Shown piece by piece: positions 1 through 44,477 of a DNA stretch of 44,477 bases. Source of the DNA: a virus. Positions within the stretch are counted from its first letter, which is position 1; each line of letters opens with the position of its first letter. The notes beneath the pieces are model-generated. The model saw only the letters and a list, made by a program, of their open reading frames with translations. It had not been told where the DNA came from and did not search any database. The stretch is from IMG/VR virus record IMGVR_UViG_3300023229_000028, positions 1 to 44,477 of that record. One strand, 5' to 3'. Made by a program: the position numbers and the translations under genes.

Positions 1-172
1 GTGGTAATCTCCCTGTAGATTTGACGACTGCCCCAACGAAGCTGGCGCACTGTGCACTAACCCCTCGTTTATAGTATTTACCTTCCCAGGCTTCAGCCTT
101 TGCGGCAATGACCCCTGAAGGTAGTATGTTTAGAAATATAGTTAAAATTCCTGTTAGTATTAGTGTATTCAT
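1..172 (-). CDS. Secreted NlpC/P60- or CHAP-like cysteine peptidase, N-terminal fragment
   Basis: Only the first 57 codons are present; the gene runs off the left edge. The protein starts with a hydrophobic signal peptide (about residues 1-23, ending near VIAAKA). It continues with GVSAQCASFVG near residues 38-48. A Cys in the context QCxxFV after an aromatic/basic stretch is how the catalytic Cys appears in NlpC/P60 and CHAP peptidoglycan hydrolases. This would be an exported cell-wall hydrolase, separate from the amidase at 12259. The His and third catalytic residue lie outside the window, so the family call is an inference. Confidence 0.5.
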   Translation of the reverse strand, partial: MNTLILTGILTIFLNILPSGVIAAKAEAWEGKYYKRGVSAQCASFVGAVVKSTGRLP

Positions 173-174
173 AT

Positions 175-411
175 TTAAATGGTTGGAAAGTTGCGAGACA
201 TATAATCAATAACCATTGGGCATATTTTATTATTAGTCTCTCTCATCCTAGCGTAAGCTGACAGCCGGATACAACTATTAGTTGTATCATAAACATAATG
301 GTAGGCTTCTGAAGGTCCTTCAGAAGAACTTTGCATTCTTTGGACCCGGTCGAATACTCGATGTAATATATGACACCGACGTTCGTAGCAATTATTATCG
401 ATCATTAACAT
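175..411 (-). CDS. Hypothetical protein, 78 aa
   Basis: No family recognised. The product is Arg- and Cys-containing, soluble and without membrane segments. Its ATG overlaps the 3' end of the open frame at 395-568, and it stops just before the start of the secreted peptidase at 172. That is the tight tail-to-head packing typical of this minus-strand block. Confidence 0.6.
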   Translation of the reverse strand: MLMIDNNCYERRCHILHRVFDRVQRMQSSSEGPSEAYHYVYDTTNSCIRLSAYARMRETNNKICPMVIDYMSRNFPTI

Positions 412-568
412 TAATAGCTAAAATATCTCTCAGGCGGTCACCTTGCTCTTGTATTCTTCGGAATTTCTCTGATACAATATGCTGATTGGATATCCTATGA
501 TTTTCAGTAAAGATAGATTTCAAATTTAGCCAAATGTTAAAGGAGGCTATACAAGGAGTTAAGGCCAC
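395..568 (-). CDS. Possible small protein with GTG start, 57 aa
   Basis: An open frame with protein-like composition (ending RDILAINVNDR) overlaps the next gene by 17 bases. It has no ATG. The best start is the GTG at 566-568, preceded by GAGG five bases upstream. The frame stays open further upstream towards the tRNA gene, so the true start is uncertain. No family recognised. Confidence 0.4.
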   Translation of the reverse strand: MALTPCIASFNIWLNLKSIFTENHRISNQHIVSEKFRRIQEQGDRLRDILAINVNDR

Positions 569-629
569 ATCATCCTCAATATCTTTCTTATCTCCCTTAT
601 TATATATTTTTTTAATATTATTATAGTAG

Positions 630-706
630 TGGTACGCCTGGTGAGACTCGAACTCACAACCGCGAGTTTAGAAAACTCGTGATCTATCCAATTGATCTAC
701 AGACGC
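630..706 (-). tRNA. tRNA-Arg (UCU)
   Basis: A full cloverleaf can be drawn. The 7-bp acceptor stem GCGTCTG/CAGGCGT has two G:U pairs. The D-arm is GATC...GATC, the anticodon stem CGAGT/ACTCG closes loop TTTCTAA (anticodon TCT), and the T-arm is GTGAG-TTCGAGT-CTCAC. Discriminator A is followed by an encoded CCA. The tRNA reads AGA, a codon favoured in AT-rich phage genes and often rare in hosts, a common reason for phages to carry it. Confidence 0.93.
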
Positions 707-714
707 GATTAAAG

Positions 715-1032
715 TCAGATAATACGATCTGCCTCCTTCGGTACAGTCGCCCATTCAATTGGTACAAAGCCTGTACCATCTGTATCAACGTTTCCATCGA
801 AATCAACTAGCACTCCATGAGACCCAATCCAAATTATAGATTCTGGATTAGTAACCGTACTAATTGTAGTATCTATTTCTTCAATATTATACGAGCTCGT
901 TAAAAAATCAATAGTGTCATTTTGACGTCGTGACATCTGATCATTATACCCTCGAACATGACCTAGTGAAGATTTACGCCGGGTATAATTTTGTGGGCGG
1001 TGTTTTCGTTTATAAAAATTAAATAGTTTCAT
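715..1032 (-). CDS. Hypothetical protein, 105 aa
   Basis: The N-terminus is very basic (KLFNFYKRKHRPQ...RRKSS) and the C-terminal half is acidic and beta-rich. No family recognised. The start overlaps the upstream gene by ATGA (1029-1032), suggesting translational coupling. The stop lies 8 bases from the tRNA-Arg gene. Confidence 0.7.
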   Translation of the reverse strand: MKLFNFYKRKHRPQNYTRRKSSLGHVRGYNDQMSRRQNDTIDFLTSSYNIEEIDTTISTVTNPESIIWIGSHGVLVDFDGNVDTDGTGFVPIEWATVPKEADRII

Positions 1033-1262
1033 TGCTCTCTCGAATTGTGGTATGGTTGTGGGGCGGCATCTTTGATCTCTGTAATATGCGGAGCTGACGA
1101 TTTCTTTGTGTCTTTATGAAATCTGAGACGAAGAGAGGTCACAGCAATATCTGCAACCGCTGCATAAGGGTCTCCATCTACATAGCTATCTACTTCAGTG
1201 GCAACTTTACTGTAAATATTCATCCAGAAATTTGCCTCTACATCATCTTCAAATTTAATCAT
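1029..1262 (-). CDS. Hypothetical protein, 77 aa
   Basis: First gene after promoter core 1273-1291, whose TATAAT lies 13 bases before the ATG. The N-terminus is acidic (IKFEDDVEANFW) and the C-terminus polar. No family recognised. It is coupled to the next gene by a 4-base overlap. Confidence 0.75.
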   Translation of the reverse strand: MIKFEDDVEANFWMNIYSKVATEVDSYVDGDPYAAVADIAVTSLRLRFHKDTKKSSAPHITEIKDAAPQPYHNSREQ

Positions 1263-1272
1263 ATCGTTATAC

Positions 1273-1291
1273 TTAATTATAAAAAGGTTCC
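1273..1291 (-). promoter_or_regulatory. GGAAC-N5-TATAAT promoter (copy 1)
   Basis: Minus-strand core GGAAC-CTTTT-TATAATTAA, directly upstream of the gene starting at 1262. One of 18 copies with an invariant 5-base spacer. Confidence 0.8.
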
Positions 1292-1298
1292 TATAGAC

Positions 1299-1331
1299 AA
1301 AAAGGGAGAGGTAATTTACCCCTCCCTTTAT
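1299..1331. terminator. Rho-independent terminator
   Basis: Hairpin with about 12 paired bases (AAAGGGAG...CTCCCTTT, one mismatch) flanked by A and T runs, so it can act both ways. It most likely ends the transcript of the minus-strand gene at 1353-1700, just before the next promoter. Confidence 0.8.
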
Positions 1332-1352
1332 TATCGCCCACGATGTTAGTTA

Positions 1353-1700
1353 TTAGTCTCTTACTGCTTGAAGACTCTCAGTGAAGTAATCATACTCCTG
1401 CTGGATGCCGAATTCCCAAGTACCTGGCTCTAGAGCGATCGCATCGTGTCGGTTCTCCATAACGCATCGGATTTGAGTGGGTTCTGAATTCTGCATAAAC
1501 AGAGTACCTCCGCCATTTTGGAAGAAGTTTACTCCGGCCTTATTATCAACGACGTGATGATTTCCAGTTGTTTCAGAATCAGCAACGATGACAAATGCCC
1601 CATCGACTTTTTTTGCGGAAGTACCTTCAGGGATATCGGATGGGAATACCATGCATTCGCCGTGAAGGATTACTTTTGTTTTTGTGTTGGTTTCGTTCAT
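1353..1700 (-). CDS. Small conserved protein with GNHHVV motif, partner of the DUF6745-like gene
   Basis: 115 aa, counted from the ATG at 1700. The frame is open 50 codons further up, but that part lies over the neighbour's 3' end and intergenic sequence, while the ATG at 1700 has a TATAAT-like box immediately upstream. Visible motifs are ETTGNHHVV around residue 41, LEPGTWEFGIQQEYD near 90-104 and a C-terminal VRD. From memory, bacterial and phage proteins with this T-G-H-H-H...REYD layout are often adjacent to DUF6745 proteins, as here. The biochemical role is unknown; the paired motif suggests a beta-sandwich or cupin-like fold, which is inference. Confidence 0.75.
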   Translation of the reverse strand: MNETNTKTKVILHGECMVFPSDIPEGTSAKKVDGAFVIVADSETTGNHHVVDNKAGVNFFQNGGGTLFMQNSEPTQIRCVMENRHDAIALEPGTWEFGIQQEYDYFTESLQAVRD

Positions 1701-1758
1701 ATAATTATTATATATTAGTTGTTGTGGGTTTCTACTGTTATTTAGGTAAAGTTTTAAA

Positions 1759-2730
1759 TTAGGCAATGGCTGCAATCGTAAAGTCCTTACCACCGAACCT
1801 CTCTTTAATTGCGTCTTTAAGGTTAGCACATTTAGGTGATACAGCTTCAACGTGCCATACGCCAGTTGACATATTTTTCATCTTGAGGTGTGGAGCGTAT
1901 GCGACCCCCTCAAAGATTTCATTCATATCCCAGAGTTCGTACTCTGAATTAGTCCACCACTCGTGATCATATTTCTCAAAAGTATCGAGTTGTTTGCCAA
2001 ATTCTCCGAGCATTCGCTCAATTCCAAATTTACGGACAAATTCAGTCCGCTCATCTGCATTTTTAATATCGTGGTATCGCTTTAGATCTAGCTCCATTGC
2101 GGGAGTTTCAACAAGCCAATCACTACAGCTAATACCATTCATAGCGTAAATTTTAAATTCCCCTGCACCTGCGTAGGCCAATGCGGGTCCACCATCACGG
2201 TGCAATTCGTTATCCTCGTTCAGATGAATGTAGAGAGGCTTTTCAGTCACAATACAAACCTCATCGAGTGGGTAGATTAGACCAAGCTTAGAAGTATCTT
2301 TCCAGATCTCGAACTTATCGAGAAGATCTTGAGGGATATCAATTCCAAGCTCACTGATCATATAATCGTAAAAAGACAAAATCGAAGAGAAAAATGAACC
2401 ATCTTGATATGGGTATACCGGCCGATCGATCTCAATATCCTTTTCACCCTTTGCGCACTTAAAGTAGTTAGCAATACGATCTTTGATTTCGTCGATTGGG
2501 ACGCCTGTAACTGCATAGTTACAACCAACCCAAGCCTCAATAGGGTTATCTACAATGAGGACCGGAGTCTTCTTCATTTTCAGAATATTCTCCTGATATG
2601 CGTGAATGATATTCACGGTTTCATCAGGATCCAGTCGGGAGGTATCTACACCGATTTTACGCCACTTTGCAACGTAGTCATCCATTGCAGCTTCTTGCTC
2701 TGGTGTTAGTTTGTCGATTTTATCAGCCAT
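1759..2730 (-). CDS. DUF6745-like protein, 323 aa
   Basis: The central segment (about residues 165-205) contains PLYIHLNEDNELHRDGGPA followed by KIYAMNGI. This matches the H-x-D/E-G-P-A...W/YxxHG/NG pattern I associate with DUF6745 proteins. The N-terminal 60 residues look like an alpha-helical region (LTPEQEAAMDDYVAKWRKI). No catalytic function is known. Transcription is from promoter core 2775-2793 through a roughly 40-base CA-rich leader with no Shine-Dalgarno sequence. The partner gene at 1353-1700 follows after a short gap. The family call rests on motif memory, not a search. Confidence 0.7.
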   Translation of the reverse strand: MADKIDKLTPEQEAAMDDYVAKWRKIGVDTSRLDPDETVNIIHAYQENILKMKKTPVLIVDNPIEAWVGCNYAVTGVPIDEIKDRIANYFKCAKGEKDIEIDRPVYPYQDGSFFSSILSFYDYMISELGIDIPQDLLDKFEIWKDTSKLGLIYPLDEVCIVTEKPLYIHLNEDNELHRDGGPALAYAGAGEFKIYAMNGISCSDWLVETPAMELDLKRYHDIKNADERTEFVRKFGIERMLGEFGKQLDTFEKYDHEWWTNSEYELWDMNEIFEGVAYAPHLKMKNMSTGVWHVEAVSPKCANLKDAIKERFGGKDFTIAAIA

Positions 2731-2774
2731 GTGTTTTAGTTGTTTGTTTTAGTTGTGTTGGTTGTTTGTATACT

Positions 2775-2793
2775 ATTATTATAATGAGGTTCC
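2775..2793 (-). promoter_or_regulatory. GGAAC-N5-TATAAT promoter (copy 2)
   Basis: Minus-strand core GGAAC-CTCAT-TATAATAAT, followed by a leader of about 40 bases made of CAA/AAC repeats before the ATG at 2730. The leader holds no Shine-Dalgarno site. Confidence 0.8.
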
Positions 2794-2834
2794 TATTATT
2801 GTTCCTCTAATAAATTTTTTATTTAAATTAAGTT

Positions 2835-3116
2835 TCAATTTAATTGACGTACTTTTCTTTCAGCTCGCTTCGCTCGTTTAGCTTTTGCTGCTGCGATATT
2901 CGCAATATCAGATGGCGTCTTCTCACGGTCTTTATTATGCCGTTTATCATAAGCTGATGCCTTAAACAATCGACTATTAAAGATATCTCCAGAATTATCG
3001 TGTGAAACATATGACAATGCGGATGCCGCGAGCATTAATTTACTCATTGAGGCTGGCGCCTTCTCGGAAATTTTGATTATAGGTTTCGAATCGTTTGTAT
3101 AAATGTGATCGTTCAT
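2835..3116 (-). CDS. Hypothetical protein with basic C-terminal tail, 93 aa
   Basis: The C-terminal third is a Lys/Arg/Ala-rich helix (AAAKAKRAKRAERKVRQ), possibly nucleic-acid binding. The N-terminal part is unremarkable and soluble. Own promoter at 3138-3156. No family recognised. Confidence 0.7.
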   Translation of the reverse strand: MNDHIYTNDSKPIIKISEKAPASMSKLMLAASALSYVSHDNSGDIFNSRLFKASAYDKRHNKDREKTPSDIANIAAAKAKRAKRAERKVRQLN

Positions 3117-3137
3117 GTGGTATCTAATGTCTGTACA

Positions 3138-3156
3138 ATTATTATAAGGGGGTTCC
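3138..3156 (-). promoter_or_regulatory. GGAAC-N5-TATAAT promoter (copy 3)
   Basis: Minus-strand core GGAAC-CCCCT-TATAATAAT upstream of the ATG at 3116. Confidence 0.8.
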
Positions 3157-3158
3157 TA

Positions 3159-3380
3159 TTACTTTAATACCTTAGGAAGATTTTCCCGCTCTAATTTAAG
3201 GTCTTCGAGTTTTTTATTTAGTTTCCTGACGCGAGTATCCATTTCAAGAGTACACTCAAAGGTAGTCGCATTCGAATTTATGCCATAACGCTTAACTATG
3301 GCGTGTATACGAGCCAACATCGCGCTATCCTTATTTAATTTGTGATACTTTACTGCATCTATGGTATAATTTATTTTCAT
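3159..3380 (-). CDS. Hypothetical coiled-coil protein, 73 aa
   Basis: The second half is a predicted coiled coil (TRVRKLNKKLEDLKLEREN). No family recognised. It starts 2 bases after the stop of the gene at 3383-3826 and is probably co-transcribed with it. Confidence 0.7.
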   Translation of the reverse strand: MKINYTIDAVKYHKLNKDSAMLARIHAIVKRYGINSNATTFECTLEMDTRVRKLNKKLEDLKLERENLPKVLK

Positions 3381-3382
3381 CG

Positions 3383-3826
3383 CTACCCGTGGGGGGGGTT
3401 AAGACGAAACTCATGATCAAAACGATTGCGAAGCGCGCTGCTATGTGCCAATATATCACTCGCATACCCCCATAGCAGATCAGATGCGAATATTAATAAC
3501 TGATAATAAAATTTTATGACCACTCTACTAATTGAATATTTAATGTTAGTAAATAGAGCGACGTCATAATACTTAGCATAGCGAGTACCTCTCGTTATAC
3601 TTGTATAAATTAAACAAATTGAAGTAGTTCCAAACTCCCACCTCACTCCGAGTGTTTCACCATTTTCAAGTAATGCGATAGTACCTCTACTTCGGCTCAT
3701 GTCAAAAGCACCTATGTCCACCACTTTATCTCCTACTTTAAAGGAATCGTGCAATAGTTTAAATTCGCTGTCATTACAATTCAACCCTGGGTTGAGTATA
3801 TGGTTCCGTAAATTTTTAATTTTCAT
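3383..3826 (-). CDS. Hypothetical protein, 147 aa
   Basis: An N-terminal SH3-like or KOW-like stretch (FKVGDKVVDIGAFD...GTIALLENGETLGVRWE, about residues 30-65) resembles small beta-barrel domains. The C-terminal half is hydrophobic and aromatic (YYQLLIFASDLLWGYASDIL) and may contain a membrane-associated helix. The start overlaps the upstream gene by 4 bases (3823-3826). Confidence 0.7.
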   Translation of the reverse strand: MKIKNLRNHILNPGLNCNDSEFKLLHDSFKVGDKVVDIGAFDMSRSRGTIALLENGETLGVRWEFGTTSICLIYTSITRGTRYAKYYDVALFTNIKYSISRVVIKFYYQLLIFASDLLWGYASDILAHSSALRNRFDHEFRLNPPHG

Positions 3827-4266
3827 TTTTCTCGGGTCGGGAAGTTTATATTAGCTTCGTCTCTCAAAATCTTCAGTCTTGTATCGAGTTTCGCAAAATC
3901 TTCATTATTATATAAATAAGAGAGATCATCCCAATGTTCCATATAGACCTCCCAAACTGAGGAACATGTCTTCAAAAGTTCAAATGAGTGGGCGATAGAT
4001 GGCACTATACTTAGTAGTCTTAAACATCTTCCAAAATCACCATGGTCTTGCGGTTCTGTTAGTCGTCGAGTTGGTAGAATAACTTTACCGTGCAGCGCTA
4101 TAGCAGCCATATATTTAGAGCTTACTCCAGTATCATCACCAATAAACCATTGAGCAACGGCAATCTCTTCAGAGGGGGATAGAATTTTACCATCCTCACA
4201 ATACTTGCACCCTAATCGCTCGCAAATGGTTTGAGATAAACAATCAGAACAATATATATTTTCCAT
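3823..4266 (-). CDS. Conserved phage protein with N-terminal Cys cluster, 147 aa
   Basis: Residues 6-24 hold C-x2-C...C...C-x2-C, a probable zinc site. The body contains DDTGVSSKYMAA, DHGDFGRCLRLL and WDDLSYLYNNE. I recall phage and prophage hypothetical proteins with the same order (DTGxSSK...DFGRCYRLL...WDELTALYEEE). Function unknown. It is the first gene of a coupled pair with 3383-3826. Confidence 0.75.
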   Translation of the reverse strand: MENIYCSDCLSQTICERLGCKYCEDGKILSPSEEIAVAQWFIGDDTGVSSKYMAAIALHGKVILPTRRLTEPQDHGDFGRCLRLLSIVPSIAHSFELLKTCSSVWEVYMEHWDDLSYLYNNEDFAKLDTRLKILRDEANINFPTREK

Positions 4267-4290
4267 AATAATTATAACAAAATGAAAGTT

Positions 4291-4494
4291 TCACGGGCAA
4301 ACCGATCGCGATTCTGAAGCCATACTGGCTTCTCTCATAATGCGGCGAAGAGCCGGCCCCCAGCCCAACAGCCCATTCCAATGGCAGTATTCGTCAAACA
4401 TTTCTCCAGCGTCCATATTATTAATATCTTCAATAGTATGCCCACGAGACATTAGAGCGTCTTCGAGCTCTTCTGATAACTTAAATTCTTTCAT
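4291..4494 (-). CDS. Hypothetical protein, 67 aa
   Basis: Acidic helical protein (FKLSEELEDALMSRGHTIEDINNMDAGEMFDEY). The central segment is WNGLLGWGPALRRI. No family recognised. Transcribed from promoter core 4520-4538. Confidence 0.75.
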   Translation of the reverse strand: MKEFKLSEELEDALMSRGHTIEDINNMDAGEMFDEYCHWNGLLGWGPALRRIMREASMASESRSVCP

Positions 4495-4519
4495 AATAAA
4501 TATAATCTTTTAATATACT

Positions 4520-4538
4520 ATTATTATATGTTAGTTCC
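4520..4538 (-). promoter_or_regulatory. GGAAC-N5-TATAAT promoter (copy 4)
   Basis: Minus-strand core GGAAC-TAACA-TATAATAAT upstream of the ATG at 4494. Confidence 0.8.
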
Positions 4539-4553
4539 ATTCTCTTGGAGTAG

Positions 4554-4727
4554 TTAGAGCTCCATAGCAGCATCAGCGAGTGCTTGAGACATACCTTTAA
4601 CTATATCTCGAGCGGTATATCCTTCTGCCTCGAGTGCGTTCATCTGCAGTAGAAAATGGTCTGATATGATGGCCCAGTCCGGGTAATGAAACTCACTGAA
4701 ATCATCATCTTTATCATCATACTGCAT
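4554..4727 (-). CDS. Small acidic protein, 57 aa
   Basis: Short gene starting MQYDDKDDDFSEFHYPDW and ending ALADAAMEL. The sequence EAEGYTARDIVKGMSQAL resembles short helical phage proteins. It lies in the gap between promoter copy 4 and the broken gene at 4780-4985. No family recognised; acidic and soluble. Confidence 0.65.
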   Translation of the reverse strand: MQYDDKDDDFSEFHYPDWAIISDHFLLQMNALEAEGYTARDIVKGMSQALADAAMEL

Positions 4728-4779
4728 TACAATATTTATTCAATGATGACATCTGGACACATATAGTTTTCAGTAAATA

Positions 4780-4985
4780 TTATGAAACATTAAAATTCTT
4801 CATAGTCAATTGTAGCAATTCATCATAACTACCGTTCACCGCTTCTTCTCTATAAGTTTTAATTTGCTCAGCGGACCAATTTACTCGTTTGGCGGCGGTA
4901 TTCGACGAATACCTAAAATAACAAATGCATTACCATCCGCGGCAGTAAGTTTCAATTTAGGTTTTTTAGTAACTTTTTTATTCAT
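4780..4985 (-). pseudogene. Frameshifted small conserved phage protein (DGNAF...ILG family)
   Basis: The ATG at 4985 opens a 34-codon frame (KLKLTAADGNAFVILG) that stops at 4881-4883. The -1 frame continues without a stop to 4780-4782 and encodes AAKRVNWSAEQIKTYREEA...GSYDELLQLTM. I recall intact phage homologues joining the two halves (LTGxDGNAFxILG...A.R..WSxEEI...ATSGDYDHLL). A single-base loss near 4890-4905 therefore explains the break. It could be a real mutation, a sequencing error or -1 recoding; no slippery heptamer is visible here. Promoter copy 5 is placed so that the transcript would start at or near the ATG. Confidence 0.7.
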
Positions 4986-4988
4986 ACT

Positions 4989-5007
4989 ATTATTGTACAG
5001 AAGTTCC
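4989..5007 (-). promoter_or_regulatory. GGAAC-N5-TATAAT promoter (copy 5)
   Basis: Minus-strand core GGAAC-TTCTG-TACAATAAT. The hexamer ends 6 bases before the ATG at 4985, predicting a leaderless transcript. Confidence 0.75.
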
Positions 5008-5030
5008 ATTTATTCGTAGGTTCTGCAAGT

Positions 5031-5126
5031 TTAAGATTCATTATCATCCTTGGGAGTATGATCTTTCATACCTGACCGTATCCCCTTTATAAATGCTTGT
5101 ATAAATACATATAGTAAACCAATCAT
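5031..5126 (-). CDS. Very small membrane-associated protein, 31 aa
   Basis: The ORF starts at the ATGA overlap with the preceding gene (5123-5126). It encodes a short hydrophobic N-terminus (MIGLLYVFIQAFIKGI) and a charged tail (KDHTPKDDNES). Coupling and composition support a real microprotein; function unknown. Confidence 0.5.
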   Translation of the reverse strand: MIGLLYVFIQAFIKGIRSGMKDHTPKDDNES

Positions 5127-5275
5127 ATATATTTACTGATCATAAATATCAACGATGATACAGCTAATACATCTACAGCGAGGAAGCATAGTACATACGT
5201 TAGAGGTAGGCAGTATATCATAGCAGCGTATGCTATAATATTTACTGATATTGAAGTTAATGTCGTTTGTTCCAT
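5123..5275 (-). CDS. Small membrane protein, 50 aa
   Basis: Nearly the whole chain is hydrophobic: two candidate transmembrane segments (about residues 10-30 and 32-47). Its ATG lies inside the 3' end of the Lar-like gene and its stop overlaps the next microprotein by ATGA. The pair could form a small inner-membrane unit. No family recognised. Confidence 0.6.
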   Translation of the reverse strand: MEQTTLTSISVNIIAYAAMIYCLPLTYVLCFLAVDVLAVSSLIFMISKYI

Positions 5276-5523
5276 AATTTTATTACAGCATTTATTGATC
5301 CGGTAGCTGGAGCTGGCGCATTAGGGCCATCTGCATTGCAAGATTTACAACTAACACCCGCCCCCCAAGGAGTTTCGTACGCTACGGCAGTGCCACGGCA
5401 AAAGGGGCATTCCTTTAAAATATTATTTTTGGATGTACTAATTACATTCTGCCGGAGCTTTAATGTACCCTCACCGTGGCTTAGTTTTATTTTTTTCTTC
5501 TTTGGTGGTGATTTATTTATCAT
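5257..5523 (-). CDS. Lar-like zinc-ribbon protein, 88 aa
   Basis: The C-terminal half carries CPFCRGTA...VSCKSCNADGP and ends NAVIKLWNKR. This is the two-CxxC zinc ribbon plus AxxxWNxR signature of the Lar (restriction alleviation) family and related phage ribbons. The N-terminus is Lys-rich (PPKKKKIKLS). Lar in the Rac prophage modulates type I restriction, but most phage members are untested, so an anti-restriction role is only possible. It overlaps its upstream neighbour by 4 bases. Confidence 0.75.
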   Translation of the reverse strand: MINKSPPKKKKIKLSHGEGTLKLRQNVISTSKNNILKECPFCRGTAVAYETPWGAGVSCKSCNADGPNAPAPATGSINAVIKLWNKRH

Positions 5524-6200
5524 TCAATACGCTTGAGTAATTTAGTTATTATAGTTTTATCAAAATTTGTTCTTGCGTCTTTTAATGAGTATACTACATA
5601 CCCCATAATAGATTTTATTATAACTCGACTAACAGATGTATCAATCTCTATAAGACTGCGATCAATCGCCCAATTCCACGCATGACACTCCCTCTCTACA
5701 AACCGCGAGTACCAAGACGGACCATCTACTACGTGAGCTATCTCGTGTAGCGCAGTAAAATATGTCTCTGCATCTACAATAGGGCATATAGCAATTCGTC
5801 GAAGAGTTCGCTGAGCCCAGGCATCGTCTGGGTTATATATAATGGTCGCGTTAATTTTATTATCAAATAACAGATGCTGAATGTGGCTATCGAGAGTTAC
5901 CTGTAGCACTTTAGGTAGCTTATTCAAACGGAAATAAAATAGGGTTCGATCTCTTAGCTCTGCAAAGCTCTCCTGCAGCTGCCATAATAATAGCCTGAGG
6001 TTATGCCAGCACCAATAATATGCAGCTCTATAATCCAGCATAATAATAGATCGTTGCCGGCGACGATTAATTTGCCTTTGATATAGTAGCACATAATGTA
6101 TAAAATACCTATCAAAAGTCATTATTGATCGCTTAATTATGTCACAATAAAATAATACGGTCGCTCCTATAGGAGCGTCTTGCGGTTCGATGAGCTTCAT
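5520..6200 (-). CDS. Putative HExxH metallopeptidase, 226 aa
   Basis: The zinc motif HEIAH is at residues 152-156, with a downstream ERECHAW (Glu 171) placed like the third zinc ligand of gluzincins. The N-terminal 100 residues are helical and rich in Arg and aromatic residues (RQINRRRQRSII). No signal peptide, so a cytoplasmic target or virion location is likely. It follows the TilS-like gene by 9 bases and overlaps the Lar-like gene. Substrate unknown. It is one of three HExxH proteins in the window, which otherwise share little sequence. Confidence 0.65.
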   Translation of the reverse strand: MKLIEPQDAPIGATVLFYCDIIKRSIMTFDRYFIHYVLLYQRQINRRRQRSIIMLDYRAAYYWCWHNLRLLLWQLQESFAELRDRTLFYFRLNKLPKVLQVTLDSHIQHLLFDNKINATIIYNPDDAWAQRTLRRIAICPIVDAETYFTALHEIAHVVDGPSWYSRFVERECHAWNWAIDRSLIEIDTSVSRVIIKSIMGYVVYSLKDARTNFDKTIITKLLKRIE

Positions 6201-6209
6201 TTATTAAAT

Positions 6210-6902
6210 CTAGTTTGCTACCTTTAATTTTTTCCGTACAATTGTATTAATTCCCGGATATTGCTGTCGAATTTGTGGGATGATAACACGGCGTAGCCAG
6301 TTTCTACGAATAGTAATATCCTCATTAGATGGGTCTTCTACGATATGATCGTTTAAGCATTTATCTCTAACATAATTATTAATATCTGACCTTTCAGTAT
6401 CTGCTACAAAAGGTCTAATTACTGTATAATTACCTCGATTAGTTCTTGTAGGGATAGGCATGAAGTCTGCATGGCCATTAAGACAATTCATTAGATAGGA
6501 CTCTACACAATCATCTAGGTGGTGACATACTACAATCTCTTCATCTCTCGTGTCTTCGAGAGCTGTACTAAATAGCTTATATCTAACATTTCTAAAATCT
6601 GATTCAGATTTAAGCTTGACCTTATTAGAATATCTCATTACTGCATACTCAATAAGAGTCACCTCTTCTCCAGCCTCCCGCCGCCATCGACGTTCTGTAT
6701 TTAAATAGTGTACATATTCAATGAAGGCCGTCTCTGCCTCTTGACTGTATGGGGTACCGTGATTTACATGAATGAGTTTTAACTTTCTATACCCAGAGCA
6801 TAAAAAATGAGATAGAGCGACGCTATCTTTACCCATTGACACTGCAACATTAAGCGTTGCCCATTTGGGTGTTTCAATATTGTTTTTATTAAACCTAATC
6901 AT
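6210..6902 (-). CDS. tilS: TilS-like PP-loop ATPase (tRNA-Ile lysidine synthase family)
   Basis: Residues 18-27 contain VAVSMGKDS, the PP-loop. HVNHG follows at 45-49. Further on come CHHLDDCVES, IRPF and VEDPSNED...RRNWLRRVIIPQI, which match the conserved blocks of the TilS N-terminal domain in order. Cellular TilS adenylates C34 of tRNA-Ile(CAU) and attaches lysine. At 230 aa this protein has only the catalytic ATPase domain and lacks the C-terminal substrate-binding domains. K replaces the usual second Gly of SGGxDS. No tRNA-Ile(CAU) is visible here. The ATG is preceded by GAGGAA and by promoter copy 6. Confidence 0.8.
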   Translation of the reverse strand: MIRFNKNNIETPKWATLNVAVSMGKDSVALSHFLCSGYRKLKLIHVNHGTPYSQEAETAFIEYVHYLNTERRWRREAGEEVTLIEYAVMRYSNKVKLKSESDFRNVRYKLFSTALEDTRDEEIVVCHHLDDCVESYLMNCLNGHADFMPIPTRTNRGNYTVIRPFVADTERSDINNYVRDKCLNDHIVEDPSNEDITIRRNWLRRVIIPQIRQQYPGINTIVRKKLKVAN

Positions 6903-6915
6903 CGTTCCTCATATA

Positions 6916-6934
6916 TTAATTATAAAGAAGTTCC
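6916..6934 (-). promoter_or_regulatory. GGAAC-N5-TATAAT promoter (copy 6)
   Basis: Minus-strand core GGAAC-TTCTT-TATAATTAA upstream of the TilS-like gene, overlapping the 3' end of the gene at 6920. Confidence 0.8.
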
Positions 6935-7144
6935 TAAAGGTTGGTAATGGAAAAAATTTCGAATTCTTGTTCTCGTACTAGGGGAACAGTCGGAACTACC
7001 CATATATTGCAGTATGGCGTCCCCGACGGTTCCCGAGCCCAGACCCCCGAAGTGGTTTATTAGCTCATCAACATCAGCTGTACACTCTTCTAAAATAGTG
7101 TCCGGCTGATCATCATCTTTTTTGGTTGCGGAAATACTGGGCAT
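6920..7144 (-). CDS. Hypothetical protein, 74 aa
   Basis: The N-terminus is acidic (KKDDDQPDTILEE) and the C-terminal half Gly/Ser-rich with STRTRIRNFFHY. No family recognised. Its 3' end contains promoter copy 6 for the next gene. Confidence 0.65.
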   Translation of the reverse strand: MPSISATKKDDDQPDTILEECTADVDELINHFGGLGSGTVGDAILQYMGSSDCSPSTRTRIRNFFHYQPLGTSL

Positions 7145-7154
7145 TTATTATCTA

Positions 7155-7448
7155 TTAAAGTTCGCACCGATCCAGCAAAGATATCATTCTGCTGTTAATT
7201 TGCCGTAAATATTCTATTTGGTGCAAAATAGATAGAGTAAGAGGCGCTGCATCCGTTCCTACCTCAGTATTACTAGCAGTCTCTGGATTTTGCGCAGGTA
7301 TCTCGGCTAATACAGGGGCAAGTTTATATGTAAGATCTGTAACGATACTGTCGGTATATTCTATTACTGACTGCATCTCTGCTATAATACAGTCAATTCG
7401 CGATTGATTACTAGGTTCGGGGAGGGAGGGTAGTTGTAGGTCTGACAT
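7155..7448 (-). CDS. Hypothetical helical protein, 97 aa
   Basis: Two helices (IDCIIAEMQSVIEYTDSIV and LSILHQIEYLRQINSRMISLLDRC) are joined by a Pro/Thr-rich linker. I recall many phages having a similar small protein (SDL...I...L...RL..VL), but no function is assigned. The leader upstream of the ATG is CA-rich (CAAACAAACAAAACC) with no Shine-Dalgarno site. Confidence 0.65.
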   Translation of the reverse strand: MSDLQLPSLPEPSNQSRIDCIIAEMQSVIEYTDSIVTDLTYKLAPVLAEIPAQNPETASNTEVGTDAAPLTLSILHQIEYLRQINSRMISLLDRCEL

Positions 7449-7450
7449 AT

Positions 7451-7696
7451 TTATGTATTGGTTTTGTTTGTTTGTTTAAAATTTTCTTGCATTCTCTCAG
7501 ATTCTTCGAAGTAATTCCAACCGGTGCATGTTTCTACCGCTGCGGTCCATCTCTCTAGATTTTTACCCCAAGGTCGGGTAGCTTTATGATCTGCCCCCAT
7601 AAAGACATATGCCTCCTTGAGCAGCTCCATTAGTTCGGAACTAAGCAGCGAAGGGGAAATTAAATCTTCTACAATTCTAGGCGATGTAAGCTTCAT
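7451..7696 (-). CDS. Hypothetical protein, 81 aa
   Basis: I chose the internal ATG at 7696 (MKLTSPRIVEDL). The upstream in-frame ATG at 7720 lies inside promoter copy 7, and the TATAAT ends only 6 bases before 7696, which implies a leaderless mRNA. It contains WGKNLERWTAAVETCTGWNYF. No family recognised. Confidence 0.7.
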   Translation of the reverse strand: MKLTSPRIVEDLISPSLLSSELMELLKEAYVFMGADHKATRPWGKNLERWTAAVETCTGWNYFEESERMQENFKQTNKTNT

Positions 7697-7699
7697 TAT

Positions 7700-7718
7700 A
7701 TAATTATACCCTAGTTCC
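7700..7718 (-). promoter_or_regulatory. GGAAC-N5-TATAAT promoter (copy 7)
   Basis: Minus-strand core GGAAC-TAGGG-TATAATTAT; hexamer end to ATG (7696) is 6 bases. Confidence 0.8.
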
Positions 7719-7735
7719 ATTTAATTATGAGGTTA

Positions 7736-8128
7736 CTATGATCCAGTAGTAATGGTTATAGTCCGTTGAGCCTCATCAATATATAGATACTCAAGGTATA
7801 TATGATGGCCATTATTCACACGCTCAAAATATTTAAATATATCTGGCCACTTAGGGCTATACACCATTTCGTAATCGTCTAAATGATTTCCAGGCTTAAG
7901 GCTGGCTAATTTGAGTATCCACTTACCCCTTCTAATTGGAATTGTTCTAGTAAGTTTAGGTGCTTTAATATGCCACTCAGCGTCCCCTTGTGTTCCTCCC
8001 TCAGGTATTTCAAATATTGAGAATATTGTATCAATCTGTCCTAATTCCTCGGCTCGTTTTTGCAGATGCTTATATGTAGTATTACTAGTACATGCGTTAG
8101 GGTCCCGGTTTTTTGTATCACTTATCAT
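7736..8128 (-). CDS. Hypothetical protein, 130 aa
   Basis: Soluble alpha/beta protein with several Trp (AEWHIKAP, RRGKWILKLASLKPGNHLDDYE, KWPDIFKYFERV). No family recognised. The start overlaps the small GKGDRYR gene by ATGA, suggesting coupled translation. Confidence 0.7.
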   Translation of the reverse strand: MISDTKNRDPNACTSNTTYKHLQKRAEELGQIDTIFSIFEIPEGGTQGDAEWHIKAPKLTRTIPIRRGKWILKLASLKPGNHLDDYEMVYSPKWPDIFKYFERVNNGHHIYLEYLYIDEAQRTITITTGS

Positions 8129-8256
8129 TTTTCTTTACGCTTATCAGCCTCCAATGCCTTAGCTTTTAATTTCTTAATAGCTACTATTCTATCGTAGGTC
8201 GCGTTATATTTATCAATATTCACAGATCTATACCTATCTCCTTTTCCAGCACTCAT
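8125..8256 (-). CDS. Small conserved phage protein, GKGDRYRxVN type, 43 aa
   Basis: Starts MSAGKGDRYRSVNIDKYNA and continues YDRIVAIKKLKAKALEADK. The GKGDRYRPVN opening followed by YDRIF is, from memory, a recurrent signature of short uncharacterised phage proteins. Strongly basic. It sits 1 base after the HExxH gene's stop and overlaps the next gene by 4 bases. Function unknown. Confidence 0.75.
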   Translation of the reverse strand: MSAGKGDRYRSVNIDKYNATYDRIVAIKKLKAKALEADKRKEK

Positions 8257-8257
8257 T

Positions 8258-8731
8258 TTATTTACTTTGGGCGAGTTTTTTGCACTCCTCTAACTCATTA
8301 TATATACGGATCGCCTTTAGTCCAATTTTTTCCCAGTTTTCTGCTTCTCCTTCACATTGCTTTACGTTCCACTTATCAACAGGTCTTTCTGATACCATAT
8401 GTATATGAGATCTACCGATAATCCAATACTGATACCAATGACAGAACTCGTGGAAGATCGTCTCAACGAAAAGTTTATAGGTAGGGCAATTATCAACATT
8501 GATATAAATTGTTTTACCGAAATAGAAGTACCCAACGAGATCGGTATTCTCATCTGTATCAGATTCAAATGCCTTTACTCTTATAATATTACTAACGGCT
8601 TGTCTATTAGGGATAGACCAATTGTATACTAACGTCATGCAATAAGATAATAATCGCCAATCTACTTCACGATCGTACACGTTATTAAATATTTTACGAT
8701 CCTGTTTACTCGGAGATAGTGTTATTTGCAT
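8258..8731 (-). CDS. Putative HExxH metallopeptidase, 157 aa
   Basis: Zinc motif HEFCHWYQ at residues 94-101, with a later CEGEAENWE (Glu 127/129) as a probable third ligand, resembles the short single-domain gluzincin-like proteins of phages. Before the motif is a beta-rich region (LVGYFYFGKTIYINV). No signal peptide. It may act on a host or virion protein; substrate unknown. It differs from the proteins at 5520 and 14964, so the three are probably not recent duplicates. Confidence 0.65.
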   Translation of the reverse strand: MQITLSPSKQDRKIFNNVYDREVDWRLLSYCMTLVYNWSIPNRQAVSNIIRVKAFESDTDENTDLVGYFYFGKTIYINVDNCPTYKLFVETIFHEFCHWYQYWIIGRSHIHMVSERPVDKWNVKQCEGEAENWEKIGLKAIRIYNELEECKKLAQSK

Positions 8732-8746
8732 ATAATTGGTTGCTGG

Positions 8747-8974
8747 TTATTTATTGTCATTGAAAAATGTGTACATATGAAATCGAATACTACGAACGGT
8801 ACGGGTATTCCTTTGTAGCCGCTCGTTGTATATACGGAATAATGGCCTTGTAGGGCTAAGAGATAATAGGGAGTTAATACTACTCATCTCCTGATTCATT
8901 AAATCGTGAAATTTAGTTGCACCGCCGCTCCAGACTGATAGTCTCGCGATAATGGGTATATTATTTTTACTCAT
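8747..8974 (-). CDS. Hypothetical protein, 75 aa
   Basis: Arg-rich C-terminal half (FRIYNERLQRNTRTVRSIRFHMY). No family recognised. Overlaps its upstream neighbour by 8 bases. Confidence 0.6.
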   Translation of the reverse strand: MSKNNIPIIARLSVWSGGATKFHDLMNQEMSSINSLLSLSPTRPLFRIYNERLQRNTRTVRSIRFHMYTFFNDNK

Positions 8975-9206
8975 TGAAATAATTATGCAATTCTGCCTTG
9001 ACTAAATGTGTAGGGCCAGTATTAGAACCCGAAATAGATCGTCTTCCCATCATTAAATTAGTTATATCTATTAAACTTCGGGTTTGTTGTTTGCCATATG
9101 CTGTAGAGAGTGGATCGGCTGACGGATCACATAAATAAGGATCAACGCATGTTGAAATACTGTAGTTTTTATTTTTGTTGTAAATTTTGTTGAAAATTAA
9201 AGTCAT
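8967..9206 (-). CDS. Hypothetical protein, 79 aa
   Basis: Contains a Cys pair and STAYGKQQTRSLIDITNLMMGRRS. No family recognised. It lies 22 bases downstream of the tandem paralog array. Confidence 0.6.
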   Translation of the reverse strand: MTLIFNKIYNKNKNYSISTCVDPYLCDPSADPLSTAYGKQQTRSLIDITNLMMGRRSISGSNTGPTHLVKAELHNYFNE

Positions 9207-9228
9207 TACTATCTGTGCGATTGGGAGT

Positions 9229-9722
9229 CTAACATATCTGATGATATCTGTCCATCAGGTACTCTGACACCGATGGGTATAAATTTACGCTCGAGGCTTG
9301 CTTATCTCTATATACTTTAAAGATCATTTTAAATAAAGGCTGACAGTCATTCTTCAGTGCGGGTAGTCCAGTACTAGCAATTCGATAATAGAGACCATAG
9401 GAGACCGATTCTTGTATTTGCTTCCTCAGCGAGAGTACCTTTTGACCTGCCGGCGAGATAGATGATATGTTATATTTGAGTTCTATTATTTGCTGGAGTT
9501 GATTTTTTTGCGACCCTTGCTACATTGTTTAAAATATGCTACCGCTAAAGGGTTAAAAAATCTAGTAGCTCGAGGGGTATACCCGCCTTGCTTTTGCCTA
9601 AATATATGCCAAATCGCTTTATTGGGGTATTTGCATGTGTCATTTAACCTGCAAGTAGTACTCCAAGAATCGGTGTAAGATTGTACTACTCGACATCTTA
9701 GTTTGTATCTAAAATAATTCAT
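9229..9722 (-). pseudogene. Two-frame gene of the tandem paralog array (units A and B)
   Basis: The first frame (9486-9722; GTG at 9725 or ATG at 9722) encodes LNDTCKYPNKAIWHIFRQKQGG and stops at 9486-9488. The second frame (9229-9519) is open but has no start codon. It sits in the -1 frame and encodes LPALKNDCQPLFKMIFKVYRDKQ. They overlap at an A7 run (9503-9509). Reading through with a -1 shift gives about 164 aa. It is either a homopolymer indel or frameshifting. Both parts carry the C...P...W/F...KQ pattern of the neighbouring units. Confidence 0.55.
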
Positions 9723-9727
9723 CACGT

Positions 9728-9949
9728 CTATAAATTTAATATATAATTTGTCAATTTATCTCTTAACATACCTCTGTTCTTTTGCAGCTCGCGATGTGCG
9801 AGATGCGCACGATTTATATACCAGCTTATTAAGCCAGGCAATTCATCCGTTACAGCAGTAAATAATGAGAGGTAGAGATCGTCAATCACTTCACTATGTG
9901 GGGAGTCTATTAACCTCTCCTTTAATTGTTTGCTTTGATCACATTTCAT
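9728..9949 (-). CDS. Tandem paralog unit C, 73 aa
   Basis: Contains YINRAHLAHRELQKNRGMLRD followed by KLTNYILNL. It is related to unit D both in protein and in DNA: plus-strand AATTTGTCAATtTAtCTCTTA near 9746 matches a copy about 240 bases away near 9986. Both C and B start after the same AATTTATA(A/G)...CGTGATG junction. Function unknown. Confidence 0.6.
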   Translation of the reverse strand: MKCDQSKQLKERLIDSPHSEVIDDLYLSLFTAVTDELPGLISWYINRAHLAHRELQKNRGMLRDKLTNYILNL

Positions 9950-9954
9950 CACGC

Positions 9955-10209
9955 TTATAAATTTGCTATATTTTTTGTAGAACTGTGCATAAAATTTGTC
10001 AATATAGCTCTTAAAGTGAATCTGTTACCTTGCTTCTCGCTATATAGATCCCAGATATATCCAGGCTCTTCTATATCCGACGGGTATTTACATAAAGAAT
10101 ATAACGGGGCGACTCGATGCCTCACATCAGCAGAACCTGGAATTTCTGATATACTATTTATTAATTCCTCTCTTCGTCGGTTATATGTTGATTTTATAAC
10201 TTTAATGTA
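9955..10209 (-). CDS. Tandem paralog unit D, open frame without ATG, about 84 codons
   Basis: The frame is open from the TAA at 10210-10212 to the stop at 9955-9957 and encodes LYSLCKYPSDIEEPGYIWDLYSEKQG and TLRAILTNFM. There is no ATG, GTG or TTG near its 5' end. It begins where unit E stops, in E's -1 frame, so it may need frameshifting, reinitiation at a rare codon, or be a relic. Confidence 0.5.
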   Translation of the reverse strand, partial: YIKVIKSTYNRRREELINSISEIPGSADVRHRVAPLYSLCKYPSDIEEPGYIWDLYSEKQGNRFTLRAILTNFMHSSTKNIANL

Positions 10210-10454
10210 TTAATGTCATTTTCTGTCATATATCTTATCAGTGCAAGGTATATAGCGCATTTATTGTTTACTTTGTTTCTATATAAATCTGCGGCCTCAT
10301 TAGCAAAGCTGCATATATTTCTAAGCGGGGTAATGTGAGTATACATAATATTATTACCGCCGGCGCAAGGCGCTAATAACACGCTAGCTTTTAATTTATC
10401 CCGGCGAGTCTGTTGAGTATATCCAGTGTTACCAGTCTTAAGTTGTTTTATCAT
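10194..10454 (-). CDS. Tandem paralog unit E, 86 aa
   Basis: Start chosen at the ATG 10454 (MIKQLKTGNTGYTQQ). An upstream in-frame ATG at 10490 lies within the arm of a perfect 13-bp hairpin. The C-terminal half (LRNICSFANEAADLYRNKV...LALIRYM) matches the other units. First gene of the array. Function unknown. Confidence 0.6.
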   Translation of the reverse strand: MIKQLKTGNTGYTQQTRRDKLKASVLLAPCAGGNNIMYTHITPLRNICSFANEAADLYRNKVNNKCAIYLALIRYMTENDINTLKL

Positions 10455-10481
10455 GGGGGGTTTAATTTTAATATTTGTAAA

Positions 10482-10518
10482 GTAGTGCATTGAGCTTATT
10501 TTAGTCTCAATGCACTAC
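10482..10518. terminator. Perfect 13-bp hairpin between radA-like gene and paralog array
   Basis: GTAGTGCATTGAG and CTCAATGCACTAC flank an 11-base loop. On the minus strand it is followed by TTTACAAATATT, a poor T-run. It may be a weak terminator or attenuator, and it would sequester the alternative ATG at 10490. Confidence 0.6.
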
Positions 10519-10531
10519 ATATAAAGAGGCT

Positions 10532-10590
10532 ACCTCATTTTCAACAAATGATTGATACTTGTCAATTCAAGTCCGGCTTGCGCCTGAGGT
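10532..10590 (-). ncRNA. Possible structured RNA element, three-helix junction
   Basis: On the minus strand ACCTCA (10585-10590) can pair with TGAGGT (10532-10537). Inside are GGC-GCAA-GCC (a GNRA tetraloop hairpin abutting the closing helix) and ACTTG-AATTGA-CAAGT. It lies in the 124-base gap between the radA-like gene and unit E. No known riboswitch class recognised; hand folding only. Confidence 0.3.
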
Positions 10591-10614
10591 ATTTCTATGT
10601 ATGGCTAATACAAA

Positions 10615-11529
10615 TTACATACTATGCTTCCAGGAAGCTGTCGTCCCTCTGCCGTATTTAACTAATTTGCCTTGCTGGCATAAATTTCTCAAGAGGTAAT
10701 TAGCCCTAGTAGCATCTATATTAAGATCACTACATACTCGAGATACATCAAGTCCTGGAGGCTCATTAATTTGCATAATTTCTACTAATTCCTGATCTTT
10801 TTTCGCGCTCTTAGATTTAGACTTAGCTGTAGTTGAATCAGCAGCGACAACTGTCTTAGAAAAATCAAATCCCTTAGCACCGAAATATGTCGCGCACTCA
10901 TACAGTGACCCGTAACGGTTTTTGCTAGTCGAAATAGTTCTGATTGTCATATCATCATCATCAACTCCGATCGTCATATTAATATCTACTGCATGAGGGA
11001 TAGCAGTGCTCCCCTTATAACCACCCCCTTTAGTAACGTGTAGTACGACGGTCAGCGCTGTTTTTGTTCTCTTCGCAGCTGATACGAGTTTGCTAATAGC
11101 TTCTTCCTGACCTGACATATTAAGCCTCTTACCATTCATAGTAAGACATGGGAAGGAATCATAAACTAAGAAGTCAACTTCTTCCATATGACTGATAATA
11201 ATATCTACATTATTTTCATTTGCAATTAAAACGTCACTTACCCCAAGTCTCTTACTCGAGTATGCAATCATTTCTTCTGACTCTTCACCAGTAACGTATG
11301 CTGCAGAATATCCGGAATCTTCTAGAGACTGACAGATCTGAAGATACAATGTGGTTTTACCACTTCCGGGTGGAGCAGCAATGGTTGAAACTGAACCTGG
11401 CAGTATACCTTCACCGCCATATACCTGATCAATTTGAGAAATGCCAGTCTTCATTCTAGAAAAATATTCTTCTGGAATAATAACATCAGAAACTTTTCTC
11501 AATGAGGTCTTTGTGTGTGCAATATTCAT
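10615..11529 (-). CDS. RadA/Sms-like RecA-fold ATPase with C-terminal winged helix, 304 aa
   Basis: Walker A APPGSGKTT is at residues 52-60, GEES at 81-84, Walker B FLVYDS at 120-125, and the RadA-type block VTKGGGYKGS with PHAVD at 165-182. The order and the VTKxGxxxG signature point to the RadA/Sms branch of RecA-like ATPases rather than UvsX. The usual N-terminal zinc finger and C-terminal Lon-like domain are missing. Instead residues about 245-304 look like a winged helix (LDVSRVCSDLNIDATRANYLLRNL). A role in recombination or branch migration is likely but inferred. The leader is CA-rich, from promoter copy 8. Confidence 0.75.
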   Translation of the reverse strand: MNIAHTKTSLRKVSDVIIPEEYFSRMKTGISQIDQVYGGEGILPGSVSTIAAPPGSGKTTLYLQICQSLEDSGYSAAYVTGEESEEMIAYSSKRLGVSDVLIANENNVDIIISHMEEVDFLVYDSFPCLTMNGKRLNMSGQEEAISKLVSAAKRTKTALTVVLHVTKGGGYKGSTAIPHAVDINMTIGVDDDDMTIRTISTSKNRYGSLYECATYFGAKGFDFSKTVVAADSTTAKSKSKSAKKDQELVEIMQINEPPGLDVSRVCSDLNIDATRANYLLRNLCQQGKLVKYGRGTTASWKHSM

Positions 11530-11569
11530 TTAACTATTAAGTTTGTTTGGTTTAGGTTGTTTGTTCAAT

Positions 11570-11588
11570 ATAATTATACGGGGGTTCC
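11570..11588 (-). promoter_or_regulatory. GGAAC-N5-TATAAT promoter (copy 8)
   Basis: Minus-strand core GGAAC-CCCCG-TATAATTAT, followed by a CA-rich leader (GAACAAACAACC...CCAAACAAAC) before the ATG at 11529. Confidence 0.8.
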
Positions 11589-11618
11589 CTTCCCTACCCT
11601 AATACTAATTTAATTTGA

Positions 11619-12029
11619 TTATTTCATCACAACAGCGCAGCCGCATTTAGGGCACTCGTAGTCCCAGCAGCACTGACAGGGGAGAGGTGTATATGGTGGT
11701 TCTGGATACTGAGCTGCCTGCTCCCACCCACAATCATCGAAGCATACCCACCCCGGGCCGTCGGGATCATCTGATTCATTTACATCTAAGAGGTCACCAT
11801 AGATTTCTATATTAATCATATGCTGCAAACTCTGCATTTCTGACATATAAATATTATAATTATCCCAATCTCCTTTGTCAAAGGATTTATATGTATTAGT
11901 CTGAGCAATGTTATACTTATCTTGTAATACTCTATACCGAGCTCTAAGAATTGTCAGTTCCTGCACAGATTTGGAGTGCTCGAAGACTCGCTTACAATAT
12001 TTGTATATTTCTCTTAGTCTAATTTTCAT
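11619..12029 (-). CDS. Hypothetical protein with coiled coil and Cys-rich tail, 136 aa
   Basis: Residues about 15-75 form a likely coiled coil (VQELTILRARYRVLQDKYNIAQ). The C-terminal 40 residues hold eight Cys (VCFDDCGW, CQCCWDYECPKCGCAV), probably binding zinc. No family recognised. Likely co-transcribed with the tRNA-like element upstream from promoter copy 9. Confidence 0.7.
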   Translation of the reverse strand: MKIRLREIYKYCKRVFEHSKSVQELTILRARYRVLQDKYNIAQTNTYKSFDKGDWDNYNIYMSEMQSLQHMINIEIYGDLLDVNESDDPDGPGWVCFDDCGWEQAAQYPEPPYTPLPCQCCWDYECPKCGCAVVMK

Positions 12030-12050
12030 ACAGTCTGTATTATCTAAATG

Positions 12051-12174
12051 GGTGGTGCTGGGAGTCGAACCCAGTAAGATACCTATCTCTTAATGTGAGA
12101 CTCGAACTCACACACTCAACCAGAGTCACAACCAGGATTTGAACCCAGCTTCGGCTTCCGTGTCGCCCACCACC
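12051..12174 (-). tRNA. tRNA-like composite element with three 17-nt arms
   Basis: The 124-nt minus-strand element is closed by a perfect 7-bp acceptor-like stem (GGTGGTG/CACCACC). Inside are three 5-bp, 7-base-loop hairpins spaced exactly 37 nt apart, at 12132-12148 (loop TTCAAAT), 12095-12111 (loop TTCGAGT, identical to the T-arm of tRNA-Arg) and 12058-12074 (loop TTCGACT). Small hairpins lie between them. Removing the middle 37 nt would give a class II tRNA-Leu(CAA)-like shape of 87 nt. Position 8 is not T and no CCA is encoded. It may be a tRNA with an extra arm or a fusion relic of two tRNAs. Confidence 0.5.
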
Positions 12175-12207
12175 TATTTAAATAATAACGTCTCAATACC
12201 CTATAAT

Positions 12208-12226
12208 ATAATTATATTGAAGTTCC
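12208..12226 (-). promoter_or_regulatory. GGAAC-N5-TATAAT promoter (copy 9)
   Basis: Minus-strand core GGAAC-TTCAA-TATAATTAT; would transcribe the tRNA-like element and 11619-12029. It lies back to back with the late promoter of the endolysin. Confidence 0.8.
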
Positions 12227-12245
12227 GTAAAAAATATACATTTGC

Positions 12246-12253
12246 CTTAAATA
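12246..12253 (+). promoter_or_regulatory. Late promoter, endolysin
   Basis: Plus-strand CTTAAATA, 5 bases before the ATG at 12259; T4-late-like (TATAAATA). Confidence 0.65.
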
Positions 12254-12258
12254 TTAGT

Positions 12259-13011
12259 ATGTCATACTCAAACGTAGGAAAAGTCTGGACTCCGGAAACT
12301 TTTGATCAGTATCTTAATACTATAAAGGTTCCGAGTTGGTGTAAAAGTGTAACCATGCATCACACATGGGCACCTAATCTCGAGACTAGGCCGCGTGGGT
12401 TTACAATTCAGCACATAGTAAATATAAAAAATTACTATCAAAAAAAATTAGGATGGTCGAGGGGACCTCATCTGTTTATTGATGAGGATCAAATTTTCGG
12501 AATGTCGCCTCTCCAATCCAGCGGCATCCACGCCCGCTCCTTTAACTCTACGTCGATCGGTATAGAAGTTCTAGGTAATTATGATACTGAAGATCCGGAA
12601 TCGGGTAGAGGTCTGGAGTCTTGGGAAACTGCGGCTGCAACAGCAAGGTCTTTAATTAAATGGATGGGTAATAATTCCACAATAGATAGCAGCGATGTTA
12701 AGTTCCATCGAGAAGACCCTAAAAGTTATAAAACATGCCCTGGTAAAAAAGTTAATAAGGATTGGTTTTTATCTCTCGTTAATAATGAGGCTACGGACAG
12801 CTCATCTCCAGGTACGGAACCGGAATTTGTACCTGTTGTAGAATGGTTGGTTGCAAATCGGGGCATCTCGGCGGATACAGCTGCAAAACATCTTAGCAAT
12901 AAAGGCGGTATGGTATATTTTAGTACCTTTTGGTTAGAAAATTCCTACTATAATCGGTCGGAGAAGGCTACGTATGCCCCAGTATCAGAACTGAAACAGA
13001 TACCAGAATAA
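12259..13011 (+). CDS. N-acetylmuramoyl-L-alanine amidase endolysin, 250 aa
   Basis: Amidase_2/PGRP-type domain, residues about 25-175. Zinc ligands are visible as MHHTW (His 34/35), KFHRE (His 150) and KTCPG (Cys 160); GIHARSFNSTSIGIEVLGNYD is the typical core strand region. It cleaves the amide bond between MurNAc and the stem peptide, releasing progeny. No signal peptide, so it needs a holin or spanin elsewhere. The C-terminal 70 residues (EWLVANRGISADTAAKHLSNKGG) may bind cell wall. I start at 12259 because the longer frame runs back through the tRNA-like element and because a late promoter sits just before this ATG. It is the only plus-strand gene in the left half. Confidence 0.9.
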   Translation: MSYSNVGKVWTPETFDQYLNTIKVPSWCKSVTMHHTWAPNLETRPRGFTIQHIVNIKNYYQKKLGWSRGPHLFIDEDQIFGMSPLQSSGIHARSFNSTSIGIEVLGNYDTEDPESGRGLESWETAAATARSLIKWMGNNSTIDSSDVKFHREDPKSYKTCPGKKVNKDWFLSLVNNEATDSSSPGTEPEFVPVVEWLVANRGISADTAAKHLSNKGGMVYFSTFWLENSYYNRSEKATYAPVSELKQIPE

Positions 13012-13015
13012 TAAA

Positions 13016-13050
13016 TTAACGGGCCCTTAGTTACTAAGGGCCCGTTAAAA
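13016..13050. terminator. Bidirectional terminator, perfect 15-bp stem
   Basis: TTAACGGGCCCTTAG, 3-base loop, CTAAGGGCCCGTTAA, then AAAA. It separates the convergent endolysin and DUF932 genes and can stop transcripts from either side. Confidence 0.85.
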
Positions 13051-13084
13051 GTATAGCACACACTACACTAGGTTGAACAAATTA

Positions 13085-13930
13085 TTACGCCCCTTGAAGT
13101 ATCTCCAGTGCCTGAGTAGACATTGTGGATGCGGTTAGGGTTCGGATCAGTTTAGCTGGAGTAAATTTCTGGTGAGATTCAAATTCCGTTACGGCGTTTA
13201 GTGCATCCCATTTCGTTTTGCCTTCATTCGCTCTGCCGTTGTTGCCGAACTTCGAGATTAGACATGACCTCTTACTGACCCTCTTTGTAGACTCATCGTC
13301 TTGTTTGGGCATTAATTTATGAGATAATAGTACCATTTTATCCTTTGTAAATGGCTGATCTCTTAGCCTATTGGCAATTGTCTGGAAGTTCTTTACAGTT
13401 TCAATATTCGATTGAATATTAGTAACAAACATTTCCACTCGCTCATCAAAATTGTAATTATGACGTAGTGAGGTATTTCGAGTATTACCGGTCGATTCCT
13501 TATGCTTATATCTAACTAGATGTAGAGCATTATCACACGAAATCCGCATGGTTGAGGGGATGACCATATTTGCAGATTTTCCAGAATTATCAATAATAGT
13601 ATAAAAAATTCCCTCGATCGGATCATCAGTTAATCCGAAGTTGCCGATCTTTGATTGGATCAATACCTTCTTACCTGATGAGCTCGTAGTATATCCAATA
13701 TGCTCAATATCACCCGCCGCTTTAGATGCAACTTTGATTGTCTCAATCATCTCATTCATTTGAATGGGGCGATATGAATTGGTGCAAGACCCTAAATGCT
13801 CTCGACTATCAGTTCGCATAAGCGAAAAAAGATTGGGAATCGGTTCGTTTCTAGAATCAAATAAAGGCTCTTTAATAACCTCAAATTGCGGTACCTCGTC
13901 TAATGATTTAATGTTTGTTAGGAATCCCAT
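13085..13930 (-). CDS. DUF932 family protein, 281 aa
   Basis: The sequence follows the phage/plasmid-like DUF932 pattern: an early LGSCTNSYRPIQMNEM segment, ISCDNALHLVRYKH near residues 129-142, and a late KTKWDALNAVTEFESH block typical of the family. The product is cytoplasmic with no membrane segments. DUF932 proteins occur on phages and plasmids and have no established activity. It has its own promoter (copy 10) and ends at the shared terminator, making a monocistronic unit. Confidence 0.8.
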   Translation of the reverse strand: MGFLTNIKSLDEVPQFEVIKEPLFDSRNEPIPNLFSLMRTDSREHLGSCTNSYRPIQMNEMIETIKVASKAAGDIEHIGYTTSSSGKKVLIQSKIGNFGLTDDPIEGIFYTIIDNSGKSANMVIPSTMRISCDNALHLVRYKHKESTGNTRNTSLRHNYNFDERVEMFVTNIQSNIETVKNFQTIANRLRDQPFTKDKMVLLSHKLMPKQDDESTKRVSKRSCLISKFGNNGRANEGKTKWDALNAVTEFESHQKFTPAKLIRTLTASTMSTQALEILQGA

Positions 13931-13961
13931 AATGGTCGTTTGTAGATATATTGTCTTCTCT

Positions 13962-13980
13962 CTAATTATACTAGGGTTCC
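13962..13980 (-). promoter_or_regulatory. GGAAC-N5-TATAAT promoter (copy 10)
   Basis: Minus-strand core GGAAC-CCTAG-TATAATTAG, 32 bases before the DUF932 ATG. Confidence 0.8.
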
Positions 13981-14005
13981 TAAACAGTATCCCCTTAAGA
14001 TATAA

Positions 14006-14398
14006 TTACTTAGTATTTAAAATTGTTAAGTGGAACGGTGAGAATCCAGGCTCAATTTTATGTATGTTGAGCTGCTTCCTAATATTAATAAAATCGACGG
14101 AATATGCATCTAGCCAGAAGTTCAGAAACCCGCGAGAGAACCCTCCGTAGTTGCCGCTAATGTCAACACTAAAATCTACCGGGGTATCATTAAGATGTAA
14201 AAATTTTGTACAGTCAACATCATGGATTTTAGAACTCACTACACCAACGTGCGCGCCATGTCTTGGTCGGTTTGATTTAATGGTATTAAAGTGATGACGG
14301 TTAAAAAGCCATTGGTAATATTTACATATATCGTCACATGTTTTTACTTTAATTGATCGATTAGTAACTACATAGTTACCGGATAGGTTTACATTCAT
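14006..14398 (-). CDS. 2H-phosphoesterase-like protein, 130 aa
   Basis: Two short H-x-x-hydrophobic motifs are visible, GAHVGVV near residue 49 and FHLTIL near 122-127, separated by a beta-rich middle with FWLDAY. The spacing and the terminal FHLTI recall the 2H phosphoesterase fold and the phage proteins with AHxSVVRGE...WLxV...FHLTIG. Members act on RNA ends or 2',3'-cyclic or 2'-5' phosphodiesters. In phages some counter host cyclic-nucleotide signalling, but nothing here proves that. The first motif has G at the usual S/T position, so activity is uncertain. Confidence 0.6.
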   Translation of the reverse strand: MNVNLSGNYVVTNRSIKVKTCDDICKYYQWLFNRHHFNTIKSNRPRHGAHVGVVSSKIHDVDCTKFLHLNDTPVDFSVDISGNYGGFSRGFLNFWLDAYSVDFINIRKQLNIHKIEPGFSPFHLTILNTK

Positions 14399-14597
14399 CT
14401 CTCAATTTTCGTACACAGCTTAAGGATTCAACCGTGAGTCTACGGTCATTTTCTAACAGACCCCTTGCAAAAGAATTTTCTTCATTAGACTCGTTATTGT
14501 GTATATAAACAAGAAACGACATCAGAGAGTCTTCTATTTTATACAGATCATCAGATCTGCTTTCCCAAGGGAGAGTAAAGTTCCAATCACCACTCAT
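14376..14597 (-). CDS. Hypothetical protein, 73 aa
   Basis: Acidic protein (SGDWNFTLPWESRSDDLYKIEDSL) with a helical C-terminus. No family recognised. Overlaps neighbours by 11 and 23 bases. Confidence 0.65.
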   Translation of the reverse strand: MSGDWNFTLPWESRSDDLYKIEDSLMSFLVYIHNNESNEENSFARGLLENDRRLTVESLSCVRKLRDECKPIR

Positions 14598-14961
14598 TAA
14601 GCTCTAGTTTATATTTTTCTACTAATTTCCAGCCGTCTTCTATATTAAGCTTTATCCAGACGAAAAAACTAACAGCAGAAACTGTGGATAATCCTACATC
14701 CCAATAATCTTTTGATTGGCTATCTAAATCATCAGCTTCAGATTTGGGGGGTTGCAAAAAACTTTGATCTCTATAAATAAAATTATAATGTGTAGGAGTG
14801 TCTTCAGATAGTAATAGTATTTGCGGTAAAGTTTTAGTAGTAGGTATTCTAGCGTAGCTAATAGCGCAATCTAGCATATCTAATTTAACTTTCCCTATAG
14901 TAGCTGCTTCTGCTAATACTTTAACAGCAATATCTTTCGGTAATGTGTATGCTGTATTCAT
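14587..14961 (-). CDS. Hypothetical protein, 124 aa
   Basis: Helical N-terminus (PKDIAVKVLAEAATIGKVKLDML) and a C-terminal VSFFVWIKLNIEDGWKLVEKY. No family recognised. Follows the SprT-like gene by 2 bases and is probably co-transcribed. Confidence 0.65.
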   Translation of the reverse strand: MNTAYTLPKDIAVKVLAEAATIGKVKLDMLDCAISYARIPTTKTLPQILLLSEDTPTHYNFIYRDQSFLQPPKSEADDLDSQSKDYWDVGLSTVSAVSFFVWIKLNIEDGWKLVEKYKLELNEW

Positions 14962-14963
14962 TA

Positions 14964-15617
14964 TTAATTTAACTCCTCTAATAGTTGTAAAATTAATTCT
15001 TTCGGCTTCTCGAGCCCGAGCTCATCAAGCTTTTCTTTGAAGAAATCGTCCCATTCAGATTTTTTCAGACTGATATTAATGTACTTAGACTCTTGCTGAA
15101 TTTTAGGTTGTGATACTCTATGAAAGTTTAAAGCGTCAGCTTTTGGCTCCAGTGCGGCTATTGCACTGTGTGCTTCTTCGCTCAGGGATGTTAGAGCCCA
15201 TCCCTTACCTGGGAATCGATCTACAATTAACCCAAACATTTCCGCAGCTTTTTTAAAATTTTTATTATGATACTGAACGTCATTACAATCCGGCAATTCT
15301 AAAATATTATTGTATAGATGCGCAAGCTCATGAAGCAGCGTTTCATATATATCCTGAGCTGGACGGTTCATATACTCAGCGCATATATTTATTTCATGAT
15401 AATATTCCTTATCCTCATCAGCTGCAGAAGAGTCTGACACCCATTTTTCCGCCCAAAAATGACCTAGATTATTTCGTCGAGCGCTCGTCTGAATAGTAAT
15501 AAATACATTAGCGTTTTTTACTCTATCATCATCACAAAACCTATCGAGAAAGAATTTCTTTGCCCTATTAAGCTCGTCAATGGCTACTTGATATTTTTTA
15601 TTAATCTGGTCTTCCAT
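14964..15617 (-). CDS. SprT-like metallopeptidase, 217 aa
   Basis: HELAHLYN at residues 96-103, followed by VQYHNKNFKKAAEMFGL around 114-130. The HExxH plus a His about 17 residues later within a HxxxF/WKxxA context is the SprT/Spartan layout. Spartan proteases remove DNA-protein crosslinks in cells; bacterial and phage SprT-like proteins are mostly untested. The C-terminus lacks the usual zinc ribbon and is helical (FKEKLDELGLEKPKELILQLL). Promoter copy 11 ends at the ATG, so the mRNA is likely leaderless. Confidence 0.75.
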   Translation of the reverse strand: MEDQINKKYQVAIDELNRAKKFFLDRFCDDDRVKNANVFITIQTSARRNNLGHFWAEKWVSDSSAADEDKEYYHEINICAEYMNRPAQDIYETLLHELAHLYNNILELPDCNDVQYHNKNFKKAAEMFGLIVDRFPGKGWALTSLSEEAHSAIAALEPKADALNFHRVSQPKIQQESKYINISLKKSEWDDFFKEKLDELGLEKPKELILQLLEELN

Positions 15618-15620
15618 ATT

Positions 15621-15639
15621 ATAATTATAAATAGGTTCC
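15621..15639 (-). promoter_or_regulatory. GGAAC-N5-TATAAT promoter (copy 11)
   Basis: Minus-strand core GGAAC-CTATT-TATAATTAT; hexamer end to ATG (15617) is 6 bases. Identical core to copy 12. Confidence 0.85.
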
Positions 15640-15644
15640 TAATT

Positions 15645-15920
15645 TTATACTTCAATAGGGGCTGACTTCACCTCAACAGCACACTCATTTGTTATCATTT
15701 CATGATACTCAGGATGTAATATAGCTTCAAGCTCCGATGTGGCGACTTTAATAGCCCCCAGCTTAATGGCTACACGAAGTATCTTGTCTAAATCTCCCGC
15801 GGCTCTCGCGTTTTTAATAGATAACTCAGCGGTAGCAATTCGTTTATTCCATACTGTGAGTAAGTTTTCTAGCTGCATTGTAGCAGCAGCTCGATGCAGA
15901 TCTTTATCTAATACTATCAT
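15645..15920 (-). CDS. Hypothetical helical protein, 91 aa
   Basis: Ala-rich helices (LLTVWNKRIATAELSIKNARAAG), no Cys cluster or membrane segment. No family recognised. Its start overlaps the upstream gene by 4 bases. Confidence 0.65.
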   Translation of the reverse strand: MIVLDKDLHRAAATMQLENLLTVWNKRIATAELSIKNARAAGDLDKILRVAIKLGAIKVATSELEAILHPEYHEMITNECAVEVKSAPIEV

Positions 15921-16228
15921 ACTAATTTATAACCAAGACTATCCGCAGTCATATTCCACAATTTAGATCGTTGCTCTGGAGTGTTTGCGTGGTCCTCGCT
16001 AAAATGATTATACATCTGATCCATCATCTCGCATCGGAATTCTTTATATGCATCGACGTATGGAGTCTCACTATCTAAAAATATATCTAACATCCACCCA
16101 GTCATGCATCGCCTCTCCCCCTCTCTAAATTTGCCCTTTACTAATTTTTCTGGCTGCATCTTTGGAAGTTCGCTGGGACGCACGAAGTGATTGGAAAGTG
16201 GAACGTCTGTCTTATGTGTACTCTTCAT
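15917..16228 (-). CDS. Hypothetical protein, 103 aa
   Basis: Contains KGKFREGERRCMTGWMLDIF and a polar helical C-terminus. No family recognised. First gene behind promoter copy 12, with the ATG 6-8 bases from the TATAAT box. Confidence 0.7.
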   Translation of the reverse strand: MKSTHKTDVPLSNHFVRPSELPKMQPEKLVKGKFREGERRCMTGWMLDIFLDSETPYVDAYKEFRCEMMDQMYNHFSEDHANTPEQRSKLWNMTADSLGYKLV

Positions 16229-16233
16229 ATATT

Positions 16234-16252
16234 ATAATTATAAATAGGTTCC
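16234..16252 (-). promoter_or_regulatory. GGAAC-N5-TATAAT promoter (copy 12)
   Basis: Minus-strand core GGAAC-CTATT-TATAATTAT; same core as copy 11, about 610 bases away. Confidence 0.85.
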
Positions 16253-16258
16253 AATATA

Positions 16259-16933
16259 TTAATTAAGAAAACTTCTAAATGTTAGACTAATACGCCAATC
16301 GCAGGGCCTATCATGTTTCGGAATTCTATGGAAGTAATCGTCCTGAAACCCTACAGGCATTACAAATAAAGAGCCTTCTTCTAATAAAATTTTCTGATCG
16401 TCTGGTATATTTCCTTTGGTTGGTATCATACCAGTGTCGTTACAAATTGTACATTTAAAATTATGGGGGGTGTTATCAAGAACCGATGCCTTTTCTACTC
16501 CAGTTCCGCAACATCCTGAACATTCAGATTTTTGGGGCTTAACCCATATTTCTCTCTCCGCTCCAAATGAAATTACAGCAATTGGCTCGTCTGGATCCAT
16601 GCCATCAAAGTCATCTGCATGATACCCTAGATGCTGTTTATCTGTATCATATTTGTTTAAGAAGCAACCGTTAAAATTAGAGCCTATATCGTAATTAAGA
16701 AGGGACATTATAGAGCCTATAAAAGGCTCCATATTTTGGGAAGTATATTGCTCAGCTCCACCAAATGCATTACCGTAAGAATATTCAGTCTTAGAATTGG
16801 ACATAAAGTATTCATGCCGAGCAGCTCTTTTTGTTATCCAGTCAAGATTTAATAGCTCTGCTGTTATCGCTGGTATAGTTACAGATGGTATATATTCTTT
16901 ATAATAAGTAATACCTTTATACAGCTCTTTCAT
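16259..16933 (-). CDS. alkB: AlkB-like 2OG-Fe(II) dioxygenase with inserted zinc knuckle, 224 aa
   Basis: The core matches AlkB: NGCFLNKYDTDKQHLGYHADD gives H105-x-D107, His 202 (FHRIPK) is the second His, and R214/R220 (WRISLTFR) bind 2-oxoglutarate. AlkB proteins repair alkylated bases by oxidative demethylation. Unusual is an insertion at residues 136-170 with CSGCCGTG and CTICNDTG, a pair of DnaJ-type CxxCxxxG knuckles that probably bind zinc and lie between the two halves of the catalytic barrel. It has its own promoter (copy 13), with the ATG almost on the predicted start site. Likely role: DNA or RNA repair, or demethylation of phage nucleic acid. Confidence 0.8.
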   Translation of the reverse strand: MKELYKGITYYKEYIPSVTIPAITAELLNLDWITKRAARHEYFMSNSKTEYSYGNAFGGAEQYTSQNMEPFIGSIMSLLNYDIGSNFNGCFLNKYDTDKQHLGYHADDFDGMDPDEPIAVISFGAEREIWVKPQKSECSGCCGTGVEKASVLDNTPHNFKCTICNDTGMIPTKGNIPDDQKILLEEGSLFVMPVGFQDDYFHRIPKHDRPCDWRISLTFRSFLN

Positions 16934-16936
16934 AAT

Positions 16937-16955
16937 CTAATATTATTATAGTTCC
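16937..16955 (-). promoter_or_regulatory. GGAAC-type promoter (copy 13, shifted box)
   Basis: Minus-strand GGAAC-TATAA-TAATATTAG. With the standard 5-base spacer the hexamer is TAATAT; a TATAAT directly abuts GGAAC. The ATG (16933) follows within 4-12 bases. Confidence 0.65.
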
Positions 16956-16965
16956 ATTTTAATTT

Positions 16966-18189
16966 CTATATTAATTCAGAGATAATGTTCCCCTTACTTA
17001 TTTTTATCGGTCGGAGATCTGGAGTCATTAACTCCTTTGTTGAATCTATACCAGCAAGATGAAACATTGTCGCAAATAAATCCTCTGGAGATACTGGACT
17101 CTCCTCCACTTCGTTAGATATGGAGTCTGTAGTACCGTAAACCATCCCATTATTAATACCACCGCCGCCGATAATAGTAGAAAAGTTTCTAGGCCAGTGA
17201 TCGCGACCTGCCGTCTTATTAATCTTCGGAGTACGGCCAAATTCACTAGTTACAATTACCATCGTCTCATCTAAAATACCTCGCGCTGCAAGATCGGTGA
17301 AGAGTGCAGAGAGAGCTTTATCTAGATCAGGTGCCTTCGCATCGAAACTGTTTTTTATCTTGTCATGATTGTCCCAACCGCCATAATTTACCTTAACAAT
17401 TCGTACCCCCGCCTCTACAAGTCGTCGAGAAATCAAAAGCCTTTGCCCTGGCTGAGTTTTCCCATACATATCCTTCATCGTTTCTGATTCCTTCGATATA
17501 TCAAATGCCTGCATTGCTGCCTCAGAAGACATTAAATCAAATGCTTGATCATAAAATTTATCCATCGCAATTACATTATCGGATTTTATTTCTCTCTTAA
17601 ATTTAGAATCCACGAGCTCTAGTAAATCCCTTTTTCTGTTTGATACTCCATTCTTTAAATCTCTAACCTTGAAGTCTTTTGCAGCTGGGTCAGCCCCAAG
17701 GCTAAAAGAGCCAAACTTAGCTGAGAGAAAACCCGTGCTCGCAAATTCGTTTTGCTCTACTGGGACTGAAACATAAGCAGGCAGAGAATTTCTAAATCCG
17801 AGTTCGTGAGAGACTATAGATCCTACAGATGGATATTTAATGGCGGGGCTGGGCTTATAGCCTGTAAACATGTACTCAGTACCCCTCTCGTGCGCGGCCT
17901 GACCATGAGTCATGCTGTTAATCACAGAAAATTTGTCAGTCTCTTTCGCAAGTAGGGGGAAGCGATCTGAAAACAATAAACCGTCTGTCTTAGTCTTAAT
18001 AGCTTCATACGGGCCTCTAAATTCAGCGTCCGCAAACGGTTTAGGGTTCCAGGTCTCTTGAGATGATATACCCCCGTCCAAATATATATAAATTATATTC
18101 TTAGCTTTTACGGCTTTACCATATTGCGCATTTAAAATTGTAGGGAATGTTAATCCGCCCATTATAGATAAAAAACTTCGCTTATTCAT
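16966..18189 (-). CDS. DUF1501 (sulfatase-like) exported protein, 407 aa
   Basis: N-terminal signal MNKRSFLSIMGGLTFPTILNA resembles a Tat-type signal (KR instead of RR). The body has IYLDGG at 35-40, HGQAAHERG at 95-103, GWDNH at 271-275, TSEFGRTP at 314-321 and GRDHWP at 328-333, which are the hallmark blocks of DUF1501. The family has an alkaline-phosphatase/sulfatase-like core and is abundant in Planctomycetes, Verrucomicrobia and some Bacteroidetes, usually outside phages. Length is near the bacterial norm and the frame is intact. It lies inside a phage operon, downstream of 18199-18654. It may act on host envelope sulfated or phosphorylated glycans; this is inference. Confidence 0.9.
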   Translation of the reverse strand: MNKRSFLSIMGGLTFPTILNAQYGKAVKAKNIIYIYLDGGISSQETWNPKPFADAEFRGPYEAIKTKTDGLLFSDRFPLLAKETDKFSVINSMTHGQAAHERGTEYMFTGYKPSPAIKYPSVGSIVSHELGFRNSLPAYVSVPVEQNEFASTGFLSAKFGSFSLGADPAAKDFKVRDLKNGVSNRKRDLLELVDSKFKREIKSDNVIAMDKFYDQAFDLMSSEAAMQAFDISKESETMKDMYGKTQPGQRLLISRRLVEAGVRIVKVNYGGWDNHDKIKNSFDAKAPDLDKALSALFTDLAARGILDETMVIVTSEFGRTPKINKTAGRDHWPRNFSTIIGGGGINNGMVYGTTDSISNEVEESPVSPEDLFATMFHLAGIDSTKELMTPDLRPIKISKGNIISELI

Positions 18190-18198
18190 ATATTATAT

Positions 18199-18654
18199 TT
18201 ATTCATATTTTTGCTTAAGTCTATCAAGCTCTGCCAAATCATCTCGACGGACATTATCTTTATGAAGACGTCGGCGGTTATCAGCTTCAACTATTTCACA
18301 TATATTGAAAATCTCTACAATATCTTCATCGCCCTCCGGCTCACCGGTTGCAATATTAAATCCTAACTTACCGATTTTACTAACACATAAGGTGCATGAT
18401 ACAATAAACCCACTGTCAAAGTAATTTCTACCCCCATACCCATCAGCGCAAGAGTATAAGTCAGCCTCTACAATTATTGAGTCTCTAGGGTGAGGGCACA
18501 TTGCTCTCAACTCTTTATGATTTTGAGTCACCTGAGCTAAATGTTCTTCGCTTTGATTTAGTTGAAATTTATATAAACCGCCTCCCACACAAAAAGTTTT
18601 AACTATTGCAGCTGAAAGGTCCGCAAAACTTGATTTCATTTTTCTATTACTCAT
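18199..18654 (-). CDS. Hypothetical protein, 151 aa
   Basis: Contains CPHPRDSIIVEADLYSC and SGFIVSCTLCVSKIG, so four Cys could form a zinc ribbon of the C...H...C..C type, and a charged helical C-terminus. No family recognised. Overlaps the upstream gene by 4 bases. Confidence 0.65.
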   Translation of the reverse strand: MSNRKMKSSFADLSAAIVKTFCVGGGLYKFQLNQSEEHLAQVTQNHKELRAMCPHPRDSIIVEADLYSCADGYGGRNYFDSGFIVSCTLCVSKIGKLGFNIATGEPEGDEDIVEIFNICEIVEADNRRRLHKDNVRRDDLAELDRLKQKYE

Positions 18655-18893
18655 AACTCTATACCTCTACTATCTGTTATTCTAACATTATCTTCACCAT
18701 TATACCAGCAATAGGCCGACGCTATGTTTATAGCATCCGTAAAATTATTAATAGCATCTACTCGCTTCCAGCCATGAACGCCATTAACATAAATTAATAA
18801 TGGGTAATTATAATCTATATTACAGGAGCACGGGGAGGTATTATTAGATTTTTTTTTATTTTTTATATTCTCAAAATCTGTGAACTGGGACAA
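18651..18893 (-). CDS. Hypothetical protein, 80 aa
   Basis: Basic N-terminus (NIKNKKKSNNTSPC) followed by a compact alpha/beta stretch (YPLLIYVNGVHGWKRVDAINNF). No family recognised. Overlaps the lipoprotein gene by 23 bases. Confidence 0.6.
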   Translation of the reverse strand: MSQFTDFENIKNKKKSNNTSPCSCNIDYNYPLLIYVNGVHGWKRVDAINNFTDAINIASAYCWYNGEDNVRITDSRGIEL

Positions 18894-19104
18894 CTATATA
18901 TATATTTGGATCTGCTCCGTTATATCTATTTCTATGAGACTCCATTTCTACATCAGCACGACGAGTAACTTCTGTCCAATCGTCCATAGTATTATTATTA
19001 TGAACGCAGCTTACTATGCAAGGGGATAGAGGTAGAGTTAATAATAATAAAAACCTAAGCTTGTTAATGTTTTTTTTGATATTATATATTGTATTGTTTT
19101 CCAT
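18871..19104 (-). CDS. Small lipoprotein, 77 aa
   Basis: Basic n-region (KKNINKLR), hydrophobic core (FLLLLTLPLSP) and lipobox IVSC near residue 33, so the mature chain would begin at Cys. A short phage lipoprotein embedded in an overlapping gene could be an outer-membrane spanin (Rz1-like), but the mature part is not Pro-rich and no inner-membrane partner is clear. Alternatives are superinfection exclusion or an envelope modifier. Confidence 0.65.
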   Translation of the reverse strand: MENNTIYNIKKNINKLRFLLLLTLPLSPCIVSCVHNNNTMDDWTEVTRRADVEMESHRNRYNGADPNIYIVVPVHRF

Positions 19105-19137
19105 TTGATTATTTATATTAGATGCTATCGGAGAGGT

Positions 19138-19554
19138 TTACTCTTTTGAATAATTTATATCTCTGTCAAGAGATGAGACAGCTACATGTTTCAATATAAA
19201 TTTTATAACATCTGCATCCGACGAACTGTATATACTTTTAATAAGGTGAGTCTGTCGGGGAGGTGTAACATCTTTTAATTTGTCAGGGTAGCAAATATTC
19301 CACCTAATATCATTATCTTTATTTGGTCTATGGTTTTTTATATCAGCTGGTATTATTACATATGATGATATTTTGACCGTATCGTCAATTCTAGTGGGAA
19401 TATCAAATGGAATGGCTCTTCGCACATAATTTATTTTATTGAGGAGCAGCTTCGCGGCGGCAATAGCCTCATTTTTAGTATCTAAATTGTTAGCTACTTG
19501 TATCATATGAGCTTTTACTATCTTATCTAGCTCTTTATATTGGTATGTTCTCAT
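19138..19554 (-). CDS. Hypothetical protein, 138 aa
   Basis: Helical N-terminus (YKELDKIVKAHMIQVANNLDTKNEAIAAAKLLL is the first third) and a beta-rich middle with VKISSYVIIPADI. No family recognised. It lies 7 bases after the membrane protein gene. Confidence 0.65.
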   Translation of the reverse strand: MRTYQYKELDKIVKAHMIQVANNLDTKNEAIAAAKLLLNKINYVRRAIPFDIPTRIDDTVKISSYVIIPADIKNHRPNKDNDIRWNICYPDKLKDVTPPRQTHLIKSIYSSSDADVIKFILKHVAVSSLDRDINYSKE

Positions 19555-19561
19555 TATATAA

Positions 19562-19918
19562 TTATTTTTGTAATTTTACTTTATTTAATATTCTATACAT
19601 ATATCTTATAAATCTTAATATCCCATATATAGCGCCCCATATAATAAGCAATGGCCATATAGCTGCTATAACTAAGCACGCTGCACTATTTATCATGAAC
19701 GCTGAAAGTGGGTCATTTGAATCCCACGGGTAAAGATATAAAATTGGGCACTCAAATATAGTTATTGTCAGTCTGCTACTATTGTCATCTTTAATATAAC
19801 GGATTGAGAGCCTTATAAAATATTTTAAAGGCATCAGTATCCCTGGAATGAACATACATACGGTGCCTATATAGAATATATACGGAGTATAAAAATCACT
19901 TAATAGCTGTATAATCAT
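19562..19918 (-). CDS. Membrane protein, 118 aa
   Basis: Hydrophobic segments at about residues 12-35 (YIFYIGTVCMFIPGILMPL) and 72-102 (AFMINSAACLVIAAIWPLLII continuing into WGAIYGILRF), separated by a charged loop and ending in a basic tail. Two to three transmembrane helices. Function unknown; a holin-like or inner-membrane exclusion role is conceivable but unsupported. Confidence 0.65.
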   Translation of the reverse strand: MIIQLLSDFYTPYIFYIGTVCMFIPGILMPLKYFIRLSIRYIKDDNSSRLTITIFECPILYLYPWDSNDPLSAFMINSAACLVIAAIWPLLIIWGAIYGILRFIRYMYRILNKVKLQK

Positions 19919-19924
19919 CGTGTA

Positions 19925-20170
19925 TTAAATTAAATTTCCAAAGAGATCTACTTTTAGTGTATCGTCTCTCCAGGACTCCTTAGATACATTCTCAGAAAAG
20001 CAAACCGGGCAGCAGTCCCCGCTAGGGGACATGTAATCTCTAGTCGGGGTTTCCCATTCATATCCACATGTTATACCATCCTCGACATCTTGGCACTCAA
20101 ATTTATGAATACCTGGGTATCTTTTTTTTATATCTCTAGTCGCGATTGTTAATATATCTTTGTTTTCCAT
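19925..20170 (-). CDS. Putative zinc-ribbon protein, 81 aa
   Basis: Cys at FECQDVEDGITCGYEW and DCCPVCFSENV form a C...C...CxxC arrangement typical of a split zinc ribbon. It begins with MENKDILTIATRDIKKRYPG. No family recognised. Confidence 0.65.
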   Translation of the reverse strand: MENKDILTIATRDIKKRYPGIHKFECQDVEDGITCGYEWETPTRDYMSPSGDCCPVCFSENVSKESWRDDTLKVDLFGNLI

Positions 20171-20175
20171 TTGTA

Positions 20176-20490
20176 TTATCCTCCAGACTTAAGGTTAGAT
20201 AGGTATTCTTCTTCAGTCATATCTCCCATATTATCAACTAGGGTTGAGCATTTAATACCAGCTAATGTGGGGTATTTATAAGATTGCATACACCGTATAC
20301 AATATGTATGCTGCCAAAAGCCACATTAGTCTAAAACCCAATCATGACCCTCATTTACACTTTTACAGAACCAAATATTTAAACTCTCGATAACATCATC
20401 TACCTTTTCTGAATCCGTGTCCGACTCAAAAATGATATCGTAATATTTATCTATAAGATTTTTATAAATTTCTAAACCCTCGTTATTCAT
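20176..20490 (-). pseudogene. Zinc-ribbon-like protein interrupted by in-frame TAA
   Basis: From the ATG at 20490 the frame runs 54 codons to GHDWVLD, hits TAA at 20326-20328, then stays open in the same frame for 49 more codons (CGFWQHTYCIRCMQSYKYP...TEEEYLSNLKSGG). The zinc-ligand-like residues (C...H...C..C) lie across and after the stop. A Tyr codon (TAT/TAC) changed to TAA explains it. Upstream is promoter copy 14, with its box just before the ATG. Either a recent nonsense mutation, a sequencing error, or readthrough. Confidence 0.6.
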
Positions 20491-20494
20491 ATAT

Positions 20495-20513
20495 TATATT
20501 GTAATCAAGTTCC
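20495..20513 (-). promoter_or_regulatory. GGAAC-N5-TATAAT promoter (copy 14)
   Basis: Minus-strand core GGAAC-TTGAT-TACAATATA; hexamer end 7 bases before the ATG at 20490. It overlaps the 3' end of the gene at 20505. Confidence 0.7.
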
Positions 20514-20690
20514 AAACTTGATGAATTGCTTTTTTGTTTTTTGAATTTGTTTAATTGCTTGAGTATCAGTAAGCCCATCTGCAACTAGTATTGCAGTGAT
20601 AGTTTTTATTTTTGTGTAAGGCTTATCATTGTATAAAAAAACATTTTCACCTGATATAGTAACATATTGAAGATTAATAAAATCAATCAT
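20505..20690 (-). CDS. Hypothetical protein, 61 aa
   Basis: Small alpha/beta protein (YVTISGENVFLYNDKPYTKIKT). The C-terminal helix KQIQKTKKQFIKF is basic. No family recognised. Confidence 0.55.
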   Translation of the reverse strand: MIDFINLQYVTISGENVFLYNDKPYTKIKTITAILVADGLTDTQAIKQIQKTKKQFIKFGT

Positions 20691-20740
20691 AGGGGGTTAT
20701 AGAATAATACCTTTATGTATAATATAAAAATTCACTTATA

Positions 20741-20938
20741 TTAGTTTAGATTAAATTGTATTATATTAGATGGGGTAGCTATTTGCATCTCCTCAATAGC
20801 TTTTAAAATATTAATAATATCGGGGATATCTATAGTATCACCGCTAAGAAAGTTAATTAGCTCTAATTGGTGGTCCTTATTTAGTGTTTTTGTATACTCA
20901 AATAAGACTTTCGCTAATTCTACTGATAGGGTAGTCAT
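20741..20938 (-). CDS. Hypothetical helical protein, 65 aa
   Basis: Mostly helical (VELAKVLFEYTKTLNKDHQLELINFL). No family recognised. Starts 3 bases after the stop of 20942-21346, so likely the same transcript. Confidence 0.6.
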   Translation of the reverse strand: MTTLSVELAKVLFEYTKTLNKDHQLELINFLSGDTIDIPDIINILKAIEEMQIATPSNIIQFNLN

Positions 20939-20941
20939 ATA

Positions 20942-21346
20942 TTAATTACCGCTCCAATAATCATCTTCATTAGGAAACATAAATAAAAATACATCTTCAA
21001 AATCGGGCGGGCCATTGGTAGCCAATCGGTCGGATACAATATCTAAATTTTCGATTATTTCTTTTAATCCATTATAGCCAGATTCAGCAAGAATATTACT
21101 AGCTACCAGCTTAAGCTCGAAAGCATTAGATTTAATTTCTACTTTTGATATCTCTTCAGCTATTCTCGTACATATATATTCAAGAATTTTTTTATATATA
21201 CTTGCATTTGCAGGTGATAATACTCGTAGCAGATAAAGAGATATCGACGAAGACTTACTCTGCTGTACATCATCTATTAATTCAAATAGTGCTACCACTT
21301 TCGATTTTCCGAACAACTGATTGATTTCTTGTAATAAATTTTCCAT
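20942..21346 (-). CDS. Hypothetical helical protein, 134 aa
   Basis: All-helical, acidic C-terminus (FEDVFLFMFPNEDDYW). No family recognised. First gene behind promoter copy 15. Confidence 0.65.
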   Translation of the reverse strand: MENLLQEINQLFGKSKVVALFELIDDVQQSKSSSISLYLLRVLSPANASIYKKILEYICTRIAEEISKVEIKSNAFELKLVASNILAESGYNGLKEIIENLDIVSDRLATNGPPDFEDVFLFMFPNEDDYWSGN

Positions 21347-21376
21347 TTATAATTATAGGTTTGTTTTCATTGTAAT

Positions 21377-21395
21377 TAAATTATATCTTAGTTCC
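21377..21395 (-). promoter_or_regulatory. GGAAC-N5-TATAAT promoter (copy 15)
   Basis: Minus-strand core GGAAC-TAAGA-TATAATTTA, overlapping the stop codon of the nuclease gene. Confidence 0.75.
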
Positions 21396-22094
21396 TTTTT
21401 TTGTATAGCTATCTACCATAGCCTCTATCTCGTGTTTTAGATAGTTACAATTAATAGGTAGAAACTGTTGACCTTGCTTGTAATATACTGTTAGTGCTGC
21501 GCACTTTTTATTAGTCATTTTCTCATATAAAAATGCATATAACGACATCTGTAAAGCATAAGAATTAAACTCACATACAGCTAGGTGAGAAATGGGGTCT
21601 AGGTAGTATTCTTTGTACTTTGATTTAAATCGGAATCGTTTATTTGTTTTAAAATCTCCGACAACAAAGGTATCTTTATTCTCTACGACAATATCTGCAG
21701 TACCAGCAATTCTTAGATCTAGATCCCACATAAGCTTTTCTGCATAAATGGTCTTCCCATGAGATATTAATGGCTTTGAAACCCTATCGAAGGAATCAAT
21801 TAAATTAAGATATTCCGACCTCTTTACGCCTGTGAGTAAGAACTCTTCACATGCAACGTGTACATCGCTACCGAATTCACACGCATCATCCTTTAGTTTA
21901 TTCCAGCTTGCTAAAACTACATCTACAGATACACCTTCCCTCTTTGCAACTCTAGCGGCGTGATATTCTGAATCAAATTTTGGCTTATATTCTTCTAATA
22001 ATGTAGTTGCAGAGATAAGCTCAGAACCATCGATATTAGATGTATACACATGAGCTGATTCTTCAAATGTAATTGGAGATTTTATGTCTGGCAT
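21381..22094 (-). CDS. PD-(D/E)XK nuclease, RecB/Cas4-like, 237 aa
   Basis: Motifs in order: GSDVH (His 79), AEKLMWD (Glu 119), GTAD (Asp 134), GDFKTNK (Asp 147, Lys 149) and SYALQMSLYAF (Tyr 179, Gln 182, Tyr 186). This is the exonuclease-type PD-(D/E)XK arrangement found in RecB C-termini, Cas4 and phage exonucleases. No four-Cys iron-sulfur cluster is seen. Likely roles are recombination, host DNA degradation or processing of replication intermediates. Confidence 0.85.
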   Translation of the reverse strand: MPDIKSPITFEESAHVYTSNIDGSELISATTLLEEYKPKFDSEYHAARVAKREGVSVDVVLASWNKLKDDACEFGSDVHVACEEFLLTGVKRSEYLNLIDSFDRVSKPLISHGKTIYAEKLMWDLDLRIAGTADIVVENKDTFVVGDFKTNKRFRFKSKYKEYYLDPISHLAVCEFNSYALQMSLYAFLYEKMTNKKCAALTVYYKQGQQFLPINCNYLKHEIEAMVDSYTKKGTKI

Positions 22095-22128
22095 TTTAAA
22101 ATTTAATAGCAGTAAAATATATGCAATA

Positions 22129-22341
22129 TTAGTTTTTGGAAAACTTGAAGTTTTCTGAGTAATCGAACGACTTCACTAACAGTTGCTTTTCAAGAGTGTC
22201 GATATAATCAGCAGCTTCAATCATTTGAACATATGGAGTACCATCGCAATAGTCCTCTGTCGCTAAATCCCGTAAAACGGACGAGATTGACTGCTTATCT
22301 GCATAAGGGTGAAGCGGATTTGTAATTAATAGTGTATTCAT
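22129..22341 (-). CDS. Hypothetical protein, 70 aa
   Basis: Begins MNTLLITNPLHPYADKQ and includes IEAADYIDTLEKQL, a helical motif common in small phage proteins. No family recognised. The start abuts the stop of the gene at 22342. Confidence 0.65.
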   Translation of the reverse strand: MNTLLITNPLHPYADKQSISSVLRDLATEDYCDGTPYVQMIEAADYIDTLEKQLLVKSFDYSENFKFSKN

Positions 22342-22689
22342 CTAATTATTAACTATTGTCATCTCTTCAATCGCCGCTGTCATAATAGCAATGAGATCAT
22401 ATTTATCATGAAACGCTCCAACTAAGCACATGGAGAGTGTTTCAATACTCATTTGAGCAAATTGAGTAATATCAGCAGGCTTGGATTGTCGCCTGAGACC
22501 AAAAGATCCCCGCTCAGCCCTTTTAATAATACGATTAACGAGAGCTTGATTAATTGTAGGTAGTTTACTAGCTAATGTAGTATCTTTAACCTTAATATGT
22601 TCAGCAGTACTTTCAATATTCTTAATTGCCGTAGCAACTCCTTTAAGCTGCTCAGCAGCTTCTGATACTTTATTTCTCTTTCTTTTCAT
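22342..22689 (-). CDS. Hypothetical protein, 115 aa
   Basis: Basic N-terminus (MKRKRNKVSEAAEQLKG) followed by helices. No family recognised. Behind promoter copy 16. Confidence 0.65.
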   Translation of the reverse strand: MKRKRNKVSEAAEQLKGVATAIKNIESTAEHIKVKDTTLASKLPTINQALVNRIIKRAERGSFGLRRQSKPADITQFAQMSIETLSMCLVGAFHDKYDLIAIMTAAIEEMTIVNN

Positions 22690-22707
22690 AAACGATTATC
22701 TGATATT

Positions 22708-22726
22708 ATTATTATACCAGGTTTCC
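22708..22726 (-). promoter_or_regulatory. GGAAA variant promoter (copy 16)
   Basis: Minus-strand core GGAAA-CCTGG-TATAATAAT, with the last base of the box changed from C to A, upstream of the ATG at 22689. Confidence 0.65.
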
Positions 22727-22753
22727 ATTAATTTTCAAGAGGCTAAAAAATAA

Positions 22754-23554
22754 TTAACCGTAATCCCCATATACATCCGAATCCATATGCTCGTCCATAT
22801 CAAATATATTATCTCCACTATATTGGTCAATATCCCCTAATGGGCTATCATCGTCAGTGGTAGGGTGATCACCTCCACTCAATCTACCAGAAAAGCTGTT
22901 ATTAAATATCTGATTATCTCCGCCCTCTCCGCTGAGACCTGGCTCAAAAGACCATTCAAGTCTCCTGGCTCGAATTCGCCATACATAATGACCGCCTAAG
23001 GCGTTCATCCCAGATGAAATATCAGACTCCATCCGCTCAGTAACTATAAATTGCTTACCTGTTCTATCTCCTGGTCTAGTTGCTCCATACTCTTCAAGTA
23101 CAAATACATCATCCGACTTTGGCTCGATAAACCAACCGTTATCTGTATATATTGAGTCCCCATCAAACGCAGCGGCATATGAGCTCAAATGAACATAAGC
23201 GGTAATGTTATCATCAGCTCTTATACCGAATTTAGAAAACTGAATAGCGTCTTCATCAAGCTCTATATACATTAGCATAGGGCGAGGTGGGTGATATACA
23301 GCTTCCGGTTGTTCGCCATATATAGGGTCTGCTCCAGTTAATGTCGTTGTATTCACATAGTACTGAACCTCTACACCTGTACTATTAATCGCATCTCTTA
23401 CAATTTCAGACACTGTATCAATATCATTACTATTGCAGTCCTTATCAGTTAACCTTGTTTTACACTCAATTGATGTATTATTACCTCCGGTATAAAAGCA
23501 AGAGCCTCCAAGAGATGAAGGAGTATAATATTTATCGCAATCTTCTATACTCAT
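22754..23554 (-). CDS. Neck / head-completion protein, gp14-like, 266 aa
   Basis: The middle section has MYIELDEDAIQFSKFGIRADDNITAYV in two parts, then a FVLEEYGATRPGDRTGKQFIVTE stretch. This resembles T4-like neck protein gp14 of marine phages (MYxENxxGF...LFSKFG...D...V.P.EGDLIYFP). gp14 closes the filled head before tail joining. The acidic Gly-rich C-terminal 50 residues are atypical. It is translated in tandem with 23551-23955 and the sulfotransferase. Similarity is from motif recall, so moderate confidence. Confidence 0.6.
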   Translation of the reverse strand: MSIEDCDKYYTPSSLGGSCFYTGGNNTSIECKTRLTDKDCNSNDIDTVSEIVRDAINSTGVEVQYYVNTTTLTGADPIYGEQPEAVYHPPRPMLMYIELDEDAIQFSKFGIRADDNITAYVHLSSYAAAFDGDSIYTDNGWFIEPKSDDVFVLEEYGATRPGDRTGKQFIVTERMESDISSGMNALGGHYVWRIRARRLEWSFEPGLSGEGGDNQIFNNSFSGRLSGGDHPTTDDDSPLGDIDQYSGDNIFDMDEHMDSDVYGDYG

Positions 23555-23955
23555 GATCTTTTAAGGATAAATGCGTTGTGTGGCGCACTATAAGTTATAA
23601 TAATTCCAGTGTTGGATAGTTGCTTAGGCGATGTTGGAGATAGATTAGATATATTATACATATCTGCTATACGGCTTACATCAGCGGGTGATAAAATCTC
23701 TTGTGTCGATTGATTTAATCTCATTTTTTCAACCTTAGGGTGCAGCGAGCCGTCGTGCTGTCGGCTGTCAGGTATAGCATCTATAGAAGTAATTCTACCA
23801 CCATCACCTCTAAAGTCACCATCTGTCTTAAACGGGCTAGATTTAGATTGCCACTGCTTACGTTGAGAATTTGACAGTTTTGAGCCCCAATATTCTAAAA
23901 ATGTTTTCACATCATTATTTATGCAAAATCTATGTTTTATCTCCGATAATAACAT
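23551..23955 (-). CDS. Hypothetical protein, 134 aa
   Basis: Soluble, Ser/Gln-rich (GSKLSNSQRKQWQSKSSPFK). No family recognised. It lies between neck-like and sulfotransferase genes with 4- and 26-base overlaps; position suggests a head or neck component. Confidence 0.6.
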   Translation of the reverse strand: MLLSEIKHRFCINNDVKTFLEYWGSKLSNSQRKQWQSKSSPFKTDGDFRGDGGRITSIDAIPDSRQHDGSLHPKVEKMRLNQSTQEILSPADVSRIADMYNISNLSPTSPKQLSNTGIIITYSAPHNAFILKRS

Positions 23956-24535
23956 TCGGAAACGCTTGTGGTGGTGGCTCGCAGCCAGTAGTTATAACCT
24001 TATAGATGTTTGTCTTATCATGGTAGTGCGGAAATGGCACATCTGGTACATCAACTTCTAAAAATCTACACAGGTGATCCCAACCCATCTCGGGTCTAGT
24101 AACTAATACTCTATCAGAAAGCTCCCCGCTTATTATCCTCTCAAAAATCTCAGTATAAAATAGCCTTGCGCCGGTTGCAATGCCACTATAATCAAATTTT
24201 GGGGCATTTTGTAGTATAGGGGATACTTTTTTACCCGCGTGTAAGAGACTTTGATTGTGATTAAATGTGGAAAACGCTAAATCAAAAGGGTCTCGGTAGG
24301 ATACTATAAATTTAGAGTCGGTAAATTCATTCAATAGCTCTCGCCAGTGAATCCACCCTAGATCAAAAAATGCATTATATTCCGAATTTCTAAAATACTC
24401 CCAATCTCTTAATTCGGTTCTAACCGGGAGCTCTATATAATTATGAATTGAATTCCACCCAAGAGTTTTTAGAGCCCATGAGTAAGATTTACTTCCAGAT
24501 TTCGGTGGAGATATAAAAAAGACCTTTTCTTTCAT
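23930..24535 (-). CDS. Sulfotransferase-like protein, 201 aa
   Basis: PAPS-binding 5' loop PPKSGSKS at residues 10-17 and 3' loop FIVSYRDPFDLAFSTFNH at 76-93 (Arg 81, Ser 89), followed by WDHLCRFLEVDVP, which match the Sulfotransfer family pattern (PKSGTT, RdPxxxxxS, LCxFLgv). It would transfer sulfate from PAPS to a sugar or Tyr. It starts just past a terminator and overlaps the genes leading to the neck protein, so virion glycan or capsid modification is possible. Inference only. Confidence 0.75.
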   Translation of the reverse strand: MKEKVFFISPPKSGSKSYSWALKTLGWNSIHNYIELPVRTELRDWEYFRNSEYNAFFDLGWIHWRELLNEFTDSKFIVSYRDPFDLAFSTFNHNQSLLHAGKKVSPILQNAPKFDYSGIATGARLFYTEIFERIISGELSDRVLVTRPEMGWDHLCRFLEVDVPDVPFPHYHDKTNIYKVITTGCEPPPQAFPNVIIGDKT

Positions 24536-24545
24536 TTAGTAGACA

Positions 24546-24585
24546 CAAAAAAGCCGCTCCCTATTTAAAAGATAGCGGCTTTTTA
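24546..24585. terminator. Bidirectional rho-independent terminator
   Basis: AAAAAGCCGCT and AGCGGCTTTTT form a stem with A and T tails; it terminates the acidic-protein gene that ends at 24601. Confidence 0.85.
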
Positions 24586-24600
24586 TATACTAGAGGTTAA

Positions 24601-25437
24601 TTATTTACTAAATGCTTGACTACCTGGAGTTACTCCCCGCTTCGCACGAACTCGGTGACGAGCTTTATCAGAATTTTTATGCTTACCGTTTACAATAGCA
24701 TGACCATGATCACCATCATCGCCAACCTTAGTAGTAGTAGTTTGTTTACCATCGCCAGAGGCTACAAGGTCTTTGTGCGCAACCACCTGTCGTGATTTGT
24801 CAGAATCTTTCGATGGTTCTGGGATGGTCTCTGAATCGACACCTTCTCCGAATGAAAACTGATCATCTTCATCCATCTCATCACCGTCAAGATCCAGCTC
24901 ACCATCATCCTCTTCTTCACCAGTGTCGTCTAACTGACCTGCTAAGAGATCAAAAAGTTGCTCAGCTACTTCTTTGGGTAGTGTTAGGGTAACTTCTCCC
25001 TCACCGGCTTCAGAATCAAATTCGTCTCCAAAATTGCCCTCACCGTCATCATCGCCGCCGATACCTAAAATATCCTCATCATCGGACATCACTTCTTCAT
25101 ATAATTCATCAAATAAACTTTTACCGCTCATATAACTATTTATGCCTTCTTTGGAAAAGTTCTTATCTTTTTTAACCTTTTTATTAGTTTTAGATTCTTT
25201 ATGTACTTTTGCACTAGAATTATATTTATCTTCAGCTTCTTCTGGGGCTTTATAGCCGTCAGTCTTGGTTGGGCACTTTTCCTTATTACCAATACCGGCA
25301 TTACCTTTAACCTTTTTACTCTTAGATGTTGACTTTGTATCATCAGGTAAGGATTGATCCTCAACCTTTTCATTAATAAAGTTGGCACCCATTTGGGAGT
25401 AAATTGAAGCTATATCTTTGTGGTCAATTGTGGACAT
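24601..25437 (-). CDS. Acidic low-complexity protein, possible prohead core/scaffold, 278 aa
   Basis: A basic Lys-rich N-terminal third (residues about 36-95) precedes SLFDELYEEVM and a long run of Asp/Glu (about 115-210), then a Lys/His-rich C-terminus. Such strongly charged, disordered chains are typical of T4-like prohead core or internal head proteins. The gene has a late promoter and lies next to the terminase. No enzymatic motif. The call is by composition and context only. Confidence 0.5.
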   Translation of the reverse strand: MSTIDHKDIASIYSQMGANFINEKVEDQSLPDDTKSTSKSKKVKGNAGIGNKEKCPTKTDGYKAPEEAEDKYNSSAKVHKESKTNKKVKKDKNFSKEGINSYMSGKSLFDELYEEVMSDDEDILGIGGDDDGEGNFGDEFDSEAGEGEVTLTLPKEVAEQLFDLLAGQLDDTGEEEDDGELDLDGDEMDEDDQFSFGEGVDSETIPEPSKDSDKSRQVVAHKDLVASGDGKQTTTTKVGDDGDHGHAIVNGKHKNSDKARHRVRAKRGVTPGSQAFSK

Positions 25438-25442
25438 GTATA

Positions 25443-25449
25443 TATTTAA
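25443..25449 (-). promoter_or_regulatory. Late promoter, acidic protein gene
   Basis: Minus-strand TTAAATA (in CATTAAATATATACATG), 5 bases before the ATG at 25437. Confidence 0.65.
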
Positions 25450-25488
25450 TGTTTTATTGTATTATTTCCAATAAAAACTGACATTAAC

Positions 25489-25496
25489 TATAAATA
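25489..25496 (+). promoter_or_regulatory. Late promoter with exact T4 consensus
   Basis: Plus-strand TATAAATA, 5 bases before the ATG at 25502; the only copy identical to the T4 late box. Confidence 0.8.
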
Positions 25497-25501
25497 TTAT
25501 T

Positions 25502-25879
25502 ATGGAATTTACATTCAACTCATTAAATCTTATACTCCCTGAGCCAGACTCTCTCATCGCGCAGGCATCTACCCATGTACTATTTATTAGCGCTGGTGAT
25601 ATCGATGGGAGGAATATTAAGGGAGTATCGTTTAATGCTGTTGAGGATTCGGAGCTGTCAGGAGATATGATTACGTTGAGTGCCACTCAAGGTATTAAAT
25701 TTAGTGTAGATGCAGTATACAACACAACCGAAATGGGTATAATATTAGATGATAATAGCGTTACTTTATTTACTGCAACTACCGGATTCCAGGAGACAAA
25801 ATCTCAAAACCTCTCAAGCAATTCCACTAATCATAGCTTTCCAGAGCTTCGTCGATTAGTTAGACAGGGCATGCTATAA
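25502..25879 (+). CDS. Hypothetical late protein, 125 aa
   Basis: Beta-rich, no Cys, with LRRLVRQG at the end. Isolated plus-strand gene between two minus-strand genes; its 3' end overlaps the terminase gene tail by 6 bases. The exact late box argues for a virion or assembly protein. No family recognised. Confidence 0.7.
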   Translation: MEFTFNSLNLILPEPDSLIAQASTHVLFISAGDIDGRNIKGVSFNAVEDSELSGDMITLSATQGIKFSVDAVYNTTEMGIILDDNSVTLFTATTGFQETKSQNLSSNSTNHSFPELRRLVRQGML

Positions 25880-27556
25880 GGCAGTCCACCCTAAAGATTC
25901 AAGATCTTCCATATCTATATCCTCCATGGTATCATTAAAAATCATGGGCATTCCGATTTGCTCATGATTTTTTGCAGCATCCTCATATTGGGATAAAGGA
26001 TTTGTAAATTTGTGCAGGCCATAATCATGAGGATCTAACTTCAATGGTCGGCCATTATCATCTCGGTCTAATACTTCAAAGTATTTTGTAACAATCTCTT
26101 CATGTAGTATCATTAATGCCCAGGCAAGCGCCATTATGCGGTCATCATGAAATCCCCTCTCTGCAGCCCAAGCCTTATTAGGTTTTCTAACAAAATGTTT
26201 GAACTCCTTTAGAGTCTCCAGACTATGTAACACTACAGATTCTAAATCATTAAACCAATACCTCATATTAGTTACGGCAGCATATTTTGTATTAGTATGA
26301 GATACCATTCCTATCTGCTTATTGCTTCTAGCTGCTTTACCCGATCCGTATGAAACTATGTTACTGTAGTTCTCAGTATGGTATAATCGCTCTAGTACTG
26401 CTGTGCCTTGATTATTTCTTTCTATAAGAGTTAGTGGATTTCCCCAGTTTCCTAAAATCTCTAACAACTCTGTACTGAAATTATAAGGTGATATTCCATT
26501 GTTAGCATATTCTGCCACCTGCTCTATTTCTTGTAAATTAGTTATATCTAATACTTGTATAATAGAAAAATCCTGACCAACTCCTTCAGCTACATCTACA
26601 CCTGCTACATAAACCCTAGACTCGTCAGGTGTTGCATATATTTTATATGCTCCGTTATATAGCTCAAATTCAGGCTTTCTTGCATTAAGTTTTAATCTTT
26701 CATACTGTTCAAAGTCTACTGCAGATTGCCCTGCTGAGTGGAATTGGAGTTCAAATTCCTGCTGCCATAAATCTTCACTCTCTAGTGAATCTCGAGTTTC
26801 TTTAGCCCACTTCGCGTCTCTCCCTGGTATCTCACTCCAATGAATCTTAGCTGGAGTCCAGCCATTTTCTCCCCTTTCAGCGCCAATCCATAGAGTATAA
26901 AATAGATTATCAGTTCCAGCAGGAGTTGAGGCAATTAGTATCTGAGATTTTTTAGAGGCAGAAATAATTGGGTATACTGCCGCCCAAAATTCTTTCATCA
27001 TGTTTCTCTCAATGTGAGCGAGCTCATCTAGTATTAGAAGGTCGCAAGAACTACCTCGACCGGCTGAAGATGTAGTAGTAGTAATTCCGATTCTAGAGCC
27101 GTTTTCAAACTCTGCAGAAGTTTTGCCATATTCTGTAACTGGTGGCTTTAACCAGTTTGGAAGCTCCTCATAAGCCATACGTACTCGTCTAAAAATTTCA
27201 ATAGCAGTAGCCTCTTTATTAGCTACGATAAGTATTCGTTGATCTGCTTTAAAACACGCTACCCACAATGCATAAATAGTCATCATCGTCGATTTGCCTA
27301 CCTGTCGAGAAGCTAAAACTATATTAAATCTATTATCTCTAAACCCTCGTAGTACTTTTTTCTGACATTTATGAAGCTTAATTTTGCAACGGCCAGATCC
27401 TGGAGCGATGATAAAGAAAAACTCTTCAGCGAAGTATATAATATTATTTTTCGCTTTGTTTAATCTCTTAATTTGGTCCGGTGAGTACTCAAACTGTGCT
27501 CCCCGCTTGGGGAGGTTTGGGTTATTCATGTAAAATTGGTCACTCTTCTTAGACAT
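25874..27556 (-). CDS. terL: Large terminase subunit (gp17-like), 560 aa
   Basis: Packaging motor ATPase and nuclease. Walker A LASRQVGKST (81-90), Walker B LLILDE (173-178), coupling motif STPAG (210-214). The RNase H-like nuclease domain is marked by VAGVDVAEG (Asp 321), IERNNQG (Glu 379) and GFHDDRIMA (Asp 471/472). Full length for the T4 family (T4 gp17 is 610 aa). Pumps DNA into the prohead and cuts concatemers. It has its own late promoter within a divergent pair with the tube-like gene. Confidence 0.95.
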   Translation of the reverse strand: MSKKSDQFYMNNPNLPKRGAQFEYSPDQIKRLNKAKNNIIYFAEEFFFIIAPGSGRCKIKLHKCQKKVLRGFRDNRFNIVLASRQVGKSTMMTIYALWVACFKADQRILIVANKEATAIEIFRRVRMAYEELPNWLKPPVTEYGKTSAEFENGSRIGITTTTSSAGRGSSCDLLILDELAHIERNMMKEFWAAVYPIISASKKSQILIASTPAGTDNLFYTLWIGAERGENGWTPAKIHWSEIPGRDAKWAKETRDSLESEDLWQQEFELQFHSAGQSAVDFEQYERLKLNARKPEFELYNGAYKIYATPDESRVYVAGVDVAEGVGQDFSIIQVLDITNLQEIEQVAEYANNGISPYNFSTELLEILGNWGNPLTLIERNNQGTAVLERLYHTENYSNIVSYGSGKAARSNKQIGMVSHTNTKYAAVTNMRYWFNDLESVVLHSLETLKEFKHFVRKPNKAWAAERGFHDDRIMALAWALMILHEEIVTKYFEVLDRDDNGRPLKLDPHDYGLHKFTNPLSQYEDAAKNHEQIGMPMIFNDTMEDIDMEDLESLGWTAL

Positions 27557-27567
27557 TATATACTCTT

Positions 27568-27574
27568 TATTTAT
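27568..27574 (-). promoter_or_regulatory. Late promoter, terminase
   Basis: Minus-strand ATAAATA upstream of the ATG at 27556, back to back with the plus-strand box at 27584. Confidence 0.65.
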
Positions 27575-27583
27575 GGTATAAGT

Positions 27584-27591
27584 CTAAATAT
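27584..27591 (+). promoter_or_regulatory. Late promoter, tail-tube-like gene
   Basis: Plus-strand CTAAATAT, 4 bases before the ATG at 27596. Confidence 0.65.
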
Positions 27592-27595
27592 TATT

Positions 27596-28204
27596 ATGAC
27601 TAGTGCAACAGATCCTAATTCAATTGAGTATATGCCATCTGCACTTAATAAAGCGCAGATTGATAAATTCCTCTTAGTGCTAAATATACCTCATGCATTA
27701 AAGCTGATAGATTCGAAGATAGAGAGAAATAATGCCACAATGAATTTAAATAGCTTACAGTTCTCTGTATGGGGCACTGTAATACCGCCTATAAGTGTGC
27801 CGTCGGTAGAGTTGCAATACATGGGTGGTAATATGCCTGTATCTACTCATGCAAGACCATCTTGGGACCCTGTTACGGTAAATTTCCATGTAGATAGTTT
27901 GTGGAGTAACTACTGGGCTATTTATAGATGGATTAACCTTATGAGATCTGAGAATGATGGTCAATTTAGCGAGCTGACAGATCAACCGAAAGTATTAAGT
28001 AAAAAATCAATCAGCATCGAAGACTATTCTACCGATTTTACAGTTTATGGTTTAGATGAGTTCAATAAGACTCGATTAAAGTGGACCTATGTAAGAGCCT
28101 TTCCAACAAACCTAGGTAGTATAGCTTTTAATGAGCAGGAGAGCTCTCAAATTTCCTGTACTTTTACATTCCAATTCTCTCAACTATTATGTGATTTAAT
28201 ATAG
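27596..28204 (+). CDS. Tail-tube-like protein, 202 aa
   Basis: I use the ATG at 27596, right after the late box; a longer frame would begin inside the terminase. Contains FSVWGTVIPPISVPSVELQY and WDPVTVNFHVDSLWSNYW, the pattern of gp19-family tube proteins (I/VxGTxIPxxSVP then VxFxVDxxWxN). The position between gp17- and gp18-like genes fits the T4 order 17-18-19. It could be tube or tube-tip; two more tube-like proteins are encoded at 35504 and 36054. Confidence 0.65.
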   Translation: MTSATDPNSIEYMPSALNKAQIDKFLLVLNIPHALKLIDSKIERNNATMNLNSLQFSVWGTVIPPISVPSVELQYMGGNMPVSTHARPSWDPVTVNFHVDSLWSNYWAIYRWINLMRSENDGQFSELTDQPKVLSKKSISIEDYSTDFTVYGLDEFNKTRLKWTYVRAFPTNLGSIAFNEQESSQISCTFTFQFSQLLCDLI

Positions 28205-28250
28205 TATTTAAATAAATAACCAATAATGCGGTTTTTATAGCTAAAATTTA

Positions 28251-28257
28251 TTAAATA
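28251..28257 (+). promoter_or_regulatory. Late promoter, tail sheath
   Basis: Plus-strand TTAAATA, 7 bases before the ATG at 28265. Confidence 0.6.
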
Positions 28258-28264
28258 TTGGTAT

Positions 28265-30640
28265 ATGAGAACTATTCAATCCCCTGGGGTGGAAATACGA
28301 GAATTTGACCTCACGTCGCGACTAGCTACATTTGCTGGGACTGATGTCTTTGCAACTGGTTTTGCCTCTAAGGGTCCTACAGATGAAATAATAAAGCCGA
28401 CGAGTATGCGAGAGTACGAGGCAATATATGGAATTCCACAAACACCTGCTGAGCGATATTTATATTACAGTGTAGAGCCATTAATAAAGGCTGGCGCGAA
28501 TGTCAATATATCACGAATGCCTTACGGGCCAGATCTAGGGGAAGGATTTGGAGATCAATATGGGGCATTAGTTTACCCAGTAGTCACTGTATCGCCTAAT
28601 AGTGGTAACGGTAAGTATAACGACTTTAGTACTGCTTTATCTCCAGCATCTGCAACGTATATACTCGGCGAACCTATACACTTTGCATTAACTAAATCTG
28701 AATATCTGTCAGCTATTGATGGTAGTGGATTTACTTGGGCGAATACAGCGTCTGCAGCTGGTAACATCTCCAGCGTTAGTAATTTTGGTGGAGCTGGTGT
28801 AGTTGTACTCAATAAAGGCCTCACTACTATTAATGATAGATTTGAGGGATACTATATCGGTATTACAGATAACACGAATGTAAATCCTGCAGAAGAAAAT
28901 GATACAATTCGTCAAGTTAAAACCCTACAGACAGATTCAACGTCTAGTGGTAATGGTTCAAACTTTACCAATCTTCCAGAAAGCCGAATTAATTTTACAT
29001 TAAGTGGCACACAAGTATCTCAAGGTACTGTTTCACAAGTACTAGAGAGTACAGCTGGGTTTGATGTACAGGGATCATCATATGATGATATACTAAATAT
29101 AGGTGTATTTAAATTAAGACAATCTCTGTTTAATCCAGATACTATTAAATTAGATTATTACCTCGAAGATAATGCTGTCGGCTCTCTCGACTCGCATAGG
29201 CAAATCGGAGATACTCAAGGCGGTGATCCTATTACATTCTTTATTGAGCCTAAACTCAATAATTCTTCAAGAAACGTTACGGTGTTAGTTAATGATAATA
29301 TAACTAATCGAGGTGGCTCTACATGGTTAAGTCCAGATGGCATACCTAGAAAGGCAGTAAGATTGTTTACTAATAATCTTATTGAGGATACATACCAAGC
29401 TCATTTAGGGACTAGTACATTATCCGCAAGAGGTGAAAAGTATAGGTGTGAATATAGTGCTCTAACTGCCGCTGCGTTTAAGACTGCACTCGGTATAAGT
29501 GATATAGGGTCTGATAGTTCGGCTGACAATCTATACCCTATCGGCGCATATTCGAGTAACACATATTCTGATAAAAGCCTCGGCAGTATACCGCTTAAGC
29601 TTGATCGTATTCTCGATCTAGTTAGAAATGATGAAATATATAATATAGATATATCAATCGAGGCTGGTCTAGGCACTATATATGCAGTAGCAAGTGCAAA
29701 TCGGACTAGCTATTATGACGATATACAAACATCAGAAGGTTTGACTGAGGGTTTGGGAGCTCTTGCAAATACAAACGGATATGTTACACCAGCTCTAGAG
29801 TCTGACCTTAGAGGTAATTATAATACTATATTCAGTAGATTTCAAAACTTTGCAGAGTTTGAAAGGAAAGATCATCTCTTTATTGCTGATCCAATTCGCC
29901 ATATTTTAATTCAAGGTACTAATGCAAAAACGATATCTAATCCGAATAAAAATTGGTCTCAACATATATTTAGCTCATTGAGGCATCAATTCAATAATAG
30001 TAATAGCTCTTATACGTGTACATATGCTAACTGGGCAAGGGTTAACGATAAGTTTTCCGGTACTGATTTCTGGTCACCGTTCTCTGGTATTGCTGCGTCG
30101 CTTATGACAAAAACTGATACTACTACATACCCTTGGATAGCTCCTGCAGGCTTTACACGCGGTAGAGTATCGGGTGTTAACGATATTGCAATTACGCCTA
30201 ACCTCAAACAACGGGACGATTTGTATAAATTCGCAATGAACCCTATTACATTGTTCAGGGAGGGTATAACAGTATTCGGTCAAAAGACTCTACAGAAGAT
30301 GCCGAGTGCGTTTGATAGAATTAATGTTCGTCGATTATTCTTATATTTGGAGAAAGTTACTAAGGTAACTTCTAGATATTATGTGTTCGAGCCTAACACG
30401 GTATTTACACGTACTAGAATAGTAGATGATCTCAGGCCGTTATTCGAGAAAGCTAAGAACAATGATGGAGTTTATGATTACATCATCGTTTGCGACGAAA
30501 GAAATAACACCCCTGATATCATTGATCAAAATGAACTTGTAATTGATATATATCTCAAACCGACGAGAGCGGGAGAGTTTGTATTAATCAACTTCTACGC
30601 TAGTAGAACTAATCAAGACTTCAAAGAGCTAGTTAACTAA
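28265..30640 (+). CDS. Tail sheath protein (gp18-like), 791 aa
   Basis: Starts MRTIQSPGVEIREFDLTSR, the signature opening of T4-like sheath proteins (SPGVxxxExDLT). The C-terminal third (FNVRRLFLYLEK region: INVRRLFLYLEKVTKVTSRYY, then NQDFKEL at the end) matches the conserved assembly domain. Longer than T4 gp18 (659 aa), the extra length lying in the variable middle. It forms the contractile sheath and is followed by a strong terminator. Confidence 0.93.
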   Translation: MRTIQSPGVEIREFDLTSRLATFAGTDVFATGFASKGPTDEIIKPTSMREYEAIYGIPQTPAERYLYYSVEPLIKAGANVNISRMPYGPDLGEGFGDQYGALVYPVVTVSPNSGNGKYNDFSTALSPASATYILGEPIHFALTKSEYLSAIDGSGFTWANTASAAGNISSVSNFGGAGVVVLNKGLTTINDRFEGYYIGITDNTNVNPAEENDTIRQVKTLQTDSTSSGNGSNFTNLPESRINFTLSGTQVSQGTVSQVLESTAGFDVQGSSYDDILNIGVFKLRQSLFNPDTIKLDYYLEDNAVGSLDSHRQIGDTQGGDPITFFIEPKLNNSSRNVTVLVNDNITNRGGSTWLSPDGIPRKAVRLFTNNLIEDTYQAHLGTSTLSARGEKYRCEYSALTAAAFKTALGISDIGSDSSADNLYPIGAYSSNTYSDKSLGSIPLKLDRILDLVRNDEIYNIDISIEAGLGTIYAVASANRTSYYDDIQTSEGLTEGLGALANTNGYVTPALESDLRGNYNTIFSRFQNFAEFERKDHLFIADPIRHILIQGTNAKTISNPNKNWSQHIFSSLRHQFNNSNSSYTCTYANWARVNDKFSGTDFWSPFSGIAASLMTKTDTTTYPWIAPAGFTRGRVSGVNDIAITPNLKQRDDLYKFAMNPITLFREGITVFGQKTLQKMPSAFDRINVRRLFLYLEKVTKVTSRYYVFEPNTVFTRTRIVDDLRPLFEKAKNNDGVYDYIIVCDERNNTPDIIDQNELVIDIYLKPTRAGEFVLINFYASRTNQDFKELVN

Positions 30641-30662
30641 CTTACCTACGACATACACAGGA

Positions 30663-30690
30663 AAGCTGAGCCGAAAGGCTCAGCTTTTTT
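30663..30690 (+). terminator. Strong rho-independent terminator after tail sheath
   Basis: AAGCTGAGCC-GAAA-GGCTCAGCTT perfect 10-bp stem with GNRA loop and TTTT tail. Confidence 0.93.
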
Positions 30691-30765
30691 GGTGTATTTA
30701 GCTTAACTACACCATTAGTGTAGTCCCCACCCTGACAGGGATAGCAATAACTACGTTAGACCTAA

Positions 30766-31356
30766 CTAATTACTTATAATTGTTGCATGAGTTATAAAAT
30801 CATCAACTGCAGTCTCCAAATATGAATATTTACTATCGGATAGACCCTCAATAGTTACTGTATCTTTATTCTCACTTAACGATATAATATTAACAATATC
30901 AAATCCCTCAATAGAAATAACAACTCCGGATTTTGGTACAAATTGCCCAGCTTCGTTTTCATCGCAGTATTTATCGAAGAAATCTGTGAAGGCGCCTGTA
31001 GCTATTCCATCAGACTCTTCATTCTCATTGTTTACTTTATATATATCATCAAACACTTGCTCTAAGACACTACCTCGATCTATAGGAGAACCAGGGAGAC
31101 CAGATTGATTAAACCACTCAACTGCGATCTTTATATTTTCATTGTACATATCAATGACAGTCTGCGTATCAGAATATATCATCGCTTTTTTGAGCATCTG
31201 CTGAATATCATTACCAGCATCGATATATGCATCACCAGGGCTATCAGCATTGGTGACAAATATATCTTCTAATATACTATATATTTCATCAGCTAGTGAG
31301 ACCTCATTTGATCTCCCATTAAATGCCTCCCAAATTAAATTAGTTTCGTTGTCCAT
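30766..31356 (-). CDS. Late protein with MDNETNLIWE N-terminus, 196 aa
   Basis: Acidic, helical. Its first residues (MDNETNLIWEAFN) are shared with the gene at 31388-31861 although the rest differs. A short common N-terminal peptide on late proteins looks like a virion or prohead targeting tag. Own late promoter at 31362. No enzyme family recognised. Confidence 0.7.
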   Translation of the reverse strand: MDNETNLIWEAFNGRSNEVSLADEIYSILEDIFVTNADSPGDAYIDAGNDIQQMLKKAMIYSDTQTVIDMYNENIKIAVEWFNQSGLPGSPIDRGSVLEQVFDDIYKVNNENEESDGIATGAFTDFFDKYCDENEAGQFVPKSGVVISIEGFDIVNIISLSENKDTVTIEGLSDSKYSYLETAVDDFITHATIISN

Positions 31357-31361
31357 ATTCG

Positions 31362-31368
31362 TATTTAT
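31362..31368 (-). promoter_or_regulatory. Late promoter
   Basis: Minus-strand ATAAATA, 5 bases before the ATG at 31356. Confidence 0.6.
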
Positions 31369-31387
31369 TAAAATCTTATTATATTAA

Positions 31388-31861
31388 TTATCTGCCGGCT
31401 TGAGCATTCCTAAAAGCTGTAATATCTATAATATTTTCATCACCGTTTAATAATACATTAAAAGCTGATTTAATCGCTTCATCAGCTTTAAATTGTCCCA
31501 GATCACTTATAGATAATACATATGCTACTAATTCACTCGCAATTATCTCATCTTCCTCATAAGATCTCGCACTTTCAAATGTTTCTCCATCTTCGTTCAC
31601 AGGTGTGTCTGTATCAACCTGGATGCCCTTTAAAAATTCTAATGTAGCAGGATCAGATAGCTTATAAAATTCTTTACCTTCACCTCGTGGGAGCAAAACT
31701 CTTATCTGATTAGAGTTTGGCTGTATAGATATCCAATATTCTCCTAATTTATGCTTTCCGTCAGAGCGACGCTCCGAATTATCACGAATAAACGATATAA
31801 TATCGTCATGTGGTGCATCTCTATTATATGACTCCCAAATTAAATTAGTTTCGTTGTCCAT
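31388..31861 (-). CDS. Late protein with MDNETNLIWE N-terminus, 157 aa
   Basis: Opens MDNETNLIWESYN, then GKHKLGEYWISIQPNSNQIRVL and an acidic helical tail. Shares only the N-terminal tag with its neighbour at 30766. Own late promoter. Probably an internal virion protein; inference from the tag and promoter. Confidence 0.7.
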   Translation of the reverse strand: MDNETNLIWESYNRDAPHDDIISFIRDNSERRSDGKHKLGEYWISIQPNSNQIRVLLPRGEGKEFYKLSDPATLEFLKGIQVDTDTPVNEDGETFESARSYEEDEIIASELVAYVLSISDLGQFKADEAIKSAFNVLLNGDENIIDITAFRNAQAGR

Positions 31862-31867
31862 TTATAG

Positions 31868-31874
31868 TATTTAA
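31868..31874 (-). promoter_or_regulatory. Late promoter
   Basis: Minus-strand TTAAATA, 6 bases before the ATG at 31861. Confidence 0.6.
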
Positions 31875-31913
31875 TGTATTACTACTAAAATTTTAAATAT
31901 TATCAGATAATAT

Positions 31914-32060
31914 TTAACTTCCGATAGTCATTGGTATTACTACAATCCCAATAAATTTTGACATTATATAGTCTATACTAGTAAGAACTTCGTGGGATGT
32001 AATAATAATTAAAAATATAATAGACACATTTAATAGTATTTTTGGGATTTTGTATTTCAT
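31914..32060 (-). CDS. Small membrane protein, 48 aa
   Basis: MKYKIPKILLNVSIIFLIIITS gives one clear transmembrane helix after a basic start, with a second weak hydrophobic stretch at the end (FIGIVVIPMTIGS). It begins 2 bases after the PAS-protein stop and may be its membrane partner. No family recognised. Confidence 0.6.
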   Translation of the reverse strand: MKYKIPKILLNVSIIFLIIITSHEVLTSIDYIMSKFIGIVVIPMTIGS

Positions 32061-32062
32061 GT

Positions 32063-32746
32063 TTAAAAAAAGTTTCGAATTGCAGTAGCAAACGCAGCTA
32101 ATAGCTCTATAAATCTAGGGCCTAGTATTACTGTACCTAATACCATAAGCAGTATCGCAGTAGATTTAGGCTTTTCTGCTGCTGTTTGAATAATACGTGA
32201 TATAGTATTAGACTTAATTTCTTCGATCTGTCCCTCTATATTTGCAGTAACAGCAGTTATTGTAGCGCTCAATATAGCGATCTGACCCATAACGTCTCGG
32301 CTCAACTGCTCATATGATTGGGTGATAGTTGAATATTCATCTCTTAGCAACTTAACTTCTACTACAAAAAACTCATATTTTCCCTCAGGGGGGTATCGAC
32401 GCACAAAAACTTCTACAAATACTGGGGCAGCTGCTTTCGGTATATAAAACTTGCGGATAGTATACTCATTATAATCTCCCCTTACACAAGCTGCTGCAGC
32501 TTCCATGTCAGCTTTTAATGATTCATCTTTTAATGAAAAATCCTCCCAAGTTACAGGGTTATCTTTCCTAGTAAATTCTGGGAGAGAATATCCGATAAAC
32601 TTTTGAAATATCTCATTAGACCATAATACTGCGCCTCCAATATCAGCTATCAGCCACATAGTTGCAGACTTCTCAATAATCTCTGTTGCAAGATGAGGGT
32701 GATGATTAAAAAATGTTTGTAGATGAACGTTTCCCTCTGAATCCAT
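32063..32746 (-). CDS. PAS-domain protein with C-terminal membrane anchor, 227 aa
   Basis: Residues about 22-132 fit a PAS sensor fold: MWLIADIGGAVLWSNEIFQKFIGYS is the typical start (D.xG.i.w.N..f..l.G.s), then WEDFSLKDE, and a beta-rich end (FVEVFVRRYP). A coiled-coil-like helix (about 135-190) leads to a transmembrane segment (194-222). No kinase, cyclase or other output domain is present. Expressed from a late promoter. PAS domains bind small ligands or flavin/heme; phage examples are rare. It may sense a signal at the membrane or serve as a virion-linked protein. Confidence 0.75.
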   Translation of the reverse strand: MDSEGNVHLQTFFNHHPHLATEIIEKSATMWLIADIGGAVLWSNEIFQKFIGYSLPEFTRKDNPVTWEDFSLKDESLKADMEAAAACVRGDYNEYTIRKFYIPKAAAPVFVEVFVRRYPPEGKYEFFVVEVKLLRDEYSTITQSYEQLSRDVMGQIAILSATITAVTANIEGQIEEIKSNTISRIIQTAAEKPKSTAILLMVLGTVILGPRFIELLAAFATAIRNFF

Positions 32747-32752
32747 AAATAT

Positions 32753-32759
32753 TATTTAA
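32753..32759 (-). promoter_or_regulatory. Late promoter, PAS protein
   Basis: Minus-strand TTAAATA, 6 bases before the ATG at 32746. Confidence 0.6.
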
Positions 32760-32814
32760 TCAATAACAGTGTATTACGGTTGAGGTTGCTACTAATAAGA
32801 AATATCATTATTTA

Positions 32815-33072
32815 CTATACGTTAGATGAGTTCATTACTTTATGAACTCCAGAACCTCTCCCAGTATTTCTACCGTAGGGGTTATACTTTCGATGATCAG
32901 CGAATTGCTCAGGGGTGACTACTTGCATCTCTCCGGCAGTCTTACCACCATAGCACATAACCCCCCTTACCTTCGGTATACTATCAGCGCACATAATGCA
33001 ATAATTATATCCAGCTTCTATACGAGCGCTGTTTACTATTTGAGAGCAATGGCAACATTTCTTATTATTCAT
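32815..33072 (-). CDS. DksA/TraR-like zinc-finger phage protein, 85 aa
   Basis: Cys at KKCCHCSQ and NYCIMCADSIP give a C-x2-C...C-x2-C finger, followed by VMCYGGKTAGEMQVV. I recall many phages having this layout (C..CG..IP..RLEA......C..C......MVYxHKTxxEL). The finger resembles the DksA/TraR C-terminal zinc domain but lacks the coiled-coil tip. Possible RNA-polymerase-linked role; unproven. Confidence 0.65.
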   Translation of the reverse strand: MNNKKCCHCSQIVNSARIEAGYNYCIMCADSIPKVRGVMCYGGKTAGEMQVVTPEQFADHRKYNPYGRNTGRGSGVHKVMNSSNV

Positions 33073-33076
33073 TATC

Positions 33077-33332
33077 TTAGGATTTAAATATATCAGGAGC
33101 TTCAGAAGTATCTGACATCTCTCTTACAGCCTGCTTATATAACTCAATCTGTCTTCGATCTGCGATTTCGTCTGCATCATTATTTTTTTTTAGTTTCTAC
33201 TGCCTCTATAAAACATCTTAGGTGAGAAGGTCTTTCGGAATAATTAGCCCAAACAGGATTTCCGCAATAAGTGCACGGGGGGCGTGGGAATGCAGAATTA
33301 AACCGTATTCTAAAATTCTTTAGTAATTTCAT
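33077..33332 (-). pseudogene. Zinc-finger gene with -1 frame change at an A9 run
   Basis: Frame 0 (33180-33332) encodes 50 aa with CTYCGNPVW and SHLRCF (zinc-finger-like), ending ETKKK then TAA. The A9 run (33183-33191) sits right before that stop. In the -1 frame the sequence continues without a stop for 35 codons (NNDADEIADRRQIELYKQAVREM) to 33077-33079. A-AAA-AAA followed by a stop is a classic -1 slippery arrangement, so programmed frameshifting giving about 84 aa is possible; homopolymer indel is the alternative. Confidence 0.6.
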
Positions 33333-33339
33333 TTATAAA

Positions 33340-33358
33340 ATAATTATACAGTGGTTCC
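33340..33358 (-). promoter_or_regulatory. GGAAC-N5-TATAAT promoter (copy 17)
   Basis: Minus-strand core GGAAC-CACTG-TATAATTAT, 10 bases upstream of the ATG at 33332; drives the frameshifted zinc-finger gene. Confidence 0.8.
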
Positions 33359-33369
33359 GTATATGTTAG

Positions 33370-34347
33370 TTAATTGTTATTAATATACCAACTTACAGTA
33401 TTTTCAATACTCTTATTAAATTTAGTGACTCTTTTCCATCCTAATTCACGAGAAATTTTATTTGCATTAATTGCATATCTTTTATCGTGACCGGGCCTAT
33501 CTGCAATATACTCAATAATACTCGTGCATGGTTTTGCGGTTTGTAAAGATACCTCAAACATAACTCTATTAGCTATCGATAGATTTGTACATTCACATTT
33601 ACCCCCTATATTATATGTTGACCCAGAAACACCTCCTTCAAGCACTCGGATTAAACCATCGCAGTGATCTGTAACATATAGCCAATCTCTTATTTGGAGA
33701 CCGTTTCCATATAAAGGTAAATTTTTACCAGCAATAGCATTTAATATTAACTTAGGTATTAACTTCTCTCTATGTTGACGGGGCCCGAAATTATTTGAGC
33801 AATTGGTAACAATTGCATCTATGCCATAAGTTCTTGACCAAGATTTTACTAGATGATCCGCAGCCGCCTTAGTAGCAGCATATGGTGAGGATGGTCTATA
33901 CGGTGATAACTCTGTAAACGGGGATTTATTTAAATCTAAATCCCCATATACTTCATCAGTACTGACGTGAATAAGTCTAACACTCCTACCGGTAGTTTGC
34001 TTTAATTCTCTTATGGATTCTAGTATATTATATGTGCCTATAATATTTGAATCTACAAAAGGTTTAGGTGATGCAATTGAATTATCTACATGTGACTCGG
34101 CTGCTAGGTGAATGATACTATCAATGCCCTTATCATGTAGCAATTCTCTTAATAGTGGCCTCTCAGATATATCACCGACAATGAGAGAGACGTTTGATAG
34201 CCTACTACACATATTCTCAGCAAACTTAGAGTTGCTAGCATACCCCATCTTGTCTAAGATAATTATTTCGTAATTAGAGTCTGCTAATATTTGAACTAAT
34301 GCAGATCCGATAAAACCGGCGCCGCCCGTTACTAATATTTTTTTCAT
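33370..34347 (-). CDS. rfbB: dTDP-glucose 4,6-dehydratase, 325 aa
   Basis: Extended SDR enzyme: NAD-binding GGAGFIG (8-14), catalytic STDEVYG (Thr 130, Asp 131, Glu 132), YAATK (Tyr 156, Lys 160), and the family block GPRQHREKLIP. Converts dTDP-glucose to dTDP-4-keto-6-deoxyglucose, the first committed step to rhamnose and other deoxysugars. No other dTDP-sugar enzyme is in the window, so it may feed a host or phage glycan pathway. Overlaps the upstream gene by 4 bases. Confidence 0.93.
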   Translation of the reverse strand: MKKILVTGGAGFIGSALVQILADSNYEIIILDKMGYASNSKFAENMCSRLSNVSLIVGDISERPLLRELLHDKGIDSIIHLAAESHVDNSIASPKPFVDSNIIGTYNILESIRELKQTTGRSVRLIHVSTDEVYGDLDLNKSPFTELSPYRPSSPYAATKAAADHLVKSWSRTYGIDAIVTNCSNNFGPRQHREKLIPKLILNAIAGKNLPLYGNGLQIRDWLYVTDHCDGLIRVLEGGVSGSTYNIGGKCECTNLSIANRVMFEVSLQTAKPCTSIIEYIADRPGHDKRYAINANKISRELGWKRVTKFNKSIENTVSWYINNN

Positions 34348-34613
34348 AGACTATCTGACTCTATTGGTGTGTTTATAGCTATAAAATTTAGCAGTAGCTC
34401 CCTATCAGTTATTCTAATATCCTTATGAGGTACCCTCGCAACTTTATTAGATTTATGATCTTGATAACGCTGCCTATTGATACAGTTAGATACAGACATG
34501 GTGATGGCTGTATCGCCATAATTATCCTCACCATTTATATCTAATGTAGGCCACGGCTCGTAGAATTTTAAGAATTTAGAATCTCTTTGATCTAATAATG
34601 CTTTTATATTCAT
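34344..34613 (-). CDS. Hypothetical protein, 89 aa
   Basis: Small soluble protein (FLKFYEPWPTLDINGEDNYG). No family recognised. Coupled by TAATG to the Hsp20 gene upstream and by 4 bases to rfbB. Confidence 0.65.
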   Translation of the reverse strand: MNIKALLDQRDSKFLKFYEPWPTLDINGEDNYGDTAITMSVSNCINRQRYQDHKSNKVARVPHKDIRITDRELLLNFIAINTPIESDSL

Positions 34614-35197
34614 TAAAACTTATGAACTTTTTTATCAGTAGATGGCGAGATTGCCTTAGGTATTTCTATAAATAGTACTCCGTTATTAAGGGTCATACAA
34701 AGATCGTCAAGATTAAACTCGGGAGATACAAAGAAGCTTGAAGTTAATTTCTGTTGCGGTATCTTACTTTTTGCAGTGTGATGTTTTATATTAAACGAAG
34801 AGCTGCAGTTTCGAGTAGCGGATATATCTAAAATACCTGTAGACTTTGTAGTATTTACATTAATCGATGAGCGGATAACCCCAGGTAGATCAACACTAAT
34901 AATGAGGTCTTTACTGTCAGTGTAATATGACCTAGATCTAATAGTAAACGTTTCCTGGGACTTTGGTTTAGAGCCGTCGGTTAGGTCTCCATTAAAGTGG
35001 TTGGGCTGGGCAGATTGACAATCTTCACCAGGGGGTGATTTACGCTCTCGACGATTCGGACCGGCTGTAGTGGTCACTACAGTCCATAAGCCGGTATTAT
35101 GCAGTGATTGACAATCACCAGTGTTTCCTAAGTCGGGGTTAGTAGTGTTGAGCCGTTCAAATTCTTTTAGTATATTTTCGTAGTAATCCGTATTCAT
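34613..35197 (-). CDS. Hsp20-like small heat-shock protein, 194 aa
   Basis: The alpha-crystallin domain spans about residues 85-185, with YYTDSKDLIISVDLPGV, a later TGILDISATR, and MTLNNGVLFIEIPKA as the typical last strands (G-V-L-x-I/V-x-I-P). The N-terminal 80 residues are unstructured and Pro/Asn-rich. Hsp20 genes are known in T4-like cyanophages and other marine phages, where they are proposed to help head assembly. The leader is CA-rich, from promoter copy 18. Confidence 0.88.
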   Translation of the reverse strand: MNTDYYENILKEFERLNTTNPDLGNTGDCQSLHNTGLWTVVTTTAGPNRRERKSPPGEDCQSAQPNHFNGDLTDGSKPKSQETFTIRSRSYYTDSKDLIISVDLPGVIRSSINVNTTKSTGILDISATRNCSSSFNIKHHTAKSKIPQQKLTSSFFVSPEFNLDDLCMTLNNGVLFIEIPKAISPSTDKKVHKF

Positions 35198-35216
35198 ATT
35201 TGTTGTTTGTTACATC

Positions 35217-35235
35217 TATATTATGATGAGGTTCC
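35217..35235 (-). promoter_or_regulatory. GGAAC-N5-CATAAT promoter (copy 18)
   Basis: Minus-strand core GGAAC-CTCAT-CATAATATA, followed by a CA-rich leader (AACAAACAACAAAT) before the Hsp20 ATG. Confidence 0.75.
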
Positions 35236-35256
35236 GATCTAAGTCCACTGTAAGTT

Positions 35257-35427
35257 TTAATCTTCTGTAAATTCTTCTAAAATATCTTCGAGTTGTACTG
35301 CACAACTTAATACTGCCGCTTCAATTAGTTCAGTATTCTCCATATCTTCACCCATACCAGTAGGTAGCTCATAATCGAACCACTCCTGAGATAACTCCGT
35401 CAATTTTTTTATTAGTTCTGTCTGCAT
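35257..35427 (-). CDS. Small acidic protein, 56 aa
   Basis: Opens MQTELIKKLTELSQEWFDYELP and ends CAVQLEDILEEFTED. Helical, acidic. It lies between promoter copy 18 and the late promoter of the tail tube. No family recognised. Confidence 0.6.
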   Translation of the reverse strand: MQTELIKKLTELSQEWFDYELPTGMGEDMENTELIEAAVLSCAVQLEDILEEFTED

Positions 35428-35491
35428 AAGTGGTATTTAGCCGATTTAGGTTAATTGTCTGCGGTTTTTTAATAAAAACGGAGGTATAAAC

Positions 35492-35498
35492 CTAAATA
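35492..35498 (+). promoter_or_regulatory. Late promoter, tail tube
   Basis: Plus-strand CTAAATA, 5 bases before the ATG at 35504. Confidence 0.65.
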
Positions 35499-35503
35499 TA
35501 GAT

Positions 35504-36025
35504 ATGCAAGACATAACTTCATTTTTCGAGCGGGCAGTTGCTAGAGAGTTCTCCCGTGACTTTCTATTTCGAGTGATCGGTATTAACATTCCTGGGTTTT
35601 CTCTTTCTGAAGATGATTTAGTTTATGCAAAATCTGGCTCCATCCCAAATAGGACGATTGAAAATGTTACTGCGCCTTATCAGGGGCTAGATTTTAATGT
35701 TGCAGGTCGAGCAGTATATGAAAATTCTGCATCCTATCAAATTGACTTTTATTGTGATGCAAACTCAGATATTCATTCTAAGATGATAGCAGAAACAGAG
35801 AGAGTTTTTGGTAATGATGGTCGCGGCGATTATAATATTGGTGGGCCAGATTCTATTATATCATTAGCTCAAGTTGATAAGAACCTTGCCCCTGTAAAGA
35901 CATATAAGCTAATAGGTGCAGCAATTAGAAGTACCGGAGCATTAGATTATACTATGGCGGCAGGTACTGGTCAAATTGTAAGCTTTAGTTCTACATTTGC
36001 ATACCATTATTACACTAGTGAGTAG
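35504..36025 (+). CDS. Tail tube protein (gp19-like), 173 aa
   Basis: Contains DFLFRVIGINIPGFSLSEDDLVYAKSG near the start, then GSIPNRTIENVTAPYQGLDF and YQIDFYCD. The RTIEN..xPYQG..F.VAG motif is typical of T4-like tube proteins (gp19). It would stack as hexameric rings inside the sheath. It opens the plus-strand tail operon. Confidence 0.75.
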   Translation: MQDITSFFERAVAREFSRDFLFRVIGINIPGFSLSEDDLVYAKSGSIPNRTIENVTAPYQGLDFNVAGRAVYENSASYQIDFYCDANSDIHSKMIAETERVFGNDGRGDYNIGGPDSIISLAQVDKNLAPVKTYKLIGAAIRSTGALDYTMAAGTGQIVSFSSTFAYHYYTSE

Positions 36026-36041
36026 ATAATAAAAAAATGAC

Positions 36042-36048
36042 ATAAATA
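36042..36048 (+). promoter_or_regulatory. Late promoter
   Basis: Plus-strand ATAAATA, 5 bases before the ATG at 36054. Confidence 0.65.
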
Positions 36049-36053
36049 GATTT

Positions 36054-36626
36054 ATGTCTACTCGCAGTTTCCTGGAAAATCTCGGCAATCCGAGGACCAA
36101 CATACCTCTACACACGTCGTGGGAGGTGGAGTTTACACTCCCTGGTAGGTTGAGTGAAGTAAGCGAGCTAGAGAGTGTGTCCTGGGGCAATGTGGATAAT
36201 ATACCTGGAGGTAGTGTGAAGCTATTAGCAGCTTCATTAACCCACGCTAATGATAACTATAATGCTGGCAAAGCAACAATTTTAAACAACGGTGGGTTGC
36301 TACCCGGGGTAATTAACTCTGGCAGATCATCTACTGACAGTAGACCTTTAGTTATTCAATTCATAGAGACTGAAGAGTCATTTGCAGACTTAGCTCTTAG
36401 AGCGTGGGTAATAGTATCAGCTCATTATGGTCGTATTGCAGATGCAAATGATCTAAAAAAGACCATAACTGCAACGCATTTAGGTAGAGATGGATCACCG
36501 CGAAAGACGTTTAAATATTATAATGCATCCCCAACAGCTGTAGAGAGTGTATCATATACGTACGATTCTTCAAAAGTAGACCTAATAGGTACTTCCTGGG
36601 TGTATGATAATTATAGCGTATCTTAA
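36054..36626 (+). CDS. Tail-tube/baseplate tube-like protein, 190 aa
   Basis: Tube-like features: SWEVEFTLPGRLSEVS and RPLVIQFIETEESFADLALRAW near residue 100-120, SYTYDSSKV near the end. Related to the gp19/gp54 fold rather than gp53. Late promoter of its own; TAATG overlap with the gp26-like gene. It may be the tube tip or terminator; role inferred. Confidence 0.6.
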   Translation: MSTRSFLENLGNPRTNIPLHTSWEVEFTLPGRLSEVSELESVSWGNVDNIPGGSVKLLAASLTHANDNYNAGKATILNNGGLLPGVINSGRSSTDSRPLVIQFIETEESFADLALRAWVIVSAHYGRIADANDLKKTITATHLGRDGSPRKTFKYYNASPTAVESVSYTYDSSKVDLIGTSWVYDNYSVS

Positions 36627-37474
36627 TGGAGTATTATACAACAATTAAAGCGCCGCAAACGAGGCGAGATGTTAAAGTAAAGCCTATTAGTAATTATATA
36701 TTTTATATGATTTGCAAATTTATTGGCGATAATGATGATAATGATTCAATTTGTAAGTTTTTAGATGAAACGCTCCTGAACCTAGTTATTAATGAGGAGG
36801 TCATACCGGAATTAACAAAAATAGATAAATTTTTTATATGGTTATCTCTATATGAAAAATATGTAGATAAATCAATATCTCTAATAGGTAAGGATGTTAA
36901 TGGCAATAATCAGACTATAGGTGTCTTTTTATACACTATATTAAATAATTGTAAGCAACTACCTTTAGATATTTTAAATATAATTGAATATCATGATATT
37001 AAAATTACTCTAACAGCTCCGGTTAATATGTTTCATAGTACAGTTGCTGATGCATATATTAGTATGATATATACTATAGAGTCTGACATAGGTGAGGTTT
37101 TATATTTTGCTAATTTTACAGATGAAGAAAAAACTAAGTTCCTAGAATCTTTAGACTTTGACCTGGTCGATATATGTAATAATATTGCAGTTGAAGATAC
37201 TAATACCTTAACACTTCTCCCATCTGCGGCGGAAGGTTCACAGGTATCTTATGATAAGATTGAGTCTGGTATTTTTGATAACAATTTATTCTTTCTTTTA
37301 AAATCTCTATTTTCTGTTGATGAAGATGCTTTTTGTGAGAATGTATATATTTTCAGTAAGGTTATAGGTGGGAGCTACGATCAATTTTGTAAAATAACCC
37401 CCCGAGAATTTAATAAAATTATAAGCATTCATAAAAAGTTTGAAGAGACTAATAAGAATGGAGTTGATTCTTAG
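36626..37474 (+). CDS. gp26-like baseplate hub protein, 282 aa
   Basis: Begins with the hub-assembly type opening (YYTTIKAPQTRRDVKVKPISNY) and has several helical bundles with hydrophobic repeats. T4-like gp26 proteins of marine phages share the RPF/VKPxxxxxE start and similar length. The next gene has similar organisation, suggesting a divergent pair. Cytoplasmic assembly factor or hub subunit; call by context and weak motif. Confidence 0.5.
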   Translation: MEYYTTIKAPQTRRDVKVKPISNYIFYMICKFIGDNDDNDSICKFLDETLLNLVINEEVIPELTKIDKFFIWLSLYEKYVDKSISLIGKDVNGNNQTIGVFLYTILNNCKQLPLDILNIIEYHDIKITLTAPVNMFHSTVADAYISMIYTIESDIGEVLYFANFTDEEKTKFLESLDFDLVDICNNIAVEDTNTLTLLPSAAEGSQVSYDKIESGIFDNNLFFLLKSLFSVDEDAFCENVYIFSKVIGGSYDQFCKITPREFNKIISIHKKFEETNKNGVDS

Positions 37475-37501
37475 AGATACAACTATAATTAATATATATA
37501 T

Positions 37502-38245
37502 ATGAGCACGAGTACCCTTCTAGATAAACTTAATGAGATAAATGAGTCGACCACACATAGTATATCTGTACCTACTGCTAAAAAAGAGTTTGAATTTAGA
37601 GGTCTTAATGTAAACCAACAAAAAGAGATAATAAAGACTGCTGCAGATGGCCCGTCAAGTGGTATTACTCTTACAAATGTACTTAATGAAATAATAGTAA
37701 GCAATGCAAGCGCAGACTATAATTTTTCTATTATTGATAGATACCCTATTATACTAGCGTTGAGGTCTTTGTTCGTTGACGATGTAATCAAAGTAGCTGG
37801 TAATAAATTGAGTATAGCTAAGCACTTAGCTACAGTTACTACTAACTACAACAGCTTATTAGATGGCCTCGTTTTAAAAGATTCAATTGTAGTTGATGGT
37901 ATAACTGTACATATTGAGGTACCATCTCTCAATAGAGATATAAAGGTAAATAAAGCTATAGAGAGAGTTAATGAGGTGAATACATCCATAGGGGACACCA
38001 TAGGTAATTTGTATATTTATGAAATTGATAAATTTATACAAAGTATAGAGTTTGGAGATGATACATATAATTTTGCTGATGGTATGAGTGCGTCTGCTAA
38101 AAGATCCATAATTGAGGCTATGCCTAGTAGTATAAACAAAGATATTATAGATTTTATCACAAAAACCCGGAAAATCGAGAATTATTACTTAGATACTGAA
38201 TTTGGTTCTATAGAAATTGATGCGGCTTTCTTTACTAGTGAATAA
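37502..38245 (+). CDS. gp26/gp51-like baseplate assembly protein, 247 aa
   Basis: Starts MSTSTLLDKLNEINESTTHSI, then TAKKEFEFRGLNVNQQKEIIK. The F.FRGL...QQKEIIK...G segment (residues about 30-48) parallels the marine T4-like gp26 motif. Helical throughout. In T4, gp26 and gp51 assist hub assembly; this gene sits just before the tape measure, as in T4-like clusters. Confidence 0.55.
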   Translation: MSTSTLLDKLNEINESTTHSISVPTAKKEFEFRGLNVNQQKEIIKTAADGPSSGITLTNVLNEIIVSNASADYNFSIIDRYPIILALRSLFVDDVIKVAGNKLSIAKHLATVTTNYNSLLDGLVLKDSIVVDGITVHIEVPSLNRDIKVNKAIERVNEVNTSIGDTIGNLYIYEIDKFIQSIEFGDDTYNFADGMSASAKRSIIEAMPSSINKDIIDFITKTRKIENYYLDTEFGSIEIDAAFFTSE

Positions 38246-38253
38246 ATAATTAT

Positions 38254-40455
38254 GTGGACCAAGATGTTACAAAATTAATTGCTGCTTTAGCTGAAGCAGT
38301 TAAAAAGCTAAAGGATGTTGCGGGTCTCCCTGCAGCTAATCAATCATCTGCAAATTATGATGATGTACGTTCACCTGATTTTGACAATAAGAACGAACGG
38401 TCTATAAAGAAGAAAGGGCCCTCTCTCTCGACCAATGAGGCCTCCCGTTGGGGGACTATATCCAAAATATTTGCAAGGACTATGTTCAATTTCTCAAAAG
38501 AGAAAAATCCAGATTTTGGTGCGAAGAAGACACGTAACATACCGTCAGTAATTAATGTAGATATTCCTAAGTCTGATGATGCATGTTCTAAGTCTTTACT
38601 AAAAGGCTTAGGGGGTATTTTATTAGTCTTGGGGGGTTTAGGTCTTGCAATTGCAGCATTTTTTACTGGTCCTGGAGCTGCAGGAAAATTGATGCAAATG
38701 TTCAGTGGTGGCTTAGTAAAGCTCGGGGGTATATTCTTAGAGAGTATTAAAAAGAGACTCGGTAGATTAGTCACCAGTGCAATTAATATATTAAAAACAG
38801 CGACATTTGGAATTATAGATAAGGTGACAAAAGCATTCCCTAAAGCTGGTAAATTCTTAAAAATATTTTCAACATTGGGTAGTAAATTAGGCGGCCATAT
38901 TTCTAAAGTTATCAGATTTTTACCGGGTGTAGGGGCGTTGGTTGCTTTTTGGTTTGCCTATAAAAATATAAAAGCGGGTGATATTATAGGTGGTGTTGGG
39001 GAGATTGCTTCTGGATTACTAAGCTTAGGTACACTAATCCCAGGGGTGGGGGCTATTACAGGCCCTTTAGGCATTGCTTTAGATATTGCTCTATTAGGGC
39101 GATATGCTGTAATGAGCCCAAGTGCTCGAGTTAAGCAGTCAGAAAAATTTGGTTCAATGTTCAGTAAGCTAGCTGGATGGGTTGGAGATAAGATATCAAA
39201 ATATGGTAAATATATACCTGTAATATCCTCTCTGATGTGGTGGTTCGAATCTTGGAAGGCCTTTAATAGAGGTGATATAAAATCTGGATTTGAAAATATA
39301 ATAAAGGGTATCTTTCCATACGCGCCGCTTTTAGCGGAAGGGGTAAGTAAGGGTTATAGTATAATTTCGTCTCTTAGTATGTCTAAAATTACTGATTCAG
39401 TAAATTTTTCAAATATAAAAGACTTTGGAATGAGTGCAAAAAATTGGATCAGTAATAAACTTAAAAATCTGCCATATTTCCTAGCTAAACCACTTGAGTG
39501 GCTAGGTCTCATAGAAAAAACCGATAACGGTAAGAGTCTTGAGTTAACTCAAGGTACAAATGAGTTTATATCAAAAATAAAGGCCTTTTTCTCCCCTCTA
39601 AGTTCTGCAGGAGAAAAAATTAAAAACTATACAAATAATATTATAGATAAAATTAAGTTACCTGGGAGAGCTATATTTGATACAGTTAGTCAAAATATAA
39701 GGATATTTATAGATAATATAAAAACTGCATCTGCTGATGTATTTAGTAATGCTAAATCTAAATTAAAGGGGCTTGATGCTATAGTAAAAGCCAAAGTTAC
39801 CAATGTAATCGCTTCAGGTAGTGATTTATTGAGTGATGCAGCTGCCCGTATAAAGAATTCAAGTACGTTCATTGCTAACCAATTAAAGTTAGGGAAGGAT
39901 ATCTTAGTAAATAGTTCAACTACAGTTGCTAACTGGCAAAAGAATATGACGTCGAGTATTACTAATTTTATAGCTAGTAAAGCTATGTCTCTAATAACTA
40001 GCATACCTAAGATGTTGAAAGCTTCAATAGGCCACGCAAAAGATATTATAGCTAAAATAATAGCAGTACCTAGAGAGACAGGCGCTGCTATCGCAGGTCA
40101 TATTGCTGAAGCGGGTGCAGATTTTGGGAGTAAAATACAAACAAATGTAGATAAAGTTAAATTCAATATTGAAGGCGACTTTAAAGTTATCGCTGATCTT
40201 AATAGGGCATCAGTCAAAGAGTTGTCTAAACTTAGAAAGGATATTATTACTGCATCGAATAATCAGGTACAGATATTAAAAGATATTAGATCCGGTCTTT
40301 CAAATATTGCTTCCGTTAATAACTCTGCAGGTAGTACAGCGCCAATGATGTTCGGTGGGGGTGGGAATAGTAGTGGGACAGGTGGTGGTGGTGGATATCC
40401 AGCAGATACAAACGACATGTTCTTCAACGATAGAGTATCTAAGGGGATTTCATAA
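38254..40455 (+). CDS. Tape measure / baseplate hub protein (gp29-like), 733 aa
   Basis: Start is GTG at 38254; the nearby ATG at 38252 is out of frame. Long helical chain with hydrophobic Gly/Ala segments (about 122-145 and 225-265, LGGLGLAIAAFFTGPG and LPGVGALVAFWFAYK), typical of tape measure proteins, and heptad-like C-terminal repeats ending in a Gly-rich tail. Sets tail length and passes into the host membrane during DNA injection. TAATG overlap with the next gene. Confidence 0.8.
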   Translation: MDQDVTKLIAALAEAVKKLKDVAGLPAANQSSANYDDVRSPDFDNKNERSIKKKGPSLSTNEASRWGTISKIFARTMFNFSKEKNPDFGAKKTRNIPSVINVDIPKSDDACSKSLLKGLGGILLVLGGLGLAIAAFFTGPGAAGKLMQMFSGGLVKLGGIFLESIKKRLGRLVTSAINILKTATFGIIDKVTKAFPKAGKFLKIFSTLGSKLGGHISKVIRFLPGVGALVAFWFAYKNIKAGDIIGGVGEIASGLLSLGTLIPGVGAITGPLGIALDIALLGRYAVMSPSARVKQSEKFGSMFSKLAGWVGDKISKYGKYIPVISSLMWWFESWKAFNRGDIKSGFENIIKGIFPYAPLLAEGVSKGYSIISSLSMSKITDSVNFSNIKDFGMSAKNWISNKLKNLPYFLAKPLEWLGLIEKTDNGKSLELTQGTNEFISKIKAFFSPLSSAGEKIKNYTNNIIDKIKLPGRAIFDTVSQNIRIFIDNIKTASADVFSNAKSKLKGLDAIVKAKVTNVIASGSDLLSDAAARIKNSSTFIANQLKLGKDILVNSSTTVANWQKNMTSSITNFIASKAMSLITSIPKMLKASIGHAKDIIAKIIAVPRETGAAIAGHIAEAGADFGSKIQTNVDKVKFNIEGDFKVIADLNRASVKELSKLRKDIITASNNQVQILKDIRSGLSNIASVNNSAGSTAPMMFGGGGNSSGTGGGGGYPADTNDMFFNDRVSKGIS

Positions 40456-41330
40456 TGAGCCTATATACAATAGAATCTTCTGGAGGTAAAATGTCAGCAA
40501 GGCCGTCAGGTAGCGGTCTTGTTAACATTATAGGTAAATATTCTACCGTTAAATCTATAGACATTCCAGAAATTAGATTAAAGGAATCAGAAATACTGCA
40601 AAGCTCTATTGTTACTCAAGCTAAATATTCAACAGCTGTTGCATCAGGTAGCTTTAATAAGATTTTAGAGCTCTGTCCAGCTGGAGTAAAGGGTAAACTG
40701 AAAGATATAATGTCAGCAGCAGATATTCCAGACTCTGACGATCCTTTTGATGGGCTATATGATAGTGAGCCTACAGGGTTTATATACACATTACCGTATT
40801 ATAATGAAGGACCTGTATTTACAAAATCAGCTGATTTTGCGGAAACATATAAAGGTGACGGGCTAATGGATGCAGCGAGTGATCTATATAATGCATTTAA
40901 GAAGATTTCTATTGGGACAAACCAGCTCGTTAAAACCTTAACTGAGCCGGGGGTATTTCTTTTAAAGCCGAGATTTTATGATCCTGGCAGTAGTACCCAA
41001 TCAGTCAGCTTTTCATTTCCGCTACTCAATACGCTAAATGAAGAAGACATTCAAAGTAATTACGATCTTGTATGGCTACTTTTATTTCAAAATTGTGTTA
41101 AGCGATTGGACCGTAGCGCCTTTGTACCTCCGTGTATATATGAAGTAACAGTCCCTGGATATACCTATATGAAGTTTGGATATGTAGAGTCTATTTCAGT
41201 TGATTTTCTAGGCACAAGAAGAACTATGGATATAGGCGGTGTTAATACTATTATTCCAGAAGCTTATAATATATCCATTACATTAAGACAGCTTACAACG
41301 GACGTTGCTGAGTTTTTCGATAAGGTATAG
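40455..41330 (+). CDS. Baseplate tube-cap protein (gp48-like), 291 aa
   Basis: The C-terminal half shares with the next gene EPGVFLLKPRFYDPGS, SFPLLNT, VPGYTYMKFGY and IIPEAYNISI. The pair resembles T4 gp48/gp54 (tube cap and tube initiator), which are homologous and adjacent. It probably forms a ring between baseplate hub and tube. Assignment to gp48 rather than gp54 is by order. Confidence 0.65.
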   Translation: MSLYTIESSGGKMSARPSGSGLVNIIGKYSTVKSIDIPEIRLKESEILQSSIVTQAKYSTAVASGSFNKILELCPAGVKGKLKDIMSAADIPDSDDPFDGLYDSEPTGFIYTLPYYNEGPVFTKSADFAETYKGDGLMDAASDLYNAFKKISIGTNQLVKTLTEPGVFLLKPRFYDPGSSTQSVSFSFPLLNTLNEEDIQSNYDLVWLLLFQNCVKRLDRSAFVPPCIYEVTVPGYTYMKFGYVESISVDFLGTRRTMDIGGVNTIIPEAYNISITLRQLTTDVAEFFDKV

Positions 41331-41346
41331 GAATAATTAATATTTG

Positions 41347-41354
41347 AATAAATA
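41347..41354 (+). promoter_or_regulatory. Late promoter
   Basis: Plus-strand AATAAATA, 6 bases before the ATG at 41361. Confidence 0.65.
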
Positions 41355-41360
41355 TTATTA

Positions 41361-42296
41361 ATGGCAAATGTTACTACTACAAATCCTGGAGCTCCGAGCA
41401 GCTCAGCTGGTAGATCATCATCTTCAAATCAAAATACAACCCCTAGTGGAAATACTGGAGGTAATGGGGGGAGCAGCTTCGATATAGTTAATGGGTATGA
41501 TTGGTCCTTAAATAAGCCGAAAGATCCACCATATATAGAGTTGAAGGAGTATAAAGTATCTACTAGTCAAGTTACACAAGGCTTTGCTCACTTTATTACA
41601 TCTACATTAGAAAATCTAGGCGGTACAGTCTGCGATTTTGTGGATGAGTGTATTGCAGGTGAACTAGCAACTGGTGGTAATAGTGAGAGCTCTCCACATT
41701 TAGAGCCTTACGGGGGGATGTATAATCTATTAGAATCTGGCAATACCTTTAAGTTACCTTATTTTGAGAACTCAGTAAGATCGAGGACTAATAGCTGGGC
41801 AACTACATTCGGCGGCGATAGTAACAATTTAATCGCGGACTTTGCTGCGGCGGGGGCTAAGTTTGTTAATCAGCATATGGCTGGAAGCAATTACGGATTT
41901 AGTGGGTTGCTGGAACCTGGGGTATTCGTCGAGAGGACCAGATTTTACCAGCCATCCGCTCTATCTGAAGAGCCTATATCTTTAACATTTCCTCTTCTCA
42001 ATACTCAGGAATCAGGGAGTATACAAAAAAATAAAGAATTTATAAATACACTTGCCAGAAATACTTCACCTAGTCGTAAATCAAAAACGCAACTAGACCC
42101 TCCCCATTTTTATGAAGCTCTAATACCGGGTATTAGATTTATAAAATATGGGTTTATATCTTCCTTTAAAGTTGAGATGGCAGGCACACGAAGAATGATT
42201 GGAGGTGATATCATACCAGAGGCTTATCAAATAACTATCGAAGTGAAATCACTAACAGAAGAATCTGGAAACTTTTTAATAGAGGCACAAAAATGA
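41361..42296 (+). CDS. Baseplate tube initiator (gp54-like), 311 aa
   Basis: Ser/Gly/Asn-rich N-terminal 45 residues, then the body shared with the previous protein (LEPGVFVERTRFYQPS, TFPLLNTQ, IPGIRFIKYGF, GTRRMIGG, IIPEAYQITI). Tandem paralog, as gp48/gp54 in T4. Its own late promoter lies in the 30-base gap. Overlaps gp53-like gene by 4 bases. Confidence 0.65.
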   Translation: MANVTTTNPGAPSSSAGRSSSSNQNTTPSGNTGGNGGSSFDIVNGYDWSLNKPKDPPYIELKEYKVSTSQVTQGFAHFITSTLENLGGTVCDFVDECIAGELATGGNSESSPHLEPYGGMYNLLESGNTFKLPYFENSVRSRTNSWATTFGGDSNNLIADFAAAGAKFVNQHMAGSNYGFSGLLEPGVFVERTRFYQPSALSEEPISLTFPLLNTQESGSIQKNKEFINTLARNTSPSRKSKTQLDPPHFYEALIPGIRFIKYGFISSFKVEMAGTRRMIGGDIIPEAYQITIEVKSLTEESGNFLIEAQK

Positions 42297-42670
42297 TAAT
42301 ACAACTGAAGCAAAATGACATAGAGGAATTGCCTAATCTCGATATACGAAGATATGAAAATATATTTAATGTGTATACTCAAGGAAATGGGAAGGGCACA
42401 TCATATTACTATTTTAATATACTGAGAAAAATATCAATAGATAGTAATAATATTGATCCTGAAGTTTTTAATTATGTGGAGATAGCTAAGCCGATTCCCT
42501 GGACGACAATCAGTCATGATGCCTATGGCACTCAGCACTTATGGTGGCTTATACTAGCTATTAATAATATAATAAACCCAGTAGTATTGCCTAAGACTGG
42601 AGATACATATAAGGTAATTAAAAAGGAGTATTTAACTTCAATACTAAACCAATTAAAAAATTCATTATAA
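42293..42670 (+). CDS. Baseplate wedge protein (gp53-like), 125 aa
   Basis: Has IPWTTISHDAYGTQHLWWLI near residues 66-85 and a following NNIINPVVLPKTGDTYKVI, the signature of gp53-like wedge proteins (PWTxISxxxYGTxxLWWLI then NP...G..L.V). gp53 joins the wedges to the central hub. Length is shorter than T4 gp53 (196 aa) but equal to many marine relatives. Confidence 0.8.
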   Translation: MIIQLKQNDIEELPNLDIRRYENIFNVYTQGNGKGTSYYYFNILRKISIDSNNIDPEVFNYVEIAKPIPWTTISHDAYGTQHLWWLILAINNIINPVVLPKTGDTYKVIKKEYLTSILNQLKNSL

Positions 42671-44029
42671 ATGGCAAAGATAGCACAAATAGATGATCGA
42701 TCGTTTACATTCGATATATCTCTAGGGTCGGGGGTATCTCTTACTAAATCATCCATCAGATACTTAGAGATAGACTCTCGTCTTCCCTCTACTGGTTTTG
42801 TAGAAGGATTTATGGTTGTAGATAATACTGCAGGTGCTCTAGACAACTTAATAAAATTTGGTGGTGATCCGTTTACTGATTTGATGTATATATATATACA
42901 AGCAAATGATGGTGATGAGGGCGAGATTTCTACACCACCTGTAGAACACGCGTTAAGTATTTATAAGGTAGATAATTTACCAATAGGGGAATACCCTAGA
43001 AGTATGAAGCGGATATACTTTAGAGAAATTGGAGGTCAGGCATTAAGAGAAATAAAATCTACTGTATCTATTGAGGATTTTAAAGAGATAACAGATAGTG
43101 AAAATGATATCACTAATATGTCTAATAACGAGAGAGGAGTTAGAACAGATGTATATCTCAGGAAGGTATTTGAAAAGGCAGGCATCCCCGTAAGTAAAGA
43201 TAATTGGGCAAAGGGGAAACATTATACACCACCTCTCTCGCCTTTCGGTAATGAATATTGTTATGATGTTATTAAAAAAATACACTCACGACATATATCA
43301 GAAGAAGCCCCTCATGACTTTATTTACACATATTGGGATAATAAGGATAATGAAATGAAGTCGTACCCCATGCATCAGGTTTTCGAGAAATTCTCACAGG
43401 ATGCAGAGTGGGTACTAGAGTCATTTATATTAGGTGATATGGGAGTTAGAGGCGACGGTGGTTCAGGCGGTATAAAGGTTGCAAAGAATGCTAGTAGCGA
43501 TTTAAGCGTTATTAAGTCGTTTAATCATGAATACCCTAACGGTGGGGAGCTTGGCAGAAAGATGTCGTTATATATCCCAGTTACAGAAGGCGCAACTGGG
43601 TCAAGATTTAATAATGGAGCTAAATTTTTAGATAAAACACTTTCAGATTATAAAAAATATTTTGTTGATCCGCTTGGTGATAATTCGGCGATAGAGTTTA
43701 ATGATCAATTTAAGAATAATATTTTAGAATCAAGTAATACGTTTAAATCTACATTTCTTCGACCCGATTATGCGGAACAAGTAGATACTAACGCTGTATT
43801 TTTTAACAATTTAATTAACAATTCTCATAAGATTAATATAACTACAAGAGGCATGCCGTATAGACGGTCAGGGCTATTTGCAGATATAGCTTCAATAGAG
43901 GGAGGTGATGCTACAGAAAGGCATAGAAATATATGTGGGCGGTATTGGATTACAAGCTGCAAGCATATATTCAGTGATGAAAAGTATTGGAATGAAATAT
44001 CTGGAGTAAAAACATACGCAAGTAAATGA
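42671..44029 (+). CDS. Baseplate hub protein (gp27/gp44-like), 452 aa
   Basis: Starts AKIAQIDDRSFTFDISLGSGV and has a second domain with TDVYLRKVFEKAGIPV and ITTRGMPYRRSGLFADI near residues 390-410. The RxxGLFxxI motif in the last third is seen in hub tail-spike/hub proteins of the gp27 fold. Adjacent to gp53-like gene. The end overlaps the next start by ATGA. The assignment is from context and fold hints. Confidence 0.55.
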   Translation: MAKIAQIDDRSFTFDISLGSGVSLTKSSIRYLEIDSRLPSTGFVEGFMVVDNTAGALDNLIKFGGDPFTDLMYIYIQANDGDEGEISTPPVEHALSIYKVDNLPIGEYPRSMKRIYFREIGGQALREIKSTVSIEDFKEITDSENDITNMSNNERGVRTDVYLRKVFEKAGIPVSKDNWAKGKHYTPPLSPFGNEYCYDVIKKIHSRHISEEAPHDFIYTYWDNKDNEMKSYPMHQVFEKFSQDAEWVLESFILGDMGVRGDGGSGGIKVAKNASSDLSVIKSFNHEYPNGGELGRKMSLYIPVTEGATGSRFNNGAKFLDKTLSDYKKYFVDPLGDNSAIEFNDQFKNNILESSNTFKSTFLRPDYAEQVDTNAVFFNNLINNSHKINITTRGMPYRRSGLFADIASIEGGDATERHRNICGRYWITSCKHIFSDEKYWNEISGVKTYASK

Positions 44030-44477
44030 TAATATCTAAAACAGCTCTCCCATTCATATTTACTCATTTACCATATTCGTATTATGTAGATAGTTTTGGC
44101 TTATGTCAGGAAATAAGTGCATTTAAAACCATAATCGATTTAAATAATCAATTTTATTCAATTATGTCATCAACCTCGCCAGATGAGGCAGCTACTGAAT
44201 TTGCAATTAATCTATTAGAAATATCGTCAGATTTACCACCAGATGTACTAATTGAATATTCTGAAGAGTATAATAGACTACCATATAATATAAAAAGTGG
44301 CGGTCTTAGAATAGGTGAGGCGCCTATAATAGATGTAATTGCAACAGCTGCTAATAATACAGGTAACGCTGGTGGGGGCTCCGGGTCAGTAGAAGAAACT
44401 GAGGAAGAATCTACGAGTGATAGCAGCGGTGGTGGTGGCGGTGGTGGTGGCGGTGGTGGCGGGGGTAGGTGTAACCC
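44026..44477 (+). CDS. Gly-rich-tailed protein, N-terminal part, more than 150 aa
   Basis: Runs off the right edge. N-terminus MIISKTALPFIFTHLPYSYYV, helical middle, then an acidic Ser/Glu stretch (VEETEEESTSDSS) and a run of 12 Gly codons (about residues 134-145). Coupled to the hub gene by a 4-base overlap, so probably a baseplate or tail component; the Gly run may be a flexible linker to a further domain outside the window. Confidence 0.6.
   Translation, partial: MIISKTALPFIFTHLPYSYYVDSFGLCQEISAFKTIIDLNNQFYSIMSSTSPDEAATEFAINLLEISSDLPPDVLIEYSEEYNRLPYNIKSGGLRIGEAPIIDVIATAANNTGNAGGGSGSVEETEEESTSDSSGGGGGGGGGGGGGRCN

Follow-up and report, generated by a model that had tools for sequence, protein, structure and literature searches.

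The window analysed here, the whole 44,477-nucleotide stretch of IMG/VR virus record IMGVR_UViG_3300023229_000028, raises the question of what a GGAAC-N5-TATAAT motif repeated along one strand does and which factor would read it. All 18 minus-strand copies listed in the original prediction were found in place, and the observation of these sites is confirmed. Thirteen of the 18 are exact; four carry one substitution (TACAAT at 4989 and 20495, GGAAA at 22708, and CATAAT at 35217); and the site at 16937, whose TAATAT box has two mismatches, nevertheless has an ATG where expected. The claim of a constant 5-base spacer also held. With at most one mismatch allowed, spacer 5 gives 18 matches on the minus strand (a set that includes 16007 and omits 16937) and 0 on the plus strand, compared with 0-7 and 0-2 at any other spacer length between 0 and 20 bases; for the exact motif, the counts are 13 and 0, and the remaining spacer lengths in that range yield 0-2. 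The match at 16007 is a GGATC variant that was absent from the earlier list and has no ATG near its predicted +1. Of the longer form first proposed, GGAAC-N5-TATAATnAT, only part stood: it is missing from 9 of the 18 sites and present in the other 9, against 0.01 expected, and none of 100 shuffles reached 9. At up to two mismatches the excess in the window is modest (47 observed vs 27.6 in shuffles).

The motif is promoter-like, and the proposal that TATAAT is its -10 box, which puts GGAAC at -22 to -18, is the best reading; TATAAT is placed at -12 to -7 from the ATG and the A found at +1. On this numbering, 16 of the 18 sites have an ORF of 40 aa or longer that begins 0-41 bases past the predicted +1, so that the claimed position just upstream of a gene fails only at 12208 and 4989. 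Several sites have the ATG at the predicted +1 itself: 7700-7718 (7696; ORF 7451-7696), 15621-15639 (15617; SprT-like ORF 14964-15617), 16937-16955 (16933; ORF 16259-16933, phrog_21963, alkylated DNA repair), 4989-5007 (4985; a frame below 40 aa, with no 40-aa ORF within reach), and 6916-6934, where the ATG at 6912 opens a 5-codon frame and the main ORF, 6210-6902, starts from +11. The ATG lies 1 base past +1 for 20495-20513 (20490; ORF 20326-20490), 2 bases past for 16234-16252 (16228; ORF 15917-16228), and 4 bases past for 33340-33358 (33332; ORF 33180-33332). At 1273-1291, with +1 at 1269, the ORF starts at 1262. For the sites at 3138-3156, 4520-4538, 21377-21395, 22708-22726 and 35217-35235, +1 is predicted at 3134, 4516, 21373, 22704 and 35213, followed by ORFs 2835-3116, 4291-4494, 20942-21346, 22342-22689 and 34613-35197, respectively. 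The site at 2775-2793 (+1 2771) has an A/C-rich 41-base leader before ORF 1759-2730 (DUF6745), and that at 11570-11588 (+1 11566) a 37-base leader before the DnaB/ATPase-like ORF 10615-11529. The site at 13962-13980 (+1 13958) precedes the DUF932 ORF 13085-13930, and that at 12208-12226 precedes a tRNA-Ser (cga) at 12050-12133; all of these features are on the minus strand. The non-structural nature claimed for the downstream genes was checked by family searches covering some of them. The GGAAC class is present in 20 of 24 members of the DnaB/ATPase-like family and 16 of 21 members of the DUF932 family.

The motif extends well beyond the window. When gapped 5-mer pairs were ranked in ten phage records, one of them that of the window, GGAAC-N5-TATAAT came first (166 copies vs 3.5 expected, among the listed gaps of 3-25), and dozens of IMG/VR contigs have it again with the spacer unchanged. 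Of 13 records found through their terminases, 11 have sites with no more than one mismatch; one of these records (G001) contains the window, and nearly all the sites lie on a single strand within each record. Exact sites number only 8 in G033 (171 kb). Across 108 stretches (996 kb) chosen for carrying at least one site, spacer 5 accounts for 584 copies, vs 0-13 at other spacers. The suggested phage specificity is borne out as far as tested, the strict leaderless form occurring in 106 viral-collection stretches vs 2 genome-collection stretches (L147 and L148, one site each). No description of the motif appeared among the papers listed by searches of the open-licence PMC literature.

The box drifts between phages, with the 5-base spacer kept. 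In a recount of box variants over ten whole records, G041 has 57 GGAAA vs 14 GGAAC boxes at spacer 5, and G027 has 23 CGAAC vs 11 GGAAC; the other eight have 4-25 GGAAC each and at most one GGAAA or CGAAC each, and other spacers average 0-0.8. Near the terminases of G041-, G033- and G027-like contigs, there is little or no box excess (3, 6 and 14 copies with the 5-base spacer, vs maxima of 4, 6 and 9 with other spacers). A box that differs between phages is compatible with a phage-encoded reader.

Another finding, absent from the original prediction, is a tie of the promoter to the start codon. Among 88 distinct sites, the first ATG lies exactly 6 bases past TATAAT in 38, the predicted +1 is A in 73, and columns -25 to -23 are rich in A. 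In a set of 553 distinct sites, the predicted +1 coincides with an ATG in 314, and 297 of the 314 open at least 40 aa; with scan-pattern matches removed, the ATG is at +1 in 191 of 430. At least 15 bases separate +1 from the first ATG in 73 of the 553, and the leaderless layout is frequent, not universal. Among 1,279 ORFs, TATAAT stands at -12 in 98 (mean per position 6.0) and TAAATA at -11 in 162 (mean 7.2); a TA-like box about 12 bases before the start codon, the signal of leaderless genes, is present. No such TATAAT or TAAATA peaks relative to the ATG were seen in T4, P-SSM7 or phiM9. The Shine-Dalgarno (SD) signal is scant in the motif-bearing group, although SD4 in G001 and G021 is 0.14 vs 0.07 in shuffled sequence, which counts against the leaderless reading. 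Judged from the sequence, many messages would appear to begin exactly at the start codon. A single ATG offset and scant SD could also arise if the motif were not a promoter but an element acting in the RNA, as a landing site for ribosomes that does not rely on SD. However, the remaining sites retain the box with no ATG at a set distance, +1 is mostly A overall, one site precedes a tRNA, and TAAATA and TTGA...TATAAT promoters share the same ATG offset; we regard an RNA-level element as very improbable.

The known promoter kinds were compared with the motif. TTGA stands at -34 in only 15 of the 553 sites (0-7 at neighbouring places), and a separate TTGA class exists; GGAAC mostly replaces the -35 and, as had been argued, is not itself a -35 box. 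Of the standard sigma70 promoter, the TATAAT -10 is present and TTGACA 16-18 bases upstream is not. The MotA box of T4 is located near -30; in the 88 pooled sites, columns -34 to -28 are A/T-rich with no TGCTT word conserved. PF09114 (MotA) matches T4 (E 3e-63) and 0 of 8 other records searched (6 motif-bearing, none certified complete), as well as 0 of 27 records in a run without a positive control, in keeping with the earlier exclusion of MotA. ECF sigma promoters have GGAAC as the -35, about 16-17 bases before the -10; here GGAAC-N16-TATAAT and GGAAC-N17-TATAAT number 8 and 2, vs 584 at N5, in 996 kb. An ECF sigma as reader is not supported by the PF08281 (ECF-type sigma region 4) search, which gave 0 of 27 records, possibly fragments, over the cut-off and 6 records with weak matches. 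Sigma54 promoters carry GG at -24 and GC at -12, and TATAAT or a near form occupies the GC place in 18 of 18 window sites. In Bacteroidetes-type promoters the pattern is TTTG...TAnnTTTG; TTTG showed no spacing peak here, and TTGA and TTGAT counts were small and scattered. The motif has TATAAT, not the T4 late box TATAAATA, and late boxes lie mostly on other gene families. Among the 143 ORFs of G041, 40 Pfam families and 93 PHROGs were matched, and none of the 25 Pfam and 25 PHROGs families listed is a transcription regulator by name.

A phage-encoded RpoD-like sigma factor might instead read the promoter. RpoD-like frames of 301-401 aa occur in G014, G024, G038 and G032, which also bear 15, 23, 22 and 19 exact sites; the protein is identical in G024 and G038, and that of G014 was aligned to RpoD. 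Its -35-reading helix matches that of ordinary RpoD, however, so the expected target would be TTGACA at -35 and not a GGAAC box around -20. In a Sigma70_r2 search of 18 records, moreover, the only match in G001, G021, G033, G034, G041, G043 and G044 was the gp55 gene. With four records, two of them sharing one protein, such a factor is unlikely as the general reader. A second gp55-like protein is not supported either, the gp55-bearing records having one match each.

Based on the results presented above, we favour, with a probability of roughly 0.6, a promoter class of this phage lineage in which a -20 box stands in for the -35, probably read by a phage factor and feeding a largely leaderless programme. 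What the sequence itself shows is the motif with its spacer, strand, conservation and drift, the link between promoter class and gene family, and the placing of the ATG at the predicted +1; transcription itself, the start point, the box reader and the timing (early or middle) are inferred from it. The 18 sites would belong to a class specific to a broad uncultured T4-like phage lineage, in which a sigma70-type initiation complex would use TATAAT as its -10 element. A helical turn further upstream, GGAAC at -22 to -18 would substitute for the -35; this box is most probably the binding site of a factor, encoded by the phage or carried in its virion, through which the host polymerase is recruited. 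These promoters would drive accessory genes, in many cases with a separate promoter for each gene, and transcripts would start at or beside the A of the start codon, yielding many leaderless messages.

By gene content the GGAAC class looks early, which counts against a newly made phage factor, not yet present then. It is possible, although we consider it doubtful, that these are immediate-early promoters needing no phage factor, their -20 box being recognised by the host's own unmodified holoenzyme, through sigma70 or a host factor. The early-like gene content, with small variable ORF arrays and a promoter for each, would suit such reading, as would the different, TTGA-type class on several replication genes and gp55; Acidovorax phage ACP17 shows that such a box can sit in an otherwise ordinary sigma70 promoter. 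On the other hand, host genes should then carry the element, and the strict leaderless form was met in only 2 genome-collection stretches, although a host gene could carry the element and still have a leader, and the host is possibly unsequenced. The box also varies from phage to phage, though different hosts could explain that too.

Late TAAATA boxes, and often promoters of the TTGA...TATAAT class, are spaced from the ATG much as those of the GGAAC class are. In the window, a T4-late-type CATAAATA box at 36041-36048 on the plus strand (73800 on the minus strand of G001; window position = 109842 - G001 position) has its ATG (36054) at the predicted +1 of ORF 36054-36626, a leaderless geometry. 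The same holds for the plus-strand late box at 25489-25496 (ATG 25502, ORF 25502-25879, in whose family 13 of 15 members have the late class) and the minus-strand TATAAATA box at 19110-19117 (ATG 19104, ORF 18871-19104). Of 196 families found in at least 4 records, 55 have late promoters and no other class, 43 solely the GGAAC type, 9 solely TTGA, 4 are mixed and 85 have none; promoter class goes with gene family. Several replication genes and gp55 have the TTGA-type class. GGAAC-class regions contain arrays of small variable ORFs, often each with its own promoter, and in G041 a Tad3 anti-defence gene is located there. It is about an even bet that the lineage runs its cycle largely on leaderless messages, with TTGA/TATAAT, GGAAC(-20)/TATAAT (a drifting phage-factor target) and gp55 late classes, all starting at or beside the start codon; gp55-type late promoters, and often TTGA-type ones, would be set about equally far from the ATG in these phages.

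Among known systems, T4 middle promoters (MotA/AsiA) likewise combine a sigma70-type -10 with a phage-specific box in place of the -35, also in a T4-like phage, but the MotA box lies near -30, compared with GGAAC at -20 here, and many messages here would start at the ATG. PMC9004378 gives the MotA box as TGCTTtA. The same paper reports that its marine T4-like phage, in common with cyanobacterial ones, had no recognisable middle promoters, perhaps because these are too divergent to be detected. Leaderless genes of cellular bacterial genomes, in PMC3160421, have TANNNT about 12 bp before the start codon, equally far as the -10 box here, whereas the present case concerns phages that also have the GGAAC box and, in parallel, a late class. 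The T4 late system (TATAAATA, gp55) shares with the group the gp55 match in seven motif-bearing records and the TAAATA boxes, but neither T4 nor P-SSM7 has its late box set at the ATG (0 at -11); HTVC008M has 11 genes with a late box so set, besides SD. Cultured ACP17 shares GRAA[CT]-N5-TATAAT repeats on one strand before small genes (GRAA[CT]TGTTY-TATAAT precedes small hypothetical genes in 6 of 8 annotation-checked sites), but each site retains TTGNNN with an 18-base spacer before TATAAT, and the leader carries an SD-like sequence, both judged by eye.

On present sequence comparisons, many uncultured T4-like phages from water, forming one large group, appear to switch on accessory genes from an undescribed-looking promoter. 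The GGAAC class adds a further promoter class, strong and countable, to those of a common T4-like lineage, and its -20 box position matches none of the known promoter kinds tested. The reading predicts transcript 5' ends at AUG; if true, it would offer a natural leaderless-expression system in large phages, a new mode of polymerase contact near -20, and improved gene-start calls for many viral contigs.

As to the host, the scant SD would fit Bacteroidota or some Verrucomicrobia, which are among the SD-scarce groups in PMC10783764. For DUF1501, no phage match was found, and the best plasmid match is at 31% to Singulisphaera. The listed matches of the phage sigma are all below 60%, with two more records at 60-80%. 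Two small conserved families, of 83 aa and 88 aa, were also inspected by eye.

The minus-strand GGAAC-N5-TATAAT series of the original prediction was borne out: the window (44,477 bases, an IMG/VR virus record) carries 13 exact copies on the minus strand and none on the plus strand, and the fixed 5-base spacing held as well, only 0-2 copies occurring at other spacers. With TATAAT read as the -10 box, GGAAC forms a -20 box (-22 to -18). Among gapped 5-mer pairs (gaps 3-25) in ten records, GGAAC-N5-TATAA ranks first (166 vs 3.5 expected). In a 13-record set gathered by terminase alone, which includes the record containing the window (G001, 111,925 bases), 11 records carry the site with at most one mismatch, and the remaining two, of 5.8 and 11 kb, have none. 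When the viral collection was scanned for the strict leaderless form, in which the start codon lies at the predicted transcription start (+1), 106 stretches were obtained; together with two genome-collection stretches, a selected set with duplicates kept, these hold 584 copies at spacer 5, and each of the other spacers in the 0-20 range accounts for 0-13. Exact copies occur in all 39 scan-derived records tested, as expected by selection, with at most two or no minor-strand copies in 36 of them; record G034 has 12 and 43 copies on its two strands. A terminase match to phrog_2 was obtained in 22 of the 39, and the others may be fragments. Judged by sequence, the sites make up a genuine promoter-like class whose -20 box is fixed in place.

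The window terminase is 100% identical to that of G001, and from the motif site positions the window appears to be a reversed segment of that record (~65,365-109,841). G001 encodes gp55, UvsX-like and gp32-like proteins and a helicase; among the matches listed, tail sheath and terminase share ~31-34% identity with T4-like phages, and megablast of the first 25 kb of the window against the phage collection gave no match. The exact site is absent from 10 of 12 cultured phages searched and occurs once in T4 and twice in Acidovorax phage ACP17. The latter has a related GRAA[CT]TGTTY-TATAAT series, eight one-strand sites at 9.9-29 kb (20 kb examined), each with TTGNNN 18 bases before TATAAT. As far as tested, the class is specific to a T4-like lineage.

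The motif is also predicted to be coupled to frequent leaderless starts. In nine terminase-found records, +1 is A in 73 of 88 distinct sites, and the first ATG lies exactly 6 bases past TATAAT in 38. ATG stands at +1 in 314 of 553 distinct sites (frames open for at least 40 aa in 297 of the 314) and one base earlier in 72, while the first ATG is at least 15 bases from +1 in 73. Because the scan pattern itself required ATG there, its matches were taken out, leaving ATG at +1 in 191 of 430 sites. In the window, 5 of 18 sites have ATG at +1, which opens an ORF of at least 40 aa at 7700, 15621 and 16937; the remaining leaders reach 41 bases and are A/C-rich in several cases. Across 1,279 ORFs of the ten records, TATAAT peaks at -12 (98 vs mean 6.0) and TAAATA, the T4-late-type box, at -11 (162 vs mean 7.2); both counts are 0 in T4, P-SSM7 and phiM9, and HTVC008M has 1 and 11, respectively. 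HTVC008M is a Pelagibacter phage, and it combines these 11 TAAATA-preceded genes with a Shine-Dalgarno (SD) signal. Near terminases, TAAATA-N5-ATG was the top spacing in three of four sets and came second in the remaining, G041-like one (four further queries from motif-bearing records; loci found by terminase, duplicates kept). In the ten records, the fraction of ORFs with SD-like words is 0.03-0.14 (shuffled, 0.06-0.08); in the four controls it is 0.31-0.66 (0.17-0.24). The fraction in G001 and G021 (0.14) is double the shuffled value, and therefore weak SD use is possible there. The start geometry agrees with the TA-like signals reported for bacteria, which lie ~12 bp ahead of the start codon (PMC3160421).

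Promoter class goes with gene family. Assigning a family to one type only if that type was found at two or more members, 196 families (at least four records each) comprise 55 late-type only, 43 GGAAC-type only, 9 TTGA-type only, 4 mixed and 85 without any. The GGAAC type precedes 20 of 24 members of an ATPase family and 16 of 21 of the DUF932 family; the late type precedes all eight tail-sheath members. The sigma70-like TTGA-N18/19-TATAAT class (61 and 33 vs ~14 at other spacers) often lies 5-8 bases, but sometimes as many as 50, before ATG and precedes, in one or more records each, gp55, gp32-like, DnaB-like helicase and UvsX-like genes, as well as a gene of 855-858 aa that we take to be a DNA polymerase from a match in T4. 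The small variable genes suggest early timing for the GGAAC class; a phage-made reader would suggest middle timing. The box drifts at spacer 5 to GGAAA in G041 (57, with 14 GGAAC) and CGAAC in G027 (23, with 11 GGAAC); the remaining eight of the ten records have almost only GGAAC, and counts at other spacers average 0-0.8 per record. As to the reader, MotA was not found in the eight records searched besides T4. Motif-bearing contigs G014, G024, G038 and G032 encode RpoD-like sigma factors, that of G014 aligning to RpoD; a sigma region-2 search of the long records G033, G034 and G041 returned gp55 only, and no regulator was among the matches listed for G041.

A gene of the Tad3 family (inhibitor of Thoeris defence) lies at 151481-151810 of G041, within a part of that record rich in GGAAC-type promoters. 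The window encodes a DUF1501 protein (PF07394, E 1e-104) at 16966-18189 (minus strand) without a match in the phage collection; G005, G019 and G033 each have one or more relatives and G041 two. A conserved protein of G001 (20039-20803), QueC-like as judged by eye, has homologs in related records, and QueC matched one ORF of the G041 set.
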